Shown in pieces: positions 1-64,000 of a stretch of DNA of 64,000 bases; the stretch's first letter is position 1; every line of letters begins with the position of its first letter. This DNA comes from Streptomyces nigrescens. Its GTDB lineage: Bacteria > Actinomycetota > Actinomycetes > Streptomycetales > Streptomycetaceae. The notes under the pieces were generated by a model. It did no database searches and had not been told where the DNA came from. It was given only the letters and a program-made list of their open reading frames with translations. The stretch is from the NCBI GenBank assembly GCA_024349765.1, contig AP026073.1:7812001-7876000 (forward strand), given 5' to 3'. The position numbers and the translations under genes were made by a program.

Positions 1-381
1 GCCGCGGAGACCGTCGACCACACCGCGGGCCCGGTCGCCGACCAGGTCCTCGCGGCCCATCCGGACGGCGTGGACGTGCTGATCGACATGACCGGCGGCC
101 CCGCCGAGTTCGCCGAGCTGACCCGGACCGTACGCGACGGGGGCACCGCCGTCTCGCTGATCGGCTCGGCGGACGCGGACGAGCTCACCGAACAGAACCT
201 GCGCGGCTTCAACTTCGTCAACCGCCCCTCGCCGCAGCTCCTGGAGATCCTGGCCGGGCAGGTCGACGCGGGCCGGCTGACGGTCCTCGTCGGCCGCGAG
301 GTCCCCCTCGAAGAGGCCCCCGAAGCCCTGGAGGCCAGCCGCACCGGCCGTGCCCAGGGCAAGACCGTCCTGACCGTCTGA
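1..381 (+). CDS. Zinc-type alcohol dehydrogenase / quinone reductase (MDR family), 3' part
   Basis: The open frame runs from the left edge to a TGA at 379-381, so the start and catalytic domain lie outside the window. The visible ~126 residues are the C-terminal half of a medium-chain dehydrogenase: the end of the Rossmann fold (DVLIDMTGG, then the hydrophobic GGTAVSLIG strand) and the closing substrate-domain segment with the usual late motif (EVPLEEAPEALEASRTGRAQGKTVL, seen here at about residues 100-124). Such enzymes are cytosolic NADPH-dependent quinone or enone reductases or alcohol dehydrogenases; the substrate cannot be told. It converges on the membrane-protein gene that follows 16 bp downstream. 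Confidence 0.85.
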   Translation, partial: AAETVDHTAGPVADQVLAAHPDGVDVLIDMTGGPAEFAELTRTVRDGGTAVSLIGSADADELTEQNLRGFNFVNRPSPQLLEILAGQVDAGRLTVLVGREVPLEEAPEALEASRTGRAQGKTVLTV

Positions 382-397
382 GCGACCCGGCCGGGCG

Positions 398-1375
398 TCA
401 GCTCCGCTTCCGCCAGGCCCGGACCGCCGGCGGCCCCGCCGCGGCCAGCACCGCGGTGAGCGTCCCCGCGCCCACCAGCAGCCAGACCCCGGTACGCAGC
501 GGCCCGGTGAGCGCATCGGCGTACGCCCCGGCGGCGGGCCGGGGCACCATCGCGGGCAGCGCCGCCAGCGTGCGGCCGCGCACCAGCGCCAGCGCCACGG
601 CCAGCAGGGCGGCGGCCGCCGCGCAGCCCGTACCGGCACAGACCAGTGCCCGCCGGCGCCGCCGCACCAGCAGCAGCCCGCCGCCCAGACACAGCGCGGC
701 GGCCGGCGGCAGCAGCAGCGCCCCCCTGCGGACGACCTCGTAACCGGCCCGGATCCGCGGGACGTCGGGGGCCTTGAGCAGCACGATCTCCACCCCGGAC
801 CGCGGCACCCGGCGGAGCAGGTCCAGCCCCATGCCGTTGTGCGCCACCTGACGGCGGACCCGTTCCACGACGGGGGTCAGATCGAGTGTGACCGGAGCGC
901 GGGGATCGGCGGGCGCGGCGAGGCTGCCGTCCAGCGTCCGGTGCGCGGATCGGTGGACGCCCTTCCACATGTCCGGGAAGCCGCGCCCGGTGACCACCTG
1001 CCGCACCTGCTTGGCCACGAACTCCCGGATGCCGCGGGTGAAATGGCGGCGCACCGCGGGCCGCCGGGCGGGACTGACGGCCTTCAGCAGCCCGTCGATC
1101 CGGACGTGCGCCATCACCCCGTCCGTCACGTCGTCGACCACGGCCTGCTGCACGGCGGCATTCCCGGCCAGCGGCGCCACCGCCGCCACATAGCCGTCCG
1201 TCTCGGTCAGCTGGGACCGCGCCCAGGTGGCGGCCAGGCTCAGCGGCAGCAGCAGTGCCCCCACGACCAGCAGCACCCCGCCGGCCAGCGCGCGCCCCGG
1301 CCACCGCGGTCCGCCCGGCGGCCCGTCCCCCTCCGTCACCCGCCCGCCCAGGCGTACGGGTGCGCTCGCTGGCAT
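398..1375 (-). CDS. Integral membrane protein of unknown function
   Basis: 325 residues. One N-terminal membrane segment (about 28-50, rich in L, V, G) precedes an extracytoplasmic domain of about 150 residues with many charged residues. Three or more hydrophobic segments follow towards the C-terminus, with an Arg cluster (VRRRRRAL) between two of them. The ATG at 1373-1375 has an AAAGGA-type ribosome site 10-15 bases upstream. The architecture resembles conserved actinobacterial membrane proteins without assigned function, and I recognise no enzymatic motif. The gene is read towards the left and shares no operon signal with the genes on either side. Confidence 0.7.
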   Translation of the reverse strand: MPASAPVRLGGRVTEGDGPPGGPRWPGRALAGGVLLVVGALLLPLSLAATWARSQLTETDGYVAAVAPLAGNAAVQQAVVDDVTDGVMAHVRIDGLLKAVSPARRPAVRRHFTRGIREFVAKQVRQVVTGRGFPDMWKGVHRSAHRTLDGSLAAPADPRAPVTLDLTPVVERVRRQVAHNGMGLDLLRRVPRSGVEIVLLKAPDVPRIRAGYEVVRRGALLLPPAAALCLGGGLLLVRRRRRALVCAGTGCAAAAALLAVALALVRGRTLAALPAMVPRPAAGAYADALTGPLRTGVWLLVGAGTLTAVLAAAGPPAVRAWRKRS

Positions 1376-1506
1376 CGCGTCCTGTCCTTTCCTGCACGGC
1401 GATCACGGCGACCACCTTCCAGGCAAGGGGGAACGCCCGGCGCCCGCGACCGGGACCGGTGCCAATGGGTGAGCCCGGCCGTGTGGCCCGGCTGCCGGCG
1501 GTGGCC

Positions 1507-2193
1507 TCAGCCCGCGGCGCCCGGGCCGGCCGCCCGCCGGCGGCGCACCGCCCGCACCGCCCCCGGCCCGAGCAGCGCCGCGGCCGCGGCGGCCGTCGCC
1601 CACCACGCCCAGCCACCGCCGCCGGTCTCCTCGGCCCGGGACTCCGGCAGGTCGTCCACATCGCCCGAGCAGGCCACCGGCGCGTAGGAATCGCCCAGGT
1701 ACACACAGGCGGTGGCGGCGGCCCGCAGGGTCCCGGGCGCGGCCGTGGCGGCGCCGCCGGGACGGTCACCGAGCACGGCCTCGGCGGTGAACACCTGGAT
1801 GTCGCGCGCCGGAAGGTCGGCGCGCCAGGTGACCTTCCGCTCCCCCGTCCCGCGCCCCTCGACGACGCCGTCGGACGCGGTCACGGAGGTCGTGGTCGCG
1901 GGCATCCGCTGCTCGACCCGGACCCCGTGGACGTCATCGGCGCCCAGGTTGTGCACGGTCACGCGGTAGTCGAGCCGCCGCCCCGCCTCGGCGTCGTCGG
2001 TCCCGTCGGTCACCGCGACGGTGACGGAGACGGCCGGCGGCACCTGCGTGACCTGCGGGGCGTACGCGGCGGCGGACGGTCCGGGGAGCGTGACGACGCA
2101 CGTGGCAGCAACGCACAGCACCGCGCGGACCACGGCGGTCCTCGTGCCGCTCCCCGTGCCGGTCCTGGTGCCCGTTCTCATGCCGGTTCTCAT
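1507..2193 (-). CDS. Secreted, membrane-anchored DUF11-like surface protein
   Basis: 228 residues. The N-terminus is an unusual run of Arg-Thr-Gly repeats (about residues 2-19) followed by a hydrophobic signal segment ending at an Ala-rich site near AAAYAP. The middle (about 50-140) resembles a DUF11/CARDB-type beta-sandwich: YRVTVHNLGADDVHGVRV is the classic 'conserved repeat' start found in surface adhesin-like proteins. A Gly/Trp stretch and one hydrophobic segment near 195-212 followed by Arg-rich residues form a C-terminal membrane anchor. A role in the cell envelope is inferred from this layout only. The true start could be an internal Met in the RTG run. Confidence 0.65.
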   Translation of the reverse strand: MRTGMRTGTRTGTGSGTRTAVVRAVLCVAATCVVTLPGPSAAAYAPQVTQVPPAVSVTVAVTDGTDDAEAGRRLDYRVTVHNLGADDVHGVRVEQRMPATTTSVTASDGVVEGRGTGERKVTWRADLPARDIQVFTAEAVLGDRPGGAATAAPGTLRAAATACVYLGDSYAPVACSGDVDDLPESRAEETGGGGWAWWATAAAAAALLGPGAVRAVRRRRAAGPGAAG

Positions 2194-2278
2194 CCCGCCA
2201 TCGGAGCACCGCGCCGCCCGCGACCGGCGTCATGCGGCCCGCCGCCGCCCCGGGTTCACCCGATTTACCCGGGCGGTC

Positions 2279-2785
2279 TCAATTCCACGGGTCGGTGAAC
2301 GACCGGCCGGGCACCGGCTTGGCGATGACCGCCACGGCGATGAAGAAGTTGACCTGGCCGATCGCGAACATCAGGGTGGCGAGCGCCTTGGCCTCGTAGT
2401 GTTCCGCTGCCTGGGCGTACAGCTCGTCGGAGACCCGCTCACCGTGCGTGGACGGCTGAAGCGCGGCCTCCACGAGTGCCAGCGCGGCCCGTTCCGCGCC
2501 GGTGAAGTACGGCGAGTCCTGCCAGGACGCCACCGACGTGATGCGCTCCTCCGACTCCCCGGCCTTGCGCAGGAAGCCCGTGTGCAGAACCGTCAGGTAG
2601 GTGCTGCCGACGATCTGGCCGGCACGCAGCTGGACCAGACTGATCGTGGAGCGCGGTACCGAACCGTTGCCGGTGAGCCTGAACAGCGCCGCCGACACCG
2701 CTGCCAGCTCGGGTACGAGCTCCGCGGGGTCCTCGGCCATCCGCGGAACCATCGGGATCTCCGCCGTGATCGAACGCGTTTCCAT
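2279..2785 (-). CDS. AhpD/carboxymuconolactone decarboxylase-like protein lacking CxxC
   Basis: 168 residues. The segment LRAGQIVGSTYLTVLHTGFL (about 64-83) aligns with the signature of the carboxymuconolactone decarboxylase/AhpD fold, which normally reads like R-x-S-Q-x-N-G-C-A-Y-C-x-x-x-H-T. Here both redox cysteines are replaced (S and L), while the R, Q, H and T positions remain. A peroxidase-type thiol reaction is therefore unlikely and the protein may be a non-redox member, as CMD-type enzymes can be. The ATG at 2783-2785 follows a GAAGGAGA-type ribosome site. The gene stands alone between the DUF11 protein and the CDF exporter. Confidence 0.7.
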   Translation of the reverse strand: METRSITAEIPMVPRMAEDPAELVPELAAVSAALFRLTGNGSVPRSTISLVQLRAGQIVGSTYLTVLHTGFLRKAGESEERITSVASWQDSPYFTGAERAALALVEAALQPSTHGERVSDELYAQAAEHYEAKALATLMFAIGQVNFFIAVAVIAKPVPGRSFTDPWN

Positions 2786-2917
2786 CGCCGTCTCCTTCGG
2801 GCTTCCGTGTTGCTGTCACTGCCCTGACGGATCGCGGCGGAGAAATGTGACCGCGGCGGGAAAGTCGTGCGGGAAAGTCGTTCGTGTGCGGCCGGGACGC
2901 CGACTCGGGGACGGGCG

Positions 2918-3949
2918 TTAGTGCCGGTGCGGCCACGGCCGGTGCACCGGCCCGTGTGCGTCCTCGCAGTGGTCGGGGGCGGCGGGCGGCTCCGGCTGCG
3001 CCCCGGTACCGGGCCGCGGGCCGAGCGTCAGCACCTCGCCCGCTTCGGCCTGCTCCCCGACGTGATCGACCTGGAGCGTGGCGTGCGTGATGCGGTACTC
3101 GCCGCTCAGCAGCTCCTGCAGCCCGCGGCGCACCTTGTGGCAGTCGCCGCCGGGGGCCACCAGGATGTGCGCGGAGAGCGCCGGCTGCCCGGAGGTGATC
3201 TGCCAGATGTGCAGGTCGTGCACCTCGACGACCTCGTCCTGGGAGACCAGCCGATCGCCCAGCGCGTCCGGGTCCAGCCCGGCCGGCGCCGCCTCCATGA
3301 AGATCCGCCCGGACTCCCGCACCAGCCCCGTACCGGCCCGCAGCATCAGCGCGACGACGACCAGCGTGGCGATCGCGTCGGCCCGTTCGAAGCCCGTGGT
3401 CAGCACGATGAGACCGGAGAGCGCGGTGGCCACGAACCCGAACAGGTCGGTGAGGATGTGCTGGTAGGCGCCCTCGACGTTCAGGCTGGAGCGGTTGGCC
3501 TTGGACAGCAGCCAGGTGCAGATCAGATTCACCACGATCCCGGACAGCGCGGTCCACAGGACCATCGCCCCGCCCACCGTCGGCGGCGAGATCAGCCGCT
3601 GCACCGCCTCGTACGCCAGCCAGACCGACAGCAGGAGCAGGGTGATGCCGTTGGCCTGCGCGGACAGGATCTCGGCGCGCTTGAGCCCGTACGTGTACCC
3701 GCCGCGCGCCGGCCGCGCCGCCAGCCGCATCGCGATCAGCGCCAGCAGGATCGAGACCGCGTCGGTGAGCATGTGGGCGGCGTCCGAGATCAGCGCCAGC
3801 GATCCGGCCAGCACACCGATGACGACCTCGACCGCCATGTACGCGGTGAGCAGCCCGAGCGCGGCCCGCAGCCACCGCCGGTCGGCGTCCGGCGCCACCC
3901 CGTGCGCATGGCTGTGACCGTGCCCGTGATCGTGCCCGTGCCCGCTCAT
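2918..3949 (-). CDS. Cation diffusion facilitator (Zn/Co/Cd efflux), CzcD/ZitB type
   Basis: 343 residues from the ATG at 3947-3949, preceded by a strong GGAGGAAGGAG site; a longer frame upstream lacks such a site. The N-terminus is His-rich (alternating H, G, D, S; about residues 3-19), as in zinc CDF exporters. Six membrane segments follow. TM2 carries AHMLTD and TM5 HILTDLFG, the two H-x-x-x-D pairs that make the zinc site, and a cytosolic C-terminal domain (about 235-300) includes EVHDLHIW. It exports divalent metal from the cytosol in exchange for protons. It diverges from cobL across 284 bp; a link to cobalt handling for B12 is possible but unproven. Confidence 0.9.
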   Translation of the reverse strand: MSGHGHDHGHGHSHAHGVAPDADRRWLRAALGLLTAYMAVEVVIGVLAGSLALISDAAHMLTDAVSILLALIAMRLAARPARGGYTYGLKRAEILSAQANGITLLLLSVWLAYEAVQRLISPPTVGGAMVLWTALSGIVVNLICTWLLSKANRSSLNVEGAYQHILTDLFGFVATALSGLIVLTTGFERADAIATLVVVALMLRAGTGLVRESGRIFMEAAPAGLDPDALGDRLVSQDEVVEVHDLHIWQITSGQPALSAHILVAPGGDCHKVRRGLQELLSGEYRITHATLQVDHVGEQAEAGEVLTLGPRPGTGAQPEPPAAPDHCEDAHGPVHRPWPHRH

Positions 3950-4233
3950 GGCGCTCCTTCCTCCGGTCCCTTCCTTGCGAAGCAAACAGCACTTCGGCAA
4001 AAGATCCAAAGGCTGCACCGGTGACCGTTGTCATTACCGTCGAACGGCGTATCGTGCCTGGTCAGAGCGGTGAGACGGCGCCCCGGCGAGACGGCGCGAA
4101 CGGACCCCGACCGTCCGGTCCGGCCGCCCGCCCGGCCCGGCCCCACGCCCGCCCCACCCCGGTCAGTAGAGTTTCCGCTCCCGTACGACACGCGCTCGAA
4201 GGTCCCGAGGCGAGAGGCAAGAGGTAGACGGCA

Positions 4234-5499
4234 GTGAGCCCCGCACCATCCGCACCGTCCGGTTCCGAGCACCTCACCGTCGTCGGTATCGGAGCCGACG
4301 GCTGGGAGGGGCTGTCCGGGGCCGCGCGGCGGGTGCTGCGGGCGGCCGAGGTGGTCATCGGCGGTGCGCGTCAGCTCGCGCTGCTGCCCGGCGGGGAGTG
4401 CCCCGGTGACCGCGTCACCTGGCCGTCGCCGCTGCGCCCCGCCGTCCCCGGGCTGCTCGCCGCGCACGCCGGACGCCGGGTGTGCGTACTGGCCAGCGGT
4501 GACCCGATGTTCTACGGGATCGGGCGGACGCTGACCGAGGTGCTGGCGGAGAGCGGCGCCGGGCACCGGCTGCGGGTGCTGCCCCACCCCTCCTCCGTCT
4601 CCTACGCGTGCGCCCGCCTCGGCTGGCCGGTCGAGGAGACCGAGGTCGTCACGCTCGTCGGACGGCCCGTCGAGAACCTGGCCCGCGCGCTGTACGACGG
4701 CCACCGGCTGCTCGTCCTGTCCGCCGGCGCCGGCACCCCCGCCGAGGTCGCCGCCCTCCTGCGCGCGCACGGTTTCGGGCCGAGCCGGATGCGCGTACTG
4801 GAGCAACTCGGCGGTGAGCGCGAGCAGTTGACGCAGGGGGTGGCCGCCGAGTGGGACGCGCCGGCCGACCCGCTCAACGTCATCGCGCTGGACTGCGTCC
4901 GGGAGCCCGGCACCGCGCCGCTCTCCACCGTTCCCGGCCTCCCCGACACCGCCTACGAGCACGACGGCCAGCTCACCAAGCGCCACGTCCGCGCCGCCAC
5001 CCTCGCCGCGCTGGCCCCCGCCCCCGGCGAACTCCTCTGGGACGTCGGCGGCGGCTCCGGCTCCATCGCCGTCGAGTGGCTGCGCGCGCACCGTAGTTGC
5101 CGCGCCGTCAGCGTCGAACGCGACCCGGTACGGGCCGAACGGATCGGCCGCAACGCGCGCACCCTCGGCGTCCCGGCGCTGCAGGTCGTGCACGGCCCCG
5201 CGCCCGCCGCGCTGGCCGGCCTCCCCACCCCGGACGCGGTGTTCATCGGCGGCGGGCTGACCGCCCCCGGTCTGCTGGACGCGTGCTGGGAGGCGCTGCC
5301 CCCGGGCGGCCGGATCGTCGCGAACACCGTGACGCTGGAGTCCGAGGCGCTGCTCGCCGACCGGTACCGGCGGCACGGCGGCGAACTGGTCCGGCTGGCG
5401 GTCGCCCACGCCGTCCCGGTCGGCGGCTTCACGGGCTGGCGGCAGGCGATGCCGGTGACCCAGTGGGCGGCGGTCAAACCGCCGGAAGACCGGTCGTGA
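4234..5499 (+). CDS. cobL: Precorrin-6Y C5,15-methyltransferase, decarboxylating (CbiE-CbiT fusion)
   Basis: 421 residues from a GTG start. The N-terminal domain (about 13-210) is a tetrapyrrole methylase of CbiE type, beginning VVGIGADGWEGL and including ASGDPMFYGIG and LPHPSSVSYACARLGWP. The C-terminal domain (about 240-410) is a CbiT-type class I SAM methyltransferase with DVGGGSGSIAVEW as the SAM loop. The fused enzyme methylates precorrin-6Y at C5 and C15 and decarboxylates the C12 acetate chain to give precorrin-8x. cobM follows after 52 bp on the same strand, so the two are probably co-transcribed. Length and order are as in other CobL proteins. Confidence 0.95.
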   Translation: MSPAPSAPSGSEHLTVVGIGADGWEGLSGAARRVLRAAEVVIGGARQLALLPGGECPGDRVTWPSPLRPAVPGLLAAHAGRRVCVLASGDPMFYGIGRTLTEVLAESGAGHRLRVLPHPSSVSYACARLGWPVEETEVVTLVGRPVENLARALYDGHRLLVLSAGAGTPAEVAALLRAHGFGPSRMRVLEQLGGEREQLTQGVAAEWDAPADPLNVIALDCVREPGTAPLSTVPGLPDTAYEHDGQLTKRHVRAATLAALAPAPGELLWDVGGGSGSIAVEWLRAHRSCRAVSVERDPVRAERIGRNARTLGVPALQVVHGPAPAALAGLPTPDAVFIGGGLTAPGLLDACWEALPPGGRIVANTVTLESEALLADRYRRHGGELVRLAVAHAVPVGGFTGWRQAMPVTQWAAVKPPEDRS

Positions 5500-5551
5500 C
5501 CCCGCGGCCCCCCTCCCCGTACCGCCCGCCTCCCCAGGAGACCGAACGACC

Positions 5552-6358
5552 ATGACCGTCCACTTCATCGGTGCCGGCCCCGGCGCCGCCGACCTGATCA
5601 CCGTCCGCGGCGCCCGCACGCTCGCGTCCTGCGGGGTCTGTCTCTACGCCGGCAGCCTGGTGCCGCGCGAACTGCTCGCCGAGTGCCCGCCCGGCGCCCG
5701 GCTCATCGACACCGCGCAGCTGGACCTCGACACCATCACCGCCGAGATGGTCCGCGCCCACGAGGAGGGCCACGACGTCGCCCGGCTGCACTCCGGCGAC
5801 CCGTCCGTCTTCAGCGCCGTCGCCGAGCAGATGCGCCGCCTGGACGCGGCCGGCGTGCCGTACGAGGTCGTGCCGGGCGTCCCCGCGTTCGCCGCCGCGG
5901 CCGCCGCGCTCAAGCGCGAACTGACCGTGCCCACCGTCGGCCAGACCGTCATCCTCACCCGTGTCGCCCAGCGCGCCACCCCGATGCCCGAGGGCGAGGA
6001 CCTCGCCACCCTCGGCCGCAGCGGCGCACTGCTGGTGCTCCACCTCGCGGCGATGTACGTCGACCGGGTCGTCGCCGAACTCCTGCCCCACTACGGCGCC
6101 GACTGCCCGGCCGCCGTCGTCGCCATGGCCTCCCGCCCCGACGAACTCGTCCTGCGCGGCACCCTCGCCGACATCGCGGACCAGGTGAAGGCCGCGGGCG
6201 TGGTCCGTACGGCGGTCATCATGGTCGGCCGCACGCTGGGCGCCGAGCAGTTCCGCGACAGCCATCTGTACTCGGCGGACCGCGAACGGCCGCACGGGCC
6301 GTGCGACGGCGCGCCGGGGGCCGTCCCGGGCGGGCGTACGGCATCTGACGCGGGGTGA
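5552..6358 (+). CDS. cobM: Precorrin-4 C11-methyltransferase
   Basis: 268 residues. Starts VHFIGAGPGAADLITVRGA, the standard tetrapyrrole-methylase glycine motif, with a second motif LHSGDPSVFSAVAEQ and third VPGVPAFAAAAAALKRELT. These are typical of CobM/CbiF, which adds the C11 methyl to precorrin-4 to give precorrin-5. The ATG has a CAGGAGACC site 9 bases upstream. It lies 52 bp behind cobL. The C-terminal 20 residues are low-complexity and variable, which is common. Next on this strand is an unrelated small secreted protein, so the transcription unit probably ends here. Confidence 0.95.
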   Translation: MTVHFIGAGPGAADLITVRGARTLASCGVCLYAGSLVPRELLAECPPGARLIDTAQLDLDTITAEMVRAHEEGHDVARLHSGDPSVFSAVAEQMRRLDAAGVPYEVVPGVPAFAAAAAALKRELTVPTVGQTVILTRVAQRATPMPEGEDLATLGRSGALLVLHLAAMYVDRVVAELLPHYGADCPAAVVAMASRPDELVLRGTLADIADQVKAAGVVRTAVIMVGRTLGAEQFRDSHLYSADRERPHGPCDGAPGAVPGGRTASDAG

Positions 6359-6511
6359 TGCGGAGGCGCACGCCCACCGATCGGGCGTCTGACTGATCAT
6401 ATGACCGCATCGGGGTGAATGTCCGTTACCGGTCCTTCGGGGACCGGTAAGGAACGTGGACACGCGCGGACCAAGGGAAGCCCGCGGCACCCGAGCAAAG
6501 GAGCACCCACG

Positions 6512-6904
6512 ATGCGCACCCGCACCCGCACGAGACTGGCCGCCGGATCCGTCGCCGCCGCAGCCCTGCTCACCCTCGCCGGCGGCACCGTCGCCGTCGC
6601 CGACGCCCCGGCCCACCAGACGGCCGCCCGGCCGAAGACCGACCCCGCACCGGTCGGCGGCAGCACCGACACGGCGGCCCGGACGCACGACAGCACGGGC
6701 CTGCGCGACTACGGCCGGACCAGCGAGCGCCGGTACCGCACGGACTGGATGCGCGAGAGCCCCCTACGGCTCGCCACCTGCGCCCTCGGCACGGCCCTGG
6801 GCAGCCTGACCAACGGCCCCGACTGCGTGGGGGACCGCATGGGTTACCGCTTCCGCGACGCCGCCCAGACGGGGCGGAAGGACGTCCTGCGAGCCCGGCA
6901 CTGA
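6512..6904 (+). CDS. Small secreted protein of unknown function
   Basis: 130 residues from the ATG at 6512 (AAAGGAG site 9-15 bases upstream); a longer frame upstream has no ribosome site. The first ~32 residues are a signal peptide: a basic RTRTRTR start, an Ala/Leu core and an AVADA cleavage site. The mature part is short and polar, with two cysteines (CALGTALGSL and DCVG) that could form one disulfide. No family is recognised. It sits between cobM and the convergent cbiD but has no visible link to cobalamin synthesis. Confidence 0.65.
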   Translation: MRTRTRTRLAAGSVAAAALLTLAGGTVAVADAPAHQTAARPKTDPAPVGGSTDTAARTHDSTGLRDYGRTSERRYRTDWMRESPLRLATCALGTALGSLTNGPDCVGDRMGYRFRDAAQTGRKDVLRARH

Positions 6905-6941
6905 AGGCCACGGGCGTAAGCCGAGGGGCCCTCGGCCGGCG

Positions 6942-8156
6942 TCAGCGGCGCCTGCCGCCGGCCCCGGGCCCCCGCGGCTCCGCCCGGCCCACCACCAGCC
7001 CCGCCCGGTCGATGCAGATCACGTCGACGGCCACCGGCGCCCCGCGCAACACGGCCAGCGACTCGTCCCGCGCCCGCGCCGCCACCAGATCGCCCAGCGG
7101 CACCCCGGCCGCCGCGCACAACTGCAGCGCGGCCAGCCCGGTGTTGGCCCCGGCCACCGCCTCCGCCAGCGCCTCGTCGGCCCCGCCCTGCCGGGCCAGC
7201 TCCGCGAGGAAACCCTTGTCCACCTGGGACCGCGCCGAGTGCAGATCCAGATGCCCGGCCGCCAGTTTGGACAGCTTGGCGAACCCGCCGCAGATCGTGA
7301 GCCGTTCCACCGGGTGCCGCCGCACGTACTTGAGCACCGCCCCCGCGAAGTCCCCCATGTCCAGCAGGGCGTCCTCGGGCAGATGGTGCAGCGCGACCGC
7401 GACCTTCTCCGAGGTCGATCCCGTACACCCCGCCACATGCGTACGCCCCGCCGCACGCGCCACATCCACCCCACGCCGGATGGAATCGATCCACGCCGAG
7501 CAGGAATACGGGACCACGATCCCGGTGGTCCCCAGGATCGACAGCCCGCCCAGGATGCCCAGCCGCGGATTCCACGTACTCCGGGCGATCTCCTCGCCGT
7601 GATCGACGGAGATCTCGACCTCGACATCGGCTTCCGCGCCGGGTTCCGCGGCGCCGCCGTGGCTCCGGGCCACTTCGGTCAGGTGCTCCCGCATCATCTG
7701 CCGCGGTACGGGGTTGATCGCCGGCTCGCCGACGTCCAGCGGCAGCCCGGGACGGGTCACGGTCCCCACGCCCGGCCCGGCCTTGAACACCACGCCGGAC
7801 CCGGGCGGCAGCTTCCGCACCCGCGCCCGGATCAACGCCCCGTGCGTCACGTCCGGATCGTCCCCCGCGTCCTTGACCACCCCGGCCATGGCGCTGCCGG
7901 ACCCGGCGTCCAGCTCCTCCACCGCCAGCGCGAACGACGGCGTCTGCCCCTTCGGCAGGGTGATCGTCACCGGGTCCGGGAACTCGCCGCTCAGCAGCGC
8001 GGTGTACGCGGCCGTGCTCGCCGCCGTCGCACAGGCACCGGTCGTCCACCCGTGCCGCAGCCCGGTGTGCGCCAGCTGCGCACTCCGCCCTCCCGCGGCC
8101 TGCCCGTTGCCCGGCCCCGTACCCTGCGGTTGCGCTTCACCCACGGAGGAACCCAC
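6942..8156 (-). CDS. cbiD: Cobalt-precorrin-5B C1-methyltransferase (CbiD)
   Basis: About 404 residues. GWTTGACATAAS near residue 36 is the hallmark of CbiD, and the conserved Gly-rich LGILGGLSILGTTGIV stretch and VAGCTGSTSEKVA segment follow. CbiD methylates C1 of the corrin precursor and belongs to the cobalt-early (anaerobic) route, where aerobic organisms use CobF. Start uncertain: GTGs at 8154-8156 and about 8142-8144 are both possible and neither has a strong ribosome site. The 5' end abuts the divergent cobK (ATG at 8162), so the two share one very short promoter region. The C-terminus is a Gly/Arg tail. Confidence 0.9.
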   Translation of the reverse strand: MGSSVGEAQPQGTGPGNGQAAGGRSAQLAHTGLRHGWTTGACATAASTAAYTALLSGEFPDPVTITLPKGQTPSFALAVEELDAGSGSAMAGVVKDAGDDPDVTHGALIRARVRKLPPGSGVVFKAGPGVGTVTRPGLPLDVGEPAINPVPRQMMREHLTEVARSHGGAAEPGAEADVEVEISVDHGEEIARSTWNPRLGILGGLSILGTTGIVVPYSCSAWIDSIRRGVDVARAAGRTHVAGCTGSTSEKVAVALHHLPEDALLDMGDFAGAVLKYVRRHPVERLTICGGFAKLSKLAAGHLDLHSARSQVDKGFLAELARQGGADEALAEAVAGANTGLAALQLCAAAGVPLGDLVAARARDESLAVLRGAPVAVDVICIDRAGLVVGRAEPRGPGAGGRRR

Positions 8157-8161
8157 ATCCC

Positions 8162-8941
8162 ATGTCCGACGCAGCACGCCCGCCACGCCACGTACTGATC
8201 CTCGGCGGTACGACCGAGGCCCGCCGCCTGGCCGCGACCCTGGCGGCGGAGCCGGCGCTGCGCGTGACGTCGTCGCTCGCCGGCCGGGTCGCCGCCCCGC
8301 GCCTGCCCGACGGGGAGGTGCGCATCGGCGGGTTCGGCGGCCCCGACGGCCTCGCCCGCTGGCTGCGCGAGCACGCGGTGGACGCGCTCATCGACGCCAC
8401 CCATCCTTTCGCCGGCACGATCAGTTTCAACGCGGCCGAGGCGGCCGCCACCGCCCATGTTCCCCTGCTGGCGCTCCGCCGTCCCGGCTGGGTACCGGGC
8501 CCCGACGACACCTGGCACCAGGTCGCCTCCCTGGAGGAGGCCGCGGCGGTCCTCCCCACCCTCGGGTCCCGCATCTTCCTCACCACCGGCCGCATGGGCC
8601 TGGCCCACTTCTCCCACCTCACCGACCTCTGGTTCCTCGTCCGCTCCGTGGACGCCCCCGAGCCCCCGCACCCGCCCCGGATGGAGGTGCTCCTCGACCG
8701 CGGCCCCTTCACCCTGGAGGGCGAGCGCGAACTCCTCCGTACCCACCGCATCGACGTCCTCGTCACCAAGGACAGCGGCGCGGCGGCCACCGCCCCCAAA
8801 TTGGCCGCGGCCCGGGAGGCGGGAATTCCGGTCGTGGTCGTACGCCGGCCGCCGACGCCGGAGGGAATTCCGGAGGCGGCCACTCCGGCCGATGCGGCGA
8901 ATTGGCTCCGCCTTCTTTTCAACGAGGCCGCTGCACACTGA
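8162..8941 (+). CDS. cobK: Precorrin-6A reductase
   Basis: 259 residues. LILGGTTEARRLAATLA at the N-terminus is the nucleotide-binding start of CobK/CbiJ, and DATHPFAGTISFNAAEAA and TTGRMGL are further family motifs, with LVTKDSGAA near the C-terminus. The enzyme uses NADPH to reduce precorrin-6A to dihydroprecorrin-6 (precorrin-6B). A GGAGGAA site lies about 12 bases before the ATG, slightly far but usable. It diverges from cbiD and its 3' end overlaps by about 23 bp the convergent small gene that follows. Confidence 0.95.
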   Translation: MSDAARPPRHVLILGGTTEARRLAATLAAEPALRVTSSLAGRVAAPRLPDGEVRIGGFGGPDGLARWLREHAVDALIDATHPFAGTISFNAAEAAATAHVPLLALRRPGWVPGPDDTWHQVASLEEAAAVLPTLGSRIFLTTGRMGLAHFSHLTDLWFLVRSVDAPEPPHPPRMEVLLDRGPFTLEGERELLRTHRIDVLVTKDSGAAATAPKLAAAREAGIPVVVVRRPPTPEGIPEAATPADAANWLRLLFNEAAAH

Positions 8942-9098
8942 GCCGATTCGCTTCCCGCACCCGCTGCACCAGCTCTTCGAGCCGCAGCCGCGCGACTTCC
9001 ACATTCCGCGCCTCGCGCTCCGGCTCACGGGCCGTCTCGGGCTCTTTCTCTTCGTCCCTCACCGAACCATTAACCGAAGCATTCGCCGAACCATTCAC
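8919..9098 (-). CDS. Small acidic/helical protein, second gene of a coupled pair
   Basis: 59 residues from a GTG whose first bases overlap the stop of the upstream gene (GTGA at 9095-9098), preceded by GGGGAGG; this is translational coupling. The product is strongly charged (DEEKEPETAREPEREARN) followed by a predicted amphipathic helix (VEVARLRLEELVQRVREA), possibly a short coiled coil for dimerisation. I do not recognise the family. It overlaps the last codons of the convergent cobK. With its partner it forms a small operon divergent from the XRE regulator at 9457, the usual arrangement of Streptomyces XRE/DUF397 islands. Confidence 0.6.
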   Translation of the reverse strand: MNGSANASVNGSVRDEEKEPETAREPEREARNVEVARLRLEELVQRVREANRLSVQRPR

Positions 9099-9316
9099 CG
9101 AACCTCCCCTCGCAACGCCTCGGCGAGCCGCCGCGCGGTCTGAGGCGTACAACGCCCCAGGTCGACGAGGGGTCGCGGGAAATCCCCCGCCAACGAAACC
9201 CCATCCAGCGTCAACGAGGGCAAGGTCAACCCCGCCCCCCTCAGCGCCACCCGCAACTCATCCCGCGCGTTCTCCGCATCCTTGATCGTCGCGGCCGCCC
9301 GACTGCGCTCCACCAT
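9095..9316 (-). CDS. Small conserved protein next to an XRE/DUF397 locus
   Basis: 73 residues from the ATG at 9314-9316, preceded by GGGAAGAAAGAG. The sequence opens MVERSRAAATIKDAEN and ends in a helix (TPQTARRLAEALRGEV). Proteins of this kind recur beside Streptomyces XRE-family regulators with DUF397 partners, but their role is unknown. It is the first gene of a two-gene unit coupled by a GTGA overlap and diverges from the regulator at 9457 across 140 bp that hold two inverted repeats. Confidence 0.6.
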   Translation of the reverse strand: MVERSRAAATIKDAENARDELRVALRGAGLTLPSLTLDGVSLAGDFPRPLVDLGRCTPQTARRLAEALRGEVR

Positions 9317-9359
9317 CTCTTTCTTCCCTTTCCGAAGTTCGGATCCTGGCGGGTGATGC

Positions 9360-9423
9360 CAACGCCCTTGCCTCTCATTAGAATTGTTGATGCGGCACCG
9401 CTTGCGAAAGCGGGTGGGCGTTG
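9360..9423. promoter_or_regulatory. Nested inverted repeats in the divergent XRE promoter
   Basis: Two perfect palindromic pairs lie between the divergent small gene (9316) and the XRE gene (9457). The outer pair is CAACGCCC at 9360-9367 with GGGCGTTG at 9416-9423; the inner pair is CCGCTT at 9398-9403 with AAGCGG at 9408-9413, 4-base spacer. The position suits an autoregulatory operator of the XRE protein. The assignment is inference; what is seen is the symmetry and location. Confidence 0.45.
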
Positions 9424-9456
9424 TCGTGAGAATGGACAACAAGGGGAGGAGTGGGG

Positions 9457-10278
9457 ATGGTCGAAAAGAATTCCGAGAACGAGGATTCCGCCCGCTGGGT
9501 GCTCGCCTGCGAACTCCGCCGGTTACGCGAGGCGTCGGGAAAGTCCCTGGCCCAACTGGCCGAGGACACCAACTACGACCGCACGTACCTGAACCGCCTG
9601 GAAACCGGCGAACGCCTCTCGAAGCTCCCGGTCATGGAGGCCCTGGACCGGGTGTACGGGACGGCGGGGCTGCTGGTGCGGCTGTGGAAGCTGGCGCGGC
9701 TGGATGCGTTCAAGGACAAGTACCGCCTGTTCATGCAGCACGAGGCGAAGGCGACGATCCTGCACTCGTACGCGATCAGTGTCCCTGGATTGCTCCAGAC
9801 CGAGGACTTCGCCCGGGTAGTGCTCTCCTCGTCGCCAACGCCCATAAGCACTGACGAACTCGAAGAAGCCGTCGCTGCTCGCCTCGGCAGGCAGGAACTG
9901 CTCCAGAGGGAGCGACCGCCGAGCATTCGGATCATCCTCGACGAATCGGCACTACGCCGCCCGGCACAGGATCCGGCGATCTGGCATGCCCAACTGGTGC
10001 GGATCGCGGAGGCTGCCAAGGCTCAGAACGTGGCCATCCAAGTGCTTCCGTTCGCCGCGGCGGTGCATAGCCTGATGGGTGGTTCACTCTGGCTCTTGTG
10101 GATGGCGGACGGTAGCGCTGTTGCCTACCTGGAAGGCAACAAGTCAGGCGAACTGCTCGATGAGCCAGGGGAGGTTGAGCGATACCGCCTGTCTTACGAT
10201 CAACTGCGCGACGCAGCGCTCTCGCCTCGCGATTCGGCAGCATTCATCGAGCGGTTGGTGGAGGACAGCAGACCATGA
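9457..10278 (+). CDS. XRE-family transcriptional regulator (DUF5753 type)
   Basis: 273 residues from the ATG at 9457 (AAGGGGAGGA 7-16 bases upstream). Residues about 15-70 form a helix-turn-helix: LRRLREASGKSLAQLAEDTN then YDRTYLNRLETGER as recognition helix. The rest (about 90-265) is the DUF5753-type sensor domain found in Streptomyces regulators (VPGLLQTEDFAR, then IRIILDESALRRP and VQVLPF-like strands, here IQVLPFAAAVHS). Such proteins control the small DUF397 gene next to them, which overlaps this gene by ATGA (10275-10278). BldB/WhiJ-type loci of Streptomyces development have the same structure. Confidence 0.9.
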   Translation: MVEKNSENEDSARWVLACELRRLREASGKSLAQLAEDTNYDRTYLNRLETGERLSKLPVMEALDRVYGTAGLLVRLWKLARLDAFKDKYRLFMQHEAKATILHSYAISVPGLLQTEDFARVVLSSSPTPISTDELEEAVAARLGRQELLQRERPPSIRIILDESALRRPAQDPAIWHAQLVRIAEAAKAQNVAIQVLPFAAAVHSLMGGSLWLLWMADGSAVAYLEGNKSGELLDEPGEVERYRLSYDQLRDAALSPRDSAAFIERLVEDSRP

Positions 10279-10481
10279 GGACCATCCCCGAACTGGTCGA
10301 GGTCACGTGGCGCAAGAGCAGCTACAGCGACGGGGGAGCCGACAACTGCCTGGAGGTCGCTGACGGCATCCCCCACACGGTCCCGGTCCGTGACAGCAAG
10401 GCCCCGGACGGGCCGGTTCTGTGGCTCCCTGCGACGGCGTGGACGGCCTTTATAGAAACGGTTAAGGACGGCCGGTTGTGA
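10275..10481 (+). CDS. DUF397 small protein, copy 1
   Basis: 68 residues, ATGA overlap with the XRE gene. VTWRKSSYSDGGADNCLEVADG and VPVRDSKAPDGPVL are the two signature blocks of DUF397. Members act as partners or modulators of the adjacent XRE regulator in Streptomyces, some with toxin-antitoxin-like behaviour. Its 3' end overlaps the start of a second DUF397 gene by GTGA. Confidence 0.9.
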   Translation: MRTIPELVEVTWRKSSYSDGGADNCLEVADGIPHTVPVRDSKAPDGPVLWLPATAWTAFIETVKDGRL

Positions 10482-10705
10482 GGGGGACGTCGGGTCCCAC
10501 CGTCACGTGGCGGAAGAGTAGCTACAGCGACGGGGGCGACGGTAACTGCATCGAGGTCGTCGACGGCATTCCCAACGTGGTCCCCGTCCGTGACAGCAAG
10601 GACCCGGACGGCCCGATGCTGTGCATTCCCGTCGCCGCCTGGTCGTCGTTCATAGCCACCGTGAAGGGGGACGCGTGGACTGGGGGACTCTCGTCGCGAC
10701 CGTGA
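10478..10705 (+). CDS. DUF397 small protein, copy 2
   Basis: 75 residues, starting at a GTG that overlaps the stop of copy 1. It repeats the family blocks (TWRKSSYSDGGDGNCIEV, VPVRDSKDPDGPML) and is clearly a tandem duplicate of copy 1, with a longer C-terminus (GDAWTGGLSSRP). That extension is encoded in the 31 bp that also carry the start of the next gene in another frame, so the two share coding sequence. Confidence 0.88.
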   Translation: MRGTSGPTVTWRKSSYSDGGDGNCIEVVDGIPNVVPVRDSKDPDGPMLCIPVAAWSSFIATVKGDAWTGGLSSRP

Positions 10706-11211
10706 GTGGTGGTCTGATCGCCATTTCCGGGACCGTGCTCGCGGATCAGCTCAAGCAACGTCACGAGAAGGCCCGTAGCAGTGCGGAGCGGCGGCGGGCC
10801 GTCTACATCGAGTTCATCTCCGCCGCCGGGGTCTGCCACGCGCGGCTTCGGCAGATCGCGCAGGGAACGGGTGACGGGGCGGAGACCGCATCCGCCGCGC
10901 GGGCGGCGTTGACCGACGCCGGGATCCACGAGGTGCGCGAGCGGCTGTTCATCGACGCGAGCACCGCCGTCGCCGGCGCGGGACAGGCCATGTTCGAGCG
11001 GCTGCGGGCGCTCCAGCGAGCCGTGGCGGAAGGCGCCGGACTCGGCTCGCGCGCCTTCCACGACGTCTACCACCCCTACCTCGAAGCGGTCTGGGCCTAC
11101 CGCGTGGCAGTGCGTGAGGAACTGGAGGGACGCTTCCTTGCACCCGCGACCTTCGGCTGGGAGGAGTGGGACGGGACGGACCGCTGTCCGGTCTGCCGGC
11201 AGGCGGCATGA
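10675..11211 (+). CDS. Small membrane-anchored protein, last gene of the XRE/DUF397 operon
   Basis: 178 residues from the GTG at 10675 (AAGGGGG upstream), overlapping the second DUF397 gene by 31 bp. Residues about 5-25 (LVATVSGGLIAISGTVLADQ) form one membrane segment; the remainder is a helical cytoplasmic domain with heptad-like Leu/Ala spacing and a C-terminal C-P-V-C pair that could bind metal or be redox active. Such proteins are frequent in Streptomyces without assigned function. Overlap with the DUF397 gene makes it part of the same transcript. Confidence 0.65.
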   Translation: MDWGTLVATVSGGLIAISGTVLADQLKQRHEKARSSAERRRAVYIEFISAAGVCHARLRQIAQGTGDGAETASAARAALTDAGIHEVRERLFIDASTAVAGAGQAMFERLRALQRAVAEGAGLGSRAFHDVYHPYLEAVWAYRVAVREELEGRFLAPATFGWEEWDGTDRCPVCRQAA

Positions 11212-11253
11212 CCGCTGGGCTCCCAGGGAGTCATGCCACCCGCTCGCGCCGGG

Positions 11254-12810
11254 CTACTTCTCCGGATACCTCCGCGGCGTCCACACCACCTGCGTACCGT
11301 CCCCGCGGCGTACCGCCTGGGTCTGGGAGGAGCCGATGATCAGGAGGGTGCGCATGTCGACCTGGGTGGGGTCGAGGTCGGCCAACGGGACGGTGTGGAC
11401 GGATTCCTCGGGGCCGCCGATGTCGCGGGCGAGGATGACCGGGGTGTCCGGGGCGCGGTGTTCCAGGAGGAGTTCGCGGGCCTTGCCGACCTGCCAGGTG
11501 CGGCTGCGGGAGCCGGGGTTGTACAGCGCGAGGGCCAGGTCGGCGGAGGCCGCGGCGTGCAGGCGTTCGGCGATGACCTCCCAGGGCTTCAGGCGGTCGG
11601 AGAGGGAGATGACCGCGTAGTCGTGGCCGAGGGGGGCGCCGGCGCGGGCCGCCGCGGCGTTGGCGGCGGTGACGCCCGGCAGGACGCGTACGGGGATCGA
11701 GCGGTACGGGTCCTGGGCGGCGACCTCCAGGACGGCGGTGGCCATGGCGAAGATGCCGGGGTCGCCGCCGGAGACCACGGCGACCTTCCGGCCGCGTCGG
11801 GCCAGGTCCAGGGCGAGTTCGGCGCGTTCCGACTCGACCTTGTTGTCCGAGGCGTGGCGGTGCTGGCCGGGGCGCAGCGGGACGCGGTCCAGGTAGGTGG
11901 TGTAGCCGACCAGGTCCTCGGCGGCGGCGAGGGCGCCGCGGGACTCGGGGGTGAGCCAGAGGGGGCCCGCCGGGCCGGTGCCCACGACGATCACCTCGCC
12001 GACCTCGCCCGCCTCCCGTTCGGCCGCCGGGGCCTCGGACGGCGTCACGGACCGGGCCGCGATGCGGCTGGGGACGACCGTGACGGAGAAGTAGGGGACC
12101 GTGTCCGAGTCGATGGCGGCGAGTTCGGCGGTGCGCTCGCCCGCCATCGTCGCGCGCTCGACGTACTGCGCCTCGTCGAGGCGGCCGGCGCGTTCCATGG
12201 CGCGGCGGACGGTCGGGAAGGTGCGGCCCAGCTTCATGACCACGGCGGTGTCGGTCGAGGCCAGACGGGCGGTCAGCTCCTCCTCGGGCAGCGTGCCGGG
12301 GAGGATCGTCAGGACCTCGTCGGCCTCCGCGAGCGGCTTGCCCAGGCGGGCCGCGGCGGCGCTGATCGAGGTGACGCCGGGGATCACCTCGGTCGGGTAG
12401 CGGTGCGCGAGCCGCTTGTGCATGTGCTGGTAGGAGCCGTAGAAGAGCGGGTCGCCCTCGGAGATGACCGCCACCGTGCGGCCGGCGTCGAGGTGTGCGG
12501 CGAGGCGCGCCGCGGCCTCCTCGTAGAACTCGTCGAGCGCACCGCGGTAGCCGCCGGGGTGGTCGGTCGACTCGGTGGTGACCGGGTAGACCAGCGGCTC
12601 CTCGATGTGGTCGGCGCGCAGGTGCCGGGCGGCTATGGAGCGCGCGATCGAGCGGCCGTGGCGGGCGCTGTGGTAGGCGATGACGTCGGCCTCGGCGATG
12701 ACCTCGACGGCCCGTACGGTCATCAGGGACGGGTCGCCGGGGCCGAGGCCCACGCCGTAGAGACGGCCGGTGGTCCCCGTGCCGGTGCCGGTTTCCTGCT
12801 GCTCGCTCAC
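11254..12810 (-). CDS. cobIJ: Precorrin-2 C20-methyltransferase / precorrin-3B C17-methyltransferase fusion
   Basis: About 518 residues with two tetrapyrrole methylase domains. The first (about 15-255; YGVGLGPGDPSLMTVRAV, SEGDPLFYGSYQHM, VIPGVTSISAAAARLGKPLA) is CobI, which adds the C20 methyl to precorrin-2. The second (about 275-515; VVGTGPAGPLWLTPE, VSGGDPGIFAMA, LPGVTAANAAAARAGAPLGHDY) is CobJ, which methylates C17 and contracts the ring. Start chosen at GTG 12808-12810, with AGGAAGAG seven bases upstream; a GTG at 12814-12816 overlapping the cobH stop is equally possible. Last gene of the coupled cobG-cobH-cobIJ unit. The fusion is typical of actinobacteria. Confidence 0.95.
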   Translation of the reverse strand: MSEQQETGTGTGTTGRLYGVGLGPGDPSLMTVRAVEVIAEADVIAYHSARHGRSIARSIAARHLRADHIEEPLVYPVTTESTDHPGGYRGALDEFYEEAAARLAAHLDAGRTVAVISEGDPLFYGSYQHMHKRLAHRYPTEVIPGVTSISAAAARLGKPLAEADEVLTILPGTLPEEELTARLASTDTAVVMKLGRTFPTVRRAMERAGRLDEAQYVERATMAGERTAELAAIDSDTVPYFSVTVVPSRIAARSVTPSEAPAAEREAGEVGEVIVVGTGPAGPLWLTPESRGALAAAEDLVGYTTYLDRVPLRPGQHRHASDNKVESERAELALDLARRGRKVAVVSGGDPGIFAMATAVLEVAAQDPYRSIPVRVLPGVTAANAAAARAGAPLGHDYAVISLSDRLKPWEVIAERLHAAASADLALALYNPGSRSRTWQVGKARELLLEHRAPDTPVILARDIGGPEESVHTVPLADLDPTQVDMRTLLIIGSSQTQAVRRGDGTQVVWTPRRYPEK

Positions 12811-12812
12811 GC

Positions 12813-13445
12813 TCACTCTTCCTCGCTTGCCAGGGCGTTGAGGGCGGCCGCGGCCATGGCGCTGCCGCCGCGCCGTCCGCGCACCACGATGTGGTCCAGC
12901 TCCGACGGATGGGCGATCAGGGCGTCCTTGGACTCCGCCGCGCCGATGAAGCCGACGGGTATGCCGATCACGGCGGCCGGGCGGGGCGCGCCCTCCTCGA
13001 TCATTTCGAGGAACCGGAAGAGGGCGGTCGGGGCGTTGCCGAACGCGACGACGGCGCCCTCCATGCGGTCCCGCCACAGTTCCAGGGCCGCGGCGCTGCG
13101 GGTGGTGCCCATACGGGCGGCCAGGTCCGGCACCGCGGGGTCGGCCAGCGTGCAGAGCACCTGGTTGCCGGCCGGCAGCCGCTTGCGGGTCACCCCGCTG
13201 GCGACCATATTGGCGTCGCAGAGGATCGGCGCGCCGTCGTGCAGCGCCTTGCGGGCGGCGGCCACCACGCCGGGGGTGAAGGCCAGATCGCGTACGAGGT
13301 CGACCATGCCGCAGGCGTGGATCATCCGGACCGCGACCCGGCTGACGTCGGCGGGCAGGCCGGAGAGGTCCGCCTCGGCCCGGATGGTGGCGAAGGACTG
13401 GCGGTAGATCTCCGCACCGTCCTTCTCGTAGTCGAACGCGGTCAC
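12813..13445 (-). CDS. cobH: Precorrin-8X methylmutase
   Basis: 210 residues from a GTG that overlaps the cobG stop (GTGA, 13442-13445). Family motifs are present: [12 protein letters not shown] with the catalytic His, [20 protein letters not shown], and [16 protein letters not shown]. The enzyme moves the methyl group from C11 to C12, converting precorrin-8x to hydrogenobyrinate. The 3' end abuts or overlaps cobIJ. The tight overlaps on both sides show one polycistronic unit with coupled translation. Confidence 0.95.
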
Positions 13446-14959
13446 TCTGGCCTCGTTTCTGGCGTTCCTGGTGTTGCGGGTGGTGCGGTTGGTGTCGTCT
13501 TCGGCGTGGTGGGTGTGGCGGGTGTTGCCTCCGGGCCGACGACCGCGACCCGGTAGCCCGCCTCGGTCGCCAGCACGTCGATCCAGCTCCCGTGCGGGTG
13601 CCCGCAGCGGCGCTCGCAGCCGGACCAGTGGACGGGCAGCGGCGCGGCGTCGACCGGCAGGGATGCGGCGTCGGTCGGCAGCGGTGCGGGATCGGCCGGC
13701 AGGGGCACGCCCCGCGGCAACGGTGTGCCCGCCTCGACCGCCTCCGCCACGTCCGCGCGGACGTCCGTGCGGGACTTGGCGCAGCCCGGCCGGCCGGTGC
13801 AGGCGCCGATGCGGTGCCAGGGGGAGGACGGGTCGGTGACCAGGCCGGCGGCGGCCAGTTCGCGGAGGCGGGGCGCGGCCGCGGCGGCCGGCAGGCCGGG
13901 GACGACGATGCCGCGCCACGGGGTGAGGCGGAGCTCGCCGGATCCGTCGTCGGCCGCGACGGAGGCGAGCAGCCGCCACTGGGCCACCGACAGCCTGCCG
14001 AGCGGCGCGAGTACGGAGAGCGCGCGCCGCCCGTCGCGGCCCTCGACGATGCCGGGGGCGGAGGAGTCCGCGTACCCGGCCGCCGGGCCGCCGGACGCCG
14101 CGGCCCGCACCCGGGCGCCCTCCGCCACGTACGACTCCCGGGCGCCCTCCGCCACGTACGACGCTCCGGCCCCGTCAGCCACGTACGACGCCTCGATGCC
14201 CGCCGCGTGCAGCGCCGCCGCCACGGCCCGCGCGGACAGCCGGTGGCCGTCCGGGAGTTCGCGCACCCGCCAGGCGCCGGTGCCGCCGGCCGCCGCGGCG
14301 GCCAGGAACGTCTCGGCGGCGGCCAGCGCCGCGCGCGGTGCGTCCGGACCGGCGATCCGCAGCGCCGCCGGGTCGTCGCCGACCCGCAGCAGCGCCCCGC
14401 CGCCGGACCCCGTCGCACCCGTGATGCCCGATTCTGCGATCAACGTCACATCGCCGCCGAGCGCCGCCACATCGCCCCGTCCGTCGTCCAGGACGAACAG
14501 GAAACGGCCGGAGAGCGCGGTCGCGGAGTCGCTCGCGCACAGCAGCGCGTCCAGCCGTCGGGCCCACCGGCGCACGTCAGCGGGGGTGTTGTGGTCCAGT
14601 CCGGCCAGCGGGGAGGCGAGGATGTTGCGGATGCGTTCGTGGCGTTCGGAGGGCAGCAGGCCGGCGTCGTGCAGCAGCCCGGCGAGGCGGCCGCCGCAGC
14701 CGTCCGGCAGGCCGCGCAGCTCGACGTTGCCGCGCGAGGTCAGGGACAGCCGGCCGTCGCCGAGCAGGTCCGCGGCATCGGCCAGCGCGCGGGCCTGATG
14801 GACCGTCAAATCTCCTGCGGGGATGCGCACTCGGGCCAGATGGCCGTCGGCGGCCGGATGCAGCCGCAGCGCTCCCGGGCAGGCGTCACCGCGGGCCCGT
14901 ACGGGCGGCTCGGCCCGTCGGGGCCGTGGTGAGGGGGAGGGCGGCATGGCGGCGAGCAT
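13442..14959 (-). CDS. cobG: Precorrin-3B synthase (monooxygenase, siroheme/4Fe-4S type)
   Basis: About 505 residues. The fold is that of nitrite/sulfite reductases in two ferredoxin-like halves. [16 protein letters not shown] marks the first half. Near the C-terminus [11 protein letters not shown] and [12 protein letters not shown] supply the four cysteines of the Fe-S cluster. CobG is the O2-dependent step that makes precorrin-3B before ring contraction, diagnostic of the aerobic pathway. Odd feature: a tandem repeat around residues 270-300 ([27 protein letters not shown]). The C-terminus is a Pro/Thr-rich tail. Start uncertain: ATG at 14957-14959 or 14945-14947, neither with a clear ribosome site. 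Confidence 0.92.
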
Positions 14960-15129
14960 ACCTACGACGGTGCGCGACCGATCCGGGGCGGATCCAGCCA
15001 TGAAGCGGACGAATCCGGCCACCGCGGCACGGGTGACGGAGCCCCGCGTACCGGACGTACCGAAACCCCCGCCCGCGGCCGCGCACCGCCCCCGCAAAGG
15101 CCCGCTTACCTCCGTCGCCCGCAGCCCTT

Positions 15130-15300
15130 ACTATGCAGGTCGGCGGGTCGGCTGACCCGTCGGACGCCAGCGACGGCGCCGGGCCCTCGGGCCCGAGGGA
15201 GGAAGCCCGGTGAGAATCCGGCGCGGTCCCGCCACTGTGAACCCGGCCGGAGCCGGGTGAGTCAGGAACTCCCGCCGTCCTTACGACCACCCGGGGCGCG
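15130..15300 (+). promoter_or_regulatory. Cobalamin (AdoCbl) riboswitch upstream of cobN
   Basis: GGTGAGAATCC at 15209-15219 and GCCACTGT at 15231-15238 are the two hallmark blocks of the B12-riboswitch core (B12 box), followed by a GC hairpin (CCCGGCCGGAGCCGGG, 15242-15257) and AGTCAGGAACTCCCGCC. The element points rightward and ends about 30 bases before the cobN start codon, so it probably represses cobN translation or transcription when adenosylcobalamin is plentiful. The cobG unit leaves the same region in the other direction and would not carry this RNA. Confidence 0.93.
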
Positions 15301-15327
15301 GACACCCCGAGGAAGGCCAGCGCTCGC

Positions 15328-18978
<3,651 letters not shown>

Positions 18979-18984
18979 TGCCCG

Positions 18985-19012
18985 GTGACCGGCCGGGGCA
19001 CCGGCCGGTCAC
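18985..19012. terminator. Bidirectional hairpin between cobN and the DUF4097 gene
   Basis: Perfect 12-bp inverted repeat: GTGACCGGCCGG at 18985-18996, loop GGCA, CCGGCCGGTCAC at 19001-19012. It begins 6 bp after the cobN stop and its right arm includes the stop codon of the convergent gene. No T-tract, as is common in high-GC organisms. Confidence 0.7.
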
Positions 19013-19557
19013 GCCGCCTTCGCGGTGATGTCCCCGTTCGAGGTGGTGAGGATCAGCCGGTAGCGGCCCGCGGGGTCGTCGGCCAGGCCGATGTGCTTCG
19101 CGCCGTTGCTGGTGTCCGCGGAGATGTCGTAGCTGCCCTTCGGCATCCGTACGGTGACCGAGCCGTTGGAGGTCTTCGCCCGGACGTGCTGCGGCCGGGC
19201 CGGGGTGAGGTCGATCGTGTACGTCACCGAGCACTCGTCGCCGCAGCCGCCGAGCACCAGCACCCCGTCCTCGACCCGGTGCGTCGCCCCTTGTGGGCGG
19301 TCACCGTGGTACTCCACCGAGCGGTGCAGCGACACCGCGTCGCCGTTCTTGCCGCCGCGGACCGTGACGCCGCCCGAGTGGGTGTCCAGGCGGACGGCCG
19401 TGATCCTCTTCGACACCACGGCGTCGTCCTCGAACGTCTTCCCGGGCAGCAGCCCGCAGGCGGCGATGCCGCACCCCGCGACGACGGCCGCCGCGGCGGC
19501 CGCGAGGGTGCGGCGGGGGAGGCGGGGGAGGCGGGCGCGGTGGTGGCGGTGCGGCAT
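19009..19557 (-). CDS. Lipoprotein with DUF4097-type beta-helix domain
   Basis: 182 residues. A basic start (HRHHRARLPRLPRR) and hydrophobic core lead to a lipobox-like VVAGC (Cys near 29), so lipidation and export are predicted; a second Cys five residues on is an alternative. The mature part is a right-handed beta-solenoid of DUF4097 type, seen in repeated strands such as SGGVTVRGGKNGDAV, TSNGSVTVRMPKGSYDI and TTSNGDITAKAA. Two Cys in GGCGDECS probably form a disulfide. Function in the family is unknown; an envelope role is inferred. Confidence 0.75.
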   Translation of the reverse strand: MPHRHHRARLPRLPRRTLAAAAAAVVAGCGIAACGLLPGKTFEDDAVVSKRITAVRLDTHSGGVTVRGGKNGDAVSLHRSVEYHGDRPQGATHRVEDGVLVLGGCGDECSVTYTIDLTPARPQHVRAKTSNGSVTVRMPKGSYDISADTSNGAKHIGLADDPAGRYRLILTTSNGDITAKAA

Positions 19558-19783
19558 GAAGTCCCCCGGGGCGAAAGGCGGTTGGTGGGCGGAAGTGGTC
19601 GAAGGAGGCGGGCCGCCGGGCGGCCGCGAAGAACGAGATTAAGACGGCGGCGAGGGCGCGGACCATGGGGACAACCCGAGGGTCGGGGTGGAGAAAACTG
19701 CAGGTGCGACCCGCGGGCCCCGGTGCGAGGATTCTCGTGGGGGCGGTTCATGTGCTGCGTACGGGCGGATGAGGAGGCTTCCG

Positions 19784-20056
19784 GTGACTGCCACGAAGAC
19801 ATGGAACACCGAGATCAGCATCACCGAGACCGGCAGCGAGGTCCGGGCGGAGGCCAGGCTGCGCGGCAAGGAAGGCGGCCAGATGGTCGGCCAGGGCTCG
19901 GCGCGCTGCAATCCCGCGGACGAGAACGTCCCGGCCATCGGCGACGAGTTGGCCGTGGCCCGGGCGATGTCGGACCTCAGCCACCAGCTGCTGCAGCGGG
20001 CGGCGCACGACATCGAGGTGCACACCGCCCGGCCGGTGGAGCGGCTTCAGGCGTGA
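19784..20056 (+). CDS. DUF1876 (dsRBD-like) protein
   Basis: 90 residues from a GTG with GAGGAGG six bases upstream; the frame is open further left but lacks a start signal there. KTWNTEISITETGSEVRAEA, then GKGSA-like GQGSARCNPADENVPAIGDELAVARAMSDLSHQLL are the conserved DUF1876 blocks. These small proteins are common in Streptomyces, often in several copies, and adopt a dsRBD-like fold with no established activity. It diverges from the DUF4097 lipoprotein across 226 bp. Confidence 0.88.
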   Translation: MTATKTWNTEISITETGSEVRAEARLRGKEGGQMVGQGSARCNPADENVPAIGDELAVARAMSDLSHQLLQRAAHDIEVHTARPVERLQA

Positions 20057-20236
20057 GGAGTACGCGGGGCTGAGGCACACGGAAGAGAGCAGCTCGGGCA
20101 CATCGTGCTGCCCTGGCACGGCGTGCCGCCCGGAGCGTACGGTGCGCCGGTATGCCCTCCGCTACGCACCGCGCAGCGTCGTGCTGTGGCTGCAACCCTC
20201 CACCCGGCGCGCTCCCGCCAGCCGGTCGACCGGGCG

Positions 20237-20275
20237 ACGGCCGGGGTGCCGGCCGGGGTGCCGGCCGGGGCCGTG
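20237..20275. repeat. Short 12-bp tandem repeat in a non-coding gap
   Basis: Between the DUF1876 gene and the LCP gene, GCCGGCCGGGGT-like 12-bp units occur about three times in a row. The surrounding 271-bp gap shows no convincing gene. Confidence 0.5.
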
Positions 20276-20327
20276 GCGGCGTGGCTGGTCGGCCGCCGCG
20301 CCACCCACCGTGGCCCCCGCCGCGTGG

Positions 20328-21830
20328 CTAGCCGCCCATCAGCGCCGTGAAGTCCGGGCCGATGGTGAGCGTCACCGCGTCCGGTGTCGCGTCGGCGGCC
20401 TGGGTCGGCTTCAGGCCCGGGAGGCGGGCGGCGAGGATCTCGCTCTGCGGCTTGAGGGAGCCGGAGTAGGTGAGCGTGGTCTTGTCCGTCGCCGGGGCGT
20501 TGCCGGTGCCGATGACCGTGAAGCCGAGCCGCCGCAGCTGTTCGGCGGCGGTGGCGGCCTGGCCGGAGGTGCCGGTGCCGTTGAGGACGCGTACCCGCAC
20601 GGAGCGGGCGGTCATCGGGCTCTTGGCGGCCTCGGCGAACTTCGCCTTGCCGGCCGCGCCGATCTCGCGGTCGTGGGCGAGGTCGCTGAACAACTGCCCG
20701 GCCTGCGGGTACTGCCAGATCACATTGGCGTGGTCGGTGGGGACGTCGGCCTCGCGGTAGTAGTTGGGCACGGTCAGGAAGGTGAGGCGGTCGGAGGGGA
20801 TGTCCTTGACCGTCGAGGCCAGGTCGTAGAGCGGCTTGAGGCCGGCCAGCTCCTTGTCGGTGGTGAGGGACTTGGTCGCCGAGTCCAGGAAGCCGTAGAG
20901 GTCGCCCGGGCTGGTCAGCTTGGACTGCGCCTTCGCGGCCAGCGCCTTCATGAACTCCTGCTGGCGGCCGATACGGCCGAGGTCGGAGCCGTCGCCGACG
21001 CTGTAGCGGGTGCGGACGTAGCCGAGCGCCTTCTCGTCCTGGACGTTCTGGCAGCCGGCGTCCATGTCCAGGTGGGCCTTCTTGTCGTGGATGGCGTGCT
21101 TGGGGCAGACCTCGATGCCGCCGAGCGCGTTGACCATCCCCTTGAAGCCCTGGAAGTCGATCGAGGTGAAGTGGTCGATCCGCAGTCCGGTGTTCTTCTC
21201 GACGGTCTTGATGGTGCAGGCCGCGGCCTTGGTGACGCTGCCGGAGTCACCGCCGATCGAGAACGCCTCGTTGATCTTGAAGTGGTGCGGGGACGACTTC
21301 GAGCCGTTGCCGCGGGTGCAGGCGGGGATCTGCACCCATGAGTCACGGGGGAACGACACCGCGGTGGCCCACTTATGGTTGGCCGCGATGTGCAGCACCA
21401 TCAGGGTGTCCGACTGCATGGTGGTCAGGCCCTTGCCGTATTTGGCGTTGGCGCCGGCCCGGCTGTCGGACCCGACGACCAGGATGTTCTTGGAGCCGGG
21501 GCTGAGGTTGACCGGCCGCTTGCCGTCGATGCCGATGTCCACGCCGTGGATGTTGCTGTCCAGGTGCTGGTAGACCCACGCCCCGACCCCGGCCGTGCCG
21601 AGCACCAGGACGCCGAGCACCCCGCCGGTCCAGGCCACGATTCGGCCGCGTCGGGTCATCCGGACCTTCCCTCCTGACGCGCTCCTCCGGCCCGACTGCT
21701 TCGCCCGGTTCGCCCTGCGGGAGCCGCCGGACCGGCGTCCGGGCCCGTCGGGGGAGGCGTGGGGCGTGGCGTCGGTGGTCGCGTCGTCGTCCCAGGGGGC
21801 CGTCTGCTGGTGCGGCTGCCTGTCATGCAC
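20328..21830 (-). CDS. LytR-CpsA-Psr (LCP) family cell-wall ligase with LytR_C domain
   Basis: About 500 residues. A disordered, charged cytoplasmic N-terminus precedes one membrane segment (IVAWTGGVLGVLVLGTAGV). The LCP catalytic domain follows: KNILVVGSDSRAG, QSDTLMVLHI, AVSFPRDSWVQIP and INEAFSIGG, with the Arg and Asp residues that bind pyrophosphate-lipid. The C-terminal LytR_C domain begins at RSVRVRVLNGTGTSGQAATAAEQL. These enzymes attach glycopolymers to peptidoglycan outside the cell. Start uncertain: GTG at 21828-21830 (VHDRQPHQQ) is preferred, as N-terminal tails of this kind are usual, but its ribosome site is weak. Confidence 0.88.
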   Translation of the reverse strand: MHDRQPHQQTAPWDDDATTDATPHASPDGPGRRSGGSRRANRAKQSGRRSASGGKVRMTRRGRIVAWTGGVLGVLVLGTAGVGAWVYQHLDSNIHGVDIGIDGKRPVNLSPGSKNILVVGSDSRAGANAKYGKGLTTMQSDTLMVLHIAANHKWATAVSFPRDSWVQIPACTRGNGSKSSPHHFKINEAFSIGGDSGSVTKAAACTIKTVEKNTGLRIDHFTSIDFQGFKGMVNALGGIEVCPKHAIHDKKAHLDMDAGCQNVQDEKALGYVRTRYSVGDGSDLGRIGRQQEFMKALAAKAQSKLTSPGDLYGFLDSATKSLTTDKELAGLKPLYDLASTVKDIPSDRLTFLTVPNYYREADVPTDHANVIWQYPQAGQLFSDLAHDREIGAAGKAKFAEAAKSPMTARSVRVRVLNGTGTSGQAATAAEQLRRLGFTVIGTGNAPATDKTTLTYSGSLKPQSEILAARLPGLKPTQAADATPDAVTLTIGPDFTALMGG

Positions 21831-22112
21831 GCGGATGGCCCTTCTGGCTCTTCTGATCGCGCCGGACCCGCCGGGAAGCCGTTCCTGCCGGGAAGGCCGC
21901 TCCTGCCGGTCCTGCTGCTGGTTCTGCTGGTCGGGGGGTGGTGCTGGTCGAACTGCTCGTGCCGGGCGCACTCGGTACGAGGAGTGCGCCGGTCTGCTGA
22001 AGCAGATGGTTCGGGCGCCCCGAAGGTTGCACGGGACGCCAAAGTCGCGGGCCGGGGTGGCCGGGAGGGTGACGGCGGCACCGGCCGGACGGGCCGGTGC
22101 GGGGGCGGTCGG

Positions 22113-22361
22113 TCAGATGCCCGCGCTGGGCAACAGCCGGACGGATTCCGGGTCGTAGTGGCACCAGCGGGGGCCGTCGCCGCCGGGCAGCGTACGCAGC
22201 CGGCACCACACCTCGCCCGCGGCGTCCGTCCACCAGCCGCTGATCCGGCCCAAGACCCAGGTGTCGTCCGGGTATTGGACCTCCACCGGCTGGTAGACCC
22301 ATCGCACCTCCGCCTCTGGAGGCGGGCAGTCCCGGCTCAGGAGTCCGCACCTCGTCGCCAT
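22113..22361 (-). CDS. Small conserved Trp-rich protein
   Basis: 82 residues from the ATG at 22359-22361, preceded by the strong site GGAGGGGGAG. The composition is striking: six Trp in the centre, with WVYQPVEVQYPDDTWVLGRI and WWTDAAGEVWCRLR, which suggests a small beta-barrel (SH3- or Tudor-like) fold. I recognise it as a conserved Streptomyces hypothetical protein of unknown role. It is the last gene on this strand before the LCP gene and has its own start signals, about 230 bp downstream of the M56 gene. Confidence 0.7.
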   Translation of the reverse strand: MATRCGLLSRDCPPPEAEVRWVYQPVEVQYPDDTWVLGRISGWWTDAAGEVWCRLRTLPGGDGPRWCHYDPESVRLLPSAGI

Positions 22362-22588
22362 CTCCCCCTCCGGACACGCCCGTTGCGCATGTGTGCGGGC
22401 AACTCTACCGGCAAGTTCTACATGGGTGTAGAAGAACGTCGACGAGGGGGACGGGAGCGGCGCCGGACCAGATCCGAACAGTGTGCCCGCCGTGCGGGCC
22501 CGCCGCCCCCGGAACGGCACAACGGACCCCGACGGCTCCCCGCGGGGCTCCGGTCGCTCGGAGCGGCGTCCCCGTGAACGGTCGTCCC

Positions 22589-23536
22589 TCAGAGCGGTGT
22601 CGCCGCCTTCAGGACGAGGAACAGCGCCACCGCCGCGTTGAGCGCGGAGAGCGCGGAGGCCGCGGTGCCCGCGGCCGCCACCAGCGCGGCGAGGCCGGCC
22701 CGGGTCAGCGCCGGGGGCCAGTGCCGGGCCGGCGGCACGGGACCGAGCAGCGCGGCCACCCGGCGCGGCACCGGACCCGGTTCGGGGGCCGCGAAGTGCG
22801 CCGTCCCCGGAGCCGGCGCGGCGCGGGTGACCAGCGCCGCCTTGCCCACCGCCCGGGCGGTCAGCCGCCGGTCGCCGACCTCCCGCGCGGCCTCCTCGTC
22901 CGCCCAGCGCTCGGCGGCGAAGGCGACCGCGGAACGCAGCGGCAGCAGCAGCGGGTTGACGCAGCCGGCGAGGCGCACGGCGAGCAGGTAGCGGTGGTGC
23001 CGGCAGGCGAGGTGGGCACGCTCGTGCGCGAACAGGGCGCGCCGCTCGTCCTCGTCCAGGCTGCGCAGCATGCCCCGGGAGACCGCGATCCGGCCGGGGC
23101 GGCCGGCGGTGCCGGGCACGGCATAGGCGTACGGCTCGTCGTCGGGCAGCACCGCCGGGTCGGCGCCGGCCGGCAGCCCGTCCAGCGCGCGGTGCGTACG
23201 GTCCCGGATCCGCCGGTGCCGCAGCAGCGCGGTGCCGCAGCCGGTGAGCGCGGCGGCCAGCAGCGGGATCGCGGCGGCGCCGGCGACCTCGGCGTACGGG
23301 ACGGCGGCCCGCACCTCGGGGTCCGACCAGCCGTCGGGCAGCGGGTTGCCGGGCAGCTGGGCCGTGCCGACGACCATCAGCAGCCCCAGGCAGAGCGTGC
23401 TGCACAGCCCGAGGACGGCGGCGAGCAGGCTCAGCAGACGGGTGCTGGCGCGCGGGTGGAGGTGCTGCTCCGCGAGCCGGGCGATCGGCAGCGCGGTGAG
23501 CGGCAGGACCAGCGGCAGGAACACGAAGACGCCCAC
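22589..23536 (-). CDS. M56-family membrane metallopeptidase (BlaR1/MecR1-like)
   Basis: 315 residues with several hydrophobic segments and the zinc motif H-E-R-A-H in FAHERAHLACRHH (about 169-181), followed downstream by an acidic ligand region (ERWADEEAAREVGDRR). M56 peptidases of this kind sit in the membrane and cleave or activate the BlaI-type repressor encoded beside them. The repressor gene lies only 3 bp upstream on the same strand, so the two form one operon. No penicillin-sensor domain is present, so the signal is unknown. Confidence 0.88.
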   Translation of the reverse strand: MGVFVFLPLVLPLTALPIARLAEQHLHPRASTRLLSLLAAVLGLCSTLCLGLLMVVGTAQLPGNPLPDGWSDPEVRAAVPYAEVAGAAAIPLLAAALTGCGTALLRHRRIRDRTHRALDGLPAGADPAVLPDDEPYAYAVPGTAGRPGRIAVSRGMLRSLDEDERRALFAHERAHLACRHHRYLLAVRLAGCVNPLLLPLRSAVAFAAERWADEEAAREVGDRRLTARAVGKAALVTRAAPAPGTAHFAAPEPGPVPRRVAALLGPVPPARHWPPALTRAGLAALVAAAGTAASALSALNAAVALFLVLKAATPL

Positions 23537-23539
23537 CGG

Positions 23540-24010
23540 TCAGGCTCCGCGGGCTTCGTCCGGGTGGGCGGTCCCCTGCGGAATGTCCGTCCCGTCCTCG
23601 TCGGAGGAGTCGTCCGCGGCGCGGTCGAGGAGGGTGCGCAGCAATTGCTCGTCGTGGGGCGAGAGGGCGGAGACGAAGCTGGTGAGGACCGCGTCCCGGT
23701 CCGGTTCGCCGTCCAGGACCCGGCGCATCCGCAGCGCCGCGAGCCCGGCCTCGTCGGCGGCCGGGGTCCACACGTAGGCCCGCCCGGAGCGTTCGCGGGT
23801 GACGGCCTGCTTGGCGTGCAGCCGCGACAGGATCGTCATCACGGTCGTGTACGCGAGGTCGCCGCCGAGCCGCTCCTGCACCCAGGCGGCGGTGACCGGC
23901 CCCGGTGCGTGGTGCAGCGCGGCCAGCACCTGGGACTCCAGCTGGCCCTGCCCGCGCCGGCGGCCGGCTCCCCCGGCGTCCGGCGCCGTCCCGAAGGGCT
24001 TCTGGCCCAT
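23540..24010 (-). CDS. BlaI/MecI/CopY-type repressor
   Basis: 156 residues from the ATG at 24008-24010 (GGGAGG 7 bases upstream). A winged-helix domain at about 18-95 contains LESQVLAALHHAPGPVTAAWVQERL and YTTVMTILSRLHAKQAVTRERSGRAYVW, the standard BlaI pattern with the Thr-Thr-Val-Met recognition helix. The C-terminus (DEQLLRTLLDRAADDS) is the dimerisation helix and an acidic tail. It represses its own operon with the M56 peptidase; the 400-bp region upstream would carry the operator. Confidence 0.9.
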   Translation of the reverse strand: MGQKPFGTAPDAGGAGRRRGQGQLESQVLAALHHAPGPVTAAWVQERLGGDLAYTTVMTILSRLHAKQAVTRERSGRAYVWTPAADEAGLAALRMRRVLDGEPDRDAVLTSFVSALSPHDEQLLRTLLDRAADDSSDEDGTDIPQGTAHPDEARGA

Positions 24011-24410
24011 GCCGTCGCCTCCCATCGCGCGGGGTGTCCCGCCGGCCGGGACGACGGGCATCTTAGACGCCGGCACCCGTCGGCGCCTGAGGTGCGGAGA
24101 CGGGCGCGGGGAGGTCCGGGAGGGCGGAGGGGGAGGTCCGGCGCCCGCCTGCCCCGAGGTCCCGCGAGAGGTCGGATTCCTGGGGTCGAAGATCGAGTTC
24201 CTCCGGCCCGATTACCGAGCGCACAGGGCCTTTCACCTGCTGAGGAGGGATGCGCCGGGCCCGTGCGGGGTACCGTAAAAGCACCAAGGGACTCGGGGAC
24301 CCACAACACCGGGCGCACCAGGATCGGCCGCGATCCACCGACCGTCTGCCGCGCACAGACCGTCCGCCGTCCACCGATCTGCCGCGGTTCGCCCGAGTGA
24401 GGTGAGCACC
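24011..24410. other. 400-bp intergenic region upstream of blaI-like and DUF5994-type genes
   Basis: Divergent promoter region for the BlaI-like repressor (left) and the small membrane protein (right). I see no gene with a credible ribosome site and no clear palindromic BlaI-type operator. Near 24320-24395 there is an imperfect duplication of a segment with GATCCACCGACCGTCTGCCG and CGTCCACCGATCTGCCGCG. Confidence 0.4.
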
Positions 24411-24650
24411 ATGCAGACTCTGTTGACCGTGGTCGTGCTGCTGGCGCTGATCGCGCTGGGGGCGCTGTTCCTCGCCCGGCTGAATGCCCAGCAGATCGGA
24501 CGGATGTCCACCCACCGGTACGCGGACTGGAAGCAGTCGATGCGGCAGCGGATCCGCAGGCGCCCGCGCGACGCCTCCCACCAGGGCCCCCTGGCCGGCC
24601 CACCGCCACCCACCCCGCCGCCCTCCGGCAAGACGGGCGGCGACCTGTGA
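24411..24650 (+). CDS. Small single-span membrane protein
   Basis: 79 residues from the ATG at 24411 (GAGGTGAG upstream; a GTG at 24402 is an alternative). Residues 2-24 (QTLLTVVVLLALIALGALFLARL) form one membrane segment. The cytoplasmic tail is basic then Pro-rich (PPPPTPPPSGKTGG). Unknown family. Its stop overlaps the GTG start of the next gene (GTGA), so the two are translated together. Confidence 0.65.
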   Translation: MQTLLTVVVLLALIALGALFLARLNAQQIGRMSTHRYADWKQSMRQRIRRRPRDASHQGPLAGPPPPTPPPSGKTGGDL

Positions 24651-25063
24651 CGACCGCCGGGCAGCACCACGCCCCGCCGCCCGTCGCCCGGGTCGCCATC
24701 GCCCCGCACAGCGAGACGGTCCGGCGCATCGACGGGATCTGGTGGCCGCATGCGACCGATCTGCTGGCCGAACTCCCCGCGCTGCTGATGGCGTTGCCCT
24801 TCGACTGGCCGCGGATCACCCACGCCACCGTGAACGGCGACGCCTGGCCCGCCCTGCCGGCCCGGATCATCGTCGACGGCCACGTCGTCCGCCTGCGCCG
24901 CACCACCGGCCACCACGGGCCGGACACCCTCTGCCTGGTCTCCACCGGCAACGGCCGCTGGGACCTGCAGATCATCCCGCCGGCCACCCCCGAGCCCGAG
25001 GCCGTCCGCATGATGGCGGAGATGGCCCGCACGGGAGCGCCGCACCCGGTCACCCCGGCCTGA
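24647..25063 (+). CDS. DUF5994-like protein
   Basis: 138 residues, GTGA overlap with the preceding gene. The central part (IDGIWWPHATDLLAELPALLMAL, then ITHATVNGDAWP and a VRLRRTTGHHGPDTLCLV strand pair) matches a family of small Streptomyces proteins labelled DUF5994, abundant and without assigned function. No membrane or signal segment. The assignment rests on recall of the WWP...ELP...L pattern. Confidence 0.65.
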   Translation: MTTAGQHHAPPPVARVAIAPHSETVRRIDGIWWPHATDLLAELPALLMALPFDWPRITHATVNGDAWPALPARIIVDGHVVRLRRTTGHHGPDTLCLVSTGNGRWDLQIIPPATPEPEAVRMMAEMARTGAPHPVTPA

Positions 25064-25410
25064 ATCCCGGCCTGAATCCCGGGCCGAATCCCGGCCCCCT
25101 CCGGTCCGCGGGCTCCCCCCTTCGGCCTGCGGGCTCCCCGCCCCCGGCCTGCCCGCGACCCGCCATAACCCGGGAATCCGCGGCGCGCACCCGCGGTGGC
25201 TACTGCGTACGGGTGGTGTTCATCGGAAGAACGCCGACCCGGGGGCGTCGGTCCGTGAATCCTCTCATTGCGTACTCATCATAAGAAAACGCAACAGAAG
25301 CGGCGCAACGTAAGCGATGCGAGCGGAACGCTGCAACTGAGGCAGTCCAACCGAAGTACAGAGGGAAGCAAGCGGATCTCTCGGGAGATCCTGATCGGAA
25401 GTGAGGAGCC
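25055..25410. repeat. Short direct repeats and non-coding gap
   Basis: At the stop of the DUF5994-like gene the 11-14 bp unit CCTGAATCCCGG occurs three times (25059-25098), the last copy varied to GGCCGAATCCCGG. The rest of the 347-bp gap is less GC-rich near 25255-25330, a probable promoter zone for the following gene, and holds no convincing ORF. Confidence 0.45.
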
Positions 25411-25968
25411 ATGGCTGCGAACAAGGTCATGACGTTCTGGGCGATGTGCCTTGCCGTGCTCGGCAAGCTGCTGGCATCGCTGGGTGTCTCCGCGCCGGCG
25501 TCGGCGGCGCGCCGGGAGGCCGCGCTCTACGAGCGGACGCTGGGCAACGCGGACGCGGGCACCGAGCCGCGGGGCGCGGACGGCCCGGACGCGGATACCC
25601 CTACACCAGGGACACCCGTCGCGGCGGCACCGGCTGCCCCGACACCCGGGGCAAAGACGCCCGCCCTGGAGACACCGGTCGTCGAGGGACCCACGGTGCC
25701 GGCTCCGCGCACGGTGACGCGGTACGGCCAGGCCGCGCCCGCCCGGCCGATGCTCGCCCGGCCCGAGCTGCCGCCCACCATCAAGCAGCGCATCCACGCC
25801 GAGGCGCACGGGGCCTCGCCCGGTCTGCGCAGCCGCTGCATCCGTGGCACCGAGCCGCTGCCCACCGCCTCCGCCGGGGCCGCCCCGCAGACCGCCGGCA
25901 GCGTGAACCCGCGTCCCGCGGCCATCCCGGCCGCCCGTCGCCGTGCGCACCCCGCCCGTACGGTCTGA
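25411..25968 (+). CDS. DUF6344-like Streptomyces membrane-associated protein
   Basis: 185 residues with an AAGTGAGGAGCC ribosome site. The first 35 residues (KVMTFWAMCLAVLGKLLASLGVSAPASAA) are a hydrophobic segment after a basic start, either a signal or an anchor. The rest is low-complexity Pro/Thr/Ala with a more conserved stretch near 110-150 (LPPTIKQRIHAEAHG and LRSRCIRGTEPL). This pattern is that of a Streptomyces-restricted family known as DUF6344, function unknown. Stand-alone gene. Confidence 0.6.
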   Translation: MAANKVMTFWAMCLAVLGKLLASLGVSAPASAARREAALYERTLGNADAGTEPRGADGPDADTPTPGTPVAAAPAAPTPGAKTPALETPVVEGPTVPAPRTVTRYGQAAPARPMLARPELPPTIKQRIHAEAHGASPGLRSRCIRGTEPLPTASAGAAPQTAGSVNPRPAAIPAARRRAHPARTV

Positions 25969-26059
25969 GCCGGGCAGCGGCAGTTCCGCGCGAGCATTTC
26001 CACTGGCCAGGCCCGCCGGCCCTGACATGGGCGGGACGGCGCGTGACAGCTCCGCGCCG

Positions 26060-26160
26060 ACGAGACGGGACGCAGACCCGACGACGAGACGCAGGCAAGA
26101 CGAGACGCAGGCAAGACGAGACGCAGACCAGACGAGACGCAGACCAGACGGCGAGACGCG
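26060..26160. repeat. 16-bp minisatellite
   Basis: Tandem copies of ACGAGACGCAGGCAAG (26084-26099, 26100-26115) followed by two of ACGAGACGCAGACCAG (26116-26131, 26132-26147), with degenerate units on both sides. The composition (A plus G on one strand) differs from the surrounding DNA. It lies in the 330-bp gap (25969-26297) that otherwise holds no gene. Confidence 0.8.
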
Positions 26161-26198
26161 GATACCTCGCCATCACACGACGTGAAGCGCACCATCGC

Positions 26199-26266
26199 TA
26201 GCTGAATCCCTAGCCGAATCCCTAGCCGAATCCCTAGCCGAATCCCTAGCTGAATCCCTGGCTGAA
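26199..26266. repeat. 12-bp tandem repeat downstream of the acyl ligase gene
   Basis: Five full units of TAGCYGAATCCC (start points 26199, 26211, 26223, 26235, 26247) and a partial sixth (26259-26266), ending about 32 bp before the stop of the leftward acyl-AMP ligase gene. Being 12 bp it keeps reading frame, but no credible protein runs through it. A role in transcript ending or simple slippage is possible. Confidence 0.8.
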
Positions 26267-26297
26267 CAACACCAAAAGACTTGAGAGTTCGTCCCCT

Positions 26298-27803
26298 TCA
26301 GGACCCCAACCCCAGCTGAGCACGCAACGCGCGCGCGTCCGGCTTTCCGTTGGCGGTGAGGGGGAAGTGGTCGACGACATGGACCACGTTGGGCTGTTCG
26401 TACTCCGCGAGGTGCTCGGCCAGGCGCCGGCGCCAGGTGAGCGGAGCATCGCCCTCCGGGTCCGCGACGACGAAGTGCAGTGCGCTGCCGCGGCGTTGGT
26501 CTTCCACCGCCAGGACCTTGACCGGGCGGCCGCAGGCCTCGGCACGGCGCTCCAGGCTCTCGGGATAGAGCGTGAAGCCCAGCCGGTGCACGGCCTGATT
26601 GCGGCCCACCACCCGCACCGTGCCGTCGGCGTCGACGCTGCCGAGATCGGCCGTCGGGTACCAGGCGTCCTGGTCGACGGGACCAAGTGAGCCGTCCTCG
26701 CGGAGGTAGCCGGCCATCAGCCCGGGGGAGCGCACCTCGATGCCGCCGAGTTCGCCGGGCGCGGCAACGGTGCCGTCCGGGCGCACCACGCGCAGCCGCA
26801 CGCCGGGCAGGGGGCGCCCGCAGCCGTGCGGTGAGTCCGGCGTGGCCAGTGCGACGTTGCCGAGTTCCGTCAGGCCGTAGCCGTCCAGCAACGGGCGGCC
26901 CATTGTCGTGCGGAAGGACTCGGCCAGGGGGGCCGGCAGGGGCGCGCCGCCCACGCCCCAGACGCGGACGCCGGCGAGACCGGCGCGTACTTCCGGGCGG
27001 CGGCGGACGACGCCGAGCAGCGAGTGGTAGGTGGACGGTGCGGCGTCCACGGCGGTGGCGCCGTGCGCGGCGGCCTGGCCGACCGCCGCGTCGAGCCGCT
27101 GGTAGGGGGTGACCAGCAGGGTGCAACGGGCCAGCCACCACAGCAGGATGACGGAGAGCCCGTACTGGTGCGAGAAGGGCAGCAGCGGTGCGAGGACGTC
27201 GTCCGCGCGGTAGCCCATGGCCCGGATGGTGCGCAGCGAGTTGTCGAGGACGGCGTGGCCGGGTTTGACGATGCCCTTCGGGCGTCCCGTGGTGCCCGAG
27301 GACCACAGGACGAGCGCGTCGGACCGGCGGAACCAGGCGTCGAGGGGGTCGGCCCCGGCGGCCAAAGGCGCTGGTGAGGATGTGGATGCGGAGGAGGGAA
27401 CGGGGGTGAGGTGCGGGTAGTGGACGATGCGGTGGTCGGGGACACCGGGGAAGCCGGTGGTGGGGTCCGCGGCGGTGACGAGCCAGCGGACCCGGGCCTG
27501 GCGGGCGGCCGCGGCGGCGTCACCGGCGGAGAGCCGGTGGTCGAGCGGGACGAGTGAGGTGTCCAGCCGCATCAGGGCCAGCAGCGTCACGACGTAGTCG
27601 ATGCTGTTGTCGCCCTGGACCAGGACCCGGTCGCCGGCGCGGATGCCGAGCCCGTGCAGGGCCTGCGCGGTGGCCGCCAGCCGGCGGCCGAGCGCCGGTC
27701 CGTCGAGGGCGCCGGTGGCGTCGGGCGGGGTGCCGCCGCGCGGGGTCGCGGTGCCGTCGACGAGCCGGGCGGCGGCGACCGGAGGGGCGATGGTGTCGGT
27801 CAT
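26298..27803 (-). CDS. AMP-dependent acyl/fatty-acid ligase (ANL superfamily)
   Basis: 501 residues, ATG at 27801-27803 overlapping the stop of the upstream hot-dog gene (ATGA). The ATP-binding loop is LVLWSSGTTGRPKGIVKPG (about 164-182); LLDGYGLTELG and YPTADLGSVDADGTVRVVGR are the A5 and A7-A8 motifs, and the catalytic Lys is in TANGKPDARAL near the C-terminus. It activates a carboxylic acid as acyl-AMP and passes it to CoA or, more likely here, to the nearby stand-alone ACP. Third gene of a leftward unit FabI-MaoC-ligase, suggesting loading of a fatty acid or special starter acid. Substrate unknown. Confidence 0.85.
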   Translation of the reverse strand: MTDTIAPPVAAARLVDGTATPRGGTPPDATGALDGPALGRRLAATAQALHGLGIRAGDRVLVQGDNSIDYVVTLLALMRLDTSLVPLDHRLSAGDAAAAARQARVRWLVTAADPTTGFPGVPDHRIVHYPHLTPVPSSASTSSPAPLAAGADPLDAWFRRSDALVLWSSGTTGRPKGIVKPGHAVLDNSLRTIRAMGYRADDVLAPLLPFSHQYGLSVILLWWLARCTLLVTPYQRLDAAVGQAAAHGATAVDAAPSTYHSLLGVVRRRPEVRAGLAGVRVWGVGGAPLPAPLAESFRTTMGRPLLDGYGLTELGNVALATPDSPHGCGRPLPGVRLRVVRPDGTVAAPGELGGIEVRSPGLMAGYLREDGSLGPVDQDAWYPTADLGSVDADGTVRVVGRNQAVHRLGFTLYPESLERRAEACGRPVKVLAVEDQRRGSALHFVVADPEGDAPLTWRRRLAEHLAEYEQPNVVHVVDHFPLTANGKPDARALRAQLGLGS

Positions 27804-28300
27804 GGGTGCTCCGATCCCGTGGGGTCGAGGGGGCGGCACAGCAGGGTGGAGGTGGTGGTGGCCACCCACAGGCCGTCCGCGTCGTGGAAGGCGCAGTCGA
27901 GGGTGAGGAGCCGGCGGCCGGCGAGGTGCGCGACGTCGGCGAGGCGGACGGTCGCGTGGAGGACGTCGCCGGCGTGCGCGGGGCGGGCGTGCCGCAGGCT
28001 CTGGGCCCGGTGCACGGCACCGTCGAGGCCGGGCAGGTCCGGCCGGGCGCGCAGCAGTTGGTCCTCGGCGTGCGCCGCGAGGGTGACGAGGTAGGTGGGC
28101 GGGGCGAGAGTGTCGGGGTGGCCGAGAGCGCGGGCGGCGACCGGATCCGTGTAGGCGGGGTGCGGGTCACCGACCGCGGCGGCGAACCCGGCGATCCGCG
28201 CCCGGTCGAGGACGTACGGGCCGCAGCGGAGGACATCGGTGCCGGTGCCGGTACCGGGCGCCGGAGGGCCGGTGGGGCCGGGGGTCGCTCTGCCCGTCAT
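27800..28300 (-). CDS. MaoC-like hot-dog dehydratase (HadA/FAS1-DH-like)
   Basis: 166 residues. After a Pro/Gly-rich start, VLDRARIAGFAAAVGDPHPAYTDPVAARALGHPDTLAPPTYLVTL resembles the N-terminal MaoC-like domain found in HadA/HadC and in FAS dehydratase regions, with the typical D-P-H-P and APP-T-Y/F positions. Such proteins dehydrate 3-hydroxyacyl-ACP, often as heterodimers; no partner is visible, so activity alone is unproven. It begins 6 bp after the FabI-type gene and overlaps the ligase gene by ATGA, so all three are one operon. Confidence 0.7.
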   Translation of the reverse strand: MTGRATPGPTGPPAPGTGTGTDVLRCGPYVLDRARIAGFAAAVGDPHPAYTDPVAARALGHPDTLAPPTYLVTLAAHAEDQLLRARPDLPGLDGAVHRAQSLRHARPAHAGDVLHATVRLADVAHLAGRRLLTLDCAFHDADGLWVATTTSTLLCRPLDPTGSEHP

Positions 28301-28306
28301 CGTGCG

Positions 28307-29077
28307 TCAGTCGCCGATCATGTGGTGGCCGCCGTCCGCGTGGACGATCTCGCCGGTGGTGGCGGGCAGCCAGTCCGAGAGCAGGGCCAGGCAGGTACGG
28401 GCCACCGGTTCCGCGTCCTGCGGGTCCCAGCCCAGCGGGGCCCGCGCCGACCAGTCCTTCTCGAAGGACGGGCCGTCGCCGCCGATGCCCCGGGCGGCCA
28501 GGGTGCGCAGCGGGCCGGCCGCGACGAGGTTGGCGCGGATGCCGTGGCCGCCGAGGTCCCGTGCCAGATAGCGGGAACAGGCTTCGAGCCCCGCCTTGGC
28601 GACGCCCATCCAGTCGTAGCCGGGCCAGGCCCGCGAGGCGTCGAAGTCCACGCCGACGACGGAGGCGCCCGGTCGCAGGAGTGGCCGGCAGGCCATGGTG
28701 AGTGCCACCAGGGAGTACGTGGAGGTGTGCAGCGCGGCGGACACATCGCGCCACGGGGCGGTCAGGAAGCCGCCGTCCAGGCAGGTGGCGGGGGCGTGGG
28801 CGACCGAGTGCAGCACGCCGTCGAGCCCGTCCAGGTGGGCGCCGACCCGGTCGGCCAGCGTGCTGAGCTGCGCCTCGTCGGTGACGTCCAGCTCCACGAC
28901 GGGAGGTTCCTCCGGCAGCCGCCGGGCGAGCCGGGCCACCAGGCTCGGCCGCCCGTACGCGGTGAGGACGATCTTGGCGCCCTCTTCCTGGGCGAGCCGG
29001 GCCACCGCGTAGGCGATCGAGCTTTCGGTGATCACCCCGGTGATCACCAGCTGTTTTCCGTTGAGCAGACCGCTCAT
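28307..29077 (-). CDS. Enoyl-ACP reductase, FabI/InhA type
   Basis: 256 residues. The N-terminus GKQLVITGVITESSIAYAVARLAQEEGAKIVLT is the NAD-binding pattern of FabI/InhA (TGVxxxxSIA rather than the classical SDR GxxxGxG). Catalytic Tyr154 and Lys161 lie in YDWMGVAKAGLEACSRYLA, matching InhA's Y-x-W-M-x-V-A-K. ATTGEIVHADGGHHMIG ends the protein as usual. It reduces trans-2-enoyl-ACP in fatty-acid elongation. First gene of the leftward trio, divergent from the ACP gene across 343 bp that carries two palindromes. Confidence 0.92.
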   Translation of the reverse strand: MSGLLNGKQLVITGVITESSIAYAVARLAQEEGAKIVLTAYGRPSLVARLARRLPEEPPVVELDVTDEAQLSTLADRVGAHLDGLDGVLHSVAHAPATCLDGGFLTAPWRDVSAALHTSTYSLVALTMACRPLLRPGASVVGVDFDASRAWPGYDWMGVAKAGLEACSRYLARDLGGHGIRANLVAAGPLRTLAARGIGGDGPSFEKDWSARAPLGWDPQDAEPVARTCLALLSDWLPATTGEIVHADGGHHMIGD

Positions 29078-29154
29078 GCGGTGCCTCCGTCTGACTCGTC
29101 ATCGACTCCAGAGTCACCGGACAAAACTCAACGCCAATGTCCGGCCTTGGTCTT

Positions 29155-29179
29155 GATAGGTCGTCATTGACAACCTATC
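29155..29179. promoter_or_regulatory. Palindrome GATAGGT-N11-ACCTATC
   Basis: Perfect 7-bp arms at 29155-29161 and 29173-29179 in the FabI/ACP divergent region, spacer of 11. It could be a second operator next to the TGACT-N5-AGTCA site; nothing similar was found at the FabF promoter. Confidence 0.45.
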
Positions 29180-29189
29180 CGACCTCCAG

Positions 29190-29216
29190 TTGACTAGAAT
29201 AGTCAAGCATAGTCAA
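29190..29216. promoter_or_regulatory. Candidate operator TTGACTA-GAA-TAGTCAA plus a third half-site
   Basis: A perfect palindrome TTGACTAGAATAGTCAA (29190-29206) is followed after three bases by another TAGTCAA (29210-29216). The core TGACT-N5-AGTCA and the extra CATAGTCAA half-site both recur in the leader of the FabF-LanKC operon at 40346-40373. This suggests one regulator, perhaps one of the two XRE-TPR proteins, controls both transcription units. Regulation itself is inferred. Confidence 0.55.
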
Positions 29217-29420
29217 AACAGTGACTCTTGTGTCACGTAAGCGCGCCGGCGTCCGCCGCACTCCGTCACCTCGCGTGGGCGGCAGCGTGGCGCCGCGCCT
29301 TCGGCCGTACGCCCGGCCACCCACCCGGCCGTACGCGTGCCGTACGCCCGGCACCCGTCCGGCCGCACATCCGGCCGTGGGCCCCTGTTCCCGTCCGTGT
29401 CCGACAGAGAGGTGATCGTC

Positions 29421-29675
29421 ATGACCGTTCCGACCCGAGAAGAGATCGTTGCCGAGCTCGCCGAGATCCTGCACGAGGTGGCCGGTGTCGTGCCGGCCGA
29501 GGTGACCGAAGAGAAGTCCCTGGTCGAGGAGTTGGACGTGGACTCCCTCGCCATGGCCGAGGTGATCGTGGTCGCCGAGGAGCGTTTCGGGATCGCACTG
29601 CCCGAAGAGGAGATGAAGGACATGCGTAGAGTTTTGGACATTGTGCTCCGGGTCGAGAAGCAGCTGGCGTCCTGA
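29421..29675 (+). CDS. Acyl carrier protein
   Basis: 84 residues. LDVDSLAMAEVIVVAEERFGIALPEEEM contains the phosphopantetheine attachment Ser42 in the D-S-L motif and the conserved acidic recognition helix. A four-helix ACP of type II FAS/PKS size. It carries the growing or loaded acyl chain for the FabI-, MaoC- and FabF-like enzymes nearby. It stands alone as a transcript: divergent promoter in front, strong hairpin terminator 45 bp behind. Confidence 0.93.
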   Translation: MTVPTREEIVAELAEILHEVAGVVPAEVTEEKSLVEELDVDSLAMAEVIVVAEERFGIALPEEEMKDMRRVLDIVLRVEKQLAS

Positions 29676-29720
29676 GCCCCGCCCGGGAACGCGTACGCCA
29701 CGCGGGTCCCCCCGGCCGGC

Positions 29721-29762
29721 GCGCGCTCCTGCCGCGTGTGGTCCCGTCCGGCAGGAGCGCGC
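29721..29762 (+). terminator. Hairpin terminator after the ACP gene
   Basis: Perfect 14-bp arms, GCGCGCTCCTGCCG at 29721-29734 and CGGCAGGAGCGCGC at 29749-29762, with a 14-base loop, 45 bp after the ACP stop. No T-tract, but position and strength support transcript ending. Confidence 0.7.
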
Positions 29763-29765
29763 CGC

Positions 29766-30111
29766 TGTCGCACCGAGCGATGGTCAATGTGAATATTGGT
29801 CAGGTGCGCCAACTGGCGATCACCGCACGGAAGTTGTGACTTCCCTGCAGGTCCAAGGCCTGCGCGAGCCGACCGGCGGCGTCCCGGACGGACCGGGACG
29901 AAGAGCGTCCGACACGACCCTCGGGCACAACTTGGCGAAATTTGGTAATGCCCGTGAGTAAACCAGAGTTGATTTTCGGTCGTCGCTTGTTGACGCAGGC
30001 ATAGACCAGGGTTACCTTGAGGATCTCCGAACGGTAAATCAAATCGACTCAGTGCACTGCTTTCTCGGATGTTGACCATCCGCAGAAAGGAGACATGGTG
30101 CGAGGGGATCT
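29766..30111. other. Leader and promoter region of the phosphopantetheinyl transferase homologue
   Basis: 346 bp with noticeably lower GC and no gene. It contains a spaced direct repeat TGGTCA...TGGTCA (about 29781-29802), and GATGGTCAA there is mirrored by TTGACCATC near 30072. A usable -35/-10 pair is listed separately. Confidence 0.5.
29990..30018 (+). promoter_or_regulatory. Candidate sigma-70-type promoter
   Basis: TTGACG (29990-29995), 17-base spacer, TACCTT (30013-30018), about 95 bases before the ATG at 30112. Spacing and hexamers fit the main vegetative promoter of Streptomyces. Confidence 0.45.
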
Positions 30112-30861
30112 ATGCGGGGGGACGAGCCTTTCTGTGACGCGCACCCGAGCGGCCATTCGCTCAGTCATGCCGACCCCGGCGGCACGTCCAACACGCCTTG
30201 TGACGAGGGGTTTTGGCACCCGGATCGCGCCGACGAATTAGCCGACGGTGCATTACACATATTCTCGCCCGAAGGCGCAGACATTCGCCAGACCGCCTGT
30301 TTGACGGAATTCCTCGGCCGGTTACTCCAGTGTTCTCCGCGGGATATTCCGGTGACCCACGACGGGTTCGGCCGCCCGGTCTCCGCCGCACCCCCGCCCG
30401 CGGCCGGCTGGCCTCCGGGCGCGCGTCTCTGCCTCGGCATCGCCGCCGACCCCGGCCGCCAGTTCCTCGCCGTGACCAGGGACCTGCCGGTGGCACTCTC
30501 GGTCCACACCGTGCCGCGCGGTCCGGTCGGCGAACTGCTGCTGCCCTTCACCCCGTTGGAGCGCCGCTACGTCCAGGAGGCCCCGGAGGACCGGCGGGCC
30601 CACCGGCTGGCCCAGCTGTGGACCCGCAAGGAGGCGGCCCTGCGGCTGACCGGCCGGGGTGGGCTGGCCCTCGCCGACGAGATCGACGCGCTGAGCGAGG
30701 CGCGCGACGGCAAGGTCGTCATCCCGGCGTCCCCGGCCCACCCCGGCGGCATCGCCTACGTCCGCGATCTCCCCACCGGCCCCCGCACGGTCGCCTCCGC
30801 GGCCTTGGCCGCTCCGGCGTCGGGGCTCCGGGTGTGGCGCTTTGCGGTGCCCCGTACGTAG
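30112..30861 (+). CDS. 4'-Phosphopantetheinyl transferase homologue (Sfp type) with altered metal motif
   Basis: 249 residues. The C-terminal half carries the Sfp-family core LAQLWTRKEAALRLTGRGGLAL (Lys173, Glu174) and the earlier PLERRYV stretch. However, the first metal motif, normally G-V-D-V/I-E, reads A-L-S-V-H (about 128-132): Asp is Ser and Glu is His. The fold is kept but catalysis may be weak, use other ligands, or be lost. Placed between the ACP gene and a regulator, it is the obvious candidate to convert the apo-ACP. The first ~35 residues are atypical; ATG at 30112 follows GCGAGGGGAT. Confidence 0.75.
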   Translation: MRGDEPFCDAHPSGHSLSHADPGGTSNTPCDEGFWHPDRADELADGALHIFSPEGADIRQTACLTEFLGRLLQCSPRDIPVTHDGFGRPVSAAPPPAAGWPPGARLCLGIAADPGRQFLAVTRDLPVALSVHTVPRGPVGELLLPFTPLERRYVQEAPEDRRAHRLAQLWTRKEAALRLTGRGGLALADEIDALSEARDGKVVIPASPAHPGGIAYVRDLPTGPRTVASAALAAPASGLRVWRFAVPRT

Positions 30862-31060
30862 CCGTCTGTCCCGCCGTTGCGCTTTGCGGCGCCTCCCACG
30901 TACCTGGCTGTCCCGCCGCGGTTGTTGCTCGCCGTTGCGCCTGCGGCGGGCCAGGTGGTTGTTGGGTGCGGTGACGGGCCTCCGGGGCCGGTTGTGTGGA
31001 CTGCTGACGCTTTACGTCCACACAACCGGCCCCTCCGGCCCGCCCCCTCCCGTGAGAGGG
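30862..31060. repeat. Repeat element, copy A, with long hairpin
   Basis: Downstream of the phosphopantetheinyl transferase gene. The element contains CGTTGCGCTTTGCGGCGCC, CTCCCACGTACCTG and CGTTGCGCCTGCGGCGGGC blocks and ends in a large hairpin: arms 30974-31000 and 31015-31041, with loop TGCTGACGCTTTAC and a 3x3 internal bulge. The same blocks in the same order recur at 47620-47835 (copy B). Position between convergent genes suggests a bidirectional terminator; the conserved flank suggests a dispersed element. Confidence 0.8.
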
Positions 31061-31129
31061 AAAGAAAACGATGGTGGGGGTGCAGGTAATGCCCACATGC
31101 GCGCAGGCAACAGACCAGGTCCGCCCCCA

Positions 31130-31348
31130 ACCAGCTCAGCAGCTCCCACTCACGGGAGGGGCTGGACCGGAGGACGAAGTCTGGAGGGCCGGCACCGCAC
31201 CCGACAACACCACGCCCGCCGCCAGGCGCAACGGCGAACAAGCCCCGCGGCGGGACAGACGGCTACGTGCGGGGCGCCGCAAAGCGCGCAACGGCGAGAC
31301 GACCCGCGGCGGGAAAGCCAGGTACGTGGGAGGCGCCGCAAAGCGGAA
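31130..31348. repeat. Inverted, diverged copy of the repeat element
   Basis: Read on the minus strand, this stretch repeats the same blocks (CGCTTTGCGGCGCCTCCCACGTACC twice in part, CGTTGCGCC, CCCGCCGCGG) as copy A, so the 487-bp gap between the convergent genes is an imperfect large palindrome. The hairpin is degenerate in this copy. No gene is supported here. Confidence 0.65.
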
Positions 31349-32623
31349 CTACGGCATGAGGACCGCGTGCGGGTCCCCGCCCTCCGTGCGGCGGGCGCCG
31401 GCCGTGAGTTCGCGCCAGGTTTCCAGGGCGAGGCGGAAGGCGCCGGCCTGTTCGTAGCCCTCGGCGGCCAGTTTGAAGTCGGCCTCGGCGGCGTCCTCGT
31501 GGCCGCCTGCGCGGTGCGCGCGGGCCAGGTGGAGCAGGCAGCGGGCGCGGTCGAGCGGGGAGAGGTCACCGGCCGTGAGGTCGATCCCCGCGGCGTGGTC
31601 GGCGGCCGCCGGCCCGTCGTCGCGGCGCAGTGCCGCGGCGGTCTCCAGGACCGCCAGCCAGGTCCGGGCCGAGGGGGTGCCGACCAGCGCGGTGGCCTGC
31701 CGGGCGCGGGTGAGCAGGGCGTCCGCCTCGTCCGCCGGGCCCGCCGCGAGCGCCAGCAGCGTACGGGCCCGGGCCAGCCGGAGGCGGAGCCGTACGCCGT
31801 CGGTCGTCGCGAGCAGGTCCTCGGCCTCGGCGAGGAGCTCCAGGGCCTCGTCCGGGTGGCCGGCCAGATACTGCGCACCGGCCACCGCCCACAGGGCGCC
31901 GGCCCGCAGTTCGCCGGCCGGGAGAGGGGCGGCCTCGGCGCGCAGCTCCGTGCCGAGCTGCTGGGCGCGGCTCCACTCGCCGCTGTCGACGGACGCGGAC
32001 AGCAGCGCCATCCGGGCCTGGGCCCGCTCCGGGCGGCCGGGCTCCAGCTCGGCGGTGACCCGTACGGCCTCCTCGGCGAAGCGGACGCCCTCGGGCAGGC
32101 GGCCCTCGGTGCGCAGCAGCTGGGCGAGTTCGATGGCGACGCGGGCGTGCAGTACCGGCGCGGTGCGGGTGAGCGGGTCGTCGAGCAGTCGGCGCAGCGC
32201 GGCCTCATGGCGGGCCGGATCGTCCAGCCGCCCGAGGACGGTGGCCAGCTCCCAGTGGGCCTCCCAGCGCACCTCGTCCTGGTCGGCGCCGCCGGCCTGC
32301 TCCACCACGGCCTCCAGCTGGCGCCGCGCCGCGGCCCAGTCGCCGGCCAGCTGGCTGGCGCGGGCCGCCACCAACTGGCCGACCAGGCCGAGGCGCTGGG
32401 TCAGCCGGGCGCCGGGCTCCTCGGTGGCGCTCAGTGCCTCGACGGTCGTGCCGAGCCGTTCGGCGATCGACCGGGCGATCTTGGCGCTCGGGATCCGGCG
32501 GCCGTTCTCGACCAGCGAGACGTAACTGGGCGAGAGATCGCCCCCGGCGAGGTCCCCCTGGGACAGGCCCTGCGCGCGGCGGACCTCCCGCACTCGCTTC
32601 CCGAAAGCAGGCTGCTCAATCAC
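31349..32623 (-). CDS. XRE-family regulator with TPR-like sensor (regulator 1)
   Basis: About 424 residues. The N-terminal HTH (about 7-62) includes VREVRRAQGLSQGDLAGGDL and SPSYVSLVENGRRIPSAKIA. The remainder (about 75-415) is a chain of helical repeats with Ala/Leu/Arg-rich pairs (for example ALELLAEAEDLLATTDGVRLRL), typical of tetratricopeptide sensor domains binding a peptide or small ligand. It is paralogous to the regulator at 38172 (S-x-SY-V/I-SLVE-x-G-x-RIPS). Start GTG at 32621-32623; no clear ribosome site. It diverges from the aldehyde dehydrogenase gene and is the likely local regulator. Confidence 0.85.
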   Translation of the reverse strand: MIEQPAFGKRVREVRRAQGLSQGDLAGGDLSPSYVSLVENGRRIPSAKIARSIAERLGTTVEALSATEEPGARLTQRLGLVGQLVAARASQLAGDWAAARRQLEAVVEQAGGADQDEVRWEAHWELATVLGRLDDPARHEAALRRLLDDPLTRTAPVLHARVAIELAQLLRTEGRLPEGVRFAEEAVRVTAELEPGRPERAQARMALLSASVDSGEWSRAQQLGTELRAEAAPLPAGELRAGALWAVAGAQYLAGHPDEALELLAEAEDLLATTDGVRLRLRLARARTLLALAAGPADEADALLTRARQATALVGTPSARTWLAVLETAAALRRDDGPAAADHAAGIDLTAGDLSPLDRARCLLHLARAHRAGGHEDAAEADFKLAAEGYEQAGAFRLALETWRELTAGARRTEGGDPHAVLMP

Positions 32624-33008
32624 CAAGGAATCGCTCGCAGTTGAGTTGGGCGGACGGACAGTGACGGTGTACGGACGGCGCCGGACGGCCGAACGTGATG
32701 ACGGGGAGTCTACTCACCGGACGCCCGCTCGGGGGCCTCTGTGGACGACCTTCGTTCCGGCGAGGAGTCATTTTTTGTCACTTACGGAGGTCGGTATTCC
32801 TCTTGCTCGCGCGACGGGCATCGCGACAGTTCGGAGGCGTGTTCGGGCCGGTAGGGCGGGGATCGGCAGGTCCGTGGCGGGGGTTGCGGACGGGACGCGG
32901 CGAGAGGTACTTGTCACAACGGCCGGTCGAGTGTAATGACTTTACTTGACAATAAATGACAATTGGCTGACGCTGACCCTCCATGGACTACGCCCCGAGG
33001 AGGGACAT
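32624..33008. other. Divergent promoter region, regulator 1 / aldehyde dehydrogenase
   Basis: 385 bp without a credible gene. The part 32905-32965 is AT-richer and holds a promoter and TGAC repeats, listed separately. Confidence 0.55.
32911..32960 (+). promoter_or_regulatory. Promoter with three TGAC repeats at 10-bp steps
   Basis: TTGTCA (32911-32916), 17 bases, TAATGA (32934-32939) form a plausible promoter, about 70 bases before the ATG at 33009. Over and just past the -10, TGAC recurs at 32937, 32947 and 32957, one helical turn apart, which suits side-by-side binding of a regulator on one face of the helix. Confidence 0.45.
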
Positions 33009-34250
33009 ATGAGCTCCGCTCCCGCATGGCCGACCGTGGCCGCCGAGCCGGAGGACCGTGTCGACGGCCGACGCGCGGCGGCCGTGCACCGGGTCCGGGA
33101 CTTTCTGGTGGACAACGCCGACACCGTGCACGCGCTGCTGTGCGAGATCTCCACCCACCGCGCCGCGCGCTACGAGATCGAGTCCACCGTCGCCACCCTC
33201 GACGGGGCCCTGGACGAGGTGGCCACCCACCGGCCCGGCCGCGTCCCCCGGCTGGCCGCCTTCATGCCGTCGAACGTCATCCTCTACTCCTACGCCCTCT
33301 ACCTCCTGGTCCCCGCCCTGTACACGGAGCGGCTGGTCTTCCGCCCCTCCAGCCGCGTCAAGGACCAGATGCGCCGGCTGCACGCGCTGCTCGCCGAGCA
33401 GCACCGCCTGCCCATCACCCTCACCACCGCCAGCCAGCGCGAGTTCCTCCAGGACCACGTCAGCCCGGCGGACGTCGTCGTCTTCACCGGCGCCTACGCC
33501 AACGCCGAGCAGATCCGCGCCCGGCTCACCCCCGGCCAGCTGTTCCTCTTCCTCGGCTCCGGCGTCAACCCGTTCGTGGTCGCCCCCGGCGCCGACGTCG
33601 AACGGGCCGCCCGCGACGCCCTCGCCATCCGCGTCCTCAACACCGGCCAGGACTGCCTGGGCCCGGACCTCTTCACCGTCCACGCCTCGCTGCTCGACCC
33701 GTTCGTGGACGCCCTGGTCAGCGAGTTGAAGGGGCTGCGCTACGGGCCGTACACCGACCCGGACGCCGACTTCGGGCCGATCTTCTACGAGAGCGCGCTG
33801 GAGGACGGCGCGCAGTTCCTCGCCCGCAACCGCGGCGGCATCGTGCACGGCGGGCACGTCGACTTCCGGGCCCGCCGCCTCGACCCCGCCGTCGTCGTCG
33901 GCGACGAGGTCACCCCGCGCACCCACGTGCCGGAGTTCTTCGCCCCGATCTTCAACGTCGCCTCCTACCGCGACGAGGAAGCGCTCGCCGCGACCCTCAC
34001 CACCGGCACCTTCACCGAACGCGCCCTGGGCTCCAGCGTCTACGGCCACGCCCCCGCCCTCGTCGAGGCGCTCCGCCGGCGCACCACCGTCACCCTGGAC
34101 ACCACCCTGCTGTCCATCGACGACGGCAACGCCCCCTTCGGCGGCTACGGCCGGATGGCCAACTACATATCCGACGGCCGGGAGTTGCGCGCCGAGCCCG
34201 TGCTGATCTCCAAGGCCGTCGCCGCCCACCGTCCGGGAGGCGGCCGATGA
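33009..34250 (+). CDS. Aldehyde dehydrogenase superfamily protein
   Basis: 413 residues from the ATG at 33009 (CCCGAGGAGGG upstream); shorter than the usual ~480. The Rossmann glycine turn FLGSGVNPFVV (about 181-191), catalytic Cys216 in NTGQDCLGPD, and the C-terminal LDTTLLSIDDGNAPFGGYG block place it in the ALDH fold. RHVPEFFAPIF-like TRTHVPEFFAPIFNV is also typical. It would oxidise an aldehyde to an acid, or act as an acyl reductase. Its stop overlaps the next gene by ATGA, so the aldehyde may be supplied or used by the ThDP enzyme. Confidence 0.8.
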   Translation: MSSAPAWPTVAAEPEDRVDGRRAAAVHRVRDFLVDNADTVHALLCEISTHRAARYEIESTVATLDGALDEVATHRPGRVPRLAAFMPSNVILYSYALYLLVPALYTERLVFRPSSRVKDQMRRLHALLAEQHRLPITLTTASQREFLQDHVSPADVVVFTGAYANAEQIRARLTPGQLFLFLGSGVNPFVVAPGADVERAARDALAIRVLNTGQDCLGPDLFTVHASLLDPFVDALVSELKGLRYGPYTDPDADFGPIFYESALEDGAQFLARNRGGIVHGGHVDFRARRLDPAVVVGDEVTPRTHVPEFFAPIFNVASYRDEEALAATLTTGTFTERALGSSVYGHAPALVEALRRRTTVTLDTTLLSIDDGNAPFGGYGRMANYISDGRELRAEPVLISKAVAAHRPGGGR

Positions 34251-35971
34251 GCCGGCACCCCGCGGCCCACCCGTCCGCCTGGGCGGCGATCGCCGACCAC
34301 CTCCACCACCTGGGCACCACCGCGGTCTTCGGGCTGCCCGGTGACGACATGGCGCCGCTCGGCGCGCTGGAGGACTCCGACGTCCACGTGGTGCTCTGCC
34401 GCGACCAGCGCAACGCCGTCTTCATGGCGACCGGTTACGCGCTGGCCTCCGGCCGCCCCGGGGTCTGCGTGATCGGCAAGGGCCCGGCGGTGACCAACGC
34501 GCTCACCGGCCTGCTGGAGGCGCGCTCCGCCGCGGTACCGCTGATCCTGATCGCCGACGGCACCCGGCTGGACCGGGTCGGCACCGGCGCCTTCCAGGAG
34601 CTGGACCAGCTGGCCGCGGTCCGCCCGTACGTGAAGTGGGCGGTCCGCGTCGACCACGCCGAGCGGCTGCCGGCCGCCCTGGAGAAGGCCGCCGCGCTCG
34701 CCGTCAACGGCACGCCCGGACCGGTCTACGTCGAACTCGCCGAGCAGATCGCCGGCGAACCCGTCCCCCGTACCGGGCCCTGGCGCCCGGCCGTGCCCCA
34801 GCGGCCGGCCCCCGACCCCGCCGCGCTGGCCGCGACCGCGGCCCGGATCACCGCCGCACGACGGCCGTTGCTGCTGGTCGGCGGGGGTGCCCGGCACCGC
34901 AACGCGGACCGCCGGATCGAGCGGTTCGCCGAGCGGCTGGGCGCCGGGATCTTCACCACCGCCTCCGGCCGCGGCACCGTCGCCGAGGACCACCCGCTGC
35001 ACTGCGGCGTCAGCGGCCTCTACACCGTCGGGCCGGTGGACGCCCTGTGGCGCGAGGCGGACCTGGTCGTCGCGCTGGGCAGCCGCCTGGAGGAGACGGC
35101 CACCTTCGGCTGGCCGGAGGGTGCGGACCAACTCCCCGTCGTCCAGGCCGTCCTGGGCGAGGAGAGCCTGGTCCTGGACCGTCCGGGGGCGTACGTCCTG
35201 GCGGACGTGGCGGCGACCGTGGACGGCTGGGCCGGGCTGCTCGACGGGCACCGGCCGGACGGGGCCTGGGCCGAGCGGGTCCGCTCCGTACGGGCCGCGC
35301 TGGCGCAGCGCGCCGCGGACCGGGCCGAGGAGGCCGGGAAACGGGCGCCGGACGGCACCGTCCCGGTCGCCCGGGTGCTGGCCGACCTGGAGCGGGCCGT
35401 CCCCGCCGGCCGGGTCCTCGTCCAGGAGAACGGCCTGCAGGACATGTGGTCGTACTTCTTCCCGCACTACGCGCTCGGTGCCGGCGGCGGTTCCGTCGTC
35501 CCCAGCGAGCAGACGCCGCTGGGCTTCGGCGCGGCGGCCGCGGTCGGCGTACGGCTGGCCGAGCCGGCCGGGCGGCCCGTGGTCGCGGTGGTGGGCGACG
35601 GCGCCTTCCACCTCTTCCGCGCCGAGTTGCCGACGGTCGCGGACGCCGGCGCGGCCGTCCTCTACGTCGTCCTGGACAACGGCGGCTACGGCTGGCTGCA
35701 GTCCAACCTCGACCGGGTCTCCGGCCCGGACTCCCGCTTCGCCTTCACCCGCCCCCGGCCCACCGGCACCGACGGTCTGACCGGCGCGTACGGCCTGGGC
35801 CACCGCCGGGTGACGGACCCCGACCGGCTGTCCGACGCGCTGGCCGCGGCCTGGCGCGAGGTCGCCGCCGGCACCACGTCCGTCGTCGAGGTGGCGGTGG
35901 CGCTGGCGGACACCCCACCGGGGATGACGGGCGCGGCGGGCGACTTCCCGGAGCGGGCGGAGGAGGAGTAG
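34247..35971 (+). CDS. Thiamine-diphosphate enzyme (acetolactate synthase / benzoylformate decarboxylase-like)
   Basis: 574 residues, ATGA overlap with the aldehyde dehydrogenase. Three domains: Pyr (about 10-170, AVFGLPGDDMAPL), central (about 195-320, RPLLLVGGGARHRNADR) and PP (about 370-560). The ThDP motif is GDGAFHLFRAELPTVADAG ending DNGGYGWLQ. The usual activating Glu (in R-H-E) seems replaced: the segment reads VVLCRDQRNAVFMA (residues 48-61), so Gln54 or Asp53 occupies that site, which would change or slow cofactor activation. Coupling with an aldehyde dehydrogenase suggests 2-oxo acid decarboxylation followed by oxidation. Substrate unknown. Confidence 0.82.
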   Translation: MSRHPAAHPSAWAAIADHLHHLGTTAVFGLPGDDMAPLGALEDSDVHVVLCRDQRNAVFMATGYALASGRPGVCVIGKGPAVTNALTGLLEARSAAVPLILIADGTRLDRVGTGAFQELDQLAAVRPYVKWAVRVDHAERLPAALEKAAALAVNGTPGPVYVELAEQIAGEPVPRTGPWRPAVPQRPAPDPAALAATAARITAARRPLLLVGGGARHRNADRRIERFAERLGAGIFTTASGRGTVAEDHPLHCGVSGLYTVGPVDALWREADLVVALGSRLEETATFGWPEGADQLPVVQAVLGEESLVLDRPGAYVLADVAATVDGWAGLLDGHRPDGAWAERVRSVRAALAQRAADRAEEAGKRAPDGTVPVARVLADLERAVPAGRVLVQENGLQDMWSYFFPHYALGAGGGSVVPSEQTPLGFGAAAAVGVRLAEPAGRPVVAVVGDGAFHLFRAELPTVADAGAAVLYVVLDNGGYGWLQSNLDRVSGPDSRFAFTRPRPTGTDGLTGAYGLGHRRVTDPDRLSDALAAAWREVAAGTTSVVEVAVALADTPPGMTGAAGDFPERAEEE

Positions 35972-36160
35972 CCGGGACCCGGCCCATGGGGGGCCGTGCC
36001 GCCGTCGGCGGCACGGCCCCCGCGTGCGTCGGGGCGTGCGTGGGCCGGCCCCTTCCCCGGCTCGGGGGTGGCCGGGGGCGGGGCCGGTCCACGTCTTCTT
36101 CGTACGGGGAGCCACGCCGAAGGCGTGACGGGGATGCGCTCCCTTGCGTACGGATCGGTG

Positions 36161-37003
36161 TCAGTTCATGGTCTTGCGGCGGAACTTGGCGACGGCCAGC
36201 GGGGCGGTGAGCGCGGTCAGGCCCACCGACCACACCACCGTCCAGAGCACCGGGCCGGCCACCGGGCCCTCCCCCAGAGTGAGTCCACGGGCCGCGTCGG
36301 CCATGTGGGTCAGGGGGTTGATCCGGGTGAAGGCGGCCAGCCAGTCCGGCATCGTCGTGGGCGAGACGAAGATCGAGGAGGCGAACTGCAGCGGGGTCAG
36401 CACGATCACCGAGAGCCCCTGGATGGCCTGCGCGGTGCGCAGGGTCAGCCCGAGGAGCATGAAGATCCAGATCAGCGACGTGCCGAAGAGCGTGGTCAGG
36501 CCGATGGCCGCGGCTATACCGGGCCAGCGGCCGGAGAAGTCGAAGCCGAGCAGGGCGGCGACGATCAGCAGGACCGTGATGGCGACCAGCATCCGGCCCG
36601 TCTCCACCACGACCTTGGCCACGAGGATCGAGGAGCGGGCGATCGGCATCGTGCGGAAGCGGTCCATCACGCCCGTGCGGAAGTCGTCGTTGACGCCGGT
36701 GCCGACGGCCATGGCGATGGTCATGCCGAGGATGACCATCAGGCCCGGCACCAGGAAGGCGGTGTACTGGGCGCGGCTGCCGCCGCGGCCGATCACCCCG
36801 CCGAAGACGTAGACGAACAGCAGCGTCAGCACGATCGGCATCAGCAGCGCGTCGATCATCGACTCCGGGTTCTGCCGGATCCGGAGGAGGTTGCGGCGGA
36901 CCAGCGCGCCGGTGTGCCGGGCCGTGGCCCGCAGCCCGATCCGGCCCTCGTCGCGGAGGGGGGCGGGCGCCTCGGGGCGGGGCGCGGCCTGAAGGGTCGT
37001 CAC
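36161..37003 (-). CDS. ABC-2 type transporter permease (DrrB-like)
   Basis: 280 residues from a GTG at 37001-37003, 14 bases after the stop of the DUF1707 gene with GGAGGAG between, so translation is coupled. Six hydrophobic segments; RNLLRIRQNPESMIDALLMPIVLTLLFVYVFGG and FASSIFVSPTTMPDWLAAFTRINPLTHMADAARG are the typical DrrB/ABC-2 blocks. Such permeases export drugs, lipids or peptides, and need an ATPase partner that is normally encoded next door; none is found in the window. It could serve export of the lanthipeptide product. Confidence 0.88.
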   Translation of the reverse strand: MTTLQAAPRPEAPAPLRDEGRIGLRATARHTGALVRRNLLRIRQNPESMIDALLMPIVLTLLFVYVFGGVIGRGGSRAQYTAFLVPGLMVILGMTIAMAVGTGVNDDFRTGVMDRFRTMPIARSSILVAKVVVETGRMLVAITVLLIVAALLGFDFSGRWPGIAAAIGLTTLFGTSLIWIFMLLGLTLRTAQAIQGLSVIVLTPLQFASSIFVSPTTMPDWLAAFTRINPLTHMADAARGLTLGEGPVAGPVLWTVVWSVGLTALTAPLAVAKFRRKTMN

Positions 37004-37017
37004 GGCTGCTCCTCCGG

Positions 37018-37686
37018 TCAGGCCCGGCCGCGGCGTTCGTCCAGCCACTTCTGCCAGTACGAGCGGCGGTCGCTGCTGGGGTGGGCGACGATGATGTCGC
37101 CGAAGACGGCGGAGCCGGTCACGCGGATGAGCGGGGTGACGGACTCGGGGCCGGAGTGCGCCCGGGTCAGATCGCGGAGGTCGCCGAAGACCTTGCTGCA
37201 GTTCATCTCCACCCGGACGCCCTCGGGGAGCAGCAGATGCACATCGCCGACGAGCGCCTTGGCCTCGATGGTGAGCTCACCGGTCGGCGGTGCGGGGGAG
37301 GAGCACAGGTCGAGGGTGAGGTCACCGAGGACCGCGGTGGCCTCGATGCCGTGGTCCAGCGCGGGGCTGTGGTGGACGAGGTCACCGAAGAGGGCGCGGA
37401 AGGAACGCTGGCCGGAGCCGGCGGTGGCGGGGGCCGTGACATGGGGGAGGTCCTCGCCCACGGACGCCAACTCCTCGCGCGTCCGGGCCAGATACGCCGC
37501 CTCGGAGCGCTCGGCGAGCTCCTCGAGGGTTAACCGGCCTTCCGCGGTGGCCTCCCTGAGCCGCTCGACCATGGCCTCCCGCTCGGCGTCCGACGCCAGC
37601 ACCGAGCGGGCGGATCCGGAGAGGCCGGGGGAGGCGGATGCGGGCGCCACATCCTTGGTGAGGTCGGGACGTTGGGGCTGGGTCAT
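37018..37686 (-). CDS. DUF1707 protein with LiaF-like C-terminal domain
   Basis: 222 residues from the ATG at 37684-37686 (GCGGAGG upstream). LASDAEREAMVERLREATAEGRLTLEELAERSEAAYLARTREEL (about 47-90) is a full DUF1707 (SHOCT-like) domain. The second half (about 125-200; LFGDLVHH, AVLGDLTLDL, ALVGDVHLLLPEGVRVEMNCSKVFGDL) is a beta-solenoid as in the LiaF cell-wall-antibiotic response proteins. No membrane segment. The family is tied to envelope stress in other bacteria. Coupled to the permease downstream. Confidence 0.85.
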   Translation of the reverse strand: MTQPQRPDLTKDVAPASASPGLSGSARSVLASDAEREAMVERLREATAEGRLTLEELAERSEAAYLARTREELASVGEDLPHVTAPATAGSGQRSFRALFGDLVHHSPALDHGIEATAVLGDLTLDLCSSPAPPTGELTIEAKALVGDVHLLLPEGVRVEMNCSKVFGDLRDLTRAHSGPESVTPLIRVTGSAVFGDIIVAHPSSDRRSYWQKWLDERRGRA

Positions 37687-38171
37687 GGAGGGTGCCTCCG
37701 CGGGGTCCGGCGGTGGTGGGGCGTGTGCGTGCTCATCGCACCACGTCGGACCGGGCGTGGACATCGGCGCGGGGTAGTACATCGAAAGGTTGACCCGCGG
37801 CCCCGGGCACACAGTTCGGCGTACGAGGCGGTCGCGGCGTAGGCGGTGGGCGGGGCGTAAGCGGCGGGCGTGGCCACGGGACGTGGCGGACGGGGTCCGC
37901 CGGGGGAGGGGCCGGCCGCGCGTGACGGTTCCGGGGGATTGACGGGGCGGCGGACTTCCCCGGCATTGGTGTACTCGGCGGCCGGTTTTCCGCTCCGGTA
38001 GTCACCCGGGAAATGATCTCGGTGACCACCGGTGAAGACCGGTGAAGGAATCCGAATATCGGTCGACTTCTTCTTGACTGCTTGGTAAAGTACCCAGCAC
38101 TCATTGTGACTCGGCGTTTTGATCCGACCGGCCGGAGTCATCCACTGTTCGAAATCCGGAGGGTTTGGCGA
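37687..38171. other. Divergent region upstream of regulator 2
   Basis: 485 bp between the DUF1707 gene and regulator 2. The left half is GC-rich and without a credible start site. The right half (38010-38110) is AT-richer, with a direct repeat ACCGGTGAAG (38027-38046 region) and a promoter listed separately. Confidence 0.5.
38063..38091 (+). promoter_or_regulatory. Candidate promoter of regulator 2
   Basis: TCGACT (38063-38068), 17-base spacer, TAAAGT (38086-38091), about 80 bases before the ATG at 38172. A TTGACT at 38074-38079 lies in the spacer. Confidence 0.4.
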
Positions 38172-39476
38172 ATGCCTGAGCTGGCGGACACCGGGCGGCG
38201 AATCAAAGAGCTTCGGGTCAGCGCGGGAATGACGCAGCACGACCTTGCCGGGTCCGATATGTCGTCCAGCTACATCTCGCTGGTCGAGCGCGGGAAGCGC
38301 ATTCCCAGTGGCCGGGCGCTCAAGATCCTCGCGGCCCGCCTCGGCGTCGGCGTGGACGAAATCTCCAGCAGCCCCCAGCCGGCCGAAAGTCCGGGCCTGG
38401 CCCGCCGGCTGGACCTGGTCGGACGATTGGTCGCGGCCCGCCGGCAATGGGAGGGCGGCGACGCCGAGGGAGCGCTCTCAGAATTCCGCGCACTGGCCTC
38501 GATGGAGCCGGCCGGCAGGCAGGACGACGTATTTACCGAGGCGCAGCTCGCCATTGCCGAAATATTGGGCTCGCTCGGTCGCGCCGACGAGGGCGCCGAC
38601 GTCCTGCTGCGGATGCTGGACGCGCTCGCCCCCGCGCCGTACGCCGAGGCCCGGCTGCGTGCCCTGATCGCCCTCGCCGACCTGCTGGAATCGGCCGGCC
38701 GGGTGCAGGACGGGCTGCGCTACGCCCTCACCGGCTACCTCGAATGCACCGACCGCCGCGTGGCCCAGGGCCCCGGCACCGGCCCGGCCACCGGCCCCGG
38801 CACCGGCTTCCACCTGCTGCTCGTCCTCGACGTGCTCACCCGCTGCGCCTACTGGAGCGGCTGCCCGGACTGGGCCCCCGAGCCCGAGCACCCCCGCCCG
38901 CCGGCCGACGGCGTCCTTCCCGGGCCGCGCGCCACCATCGATCTGCACCGGGCGCTCGCGCTGCGGGACCGCGGCGAGCGGGAGCGCGCCGCCGAGCTGC
39001 TGGGCGAGTGCGCGCGCCGGGTCACCCCGGCCGCCGGGTTCCCCTTGTGGGAGAAGGTCAACGGCCAGTACGCCCTGCTGTTGCTGCACCGCGGCGATTC
39101 GGCGGCGGCGCGCAGCATCGTCGAACGCGGGCTGGTGGTCGCCTCGGTGGCGCAGGAACCGGAATTCCCGCTCTGGCTCACCACCGCGGACGCGGTCTGC
39201 GCGGAGGCCTCCGGCGACCGGGACCGGCTGGCCGCCCTGGGCGAGGAGCTGGCCGCGCTGCCCGAGACCGGCCGCAGCCATGAGAAGGCCGCCGCGCTCC
39301 AGGAGATCGCGGCGGCGTGCGAGCGGGTGGGGGACCGTGAGCGGGCGGCCGGACACTACCGGCAGTCCGCCGACCTGTTCCGGCGGGCCCAGGCGTATCG
39401 GCACGCCGAGCGGGCCCGTGAGCGGCTCGTGCGGCTCGCCGAAAGCCCGGCCAGGCAGCCGCAAGAGCAGCTCTGA
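38172..39476 (+). CDS. XRE-family regulator with TPR-like sensor (regulator 2)
   Basis: 434 residues from the ATG at 38172 (CGGAGGG upstream). HTH at about 5-62: IKELRVSAGMTQHDLAGSDM then SSSYISLVERGKRIPSGRAL. The rest is helical TPR-like repeats (LRRDLVGRLVAARRQWEGGDAEGALSEF-type pairs through to the C-terminal HAERARERLVRLAE). It shares the same HTH core and architecture as regulator 1 at 31349 and is its paralogue. A Gly-Pro-Thr repeat (GPGTGPATGPGTG, about 199-211) interrupts the helices. It lies directly upstream of the lanthipeptide operon. Confidence 0.85.
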   Translation: MPELADTGRRIKELRVSAGMTQHDLAGSDMSSSYISLVERGKRIPSGRALKILAARLGVGVDEISSSPQPAESPGLARRLDLVGRLVAARRQWEGGDAEGALSEFRALASMEPAGRQDDVFTEAQLAIAEILGSLGRADEGADVLLRMLDALAPAPYAEARLRALIALADLLESAGRVQDGLRYALTGYLECTDRRVAQGPGTGPATGPGTGFHLLLVLDVLTRCAYWSGCPDWAPEPEHPRPPADGVLPGPRATIDLHRALALRDRGERERAAELLGECARRVTPAAGFPLWEKVNGQYALLLLHRGDSAAARSIVERGLVVASVAQEPEFPLWLTTADAVCAEASGDRDRLAALGEELAALPETGRSHEKAAALQEIAAACERVGDRERAAGHYRQSADLFRRAQAYRHAERARERLVRLAESPARQPQEQL

Positions 39477-39915
39477 AGCAGCCCTCGGGCGGCGCTGAAG
39501 CCGCTCCGGGATGGCCCTGAAGCCGCTCCGAGGCGGCTCCGAAGCGACTCATGAAGCGGCTCATGATGCGGCTCCTGAAGCCGTTCCGACGCGTGCGTGA
39601 GCCGCCGGTCGAAGACGTCCGGCGAGCGCGCCGGCGGGCCTGCCGAGGCCGCCCGGCGAACGCGAAAGCAAACGCGGCAATGGCAGATGCGCGGCCGGCG
39701 GCCGGAAAAGCCGGCGGACGGCCGCATCGGCATCCATGGTGGTTGAGCACAAAATCAAGGCCGCGGTCCGCATATACGTGGCCGGTGAACGGGATTTGCG
39801 GTGCGACCGGTCGCAAAAGCGGGCGGGCGACCGCCGGGACGGAAAGACGCCGCGGCGGCGCAATGGGCCCTGGGGCGCTATGCCCTTATGTCGTTATTGC
39901 GCGTAATTGACGCAT
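39477..39915. repeat. Degenerate direct repeats and non-coding gap
   Basis: From about 39475 to 39590 the unit TGAAGCCGCTCCG and variants (TGAAGCGGCTC, CGAAGCGACTC) occur about seven times, partly as arms of small hairpins. The rest of the 439-bp gap is unremarkable apart from an AT-rich end (39880-39915). A 119-codon frame through it is Arg-rich and lacks a ribosome site. Confidence 0.5.
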
Positions 39916-40095
39916 TCATTTATTAGCTTTCTTTCCCAATCCGAGGAGCGCGAACAGTGCCTCCGCGCCGCCCACGATCGCCAGGATGAGCCCCGCCTTG
40001 TGCAGGGAGACGATCGGCGTCTCGACTTCCTTTGTGGTCAGCCACAGGACCAGCCCGATGACCGCCAGAACAATGCCTACCGCAATACCCTTCAT
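39916..40095 (-). CDS. Small two-span membrane protein
   Basis: 59 residues, ATG at 40093-40095 with AAGGGA upstream. The sequence begins MKGIAVGIVLAVIGLVLWLT and has a second hydrophobic segment (HKAGLILAIVGGAEALFALLGL) before a basic end (GKKANK). Both segments contain Gly spacing typical of packed membrane hairpins. It resembles small Streptomyces membrane proteins of the DUF5708 kind; that name is tentative. It is read away from the FabF operon, sharing its divergent region. Confidence 0.65.
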   Translation of the reverse strand: MKGIAVGIVLAVIGLVLWLTTKEVETPIVSLHKAGLILAIVGGAEALFALLGLGKKANK

Positions 40096-40545
40096 CGGTT
40101 CCCTTGTCTCCTCGTCCCGGTGATGGTCCCGGTGATGGCGCCCCGGCCGGCCGGCGCGGGGCGGTGGTAGTCACCAGCGTCCCGTCGCGGCCCGGCCTCC
40201 GGATCGTCCGCAGGTAGGCACTTTCCGGCCCGCGGACTGTCACTTTCTATGTACGCCGGGCCCTACCAGGGGGCTGTGGGGCGTGCGCCCCCGGAGCTCG
40301 CCCACCGCGCCCGGGCCCCCTCCCCGCCTCCTCGAACCGTCGCCATAGTCAATTTTCCTGACTCTGTCAGTCATCGCCTTGAGAGCGTTTCCGCTGGTGC
40401 GAGGCCTGATGCCCCGGAGTGACAGGAAACCTCGACTGACCACTTCTCCCGCAACCTGTTGACAAGCCGATGACTCAGCTGTCATGTTTCTGGTCATGAG
40501 GACGCCCCGAGCGTGACAACGGGGCAGGAAATCAGGAGGCGTTTC
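40096..40545. other. Leader region of the FabF-GNAT-LanKC operon
   Basis: 450 bp without a gene. The right half is AT-richer and carries the candidate operator (40346-40373), a TTGACA at 40459-40464 with CATGTT 18 bases on as a possible promoter, and an imperfect palindrome ATGACTCAGCTGTCAT (40470-40485) overlapping it. Confidence 0.55.
40346..40373. promoter_or_regulatory. Candidate operator TAGTCAA + TGACT-N5-AGTCA
   Basis: TAGTCAA at 40346-40352 (preceded by CA), then TGACT-CTGTC-AGTCA at 40359-40373. Both elements match the site in the FabI/ACP divergent promoter (29190-29216), where the half-site lies on the other side of the palindrome. The match in a second, distant promoter of the same putative pathway is the main evidence for function. 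Confidence 0.55.
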
Positions 40546-41811
40546 ATGGAGTTACGCACGGATCGGCGGCGCGTCGTCGTCACCGGCTGCGGCGTGGTGT
40601 CCCCCGTGGGAAACACCACCGAAGACTTCTGGACCGCCCTCCTCGCCGGCCGCAGCGGCGTCACCGCGCTCACCCGCTTCGACACCTCCGGCCTCCCGGT
40701 CCGCATCGGCGGCGACCTCACCGGTTTCGACCCGGCCGGCTCCGGCTTCCTCACCCCGCAGGAGGTCCGGCGCACCGACCTCTTCACGCAGTACGCGGTG
40801 GTCGCCGCCGGCCAGGCGATGCGGGCCGCCGGCCTCGAACCCAGGGCCGACGTCGACCCCTACCGCTTCGCCGCGGTGATCGGCTCCGGCTACGGCGCCG
40901 CGCACGCCATCCAGCAGCAGTACGACGTGCTCAAGAACCAGGGCGCGCGGCGGGTCTCCCCGTACCACTCGGTGCTCACCGCCATCGACCACCCGGCCGG
41001 CCTGCTGTCCATCAAGTACGGCATCAGCGGCCCGAGTTGCGCGGTCTCCGCGGCCTGCGCGACCGGCGCGGTGGCCCTCGGCGAGGCGGCCGAACTGATC
41101 CGCCACGGCCGGGCCGACGTGGTCCTGGCCGGCGGCACGGACGACTCCCTCACCGCCGCCGATCTGGCCGGCACCGCCAACGCCCGGGCGCTCTCCCGCC
41201 GCAACGACGACCCCGAAGGCGCCAGCCGGCCCTTCGACCGGGACCGCGACGGCTTCGTGATGGCCGTCGGCGCCACCGTCCTGACCCTGGAGGAGGCCGG
41301 CCACGCGGAACGCCGCGGCGCGACGATCCTCGCCGAGGTCGCCGGTTACGCCGCCACCACCGACGCCCACCACGCCACCGCCCCCGACCCGACCGGTGCC
41401 GGCGCGGTCCGCGCGATGCGCGGGGCGCTCGCCGACGCGGGTCTGACCCCCGGTGACGTCGGGCAGGTCAGCGCCCACGGCACCGGCACCGTCCTCAACG
41501 ACCGCATCGAGGCGGCCGCGCTGCGCGAGGTGCTCGGCCCCGACCAGCTGCGCCGCACACCGGTCACCGCGGTCAAGAGCATGACCGGGCACATGCTCGG
41601 CGCGTCCGGGGCCGCCGAGGCCGCCGCCGCGGTGCTCTCGCTGCGGGACCGCAGGATCCCGCCGATCCGCAACTGCGACCACCCCGAGGACGACGACCTC
41701 GACCTGGTCGTGAAGGGTGCCCGCGACTGGGACGGCGACGCGGTGCTGAGCAATTCGTTCGGCTTCGGCGGCCACAACGCCGTCCTCGTCCTGACGCGCT
41801 ACCGCACATGA
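40546..41811 (+). CDS. 3-Oxoacyl-ACP synthase, FabF/KAS II type
   Basis: 421 residues from the ATG at 40546 (AGGAGG six bases upstream). The catalytic triad is intact: Cys171 in SAACATGAVALGEAAELI, His311 in VSAHGTGTVLNDRIE and His348 in KSMTGHMLGASGAAEAA. It condenses malonyl-ACP with an acyl chain. First gene of the operon with the GNAT and LanKC genes, so it probably builds or extends the acyl chain to be put on the peptide. There is no chain-length-factor partner, so a FAS-type rather than aromatic PKS role is likely. Confidence 0.93.
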   Translation: MELRTDRRRVVVTGCGVVSPVGNTTEDFWTALLAGRSGVTALTRFDTSGLPVRIGGDLTGFDPAGSGFLTPQEVRRTDLFTQYAVVAAGQAMRAAGLEPRADVDPYRFAAVIGSGYGAAHAIQQQYDVLKNQGARRVSPYHSVLTAIDHPAGLLSIKYGISGPSCAVSAACATGAVALGEAAELIRHGRADVVLAGGTDDSLTAADLAGTANARALSRRNDDPEGASRPFDRDRDGFVMAVGATVLTLEEAGHAERRGATILAEVAGYAATTDAHHATAPDPTGAGAVRAMRGALADAGLTPGDVGQVSAHGTGTVLNDRIEAAALREVLGPDQLRRTPVTAVKSMTGHMLGASGAAEAAAAVLSLRDRRIPPIRNCDHPEDDDLDLVVKGARDWDGDAVLSNSFGFGGHNAVLVLTRYRT

Positions 41812-41874
41812 CCCGCACGCGGCCCGAGAGCCGCACCCGCTGACTCACGAGACCACAGAGGAGGGACACGCACC

Positions 41875-42576
41875 ATGCAGGGACGACTGGTGACCTTGGA
41901 ATGGCCCGGCGACGACGACTGGGCCGCGATCGCCTCCTGGCTGCGCCCCGGCTCGCCCGCGGCCGTGCTCAGCGGTGACTGGGAGCTGCTGGGCGCCGCC
42001 GAGGTCGAGCAGGCCAACCGCTCCGGCCGGGTCCACCACCTGGTGATCCGCACCAAGGACGGCACCCGCATCGGCACCGTCAGCTACCAGCGGTCGGGCC
42101 GGATCGGCGGCTACACCGTCGGCGGCGCGATCGGCTCGCCCGAACTGTGGCGCCGCGGCTACGGCGCGGAGGCCGTCGTCCTCCTCGTCGACTACCTCTT
42201 CCACCAGCTCGACGCCCACCGGGTGCAGGTCACCACCGCCGGCTACAACAAGGGCATCATCCGGCTGATGACCAAGACCCCGTTCGTGGTCGAGGGCATC
42301 CTGCGGGACCACTGTTACCTCGACGGCGAGTACCACGACGCGATCGTGTGGGGCCTGCTGCGCGACGAGCACTACGCCTCGCTCAAGCCCAGCGAGGACA
42401 ACCGCGTACTGGCCGTCGGGCTGGAGGACTTCGTGTCCGAGGACGACAAGGTGCAGGCCAGGGCGGTGCTCACCGAGCACCTCGCCACGGCCGACCGGAC
42501 CGCGCTCACGCCCTACCTGGAACCGGACGTCACCGCCCCCGGAAAGATCGTCCCGGCCGAGCGAGGTGCCGCATGA
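41875..42576 (+). CDS. GNAT-family N-acyltransferase, candidate peptide-acylating enzyme
   Basis: 233 residues, GAGGAGGGAC upstream. The GNAT core (about 45-165) contains IGTVSYQRSGRIGGYTVGGAIG, the acyl-CoA/pantetheine-binding ELWRRGYGAEAVVLLVDYLF and AHRVQVTTAGYNKGIIRLM. A C-terminal extension of about 60 residues goes beyond common RimJ/RimL-like members. In goadvionin (a lipolanthine) a GNAT enzyme joins an ACP-bound polyketide to the peptide N-terminus; the position here between the ketosynthase and LanKC (ATGA overlap with LanKC) suggests the same job. Direct proof is lacking. Confidence 0.8.
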   Translation: MQGRLVTLEWPGDDDWAAIASWLRPGSPAAVLSGDWELLGAAEVEQANRSGRVHHLVIRTKDGTRIGTVSYQRSGRIGGYTVGGAIGSPELWRRGYGAEAVVLLVDYLFHQLDAHRVQVTTAGYNKGIIRLMTKTPFVVEGILRDHCYLDGEYHDAIVWGLLRDEHYASLKPSEDNRVLAVGLEDFVSEDDKVQARAVLTEHLATADRTALTPYLEPDVTAPGKIVPAERGAA

Positions 42577-45254
42577 GAGACGGCGCCGAGAGCTTTGCCC
42601 TGGCCGACCGCACCTTCTTCGACTGGCCCGGCAACTGGGACCTGGAGGCCACCCGCTTCCCCGCCCCGCCGCTGCCCGACGGCTGGAGCCGCGAGGACAA
42701 CGAGGCCTGGACCATCTGCCGCCCGCCCGAGGACCGGCTCCCCGACCAGGGCTGGAAGATCCACGTCAGCGCGTCCCCCGACGACGCCCCCCGCACCCTC
42801 GCCGACGTCGCCGACTACTGCGCCCGGTACGGCATCGCCTTCAAGTACCTCAAGAGCGCCAACGTCCAGCGCGCCCTGAGCCGCAAGTACGCCCAGCGCT
42901 CCTCCGCCGGCAAGCTGCTGACCGTCTACCCCGCGGACGAGGCCGAACTGGCCCGCACCCTCGAAGGACTGGACGCGATCGTCGGCGGCCGCCCCGGCCC
43001 GTACGTCCTGACCGACCTGCGCTTCCGTCAGGGCCCGCTCTACGTCCGCTACGGCGGATTCCGCACCCACTACATGGAGGACGCCGACGGCGAGCTGGTC
43101 CCGGCCTTCCGGCGCCCCGACGGGACGCCCGAACCGGACCGCCGCACCCCGGTCTTCCACACCCCCGACTGGGTCACCGTCCCCGACATCCTCAAGGACT
43201 CGCTGGCCGCCCGGCAGGCCGTGGACGACTTCCCGTACCGGATCACCGGCGCGCTGCACTTCTCGCACGGCGGCGGCGTCTACCGCGCCGAACCGGCCGG
43301 TGAACAGGCCCTCGGCGCCGGACAGCACAGCGTCGTCCTCAAGGAGGGCCGGCCGTACTCCGGCACCGACGGCGTCGGCCGGGACGCGGTCGCCCGGCTC
43401 GCCCACGAGCACCGGATCCTGACCAAGCTGGCCGGACTGCCCGGGATCCCCCGCACCTTCGGCACCTTCCAGGCCGGCGAACACCTCTTCCTGGTCCTGG
43501 AGGACATCGAGGGGCAGGACTTCCAGTCCTGGCTCGCCGGGCTCTACCCGCTGACCGTCCCCGAACCCGACGAGGCGGCGGTGGCCGCCCACCGGGACCG
43601 CGCCCTCGCCCTGTTCGGCCGGATCGAGGAACTGATCGCCTCGGTGCACGACCGCGGGGTGCGCATCGGCGACCTGCACCCGGGCAACTTCATCATCCAG
43701 CCCGGCGACGTCCCCGTCCTCCTGGACTTCGAGGTGGCCGACGCGATCGACCTGGCCACCCCCAGCAGCCTCGGCGCCCCCGGCTTCCACCGGGCCGACG
43801 CCACCGGCGCGGACGGCGACCACTACGCACTGGCCGCGATCGCCCTGTGGTTGTTCCTGCCGCTCGCCGCGCTCGGCGGCCTGGCCCCCGACAAGGCGTC
43901 GGCCCTGCTCGACACCGCGACCCGCCGGTTCGGCCTCCCCGGCCACCTGGTGTCCCGGCTCGCCCCCCAGCTCGCCCCGAACGACAACACCACGTCGCCG
44001 CTGCGCAGCGTGCCGGAGGCGTTCCCACCCTCCGACATCCTGGCCTCGATCGACCGCGGCCTGCGCGACAGCGCCACCCCGCACCGCACCGACCGGCTCC
44101 ACCCCGGCGACTTCGCGCAGTTCGCCGAGGGCGGCGCGGGCTTCGGACACGGCGCCGCCGGCGTCCTGTGGGCCCGCCACACCGCCCTAGGGGAACGCGA
44201 CGAGGAGGGCGCGGCCTGGCTGCGCGCCGCCGTCGACCGGGTCACCGCCGAACGCATCGGCTTCTACGACGGCCTGCACGGAATCGCCTACGTCCTTGCG
44301 GAGTTGGGCGACCGCGAAGGAGCCCTGCGGGCCCTCGACCGGGCCGCCGACCGGCTCCCGGTACGCCACTGCCCCAGCCTCTACCGCGGCCTGTCCGGCG
44401 TCGGCCTGAACCTCCTGCACTTCGCCGACGCACTGGACGACGGCGCCCTGCGGCAGCAGGCCCTCGACCTGGCCGACCGCGTCACCGCGCGGCTCGCCGC
44501 GGCCCGCACCGAACCCGTCGAGCGCACCCGCCGGCGCGGCTCCACCCACGCCGGCGGCCTGATGTACGGCTGGTCGGGCCCCGCGCTCTTCCTGCTCCGC
44601 GCCCACCGCGCGACCGGCGACCCCGCCCTGCTCGACGAGGCGGTCCGCGCCGTCCACCGCGACCTCGACCGCTGCAGCCCCGGGCCGCAGGACACCCTCC
44701 AGGTCGACGAGGGGTTCCGGCTGCTGCCCTACCTCGACAACGGCAGCGCGGGCATCGCCCTCGTGGCGGCCGAACTCCTCCGCCACCGCGACGACGCCCG
44801 CCTCCGCGAGGCGCTGCCGGGCCTGCTCCGGGCCTGCTCCTCCGACTTCGTCATCGAGTCGGGCCTGTGGGGCGGCCGCGCCGGTCTCATCGGCACCCTC
44901 GCCACCCTGCGCGCGCAGGCCCCCTGGCCACCGGAGACCGCCGAGCGGTATCTGCGCCGCCATCTGACCAACCTCCACCAGCACGCCATGACGCTGAACG
45001 GCGCAACGGTCTTCCCCTGTGACGGCCGGGCCCGGATCTCCATGGACGTGGCCACCGGCGGGGCCGGCGTATTGCTGGCACTCTCCGCCGCCGAACGGGG
45101 CACCCCGCTGCTGCCGTTCCTCCCTGACCCGCGGTCCGCCGCGGCCGGTCAACCGGCCGTCCCGGAGCGCGCCCGTGGTGCCCACGGCACCGCGACCCCC
45201 ACCGTCCCGACCGGGCCGGCGGGCACTGCGGACAACGGAAGGGAGGTGTCGTAA
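42573..45254 (+). CDS. lanKC: Class III lanthipeptide synthetase (lyase-kinase-cyclase)
   Basis: 893 residues. Lyase domain about 40-215 (FKYLKSANVQRALSRKYAQR, SAGKLLTVYP). Kinase domain about 240-430: Lys257 in SVVLKEGRP, catalytic Asp367 and Asn372 in IGDLHPGNFII, Asp385 in LLDFEVADAI. Cyclase-like domain about 515-865 (HCPSLYRGLSGVGLNLLHFA, LDNGSAGIALVAAELL, SGLWGGRAGLIG). The Cys-Cys-His zinc ligands of class I, II and IV cyclases are absent, so this is class III. It phosphorylates and eliminates Ser/Thr in the precursors and forms thioether/labionin-type rings. The stop codon directly touches the ATG of the first precursor. Confidence 0.95.
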   Translation: MRDGAESFALADRTFFDWPGNWDLEATRFPAPPLPDGWSREDNEAWTICRPPEDRLPDQGWKIHVSASPDDAPRTLADVADYCARYGIAFKYLKSANVQRALSRKYAQRSSAGKLLTVYPADEAELARTLEGLDAIVGGRPGPYVLTDLRFRQGPLYVRYGGFRTHYMEDADGELVPAFRRPDGTPEPDRRTPVFHTPDWVTVPDILKDSLAARQAVDDFPYRITGALHFSHGGGVYRAEPAGEQALGAGQHSVVLKEGRPYSGTDGVGRDAVARLAHEHRILTKLAGLPGIPRTFGTFQAGEHLFLVLEDIEGQDFQSWLAGLYPLTVPEPDEAAVAAHRDRALALFGRIEELIASVHDRGVRIGDLHPGNFIIQPGDVPVLLDFEVADAIDLATPSSLGAPGFHRADATGADGDHYALAAIALWLFLPLAALGGLAPDKASALLDTATRRFGLPGHLVSRLAPQLAPNDNTTSPLRSVPEAFPPSDILASIDRGLRDSATPHRTDRLHPGDFAQFAEGGAGFGHGAAGVLWARHTALGERDEEGAAWLRAAVDRVTAERIGFYDGLHGIAYVLAELGDREGALRALDRAADRLPVRHCPSLYRGLSGVGLNLLHFADALDDGALRQQALDLADRVTARLAAARTEPVERTRRRGSTHAGGLMYGWSGPALFLLRAHRATGDPALLDEAVRAVHRDLDRCSPGPQDTLQVDEGFRLLPYLDNGSAGIALVAAELLRHRDDARLREALPGLLRACSSDFVIESGLWGGRAGLIGTLATLRAQAPWPPETAERYLRRHLTNLHQHAMTLNGATVFPCDGRARISMDVATGGAGVLLALSAAERGTPLLPFLPDPRSAAAGQPAVPERARGAHGTATPTVPTGPAGTADNGREVS

Positions 45255-45341
45255 ATGACCATCATGGATCTTCAGGGTCTGGAGGTGCCGGGCGAGCGTG
45301 ACGCCCAGGCGCTCGGCTCCACCGTCAGCACCGGCTGCTGA
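45255..45341 (+). CDS. lanA1: Class III lanthipeptide precursor 1
   Basis: 28 residues. Begins MTIMDLQGLE, which holds the D-L-Q-x-L-E leader motif of class III precursors (compare LabA, RamS), continues VPGERDAQALG and ends STVSTGC at the stop. Core is probably the last seven or eight residues with S22-x-x-S25-x-x-C28, a ring-forming pattern one residue shorter than the labionin S-x-x-S-x-x-x-C. The terminal Cys is as in lipolanthines. GGGAGG lies just ahead, inside the LanKC coda. Too short for usual gene finders. Confidence 0.92.
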   Translation: MTIMDLQGLEVPGERDAQALGSTVSTGC

Positions 45342-45347
45342 ATGACG

Positions 45348-45410
45348 CCGACGGGCCGTGCACCGTCATTGCACGGCCCGTCGGGTCCAGGTGTCCCGCA
45401 ACGGCACCTG
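45348..45410 (+). terminator. Attenuator-like hairpins after precursor 1
   Basis: A 14-bp perfect stem (45348-45361 with 45371-45384, 9-base loop) begins 7 bp after the lanA1 stop, followed by a second smaller one (CAGGTG 45388-45393 with CACCTG 45405-45410). No T-tract. Such stems could shield the 3' end of a short precursor message or lower expression of what follows. Confidence 0.55.
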
Positions 45411-45464
45411 ACACGTCATCGGCGCTGTCCACCGCTCCTGCTCACCCCCCGGAGGGAGGTTCAC

Positions 45465-45551
45465 ATGTCGGTCATGGATCTTCAGGGTCTGGAGGTGCCG
45501 GGCGAGCGTGACGCTCAGGCGCTCGGCTCCACCCTCAGCGGCGGCTGCTGA
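45465..45551 (+). CDS. lanA2: Class III lanthipeptide precursor 2 (variant core)
   Basis: 28 residues, MSVMDLQGLE start, the same middle VPGERDAQALG, ending STLSGGC. It differs from precursors 1 and 3 at Val24 to Leu and Thr26 to Gly, and at positions 2-3. The S-x-x-S-x-x-C pattern and the terminal Cys are kept, so the same synthetase should act, giving a second congener. Own ribosome site GGAGGGAGG six bases upstream. A small hairpin (GACACCGA/TCGGTGTC, 45550-45567) overlaps the stop. Confidence 0.92.
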   Translation: MSVMDLQGLEVPGERDAQALGSTLSGGC

Positions 45552-45619
45552 CACCGAGTTCGGTGTCGTCCTACGCACTCTACGCATCCGCAACGGACAA
45601 CGGAAGGGAGGTGTCGTAA

Positions 45620-45706
45620 ATGAGCATCATGGATCTTCAGGGTCTGGAGGTGCCGGGCGAGCGTGACGCCCAGGCGCTCGGCTCCACCGTCAGCACCGGC
45701 TGCTGA
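45620..45706 (+). CDS. lanA3: Class III lanthipeptide precursor 3
   Basis: 28 residues, identical to precursor 1 except Thr2 to Ser. The 113 bases 45594-45706 match 45229-45341 at all but one position, including the ribosome site and the copied end of the LanKC gene (GTGTCGTAA before ATG), so it is a recent segmental duplicate. Doubling the same core suggests dosage rather than diversity. Followed by a T-tailed terminator. Confidence 0.92.
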   Translation: MSIMDLQGLEVPGERDAQALGSTVSTGC

Positions 45707-45712
45707 CCCGGT

Positions 45713-45757
45713 ACCCGGTGGTCCCGTGCTCCCGGCGCGGGGCCACCGGGTTCCCTT
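45713..45757 (+). terminator. Intrinsic-type terminator after the precursor genes
   Basis: ACCCGGTGGTCCC (45713-45725) pairs with GGGGCCACCGGGT (45739-45751) with one G-T wobble, followed by TCCCTTTTT. This is a textbook factor-independent terminator, unusual in such GC-rich DNA. It lies between lanA3 and the FAD protein gene, so the latter may be expressed by read-through at a lower level. Confidence 0.75.
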
Positions 45758-45794
45758 TTTCCGCGTAGCCCAACTCCTCGGGGGGAGAGCCGAG

Positions 45795-47621
45795 TTGAAC
45801 GACCGTACCGAGCCGGCGGCCCGCTCCCTCTGCATCATCGGCTGCGGCCCCCGCGGCACCTCCCTCGTCGAGCGGATCCTCGCCAACGTCCCCGCCCTGT
45901 ACGGCGACCGGCCCCTGGACCTGCACCTCGTCGACCCGTACCCGCCGGGCGCCGGCCGCACCTGGCGCACCGACCAGCCCGGCCTGCTGTGGATGAACTC
46001 CGCCGCCGAGCAGGTCACCCTCTACCCCGACCCGAGCGTCTCCTGCGCCGGGCCGCCGCGCCCCGGCCCCACCACCGCCGAGTGGCTGACCGGCCCGCTG
46101 CACGACGGTGCCTACGCCGCGCGCCGCGACCAGGGCCGCTACCTGCGCCACTTCTTCGAGACGGTGACCGCCGGGCGCCCCTCCTCGGTCCGCCTGTACG
46201 TCCACCGGGCGCGCGCGATCGACCTGCGCCGGACGTCCGTGGACGGCGCGGCACCGGCCACCCGCCAACAGGTGGTCCTCGACTCCGCCGAACCGCCCTT
46301 CCTCGCCGACCGGGTGGTGCTGGCGCAAGGGCACCCGGACGTGCGTACCGAGCCCGCACCGGCCGGCCTGACCCGCATCGGGCCGGGCCCCGCCGACCCC
46401 GCCGCCCTGGACGCCGTCCCGCCCGGCGCGCCGGTCGTCGTCCGCGGCCTCGGCCTGGTCTTCATCGACTGCCTCGCCCTGCTGACGGAAGGCCGCGGCG
46501 GCCGCTTCGACCGCACCCCGGACGGCCGGCTCCGCTACCTGCCCTCCGGTCGCGAGCCCCGCCTGTACGCGGGCTCCCGCCGCGGTGTCCCCCTCCCGCC
46601 CAAGCCGGCCCGCGCCGCCGTACCGTCCCGGCCCGCCGCCCCGCGCTTCGCCACCGCCGACGCCTGCCGGGCCCGGTTGTCCCGCCCCGGCGCCACCTTC
46701 GGCCGCGACGTCTGGCCGCTGGTCCTGGCCGAGTTGGGCTGGTGCCACTACCGCGCGCTCTTCGCCGAACAGCCCGCCCGCGCCCGTATGACGTGGGACG
46801 ACTTCGACGCCCAGTACGCGCTCCTGCTCACCGACGCGGACCGCCTCGCCAAGCTCGCCCGGGAGGCCGTTCCGGACCCCGCCGACCGCCTCGACCTCGA
46901 CCGCCTGTCCGCCCCGCTCGCCGGCCGCCGCTTCGCCGACGCCGACGGCCTCCAGCGCTGGCTGCGCGCGCACCTCGCCGAGGTCCACCACCGCCGCACC
47001 GGCCCGGCCCGGGCTGTCACCACCGCGCTGGTGGACGGCCTCCAGCGCACCGGCGCGGTCATCGAGGACCTGTGGCGCTCCGGCGACCTGGCCGGTGACC
47101 AGCTGGCGGACGCGCTCGCCCGCTTCTCCCTCGGCACGTACCTGAGTTCCGGCCCCCCGCCCCTGCGCGCCGAGCAACTGCTCGCCCTGGCCGAGGCCGG
47201 AGTGGTGGTGTTCGTGGGCCCCGAGATGCGCGTGGAGATCACGACGCCGGCCACGGACGGCACCGGCCCGGTCTTCCGCGCCACCAGCCCCGCGGTGCCC
47301 GGCGTCGCCCACGACGCCGCCGTCCTCCTCGACGCCCGGTTGTCGGCCCCCGCCCCCGACCGCTTCGCGGACCCGCTGCTCCGTGCCCTCCTCTCCCGCG
47401 GTGAACTCACCGAGGCCCACACGGAGGACGGCACCCCGACCGGCGAACTCCGGCTGTCCGGCCCCGACCTGCACCCGGTCGACGCCCACGGCACCACCCA
47501 CCACGACCGCGTCATCGCCGGCCCGGCCCAGTTCCCCCGCCCGGGGACGGACGCGATCTTCTTCCGGCAGAACGATGGGGTTGCGCGGAGCTTGCTGGCG
47601 CGGCTTGATCCCCCCACGTAG
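45795..47621 (+). CDS. FAD/NAD(P)-binding protein of the lanthipeptide operon
   Basis: 608 residues from a TTG start behind GGGGGGAGAG five bases upstream; the frame has no better start. SLCIIGCGPRGTSLVERILAN is a dinucleotide-binding motif of the NAD_binding_9-like family; WRTDQPGLLWMNSAAEQVTLYPD and VRGLGLVFIDCLALLTEGRGG follow. The C-terminal half is long and poorly characterised. Such proteins may be oxidoreductases (amine or hydroxylamine oxidation in some siderophore pathways). Its position after the precursors makes a tailoring step likely; it is not an HFCD-type cysteine decarboxylase. Confidence 0.75.
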   Translation: MNDRTEPAARSLCIIGCGPRGTSLVERILANVPALYGDRPLDLHLVDPYPPGAGRTWRTDQPGLLWMNSAAEQVTLYPDPSVSCAGPPRPGPTTAEWLTGPLHDGAYAARRDQGRYLRHFFETVTAGRPSSVRLYVHRARAIDLRRTSVDGAAPATRQQVVLDSAEPPFLADRVVLAQGHPDVRTEPAPAGLTRIGPGPADPAALDAVPPGAPVVVRGLGLVFIDCLALLTEGRGGRFDRTPDGRLRYLPSGREPRLYAGSRRGVPLPPKPARAAVPSRPAAPRFATADACRARLSRPGATFGRDVWPLVLAELGWCHYRALFAEQPARARMTWDDFDAQYALLLTDADRLAKLAREAVPDPADRLDLDRLSAPLAGRRFADADGLQRWLRAHLAEVHHRRTGPARAVTTALVDGLQRTGAVIEDLWRSGDLAGDQLADALARFSLGTYLSSGPPPLRAEQLLALAEAGVVVFVGPEMRVEITTPATDGTGPVFRATSPAVPGVAHDAAVLLDARLSAPAPDRFADPLLRALLSRGELTEAHTEDGTPTGELRLSGPDLHPVDAHGTTHHDRVIAGPAQFPRPGTDAIFFRQNDGVARSLLARLDPPT

Positions 47622-47869
47622 TTGGCTTTCCCGCCGTGGGGGTTGCTCGCCGTTGCGCTTTGCGGCGCCTCCCACGTACCTGTCTGCGGCGCCGCGGGTC
47701 GTCTCGCCGTTGCGCCTGCGGCGGGCTGGGTGGGTGTCGGGTGCGGGGACGGGCCTCCGGGGCCGGTTGTGGGGACTGCTGACGCTTTACGTCCCCACAA
47801 CCGGCCCCTCCGGCCCGTCCCCTCCCGCTGGGGGGGAAGTTGAGGCCGGTGGGGGTACCCGTGATCCGC
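47622..47869. repeat. Repeat element, copy B, with covarying hairpin
   Basis: Same block order as copy A at 30862-31060, between convergent genes. Hairpin arms 47750-47776 and 47791-47817 around the identical loop TGCTGACGCTTTAC. In the stem, TTGTGTGGAC of copy A is TTGTGGGGAC here, and the opposite arm changes in step (GTCCACACAA to GTCCCCACAA), keeping all pairs. Probably a two-way terminator carried in a dispersed repeat. Confidence 0.85.
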
Positions 47870-49015
47870 TTACCGTGCGGGCGTGGCCGGCCACTGGGTG
47901 TCGGGGAAGATGGCGGCGTCGGAGTCGGTGTCCGGCATGAGGCTGGTGAGCATCTGCTGGGCGGTCTTCGCGTGGTCGGCGGCGCGCGGCAGCATGACGC
48001 TCTCGTAGGCGTCGAGGGCCTGGTCGACGGTGGGGTGGTCGATGACGGCCTGGGCGAGTTCGGCGCCGTCGAGCAGGGCGAGGTTGGCACCGACGCCGAC
48101 CGGCGGCATCAGGTGGGCGGCGTCGCCGAGCAGGGTGATGCCGGGGACGCGCTGCCACGTGTGCGGAACGGGGAGCACGAACATCGGGCGGTTGATGAAG
48201 GCGCCCTCGTTGTCGCGCAGGATGGCCAGCAAGCTCTCGTCCCAGCCCTGGTACTGGGCGAGGAGGCGGGCGCGTACGGCTTCGGTGTCGGCGAGGTCGA
48301 GGCCGGCGTGCCAGTCCTGGGGCCCGCGGAAGGTGACGTAGCCGCGGACGTGTCCGTTGCTGTTGCGCTGCAGCACCAGGCTGCGGCGGCCCGCCTTGGC
48401 CGACATGGTGCCGCTGCCGACCAGGCGGGCGATGCCGGGGTGCCGGCGGTCGACGTCGTCGAAGTGGATCTCCACCATCGTGACCCCGGCGTAGGACGGT
48501 TGGGCGTCGGAGAGCGCGGGGCGCACCCGGGACCACGCGCCGTCGGCGCCGATGACCAGGTCGAAGTCCCCGACGGTGCGGTCGTGGTGGTGCAGCCGGA
48601 CGGTGCCGTCGGGCAGCGGGGTGACGGCCTCGGCACCGTGGCCCCAGCGGACGGTGCCGGGCGCGAGGGAGTCCAGCAGGAGGGCGCGCAGTTGGCCGCG
48701 GTCGATCTCGGGCTTGCTCAGGTCGTCCTCGCCGGCCCGGTCGTGACGTATCAGGGCCGCGTGACGGTCGTAGAGGCGCCATTGCTGGCCTTCGGGCCGG
48801 GACAGCGCGCGGAACCGGTCGAAGAGTCCGGCCGCGCGCAGGGCGACCTGGCCGGTGTCTTCGTGGATGTCGAGGGTGCCGCCCTGCGAGCGGGAGCGGG
48901 GGTCGCTCTCGCGCTCGAAGACCGTGACCGGCAGGCCGTGCTGCTGCAGGACACGCGCGCAGACGAGGCCGCCGGGACCGGCGCCGATGATCGCGATGCG
49001 AGGGGTGGTGGACAT
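47870..49015 (-). CDS. FAD-dependent monooxygenase, TetX-like
   Basis: 381 residues from the ATG at 49013-49015. IAIIGAGPGGLVCARVLQQHG binds FAD, FDLVIGADGAWSRVRPALS is the DG motif and LLGDAAHLMPPVGVGANLALLDGAELA the second FAD motif, in the style of tetracycline-inactivating TetX and other class A aromatic hydroxylases. It hydroxylates an aromatic or enol substrate with NADPH and O2. Divergent from a TetR gene 139 bp away, which probably represses it until the substrate or drug is present. Whether tetracyclines are substrates is unknown. Confidence 0.88.
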   Translation of the reverse strand: MSTTPRIAIIGAGPGGLVCARVLQQHGLPVTVFERESDPRSRSQGGTLDIHEDTGQVALRAAGLFDRFRALSRPEGQQWRLYDRHAALIRHDRAGEDDLSKPEIDRGQLRALLLDSLAPGTVRWGHGAEAVTPLPDGTVRLHHHDRTVGDFDLVIGADGAWSRVRPALSDAQPSYAGVTMVEIHFDDVDRRHPGIARLVGSGTMSAKAGRRSLVLQRNSNGHVRGYVTFRGPQDWHAGLDLADTEAVRARLLAQYQGWDESLLAILRDNEGAFINRPMFVLPVPHTWQRVPGITLLGDAAHLMPPVGVGANLALLDGAELAQAVIDHPTVDQALDAYESVMLPRAADHAKTAQQMLTSLMPDTDSDAAIFPDTQWPATPAR

Positions 49016-49154
49016 GGGGGTCACGCTCCGTTCCACGGATCGAGAGGGTGCGGAGCAACCACAGAAGCACAGCGGCTACAAAAGTACAACTGATTCGATT
49101 TCCTATCCGACTTCCTTTCCGATCGAGTCACCTCAGCTGGGGTAGGGTGGGGGC
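49016..49154. promoter_or_regulatory. Divergent monooxygenase/TetR promoter
   Basis: 139-bp shared region, AT-richer at 49070-49130. It contains a spaced direct repeat TTTCCTATCCGA / TTCCTTTCCGA (49099-49122) that could be the TetR operator; a clear palindrome is not seen. Confidence 0.4.
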
Positions 49155-49760
49155 ATGGCCGAGACGACGACAGGGCGCCGCGAGCGCAAGAAGGCCCAGA
49201 CCAGGCAGGCCCTGGCGGATGCCGCGCTGCGGCTGTTCACGGAACGCGGCTACGACAACGTCGGTGTCCGCGACGTGGCGGAGGCGGCCGACGTCTCGCT
49301 GAGCACGCTCTTCAAGCACTTCCCCAGCAAGGAAGCCCTCGTCTTCGACCTGGACGCGGACGTCGAGAGCGCCCTGGTCGCCGCCGTTCGCGACCGGGTC
49401 CCTGGTCAGCCCGTTCTGCACGCCCTGCGTGACCACCTGGTGCGGACCCGTACGGCCCTGCGGGCCGACGACCCCGTCTTCGTCCTCGTCGAATCCACTC
49501 CCGCGCTGCGGGATGCCGCCCGGCGCATGTGGTCGCGCCACGAGAAGGCGCTGGCCGCCACGCTCGCCGACGCCACCGGGCTGCCCCCGGACGACCTCGC
49601 CATCACCGGCCTGGCCCGCTTCGCCCTGGAGGCCCCCACCCTCGCCCGCACCAGCCCCGACCCGGCCCAGGCCATCCGCGACCTGTTCGCCCTCCTGGAG
49701 CACGGCTGGGCCACGACCCCCTTGGCCCGCGGCGAGGACCACCCCGGCGAGGACGGCTGA
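49155..49760 (+). CDS. TetR-family regulator
   Basis: 201 residues. N-terminal HTH (about 8-58): RRERKKAQTRQALADAALRLFTERGYDNVGVRDVAEAADVSLSTLFKHFPSKEAL, the standard TetR recognition pattern. The ligand domain is helical (ARRMWSRHEKALAATLADATGLPPDDLA). It diverges from the TetX-like monooxygenase, the normal arrangement of a repressor with its target. The stop lies 12 bp from the convergent response-regulator gene. Confidence 0.92.
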   Translation: MAETTTGRRERKKAQTRQALADAALRLFTERGYDNVGVRDVAEAADVSLSTLFKHFPSKEALVFDLDADVESALVAAVRDRVPGQPVLHALRDHLVRTRTALRADDPVFVLVESTPALRDAARRMWSRHEKALAATLADATGLPPDDLAITGLARFALEAPTLARTSPDPAQAIRDLFALLEHGWATTPLARGEDHPGEDG

Positions 49761-49772
49761 CCGCGTACGCGG

Positions 49773-50546
49773 CTAGATCCCCTGCTGCTGCGCCAGGATC
49801 GCCGCCTGCACCCGGCTGCGCAGGTTCAGCTTCGACAGGATGCGGCTGGTGTGGGTCTTCACCGTGCCCTCGGCGAGGTTGAGGGATGCGGCGATGGCGC
49901 TGTTGGGGAGGCCGCGGGCGATGCAGGCGAGGACTTCGCGTTCGCGTTTGGTGAGGGTGTCGAGGGCCTGGGTGGTGCCCTGCGGCAGGGTCGGGCGGGC
50001 CGACGGGGGGCGGTGGGCGAACTCGGTGATCAGGCGGCGGGCGATGGCCGGGGTGAGGAAGCCCTCGCCGTGGGCGACCTCGCGTACGGCGCCGACCAGG
50101 ACGGTCGGCTCGGCGTTCTTGAGGATGAAGCCGCCCGCGCCGGCGCGCAGGGCGCCGAAGATGTACTCGTCGATGTCGAAGGTGGTCAGGACGAGGACCT
50201 CGGCGAGTTGCCGTTCGACGATCAGGCGGGTCGCGGCGACCCCGTTGAGCAGGGGCATCTGGATGTCCATCAGGACCACGTCGGGGCGCAGCTCGTCGGC
50301 CATGCGGACCGCCGCCTCACCGTCGCCGGCCTCGCCGACGACGGTGATGCCGGGATCGGTCTGCAGCACGAGGACCAGGCCGGACCGGACGGCGGCCTGG
50401 TCGTCGGCCACCAGGACCCGGATGTGCGGGGGCCGTTCGGACGATTGCTCCGCCGGCTGGTCCGTCCGCCCGTCCGCCGCCGTGTCCTGCACCAGGTCCT
50501 CCCGTATGGCTCGCCGTGCCCGTAATGCCTGCACCGATTCGTTCAC
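49773..50546 (-). CDS. NarL/LuxR-type response regulator
   Basis: 257 residues from a GTG (GAGAGGCGG upstream). Receiver domain about 40-160: VLVADDQAAVRSGL with the acid pair, phosphorylated Asp in DVVLMDIQMPLLNG, and the switch LVLTTFDIDEY. The C-terminal LuxR HTH is LTKREREVLACIARGLPNSAIAASLNLAEGTVKTHTSRILSKL. The first ~38 residues are a disordered extension; an internal start is possible. Its sensor kinase lies 54 bp upstream on the same strand; together they form a two-component system of DesKR/LiaSR type. Confidence 0.93.
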   Translation of the reverse strand: MNESVQALRARRAIREDLVQDTAADGRTDQPAEQSSERPPHIRVLVADDQAAVRSGLVLVLQTDPGITVVGEAGDGEAAVRMADELRPDVVLMDIQMPLLNGVAATRLIVERQLAEVLVLTTFDIDEYIFGALRAGAGGFILKNAEPTVLVGAVREVAHGEGFLTPAIARRLITEFAHRPPSARPTLPQGTTQALDTLTKREREVLACIARGLPNSAIAASLNLAEGTVKTHTSRILSKLNLRSRVQAAILAQQQGI

Positions 50547-50600
50547 GTTGGTCCGCCTCTCGGCCGCTGGGCCTCTCGTCGTCGCCCCCGTTCCGGTTCG

Positions 50601-51908
50601 TTAGGTGTTCTGGGTCAGGGGGAGCACCGCGCGCACCCGCCAGCGTCCCGGGGCGGTGCGGTCGGGCCCCGCGTCGAAGATGCCGCCGACCAGGGCGGCC
50701 CGCTCGGACATCCCGGTCAGCCCGGCGCCCGCGCCGGTGGTCAGCGCGGCCACCGGGCGCTGCCGGGTGCGGGCGTCGGGCAGCGCCAGCGGGCTGTCGA
50801 CCGAGATGGTCAGCCGCTCGGTGCCGGCCTCGCAGCGGATCCGCACCCGGCCCGACGAGGCGTGCTTGAGGACGTTGGTCAGCGCCTCCTGCACGATGCG
50901 GTACGCGGTCACCTCGATCACCGACGAGACCTCGGGGAAGGTCTCGGGGAACTCGGTGTGGAGGGTCAGCGCGGCGGCGTCGGCGGCCGGGCGGGCCTGT
51001 TCGACCAGGGCGCCCAGGGCGTTGAGCTGCGGCCGGTCCCAGTCGTCGTCGACGCCCCGGTCGGAGCGGAGCAGCACCACCATGCGGCGCATTTCGGCCA
51101 GCCCCTGCACGCTGTTCTCCCGGATGACGGCCAGGGCGCGCAGTACCGGGTCGTCCTCCCCGGACCCGGCGGATTCCCCGGACCCGGCGGATTCCCCGGA
51201 CCCGGCGCATCCGGCTTCGCCGTTCCGGTCCCGCCGGGCCTCGGTCAGGGAGAGCACCGCACTGGAGTGGATGGCGATCGCGCTGAGGTGGTTGGCCACC
51301 AGGTCGTGCAGTTCGCGGGCCATCCGGGTGCGTTCGGTCTGCAGGATGGTCTTGCGGTCCAGTTCCGCGAGCCGGTTGATCTGCGCGGCGCGCTCCCGCT
51401 CGGAGTCGGCGCGCTCCTTGTGGTTGCGTATCAGGATGCCGGTCCACACCGGGGAGATGAGCAGCATGGCGACGATGACGCCGGTGGTCACGCCCTCGGA
51501 ACGGTCGCTGATGGCGATCAGGGTGATGGTGGTGGCGATGGTGACCGCGACCGTCCCGAACTGCAGCACCCGGCACAGCCAGGGCGCGCCGTACAGCGCC
51601 GCGGCGTAGAGCAGGTCGGTGTAGACCAGGACCGGGCCGAGGCCGCCGCTCGACGTCATTTCCACGAGGACGGTGACGGTGCCGACCGAGACCGCGGCCG
51701 TCGGCAGGGTGCTGCGGAAGGCGCTCGCGGTGCACAGCACCACGACCGGCAGGACGGCCTGCCAGACGGGGATGTCGCCCATGACCCGGGAGCCGCCCAG
51801 GACGTAGAGAATCAGACAGGCGGCGAAGAAGCCCACGGCCAGTCTGAGGTCACGGAGCGGCAGGGGAGGCCGGCGCGCGTTCGTACCTCTGAAAAGACGT
51901 AACCACAC
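50601..51908 (-). CDS. Sensor histidine kinase (HisKA_3, NarL partner)
   Basis: 435 residues from a GTG. Five or six N-terminal membrane segments (about 22-160) without an obvious extracellular domain, so a membrane-bound signal is likely. A HisKA_3 domain has the phospho-His in ARELHDLVANHLSAI, and the ATPase has ITAYRIVQEALTNVLKHA-like VTAYRIVQEALTNVLKHA and GAGLTGMSERAALVGG. Between them is a tandem hexapeptide SAGSGE repeated (about 243-258), an unusual flexible insert. The response regulator follows directly. Confidence 0.92.
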   Translation of the reverse strand: MWLRLFRGTNARRPPLPLRDLRLAVGFFAACLILYVLGGSRVMGDIPVWQAVLPVVVLCTASAFRSTLPTAAVSVGTVTVLVEMTSSGGLGPVLVYTDLLYAAALYGAPWLCRVLQFGTVAVTIATTITLIAISDRSEGVTTGVIVAMLLISPVWTGILIRNHKERADSERERAAQINRLAELDRKTILQTERTRMARELHDLVANHLSAIAIHSSAVLSLTEARRDRNGEAGCAGSGESAGSGESAGSGEDDPVLRALAVIRENSVQGLAEMRRMVVLLRSDRGVDDDWDRPQLNALGALVEQARPAADAAALTLHTEFPETFPEVSSVIEVTAYRIVQEALTNVLKHASSGRVRIRCEAGTERLTISVDSPLALPDARTRQRPVAALTTGAGAGLTGMSERAALVGGIFDAGPDRTAPGRWRVRAVLPLTQNT

Positions 51909-52162
51909 ACGAGGACAGTACTTCCGGGCGTTGCCCGTTCTCCTGGCCCTGGCGCCCGAATTTGGGTCGGTCTCCCGTACATCGAAGTATGTAGCCGGAC
52001 ATCAGCAGGAGGGATGACTCGAAGGATCCGGAGGATCTGCAAACCTTGGGCTGTCTGTATCGATCGATGTAGGTGGAATAGGGGGAGACTCCAACTGCTT
52101 GACGGGCTGCCACTCACCCAGGGCAGTCTTGGCACCGCTCACCAGTGGAGGACGGAAAGTAC

Positions 52163-52972
52163 GTGGAAACGAACGCCGCTCTTCTCGAACTCTGTCCGGG
52201 ATACCTTGACCAGGACGTCCCCGGCCGCCCGCACCACCCCGCCCGGCCCCGCCTGGCGCCCCTCGCCCCCGTCCCCATATTCATCGTCCCGATCGGCGAG
52301 GACGGCCCCTCCCCGTCGTCCCCGTCCGCTCTCGTCCCCTCCCCCTCCCTGTCGTACCTGCCCTCCGCCCCCTCCTCCGCCGGCTCGCCCTCCTCCCTCC
52401 GCGGCTCGGGCAGTGCACTGTCCCCGGACAGCTGTCTGGGGCTCAACGGCCATTCCGCGGCCACCCTCGACGACGCCTCGCGCCGCTGGCTGCTGTCCGG
52501 GCTCCCCGCCCGGGTGAGCACCGCGATGGCCGAGGCCTCCTACTGGGAGCTGTACGGAACGCGCGGCCTGCTGGTCGTGGCCTGCGGGGAGGACGCCCGG
52601 CAGATGGGCTTCTCGGTGGAGTCGGTGCGGCGCGGGAGTCCGCCGCCGCACACCCCGTGCGAAGTGCTGACCGCCCGGGAACTGCGCGCCGCGGACCGTT
52701 TCCCGGAGACCGAGCGGGAGCGGATGATCACCCGCTTCTGGGTCCGCAAGGACGCCGCCATGCAGGCCGCCGGCGGGGGGCTGTCCAGCGCTCCGGAGCG
52801 CATCGAGGCGGGCTTCCCGGCGGACCACGGCACGGTCACCGTGCCCGGCCCCTACGGCTGTGACGTTCCGGTTTCGGTACGGAACTTCACCTTCTCCCCC
52901 TCCTACGAGTTCGCGGTGGCGACCCCGGAACCGCTCCCGCTCGCCCCTTCCTTCGCCTATTCGGTCAGCTGA
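52163..52972 (+). CDS. 4'-Phosphopantetheinyl transferase homologue with altered metal motif (second copy)
   Basis: 269 residues from a GTG at 52163 (GGACGGAAAG upstream; 52145 is an alternative). The first ~85 residues are a Ser/Pro-rich low-complexity segment. The catalytic half is Sfp-like: ERERMITRFWVRKDAAMQAAGGGLSS corresponds to W-x-x-K-E-A. The metal motif reads MGFSVESVRR (about 148-157) where PVGVDVE is usual, so Asp is Ser but Glu remains. It shares the Asp-to-Ser change with the homologue at 30112. Divergent from the kinase gene; the 254-bp gap holds its promoter region. Confidence 0.7.
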   Translation: METNAALLELCPGYLDQDVPGRPHHPARPRLAPLAPVPIFIVPIGEDGPSPSSPSALVPSPSLSYLPSAPSSAGSPSSLRGSGSALSPDSCLGLNGHSAATLDDASRRWLLSGLPARVSTAMAEASYWELYGTRGLLVVACGEDARQMGFSVESVRRGSPPPHTPCEVLTARELRAADRFPETERERMITRFWVRKDAAMQAAGGGLSSAPERIEAGFPADHGTVTVPGPYGCDVPVSVRNFTFSPSYEFAVATPEPLPLAPSFAYSVS

Positions 52973-53126
52973 ATGCCCGTTCCCACATCCGGCCCGGGAA
53001 TCCGGTCGGCGGGGAATTCCCGCCACTGGCCGGAATTCGGGCCATAACGCGGGCGGGCGTGGGCGACGGCACCGTAACGGACCACTACGGCACCGGAAGC
53101 GGACGGGCAATGGACCACCCGGGTGA

Positions 53127-53978
<852 letters not shown>

Positions 53979-54355
53979 CGGACCTCCCGGGACCTCGGCG
54001 CACCGCCACCCGTACGTGGCCGTCGCCGAACTGCCGGACCGGTCAGTTCCTCCTCGCCGTCCACGCCGACCAGGACGCCGGACGAACCCGGCGCCGAGGG
54101 TGTGCAGCAGGCCATTCGCCGGGCCGTTTACCCGGCGGTGGGGAGACGGATCCGGTCGGCGCGCGGCCACCGCGGCCGGGTTTGCCGGGGTGCGGCGGTC
54201 CACCAGGGATGCCGGCAAAGCGAGGGCCGTCACGGTGAATCCAGTGGTCGGAGAGGGTGAATGAGAGGGACGGGCCGTTGCTCAGGCTTGGTACAGGCGG
54301 GCTCGCCCGGTAGCAAGACCGCGGGTTCATCCACCGCGAAGTGCAGGAGCGCACA
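53979..54355. other. 377-bp gap without a visible gene
   Basis: GC-rich stretch after the Rpf/LysM gene. The last ~90 bases before 54356 contain a probable promoter zone for the secreted Asn-rich protein. No ORF with a ribosome site and no strong hairpin found. Confidence 0.4.
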
Positions 54356-54742
54356 GTGAAGAAGAGAACACGCGTCAGCATCGTGATCGCAGGAGCTTGC
54401 GGCATGCTCCTGGCCGCCGGCGGGGTCAGCCCCGCCCTGGCCTGGGACGGCGGGTACGGGGGGTTCGGAACGGGCGGCAACGTGATCGACAGCGACGTCT
54501 GGGCCTCCTTCCACTCCATCATCCGCTGCTCGCCACGGGCCCGGGTCTGCGTCAACGGACCGGTCAACTCCGGTAATACGAAGAACTCGCAGAACGTCCA
54601 TATGTCCGGCAACAACAGCGACAGCGGCAGCCCGACCAACAGCAACGGCAACACCAACGTCGACAGTGGTGGCACGACGGGTGCCGAGAACCACACCGGC
54701 AACGACATCCAGCACAACGGCCCCGGATCGACCAGGATCTGA
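54356..54742 (+). CDS. Secreted Asn/Gly/Ser-rich protein A
   Basis: 128 residues from a GTG with AGGAGCG upstream. Signal peptide: KKRTR start, IVIAGACGMLLAAGGVSPALA. The mature chain has IIRCSPRARVCVNGPVNSGN, then a run rich in N, S, G (NNSDSGSPTNSNGNTNVDSG). The block C-x-NGPV-x-SGN is shared with the convergent gene at 54814, so the two are paralogues. Composition recalls small Streptomyces surface proteins, but the chaplin core is absent. Function unknown. Confidence 0.75.
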   Translation: MKKRTRVSIVIAGACGMLLAAGGVSPALAWDGGYGGFGTGGNVIDSDVWASFHSIIRCSPRARVCVNGPVNSGNTKNSQNVHMSGNNSDSGSPTNSNGNTNVDSGGTTGAENHTGNDIQHNGPGSTRI

Positions 54743-54755
54743 CGGCCAATCGCGG

Positions 54756-54793
54756 CGGCCCCGCTTCCCGGTTCGTACCGGGAAGCGGGGCCG
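54756..54793. terminator. Strong bidirectional hairpin between convergent paralogues
   Basis: 17-bp perfect stem, 54756-54772 with 54777-54793, loop TCGT. It starts 13 bp after the stop of protein A and lies about 20 bp from the stop of protein B, and should end transcripts from both sides. Confidence 0.85.
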
Positions 54794-54813
54794 CTGTGTG
54801 TGGTGCGGACGGG

Positions 54814-55248
54814 TCAGGGATGCAGCTTGAGGATCTTCTGGACGGTGTTGCCGCTGCCCTGCTGGGCGCCGCTGACCAGGTTGGAGCTGTTGGTCGAGCC
54901 GTTGGTGTTCGCGAAGTTGCCGCTGTGGTTCGGGTTGCCGTGGTTGATGAAGTTGCCGCTGTGCACGCTGTTGCCGCTGTGGACCGGCCCGTTGATGCAG
55001 GGCTGCGGCGACGGCGAGTTGATCCTGGGGGACTTGTAGTGGAAATCGGCCAGGCGGTTGTTGCACATCACGCCCGAAACCATGCCGGTGATGGTGCCGA
55101 GGTCGGCCCCTACCGCCGCCGACAGCAGTGATTCGCCCGGAATGGTCACGGCCTGGGCGGTGTTGGTGCTGAGCAGCACCAGTCCGCACGCTCCGATGAC
55201 GGTGCCCGCCTGCGCAAGTCTTCTCACGATGCTCCCTCGCCTGTTCAT
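54814..55248 (-). CDS. Secreted Asn/His-rich repeat protein B
   Basis: 144 residues from the ATG at 55246-55248 (CGAGGGAGCAT-type context on the minus strand is absent, so the start rests on the signal peptide). Signal: IVRRLAQAGTVIGACGLVLLSTNTAQA. The mature part has ESLLSAAVGADLGTITG, CNNRLADFHYKSPRI and CINGPVHSGN, then degenerate hexapeptides H/N-SGNF-I/A-N (HSGNSVHSGN, HGNPNHSGN). Paralogue of protein A; the repeats may form a beta-solenoid. The gene converges on protein A across a perfect hairpin. Confidence 0.75.
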   Translation of the reverse strand: MNRRGSIVRRLAQAGTVIGACGLVLLSTNTAQAVTIPGESLLSAAVGADLGTITGMVSGVMCNNRLADFHYKSPRINSPSPQPCINGPVHSGNSVHSGNFINHGNPNHSGNFANTNGSTNSSNLVSGAQQGSGNTVQKILKLHP

Positions 55249-55478
55249 CGTTCCGATGCCAGACGTATCGTGCTGCGCCTGCCGGTCCGCATCCCCCTTC
55301 AACCCGCAGGAGGTAAAACGCTCGTCGGCCAGAATCAGCCGGGTGGCCCAACAACTCGGGCCGGGGTGCTGCCGTTAGGACGGGCCGTCCCCGGGACCTC
55401 GCCCCGGAACGCCCCACGGCGCACCCCCGGCATCGGGCCGGCCGCGGCCCCGGGGACGGCCCGCGGCCGCACCCCGGC

Positions 55479-55766
55479 TCAGAGCACCAGCCGCTCCGGC
55501 ATCGGCTGCTTGACCCCGTCCAGCTCCAGCGTGCAGCGCGGCACGGACGGGACCAGGTGCGGCTGCCGCAGCAGGACCCGGAAGGGGTGGACGGGTTCGT
55601 CGGGCAGCTCACCGCTGAGCACGTTCATCCCCGGCGCGTGGTGTTTGCGGTAGGCGACGACCTTGCCGTCGACGAGGAGCTCCACCTCCCCGTCCCGGCC
55701 GGGACCGACGTTCACGGTGATCGAGTGGCCCCCCTGATCAAGGTGGAAGTGGTGGCTGTGCCCCAT
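55479..55766 (-). CDS. Small conserved Streptomyces protein
   Basis: 95 residues from the ATG at 55764-55766 (GGAGG six bases upstream). It starts MGHSHHFHLDQGGHS, a His-rich stretch that could bind metal, and continues in short beta strands (ITVNVGPG, VELLVDGKVVAYRK, CTLELDGVKQPMP). No known domain recognised; a soluble cytoplasmic protein is expected. Divergent from the M50 protease gene. Confidence 0.65.
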   Translation of the reverse strand: MGHSHHFHLDQGGHSITVNVGPGRDGEVELLVDGKVVAYRKHHAPGMNVLSGELPDEPVHPFRVLLRQPHLVPSVPRCTLELDGVKQPMPERLVL

Positions 55767-55889
55767 GGCGCACCTCCGGCAGAGCCCGGTACGGACGGTG
55801 CGACCGCGATCGCGGCCGTACGACCAGCGTAGGACGTCTGTCCAGCGGAGAACGCGGCCCGCGAGCGACAATGGGCGTGGGAGACGGCG

Positions 55890-57026
55890 ATGAACGGCTC
55901 GGTGCGTGTCGGACAGGTTGCCGGGGTACCGCTGCGGATGCACTGGAGCGTGCCCCTGCTGGTGGTGATGTTCGCCTACGGACTCGGCCGGCAGGCCCTG
56001 CCCGCCTGGACCCCGGGCCGGCCGGAGGCGGTCTACGCCCTCGCCGGGGTCGTCGGTGCCGCGCTGCTCACCGGCAGCCTGCTGCTGCACGAGACCGCCC
56101 ATGCCGCGACCGCCCGCCGGAAGCAGATCTCCGTCGAGGACGTGACGCTGTGGGCGCTGGGCGGGATGACCCGGATGGGCCGGCCGCAGACCGCCGCCGC
56201 GGCCTTCGCGGTCGCCGTCAGCGGCCCGCTCACCAGCCTGCTCGTCGGCGGCGTCGCGCTCGGCGCCGGCATCGGGCTGGCCCAGCTCACCGGCTGGGCC
56301 GAGGTGCCCGCGGTGGTGCTGATGTGGCTCGGCTGGGCCAACCTCTTCCTCGGCGTCTTCAACCTGCTGCCGGCCGTACCGCTCGACGGCGGGCGGGTCG
56401 TCCAGGCCGTCCTGTGGTGGCGGACCGGGGACCGCGAGCGGGCCGACCTGGCGGCCTCCAGGAGCGGCCAGGTGCTCGCCGTCCTGCTGGTGGCCGGCGG
56501 CTGGATCTCCGTGCTGCGCGGGGCGCCGGGCGGCCTGTGGATCGTCTTCGTCGGGCTCTTCGTGATGGTCGTGGCCGGCGCGGAACACCGCCGCGCCGCG
56601 CTCCACACCGAGCTGCGGGGCCTGCGGGTCGCCGACGCCATGACGGCCCCGGTGACCAGCGGCGCCGACTGGCTGAGCGTCCAGCGGTTCATCGACGAGG
56701 TGGCCGTGCCCGCGCACCACTCCGCGCTGCCGCTGCTGGACTTCGAGGGCCGCCCCAGCGGGCTCGTCCAGCTGCGCCGGCTGGCGGCCGTACCGCCGGC
56801 CGAGCGGGAGACGCTGCGGGTGCGCGAGGTGGCGGTGCCGCTGTCGCAGTGCGCGGTCGCCGCCCCGGAGGAGGAGCTCGGCGAGGCGATCGACCGGATC
56901 GGGCTGCGCACCGGCCCGCGCATCCTGGTCGTCGACGGCGGCCACCTCGTCGGGATCGTCACCGCCAAGGACATCACCCGGCTCCTGCGGCGCCGCACGC
57001 TGGGCGGCAGCGGCGGCCAGGGCTGA
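55890..57026 (+). CDS. Site-2-protease-like (M50) membrane metalloprotease with CBS domains
   Basis: 378 residues. Six membrane segments; the zinc motif is LLLHETAHAATARR (HETAH) near residue 70, and the third ligand is in NLLPAVPLDGGRVVQAV. The C-terminal ~140 residues form two CBS domains (LRVADAMTAPVTSG ... VDGGHLVGIVTAKDITRLLR). Rip3-type proteases of actinobacteria have the same layout and cleave membrane proteins, with CBS as a nucleotide sensor. Followed 45 bp on by a PP2C phosphatase and a Ser/Thr kinase on the same strand. Confidence 0.92.
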   Translation: MNGSVRVGQVAGVPLRMHWSVPLLVVMFAYGLGRQALPAWTPGRPEAVYALAGVVGAALLTGSLLLHETAHAATARRKQISVEDVTLWALGGMTRMGRPQTAAAAFAVAVSGPLTSLLVGGVALGAGIGLAQLTGWAEVPAVVLMWLGWANLFLGVFNLLPAVPLDGGRVVQAVLWWRTGDRERADLAASRSGQVLAVLLVAGGWISVLRGAPGGLWIVFVGLFVMVVAGAEHRRAALHTELRGLRVADAMTAPVTSGADWLSVQRFIDEVAVPAHHSALPLLDFEGRPSGLVQLRRLAAVPPAERETLRVREVAVPLSQCAVAAPEEELGEAIDRIGLRTGPRILVVDGGHLVGIVTAKDITRLLRRRTLGGSGGQG

Positions 57027-57071
57027 CCACCACGGCCGGCCCGCGCCGGCCGACGAGAGACGGGACCCGCC

Positions 57072-57812
57072 ATGCCCTACATCACCGTCACCGCCCTCAG
57101 CCATCCCGGGCTGCTGCGCGACCACAACGAGGACAGCCTGGTGGCCGGGCCGTGGACGCTGTGCGGCACGGTGACCGAGAACCCGCAGACGCTGGTGTTC
57201 CCGCTGGGCACCCCGCTCGTGGTCGCGGTCGCCGACGGCATCGGCGGCCAGCCGGCCGGTGAGGTGGCCAGTGCGCTGACCGTCCGGCAACTGGCCGCGG
57301 TCGGCCCCGGCCTCGGCAGCGAACAGGCGGTCCGGGAGGCCCTGGACGTCTGCAACCGGGCGGTGTACGCGGCCGCCGGGCGCGATCCGGAGCTGAGCAC
57401 CATGGGCACGACGGTCGCCGGCGCGGTGGTGCTGCGCGAGTCCCTGGTGGTGTTCAACGTCGGCGACAGCCGGGTGCTGTCCGTGACCGAGGAGGGCCTG
57501 CACCGGATGAGCGTGGACGACAGCCCGCCGCTCGCCCCGGGCCACCGCACCACCTCCCTGGTCACCCAGGCGCTCGGCGGCACCCGGACGTACAACGAGA
57601 TCACCCCGCACGTCACCACCGCCCCGCTCACCCCGCTCAACCGCTACCTGGTGTGCACCGACGGCCTGACCGATCCGGTCCCCGAATCCGAGCTCGACGA
57701 CCTCCTGCGCGCCCACGACACCGGCCGGGCCGCCTTCGAACTGTGGAAGACCGCCATCGAGGCCGGCGGGCCGGACAACATCACGCTGGCGCTGATCGGC
57801 ATCGGGGACTGA
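57072..57812 (+). CDS. PP2C-family Ser/Thr protein phosphatase
   Basis: 246 residues. PP2C motifs: HPGLLRDHNEDSLV, VVAVADGIGGQPAGEVAS (Asp, Gly metal site), TMGTTVAGAVV, VFNVGDSRVLS, and CTDGLTDPV with PDNITLALI. It removes phosphate from proteins phosphorylated by a cognate kinase, probably the one encoded 145 bp downstream. Cytosolic, no extra domains. Part of the M50-PP2C-kinase row. Confidence 0.93.
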   Translation: MPYITVTALSHPGLLRDHNEDSLVAGPWTLCGTVTENPQTLVFPLGTPLVVAVADGIGGQPAGEVASALTVRQLAAVGPGLGSEQAVREALDVCNRAVYAAAGRDPELSTMGTTVAGAVVLRESLVVFNVGDSRVLSVTEEGLHRMSVDDSPPLAPGHRTTSLVTQALGGTRTYNEITPHVTTAPLTPLNRYLVCTDGLTDPVPESELDDLLRAHDTGRAAFELWKTAIEAGGPDNITLALIGIGD

Positions 57813-57957
57813 CGGTCCCGGGCGACGGCCGGACCGCCCCCGGGCCGCCGCGGGGGCGCAGTGGGGGATCCCACACGCCCTCCCCGTACGGAACCCGCCC
57901 CCGCCCGGTGACGTCTTCGGCCGTGGTGCAAACGGTGACGGTCCGTGGAGGAACCCG

Positions 57958-59481
57958 GTGGAGCGCAGGATGTTGGGGCAGCGATACGAGCTGGTGGAAC
58001 AGCTCGGGCAGGGCGGGATGGGGACCGTCCACCGGGCCGTCGACCACCGGCTGCGTCGCACCGTCGCGGTCAAGACGCTCTCCGCCGAGCTGGCGCGGCA
58101 GCCGGAGTTCCTCAGCCGGTTCCAGCGCGAGGCGCGGGCCGCGGCCGCGCTCAACCACCCCGGTGTGGCCACCGTGCACGACGTCGGCGAGGACACCGCG
58201 GACGGGTCCACCGAGCCCTACCTGGTGATGGAGTACGTCGAGGGCCGCACCCTGAGCCGGGTCCTCGACGCGGGCCCGCTGCCCCCGGCGCAGGCCGTCG
58301 ACCTCACCTGCCAGGTGCTGGACGCGCTCGACCACAGCCACCGGCACGCCATCGTCCACCGGGACATCAAGCCCGCCAACGTGATGCTCACCGGCAACGG
58401 CACCGCCAAGGTCGTGGACTTCGGCATCGCCAAGGCGCTCAGCGAGGTGGCCACCCGGCTGACCGGCACGGGGGTGGCGGTCGGCACGCCCGCCTACCTC
58501 GCGCCGGAACAGATCAACGGCGCCGAGACCGACCACCGCACCGACCTCTACGCGGTGGCCTGCCTGCTCCACGAGCTGCTGACCGGCCGCCCGCCGTACA
58601 CCGGGGACTCGCCGTTCTCCGTCATGCACCAGCACCTGGCGGCCGACCCGGTCCCGCCGTCCCGGCTCCGGCCGGAACTGCCGCCCGCCCTCGACGCGGT
58701 GATCCTCCGGGCGCTGCACAAGGACCGCGGCGGCCGGTACCCGAGCGCCGCCGCGATGCGCACCGCCCTGACCGAGGCCGTCGCCCCCGCCCACGAGCCG
58801 GTACCGGCCGCCGAACGGGTACCCGCGGCCGCCCCCGCCGCCGTCCCGACCCCCACCGCGCTCGATCCGCGGGCGGGGGCACCGGCCGGCCCGGCACCGT
58901 CGCACGACCCGGCGCCGTCGAGCGGGCCGGCCGCCGCACCGGAGCCCGTACCGGATCCCGCACCCCGGCCGCCGCGCCGGTGGCTGCCCGGTGGGGTGGT
59001 CTTCCGGCCCACCGCCGAGGGCGCGGTGGCGCTGCTCGGCTGTGTGCTGGCGCTGGTCATCTCCCGCTCGCAGGTGATCGAGGTCGGCCAGTTCTCCCGC
59101 GTCGCGCTGCTCGCCGCGGTCGCCGGTGCGGTGCTCCTGCTCTGGTCGGCGCGGCTCGCCTGCGCGGTGGTGTGGGGGCCGGTCGCCGAGGCGGTCGCCG
59201 TGTGGTCCGAACTGGCCCGCGGCTACCTGGGCTGGGACACCCACTACGTCGTCATCGCCCTGCTCCTCGCGGTCGTCGCCGCGCTGTGCCTCGCCGCCGG
59301 GTACCGCGACGAACGCGCCGGTGGCTTCGCGCTGGTGGCCTTCTGGTTCACCGCCCTGACCGCCGTCTGGTTCTTCCTCGACGACCTACGCAAGATAGGC
59401 GTCTTCTACGTCCTCCTCCTCGCCGTCACCCTGGCCATCGGCACCCAGGTCCTCAAGTCCCGGACGCGGTCGGCCGCCTGA
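57958..59481 (+). CDS. Membrane-bound Ser/Thr protein kinase (PknB/Hanks type)
   Basis: 507 residues from a GTG (GTGGAGG upstream). Kinase domain about 8-280: LGQGGMGTVHRAV, AVKTLS (Lys), IVHRDIKPANVML, VVDFGIAKAL, GTPAYLAPEQ. A Pro/Ala-rich linker of ~80 residues joins it to a C-terminal domain with four or so membrane segments (about 370-500), instead of the single span and PASTA repeats of PknB. It probably senses a membrane state and acts with the PP2C upstream. Confidence 0.93.
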   Translation: MERRMLGQRYELVEQLGQGGMGTVHRAVDHRLRRTVAVKTLSAELARQPEFLSRFQREARAAAALNHPGVATVHDVGEDTADGSTEPYLVMEYVEGRTLSRVLDAGPLPPAQAVDLTCQVLDALDHSHRHAIVHRDIKPANVMLTGNGTAKVVDFGIAKALSEVATRLTGTGVAVGTPAYLAPEQINGAETDHRTDLYAVACLLHELLTGRPPYTGDSPFSVMHQHLAADPVPPSRLRPELPPALDAVILRALHKDRGGRYPSAAAMRTALTEAVAPAHEPVPAAERVPAAAPAAVPTPTALDPRAGAPAGPAPSHDPAPSSGPAAAPEPVPDPAPRPPRRWLPGGVVFRPTAEGAVALLGCVLALVISRSQVIEVGQFSRVALLAAVAGAVLLLWSARLACAVVWGPVAEAVAVWSELARGYLGWDTHYVVIALLLAVVAALCLAAGYRDERAGGFALVAFWFTALTAVWFFLDDLRKIGVFYVLLLAVTLAIGTQVLKSRTRSAA

Positions 59482-59520
59482 CCTGCCGCACGTAGGTTGC
59501 GACGGGGCGCTGGTGTGGGG

Positions 59521-59910
59521 TCAGGCCTGCCTCCCCACGAGCGCGGCGCGGACACTGCGACGATCGGTCTCACCGAAGGTCGTCGCGGTCCAACCGCCCG
59601 CCTCGACGATGCGCCGCTGGAGAACCTGCCGGTGGGTGTCGTCGCTCGCCAGCCGGCCCCAGGTGTGGATCAGGCACAGCACCTCCCGTCGGCCCGCCTC
59701 CGCCCGCATCGTGTCCAGCAGGGTGCCGAGCTGTGGGCGGTGGGTGCCCATCGCATGGTCGCCGAGGTCGATCCAGTGTCCCGCCAGCACCCATCCCATC
59801 CGGTCCGCATGGGCGTGACAGCCGGTCAGCCGCATGTCCAGCTCGGTCCGGGCCCGCATGCGGCGGCTCGCACACCGGTCGTAGACGAACGCCAGCGGGG
59901 CCCGACTCAT
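59521..59910 (-). CDS. Small cysteine/histidine-containing protein near a second XRE regulator
   Basis: 129 residues from the ATG at 59908-59910, overlapping the stop of the upstream gene (ATGA). LAFVYDRCASRRMRARTELDMRL at the N-terminus faintly recalls serine-recombinase starts, but the catalytic Ser pattern is missing. WVLAGHWIDLGDHAMGTHRPQLGTLL and REVLCLIHTWGRLASD follow. Streptomyces XRE loci often carry such proteins of unknown role. Second gene of a coupled leftward pair. Confidence 0.6.
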   Translation of the reverse strand: MSRAPLAFVYDRCASRRMRARTELDMRLTGCHAHADRMGWVLAGHWIDLGDHAMGTHRPQLGTLLDTMRAEAGRREVLCLIHTWGRLASDDTHRQVLQRRIVEAGGWTATTFGETDRRSVRAALVGRQA

Positions 59911-60290
59911 CGCCAATCCGCCGCGGTGTGTGTGGCCAGCAGGTACTGACAGTCCCGCGTGAGGTGCCCGATCTGCACGTGTGCGGCGAGGATGTCGCGC
60001 GGCAGCCCCTGCCCGGCCCGGTGCTCCGTACCGTCGATGCGGGCCGCGAGCTCGCGCGCCTGGGTCTCGTCCCCACGACGGCTGAGACGGCGAAACTCCT
60101 GCCGGGCGAGGGGGATGAGGAGGGCGATATGCCCCCGTAACTCCTCCTGGGCCGCTGCCAGCTCGGCGCGATCCGGCCGTCCGCTGCCGAGGCGCAGCGC
60201 ACGCCGGATCGTCTCGCTGATTGTCTCCACGTCGACCGGGTCGCCGCCGGTGACGGAAGACGCCGCAAGCCGTACACGCTCGGTGTCCAT
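59907..60290 (-). CDS. DUF6415-like protein
   Basis: 127 residues. VDVETISETIRRALRLGSGRPDRAELAAAQEELRGHIALLIPLA and the closing GHLTRDCQYLLATH match the helical pattern of DUF6415, small proteins linked with XRE regulators in Streptomyces. All helical, no membrane segment. It overlaps the next gene by ATGA and lies 73 bp downstream of the XRE gene on the same strand. Confidence 0.65.
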   Translation of the reverse strand: MDTERVRLAASSVTGGDPVDVETISETIRRALRLGSGRPDRAELAAAQEELRGHIALLIPLARQEFRRLSRRGDETQARELAARIDGTEHRAGQGLPRDILAAHVQIGHLTRDCQYLLATHTAADWR

Positions 60291-60363
60291 GCTGTGACGG
60301 TAGAAGCGTGTGACCAGCGCCTCAATGGTAGTTTCTCGGCCCCTGCGCCAGAAGTGCCAGTAC

Positions 60364-61554
60364 CTACAAGGGGACTGACAGGGCGTCTGCCAACTCCCGC
60401 ATCCGCGGGGTCAGTGTCCGGCGCTTCTGTACCACGTCGCCCAGGATGTCCTGTGCGTAACGCTGGCTGGCCAGCCACTCGGGCGCGTTCGCGTGCACGT
60501 CGGTCAGTACGTCGACTGCTTCCCCGTACTGCCTCATCATTGTGTGTGCCTTCGCCACGTCCAGCCTGTGGCGGTGGTACTCCGTCGACACCGCCAGCGC
60601 CGGCCGCTGTCGAGCCTGCGTGCGGCGGGGCCGCTTTGCCGCACGCAAGACCTTGTCCGGCTCGTCAAGGACGATGTGCCGCTCGGCCGCCTTGTAGCGC
60701 ACGGTGGTCGGGCCCCACGTCGTGAGCCGTTCGGTGCCGCGTGGCAGCTCACGGCCGAGCATGACGGATACCGACTGCGCGAGGCGCATCGTGTCGGCTG
60801 CCTCGCCACGCCGGTTGTCTCGCAGGTTCGCTGCCGAAGCCTGCATCAGAAGCCACCCCCACGCCGCCAGTTCCTCCGGCGTCGCCCTCGACATGCGTGG
60901 CTCGACGTCGTCGGCCCAACGTGTCGCCAGCTCCCGCGCTGCCTGCAGCCGGCCTTGGCGGACGAGAAGCCAACTCCAGGTCGTGACAACCGCCGCTGCG
61001 CGCAAGCGGTCCGGCGCGTCGTCCAAGGCGCGCTGCAGTGCGGTCTCCGCGGCGTCGAATTCGCGCACCTGCGTCAGCACCGACCCGGCGATCTGCAGCA
61101 GATGGGCGCGTACCCCGCGGGCAACGACCGAGTCCCCCAGCGCATCGGCATCGCGCAGTGCCGGCCCCAGGAGTGCCGAGAGGTCGGCGAGACGATTACT
61201 GAAGTACGCACTGCGCACGCTGGGCAGCAGGGCTTCCACGCCCTTCACCGTCGGCGGTTCCGAGGGGCTGCCGACGCCGAGCTGGACGGAGAGTTGGAGA
61301 GCACGCCATCGCTCGGCGGGTTCGACACCGCGCTGATCGTCGCGCTTCAGCAGCGTCGTGGTGGTGACACGGAGAGCGGCCGCGAGTTTGTGGGCAGTTT
61401 CCATGCGGGTGCCCGGTGCCGCGCCCTGTTCCAACTGCCGGATGAGGGACAGGGATACCCCAGAGGCATCCGCAAGTTCTCGCTGCGTCAGCCCACGGCG
61501 CTTCCGGATCGTGCGGACGCGGGCACCGATGTGCATGTCGGCGTGCTCGGGCAT
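60364..61554 (-). CDS. XRE-family regulator with helical sensor domain
   Basis: 396 residues from the ATG at 61552-61554 (GGAGG four bases upstream). HTH at about 9-65: [45 protein letters not shown]. The remainder is TPR-like helices ([41 protein letters not shown]). It is of a different sub-type from the two regulators of the lanthipeptide region. Its two small partners follow on the same strand. Confidence 0.88.
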
Positions 61555-61694
61555 GCGGCCTCCGTTCTGGCTCGACACCAGAACGGTACCCCCGGTCGTC
61601 GAGGGCGCGCGATCGAATGGCCCCGGCTTCGACCGGGGGCCGTTCGCCTGATTCCGTGCGTGGAGGGTCGGTTGCGGCACGGCCGCGCGTCATC

Positions 61695-62633
61695 TCAGTG
61701 GGTCGTTCCCGCCGTTGCGCTGTCCCCGCCGCGGGTGACGTCCGGCAGCGGGTCCGCCCGGCGGGCCAGGTCGATCAGGGCCCGCACGGCGGGTTCGGCC
61801 AGGCCGGGGCGGGGGTGCCAGTGGGCGACGATGGCGACCGGCTGGAGGCGTCCGGCCAGCCGCAGCGCGGTCAGCTCGCCGGCCGCCAGCTCGCGGGCGA
61901 TCGCCAGTTCCGGCAGCAGGGCCAGGCCGTGTCCGTGCCCGGTCAGCCGCAGCAGCGCGGAGAACGAGCCCACGACCATCGTGAGCTGGGCCCCCGCGAG
62001 CAGGTCCCGGCCGAGGCGGTCCACCAGCATGTCGGAGGTGCAGCCCGGCTCGGCGACCAGGAAGTCGTACCCGAGCAACTCCCCGGCCGCCACCGTGTCC
62101 TGCCGGGCCAGCGGGTGGCCGGGCGCGGCCGCCAGGACGGTGCGGTCGTGGCCCACCACGGCGTGCGGGCCGAGCGCCGGCACCCCGTTGTCGTACTGGA
62201 AGACGAGGTCCAGCTCGCCCGCGGCGAAGGCGGGGTGGAGGCGGCTGCGGCCGGTCACCGTCAGCTCGATGTCGGCGCTCGCGCCGGGGCCGCCCGCGCC
62301 GTATTCCAGCGCCGCCAGCACCTCCGGCAGCCAGGCGTGGGCCAGCGACTCCTGGGCACCGATTCGCAGCCGGGGGCGGTCCCCGAGCGCGGCCCGGCGC
62401 ATCCGGTCCTCCAGCACCAGCGCCTCGCGCGCATGCGGCAGCAGTCGCCGCCCGGCGTCGGTGAGCGCCGCGCCCGTCCCGCCGCGGGTCAGTACGGTCG
62501 CGCCCAGCTCCGCCTCCAGCCGTTTGAGTTGGGCGCTCACGCTCGACTGGGCGTAGCCCAGCTGCTGCGCGGCGGCGGATATCCCGCCGTGCTCGGCCAC
62601 GGCGACGAAGGCACGCAGATAGCGAGTGTCCAC
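61695..62633 (-). CDS. LysR-family regulator
   Basis: 312 residues from a GTG at 62631-62633. Winged HTH at about 1-60: [46 protein letters not shown]. The effector domain follows in the usual periplasmic-binding fold ([19 protein letters not shown] ... [11 protein letters not shown] ... [19 protein letters not shown]). Divergent from a drug-type MFS exporter across 138 bp with a repeated operator, so it probably activates or represses that exporter in response to its substrate. Confidence 0.92.
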
Positions 62634-62697
62634 CCGGTCAGGATGCCACCGGCCGCGGGCGCTCCTGAGGGGGCGGTGGCCTTCGCCGTGCCGTGGG

Positions 62698-62729
62698 CCA
62701 TCGGAATTCCCGATGGGGCCATCGGAATT
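62698..62729. promoter_or_regulatory. LysR-type operator with repeated half-site
   Basis: CCATCGG-AATTC-CCGATGG (62698-62716) is a perfect palindrome containing the T-N11-A pattern of LysR boxes, and the half CCATCGGAATT is repeated at 62719-62729. It lies between the divergent LysR and MFS genes. Confidence 0.65.
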
Positions 62730-62771
62730 GCGTCGTCGCGGGCCGAACGGTCCCCGGGCGACGGTTCTCCC

Positions 62772-64000
62772 ATGTCCACCGACCGTGCCGTGTCCCCCGG
62801 CAGTTCCCTGACCACCGACCGCTCGCCGTCCGCCCCGCCGTCCGCGCCGCCCCGTTCGCGGCTCGCCTTCGCCGGTATCGCGGCCGGGAACCTGCTCGTC
62901 CTCCTCGACACCTCCGTGCTCAACGTCGCCGTCCCCGACCTGGAGCGCGACCTCCACCCGGCGCCCGCCGCGCTGCCCTGGGCCGTCGACGCCTACACCG
63001 TCGTCTTCGCCGGACTGCTGCTCGCCGCCGGGGTGTTCGCCGACCGCTGGGGCGCCCGCCGGCTCTACCGCGGTGCGCTCGGCGCGTTCGCCGTGCTGTC
63101 CGCGCTCTGTGCCGCCGCTCCGGACGCCGGTCTGCTCATCGCCGGCCGTGCGCTGCTCGGCGCCGCCGGTGCCGGGCTGGTGCCCGCCTCGCTCGCCCTG
63201 CTGATCGCGCTCCACCCGGAGCCCGCCCGCCGCACCCGCGCCATCGGTGCCTGGACCGCGCTGAGCGGCCTGGGCGCCGCCGCCGGCCCGGTCCTGGGCG
63301 GCGCCCTGGTCGAACTCGGCGGCTGGCAGCTGGTCTTCCTGGTCAACCCGCCGCTCGCGCTGGCCGCGCTGCTGCTGGCCCGCCGGCTGCCGGCCCCGCC
63401 CGTCCGGGCCACCCGGGCCGTCGACCGCCCCGGTCTGCTGCTCTCCACCGCCGCGCTCGGGGCGCTCACCTTCGGGCTGGTCGAGTCGGGGCTCGACGGC
63501 TGGGCCGCGCCCGCCGCCTGGGCCCCGATCGCCGCCGCGCTGCTCGCCTTCGCCGTACTGGCCTTGTGGGAGCGCCGGGCCGCCGCCCCCGTCCTCCCGC
63601 CCGCGCTGTTCGCCCTGCCGCGGGTCCGCATCGCCATGGTGGCCGCCGCGGTGTCCTGCTTCGCCTACTTCGGCGGGCTGTACACGCTCAGCGTGTGGCT
63701 GCAGCACGCGTACGCGCTCCCGCCGCTGCGCGCGGGTCTGGCCGTCCTGCCGCTCACCTTCCCGGTGTGTGTGATGCCGTTCTTCACCGGGCGGCTGGTG
63801 GCGCGGTACGGGGCGCGCCCGGTGCTGCTGACCGGCATGTCCGCCGCCGCGCTGGCGGGTGTGCTGCTGGCCTGCGCCGGCGGACCGCATCCGCCGCTGC
63901 CCCTCCTCATCGCGGCGGAACTCGCGCTGGCCGCCACCGGCACCCTGTCCATCCCCGGTGCCGCCGCCGAGATGGCCGTCGCCGCGCCGCCCGAGGCCGC
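62772..64000 (+). CDS. MFS drug exporter (DHA2/14-TM type), 5' part
   Basis: At least 409 residues; open at the right edge. After a polar start, ten or more membrane segments are seen. [22 protein letters not shown] with D-T in TM1, [13 protein letters not shown] as motif A and [20 protein letters not shown], then [29 protein letters not shown] as motif C of DHA2 exporters. It uses the proton gradient to export drugs or natural products. The upstream LysR gene and shared operator suggest substrate-induced expression. Confidence 0.92.

Follow-up and report, generated by a model that had tools for sequence, protein, structure and literature searches.

A lipolanthine-like class III lanthipeptide gene cluster in Streptomyces nigrescens with dissociated fatty-acid enzymes and no clustered HFCD decarboxylase

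The gene cluster at positions 26298-47621 of the window, by which we mean the whole 64-kb stretch of Streptomyces nigrescens DNA analysed here, probably directs the formation of an N-acylated labionin-type octapeptide that is lipolanthine-like but fails one defining feature of that group, a clustered HFCD cysteine decarboxylase. The least expected part of the cluster is a cassette consisting of an AMP-forming acyl ligase (AAL), an aldehyde-dehydrogenase-fold enzyme (ALDH) and a ThDP-dependent enzyme.

Pfam and NCBIfam profiles place a class III lanthionine synthetase (LanKC), an overlapping GNAT and a FabF in one forward-strand operon, as the original prediction had stated. The first gene encodes a FabF-type ketosynthase (40513..41811; NF005589, 472.6 bits, cut-off 387), whose active-site Cys is present in the alignment. 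It is followed by the GNAT acyltransferase gene (41875..42576; PF13302, 3e-12, and the family alignment), which overlaps the LanKC gene (42573..45254; NF038151, lanthi_synth_III, 929.8 bits, cut-off 575) by 4 bp (ATGA); on gene order, the GNAT adjoins LanKC as in lipolanthine clusters, its function being predicted. LanKC has the lyase, kinase and cyclase domains of its class (RamC_N and LANC_like in Pfam), and an alignment of 53 LanKC rows, in which certain genomes are represented twice, shows its lyase- and kinase-domain motifs to be conserved. Three precursor peptides of 28 aa each, ending in Cys as originally described, are encoded downstream on the same strand, with the cores GSTVSTGC (45255..45341), GSTLSGGC (45465..45551) and GSTVSTGC (45620..45706). 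Their genes are 91-99% identical to one another in DNA and are each preceded by a GGGAGG-type stretch, and they are the only frames ending in SxxSxxC among all six frames of the window. As is typical of class III, the precursors combine an LQ-type leader with a Ser/Cys core, and all three cores follow the lipolanthine plan S-x-x-S-x-x-C. Across the family, 36 of 36 distinct cores read xSxxSxxC in a search that permitted Thr and spacings of 2-4 and made a DLQ/ELQ leader motif obligatory.

The second block that had been proposed was recovered for the ACP, FabI, MaoC-like protein and ligase, and the phosphopantetheinyl transferase (PPTase) homologue is present as a weak match. The reverse strand carries the AAL (26298..27869; PF00501, 3.3e-55; 77-84% in six other clade A loci), which probably starts somewhat inside its ORF, given the overlap with the next gene, a HadA/MaoC-like hot-dog protein of the dehydratase subunit type (27800..28300; PF13452, 8.9e-19; NCBIfam HadA-type match below cut-off), and a FabI-type enoyl-ACP reductase (28307..29077; NF005908, 393.4 bits, cut-off 299). 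This FabI is a second genomic copy; the other, at C1:1888008, is 57% identical. On the forward strand follow an acyl carrier protein (29421..29675; DVDSLAM; NF002147, 91.7 bits, cut-off 84), its DSL serine kept in 24 of 24 aligned rows, and a divergent PPTase-superfamily homologue (30112..30861; PF01648, 26.8 bits, cut-off 25). The usual PPTase metal motif is G-x-D, which was not seen in any of the seven clade A copies, and the NCBIfam match reaches 22.2 bits (cut-off 45.35); the assignment as a PPTase is weak. The ALDH (32946..34250, +; PF00171; its start could be inside) and the ThDP enzyme (34247..35971, +; PF02776, PF00205 and PF02775) are encoded between the two blocks. The genes listed originally were all found, but these two enzymes and the PF13454 flavoprotein described below had been overlooked. 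The claim that no modular PKS is present held for the Pfam-scanned ORFs, which lie throughout the window except at 398-6358 and ~9-15 kb.

Several further genes are conserved in clade A, namely an HTH-TPR regulator (31349..32626, -; PF01381), an ABC-2 type membrane protein (36161..37048, -; PF01061), a DUF1707/LiaF-like protein (37018..37812, -), an HTH regulator (38082..39476, +; PF01381) and a histidine kinase (50601..51908, -; PF07730). The last is a possible partner of a LuxR-type response regulator (49773..50546, -; PF00072/PF00196), itself a possible regulator of the cluster, and relatives of this regulator sit near several other clusters of the family.

The expected co-occurrence of the fatty-acid block with LanKC in relatives was borne out. 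All six other readable clade A loci contain AAL-MaoC-FabI-ACP-PPT together with ALDH, FabF, GNAT, LanKC and the flavoprotein; in a seventh, G194, the contig ends before the tail block. By itself, clade A synteny could reflect shared ancestry of the chromosomal stretch. The tail block is also found rearranged in more distant actinobacteria, and G042, G036 and G048 keep ALDH, ThDP enzyme, ACP, FabF, LanKC, FabI, AAL and GNAT in a different order. Of 79 GNAT loci returned, 42 named ones were analysed; LanKC lies within the fetched flanks of 39 of these, as does a matching precursor in 39. Loci L095-L099 carry LanKC, GNAT and precursors, and within the fetched stretch gave no HFCD, ALDH, ThDP or FabI match and weak ACP/ligase matches. 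In the LanKC tree, the nine clade A rows form one clade (100/100), and the six HFCD rows fall on one side of a modestly supported branch (88/98), in a tree that places the outgroup LanKC on the HFCD side and has several long branches flagged.

Co-conservation and gene fusion show AAL, ALDH and the ThDP enzyme to form one unit. The AAL and ALDH domains share one frame in G361 and G738 (Pfam) and also, judged by length and BLAST, in L079, L081, L083 and L085. The ThDP enzyme occurs in 23 of the 42 named GNAT loci and, with three candidates per genome scored, in at least 6 of 394 class genomes, and the cassette also adjoins NRPS and PKS genes in certain related bacteria. In 22 of 22 aligned ALDH rows, the catalytic Cys is kept (GQDC) and the general-base Glu is absent. 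In canonical ThDP decarboxylases and carboligases, the Glu of the HE-x-G-A motif activates ThDP. The cluster enzyme retains the ThDP-binding GDG..N motif but bears CRDQRNA in place of HE(x)GA and lacks this activating Glu. Of the 36 rows aligned, in which several genomes appear twice, 35 have Gln at this position (34 CRDQR; GDQRIA in L093), and the only Glu row is a generic G309 enzyme with HEQGA. We tentatively propose that AAL, ALDH and the ThDP enzyme may be a portable, unrecognised tail module that serves RiPP, NRPS and PKS clusters, uses a ThDP chemistry of its own with Gln for the catalytic Glu, and builds an uncommon acyl moiety; one example would be an aldehyde-derived end of the acyloin or hydroxamate type. 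In this cluster, the module would cap a non-decarboxylated labionin octapeptide.

Behind the precursors lies a FAD/NADP N-hydroxylase-like flavoprotein (~45795..47621, +; PF13454, 7.5e-35), with an uncertain start at 45726 (GTG) or 45795 (TTG). It is homologous over its full length to L-aspartate N-hydroxylase 8CP2 (E 1.5e-86) and keeps Trp51 and Asn62, which lie near the flavin, as well as Arg13, Arg577 and Arg593. PMC10404684 gives Arg13, Arg276, Asn413, Arg416 and Arg577 as the aspartate-engaging residues. The flavoprotein keeps two of these five (Arg13 and Arg577) and lacks Arg276, Asn413 and Arg416; beyond them, Arg409 and Arg412 have been lost and Arg266 is replaced by Lys, as read by eye from a HMMER alignment that is uncertain over the 409-416 helix. 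Given these changes, aspartate is an unlikely substrate, and the flavoprotein is probably not an L-aspartate N-hydroxylase.

The reading of the product as a labionin peptide has to be weighed against that of a true lipolanthine, in which an HFCD encoded elsewhere decarboxylates the C-terminal Cys to give avionin. As first claimed, no HFCD is clustered: PF02441 has no match in the window, and the closest one listed for the genome lies ~204 kb past the window's end. The genome-wide search suggested with that claim returned six PF02441 matches in the source genome. One of them lies in what looks like a separate RiPP locus. With these matches, decarboxylation in trans is possible. The core plan also agrees with that of nocaviogua, an S-x-x-S-x-x-C octapeptide with a C-terminal Cys, whose structure in PMC10435860 reads A-S-V-S-S-(N/D)-G-C. 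In the close relative G194 (L059), a divergent PF02441 protein (26.5 bits) is encoded ~2 kb past the flavoprotein gene, but none of the remaining clade A loci has a PF02441 match within 20 kb on either side. Only two PF02441 matches each are listed for G361 (100% complete) and the L078 genome; by length and score they appear UbiX-like and CoaBC-like, and yet both genomes share the same core. An HFCD homologue was found in 4 of the 42 named loci, none of them in clade A, and of the six related loci in which an HFCD is clustered, all but one lack the ThDP/ALDH pair; the exception, L093, combines HFCD (38%), ThDP enzyme (36%) and ALDH, and no matching precursor was found at this locus. We regard a true lipolanthine as unlikely.

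A different origin of the tail is possible but doubtful: the ThDP enzyme and ALDH could convert a 2-oxo acid into the starter unit, possibly 4-guanidinobutyryl derived from arginine, giving a guanidino fatty acid tail as in microvionin and nocaviogua, from which a clade B agmatinase-family enzyme would then remove urea. Known lipolanthines do bear guanidino fatty acids according to PMC10373908 and PMC10435860, the latter describing a methylguanidino fatty acid on the N-terminus of nocaviogua. The clade B locus G048 encodes an agmatinase above the TIGR01230 cut-off (191.7 versus 174.3), with homologues in 9 of 63 rows (L067, L070, L072, L074, L075, L076, G042, G036 and G048), which represent seven different genomes (G042 being L074 and G048 being L076) of the ten in clade B. 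Clade A, however, shows none in this 63-row survey, and the profile matches of the ThDP enzyme are unspecific (guanidino-oxopentanoate decarboxylase, 225.6 bits, cut-off 500). A decarboxylase with Gln for the catalytic Glu, as found here, would be unusual. Far less probable than either alternative is that two unrelated clusters, one for a lanthipeptide and one fatty-acid derived, lie side by side by chance. It is true that a ~10-kb stretch containing regulators separates the blocks, but in G048 FabI starts ~80 bp behind the precursor with AAL within ~2.5 kb, and in Pseudonocardiaceae, Frankia and Nakamurella loci ligase-ALDH, LanKC, ThDP enzyme and FabF fall within ~15 kb.

For the favoured N-acylated labionin-type octapeptide, LanKC would phosphorylate and eliminate both serines of the eight-residue core xSxxSxxC and cyclise it through the C-terminal Cys into a labionin-type bicycle, as suggested by the integrity of LanKC and the invariance of the core. 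Because no HFCD is clustered, the Cys carboxylate is most likely retained, giving labionin rather than avionin. An unclustered peptidase would remove the leader, and the exposed N-terminus would receive a fatty acyl chain from the GNAT, a role suggested by its homology, its overlap with LanKC in the operon and the constancy of its neighbourhood. This chain would be carried by the cluster ACP and built by FabF, FabI and the HadA-like subunit, with FabD, FabG and probably HadB borrowed from primary metabolism. The AAL/ALDH/ThDP unit may work on the starter end, where ligase and ALDH would turn acid into aldehyde or the reverse, while the ThDP enzyme would make or break a bond beside the carbonyl; from its family, the flavoprotein might perform an N- or S-oxygenation. 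The lipidated class III peptide originally envisaged is partly supported: a class III peptide with GNAT and dissociated fatty-acid enzymes is borne out, and the acylation and the state of the C-terminal Cys are predictions.

With microvionin, nocavionin, goadvionin and nocaviogua the cluster shares a class III LanKC, a GNAT and N-terminal fatty acyl machinery, and with nocaviogua the octapeptide plan noted above; it differs in having no clustered counterpart of the decarboxylase MicD and no modular PKS among the scanned ORFs, and in possessing two additions, the N-oxygenase-like flavoprotein and the AAL/ALDH/ThDP unit. RiPPs with non-modular fatty-acid synthases are already in print as the lipoavitides (Ren et al. 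2024), which reportedly use a KAS III start and carry a short hydroxy-dimethylpentanoyl cap, so the present cluster is a variant of a kind already described. In both, dissociated fatty-acid enzymes feed an acyltransferase that caps the lanthipeptide N-terminus, here by prediction, but the present cluster uses FabF, FabI, AAL, ALDH and ThDP enzyme, and none of its Pfam-scanned proteins contains a KAS III domain. The lipoavitide acyltransferase is named LpvE in PMC12076493. Selidamides and nostolysamides, which also undergo GNAT-type lipidation (PMC13060382), are acylated on Lys or Orn side chains, whereas the cores of this cluster lack Lys and Arg.

In PMC10435860, 12 lipolanthines in three groups were counted in 2023; microvionin and the goadvionins inhibit Gram-positive bacteria, and nocaviogua A and B are described there as having no antibacterial effect. 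The family described here would add a taxonomically broad lipolanthine-like branch. Its tails would be assembled by single-domain enzymes, and such enzymes should lend themselves to exchange more readily than a modular PKS. The family would also reveal whether a class III lipopeptide can dispense with cysteine decarboxylation, and its cassette poses an enzymological question, the role of a Gln-bearing ThDP enzyme paired with an acyl reductase-like ALDH.

The locus in the window belongs to a cluster family that is real and widespread, lipolanthine-like in character and equipped with a dissociated tail pathway. Pfam and NCBIfam scans of the window (C1:7812001-7876000 of a 9.33-Mb genome) recovered all the genes named in the original prediction at about their expected positions, but also an ALDH and a ThDP enzyme that its gene list had overlooked; these two form one operon (32946-35971) between the two blocks, where regulators and membrane proteins are also found. 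The LanKC operon opens with FabF (40513-41811), continues with GNAT (41875-42576) and an intact LanKC (42573-45254), and carries three precursors (45255-45706) and then a PF13454 flavoprotein (about 45795-47621). In the second block the AMP-ligase, a HadA-like protein and FabI are encoded on the minus strand, and the plus strand carries the ACP and a weak PPTase homologue. Across all six frames of the 64 kb, no reading frame other than the three precursors ends in SxxSxxC; at the DNA level the three are 91-99% identical to one another. The nearest named kin locus is that of Streptomyces endophytica HNM0140 (L066), with 98% identity for both GNAT and LanKC. Genes for CbiD and CobN lie upstream of the cluster inside the window. 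A LuxR-type two-component pair (49773-51908), found behind the cluster in clade A, the window's close kin, is a candidate for its regulators; homologues of the response regulator also occur near other clusters of the family (genomes G361, G385 and G094, loci L068 and L087). Elsewhere in the window, an M48-type peptidase and a BlaI-type repressor form a pair (22589-24076); of the seven other clade A loci, four showed an upstream match to it, some of the fetched stretches being perhaps too short.

The original prediction had made its case depend on the FAS block accompanying the LanKC operon in related genomes, and this was upheld, because the blocks co-occur in clade A, in the rearranged clade B and in a number of the named loci. 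Searching 392 genus genomes, the window's own included, with GNAT at E <= 1e-30 gave 15 genomes, among which clade A is a close group of eight genomes with the window. The ligase, HadA, FabI, ACP and PPTase genes hold the same place relative to LanKC in all six other clade A loci with long enough contigs (the G194 contig ends first). Relative to the window, clade B members G042, G036 and G048 share 76-81% identity for ALDH, 87-88% for FabI, 67-71% for ACP, 70-75% for the ligase and 72-75% for the ThDP enzyme, with 52-53% for FabF and 46-48% each for GNAT and LanKC; their gene order differs from that of clade A, and FabI follows closely on the precursor. Because other clades hold the genes in a different order, we reject shared chromosomal synteny as the sole cause of the co-occurrence. 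The notion that the FAS block is simply primary FAS likewise fails for FabI, since the cluster enzyme is the genome's second copy.

An alignment (A2) of 13 of the 15 GNATs, without those of L011 and L021, was used to scan named genomes and returned 79 loci, of which 42 clear ones (L059-L100) were analysed and 37 (L101-L137, with GNAT matches of E 3e-13 or weaker) were left out. Flanks of 10 kb were fetched, and the clade A FAS block sits further out, beyond them. Several genomes carry two handles (G194=L059, G265=L062, G191=L064, G042=L074, G048=L076, G361=L089, G309=L092 and G506=L083), so that the counts of the two sets are not additive. Within the fetched flanks, LanKC was present in 39 of the 42 loci and the ThDP enzyme in 23; matching precursors were present in 39/42. 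All 36 distinct cores in related loci read xSxxSxxC, in a search that required a DLQ/ELQ leader motif and left room for Thr in place of Ser and for spacings of 2-4. Besides Streptomyces, the loci come from Saccharopolyspora, Amycolatopsis, Kutzneria, Prauserella, Crossiella, Frankia and Nakamurella. One branch (L095-L099: S. flavofungini, S. typhae, S. aureocirculatus, S. alboflavus and S. lasiicapitis) combines LanKC and GNAT with cores of the form GSTGSV(G/N/D)C; the stretch fetched gave no match to HFCD, ALDH, ThDP or FabI, and one to FabF in L096 only. On plasmids, tblastn with GNAT gave 113 records, none exceeding 60% identity or covering 80% of the query; a DNA search gave three matches, and the two inspected were other kinds of cluster. 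The plasmid NZ_CP108358.1 (L007) bears a daptide-type cluster with LanKC and a YcaO gene, according to its annotation.

The cassette of AMP-ligase, ALDH and ThDP enzyme has distinctive sequence features. The catalytic Cys of the ALDH (GQDC) is kept in 22/22 aligned rows, and the general-base Glu is absent from all 22; ALDH-fold enzymes acting between acyl thioesters and aldehydes are known to lack this Glu. Ligase and ALDH domains occur in a single frame in G361 (914 aa) and G738 (899 aa) by Pfam, and the same fusion, judged by length and BLAST, is present in L079, L081, L083 and L085 (888-928 aa). The ThDP enzyme keeps its ThDP-binding motif and has CRDQR-x-A where its best solved relative, BbmA (170.7 bits), has HEEGA. 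Of 36 aligned rows, 35 have Gln where the catalytic Glu would stand, L093 (GDQRIA) among them; the lone exception is a generic enzyme of G309 (HEQGA). The cassette also occurs in loci whose fetched 26-36 kb gave no match to LanKC or GNAT: in G023 (L152-L153) it adjoins two NRPS proteins, in G738 (L148-L149) its neighbours are a KS-AT-aminotransferase protein and a protein resembling flavin halogenases, and G638 (L144-L145), G218 (L146-L147) and G025 (L154-L155) carry it at lower identity. Because it stands apart from LanKC and GNAT in this way, its distribution makes it look like a portable tail-making unit. If it is such a unit, the ThDP enzyme may form a hydroxamate, given its relation to BbmA, which we take to be a C-N ligase; we keep this proposal to that reading because 2-hydroxyacyl-CoA lyases score nearly equal (159.4 bits) and BbmA keeps HEEGA. 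Many loci of clade B and of the Pseudonocardiaceae type have, near ligase and ALDH, R2-like diiron proteins (Ribonuc_red_sm; for example G048/L042 7599-8564, minus strand, and L081 8447-9571, minus strand) and a VinK-type acyltransferase; neither had a match in clade A loci.

Decarboxylation of the C-terminal Cys would call for an HFCD, and the predicted absence of a visible one holds at the cluster, where no PF02441 gene is clustered. When the 15 genomes were searched for PF02441, G094 and G385 proved to have an HFCD, about 2 kb and 8 kb from GNAT respectively, and G194 a divergent flavoprotein (26.5 bits) that lies some 2 kb past its PF13454 gene; elsewhere within the fetched 20 kb either side of the clusters, some stretches of which stop at contig ends, none was among the matches listed. 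A tblastn search with the HFCDs of G385 and G094 found homologues in 4/42 named loci (L087, L090, L091 and, at 38%, L093). Proteins with a ketosynthase match adjoin the HFCD-locus genes in L087 (1859 aa), L093 (1713 aa) and G385 (1875 aa). In five of the six HFCD loci the stretch fetched gave no match to ThDP or ALDH; L093 is the exception, combining HFCD, ALDH and a divergent ThDP enzyme. In the LanKC tree, clade A is a clade (100/100), and a modestly supported branch (88/98) has the six HFCD rows on one side, together with the outgroup; the outgroup, L085, L093, G094, L080 and L083 were flagged as long branches. An HFCD acting in trans appears unlikely in G361 (100% complete) and in the genome of L078, because the two PF02441 matches listed for each look, by length and score, like UbiX and CoaBC. 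In the window's own genome, which has six PF02441 matches, supply in trans is possible. One of its loci (L054, G000:C1:765001-785000) has a PF02441 match at C1:769372 and, about 5 kb from that match, a small peptide-like gene; it looks like a separate RiPP locus, and its PF02441 protein could be an HFCD supplied in trans.

The PF13454 flavoprotein was considered as an HFCD replacement. Along its entire length it matches the L-aspartate N-hydroxylase 8CP2 (E 1.5e-86). Published work on that enzyme places Trp51 and Asn62 beside the flavin and has aspartate engaged by Arg13, Arg276, Arg416, Arg577 and Asn413 (PMC10404684). In an alignment read by eye, the window protein keeps Trp51, Asn62, Arg13, Arg577 and Arg593, lacks Arg276, Asn413, Arg416, Arg409 and Arg412, and has Lys for Arg266; thus two of the five aspartate-engaging residues are kept. 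A single-sequence AlphaFold model had a mean pLDDT of 37.5. The replacement role was not adopted: the family is common (159/199 genus genomes), no homologue was seen in clade B clusters, and the genome's own paralogue has 48% identity to the window protein, against 33-47% for the copies, some of them partial matches, in Pseudonocardiaceae-type loci and G361/L088/L089.

Among known lipolanthines, nocaviogua follows the plan Ala-Avi-Val-Ser-Avi-Asp/Asn-Gly-Avi; it contains avionin and bears a methylguanidino fatty acid at its N-terminus (PMC10435860), and we read its core as A-S-V-S-S-(N/D)-G-C. Microvionin and nocavionin are described with bis-methylated guanidino fatty acids (PMC10373908), and MicKC is described as acting jointly with the decarboxylase MicD (PMC12076493). 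Unlike these, the window cluster has no HFCD, and for this reason it is lipolanthine-like and not a lipolanthine cluster. In clade B, an agmatinase-family protein above the NCBIfam cut-off (G048/L042 13842-14867, plus strand), with homologues in 7/10 different clade B genomes, suggests a guanidino group somewhere in the G048-type product. No published description of this gene combination was found in our literature search, most subscription papers being outside its reach.

Around what the sequences establish, namely an intact LanKC, the core pattern, the gene fusion, the co-conservation, the missing Glu residues and no clustered HFCD, we propose that the core would be dehydrated and closed to labionin, that an outside peptidase would remove the leader and that GNAT would then N-acylate the peptide. 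The chain may be assembled with borrowed FabD, FabG and HadB, with the cassette probably acting at the starter end. HadA works with a partner subunit (HadA/HadB), and such a partner is likely for the HadA-like protein since its aligned rows have a D/T-x-x-P-x-Y/H pattern with no constant Asp/His pair. The main interest of the family lies in its ThDP/ALDH/ligase cassette and in whether the Cys remains undecarboxylated.
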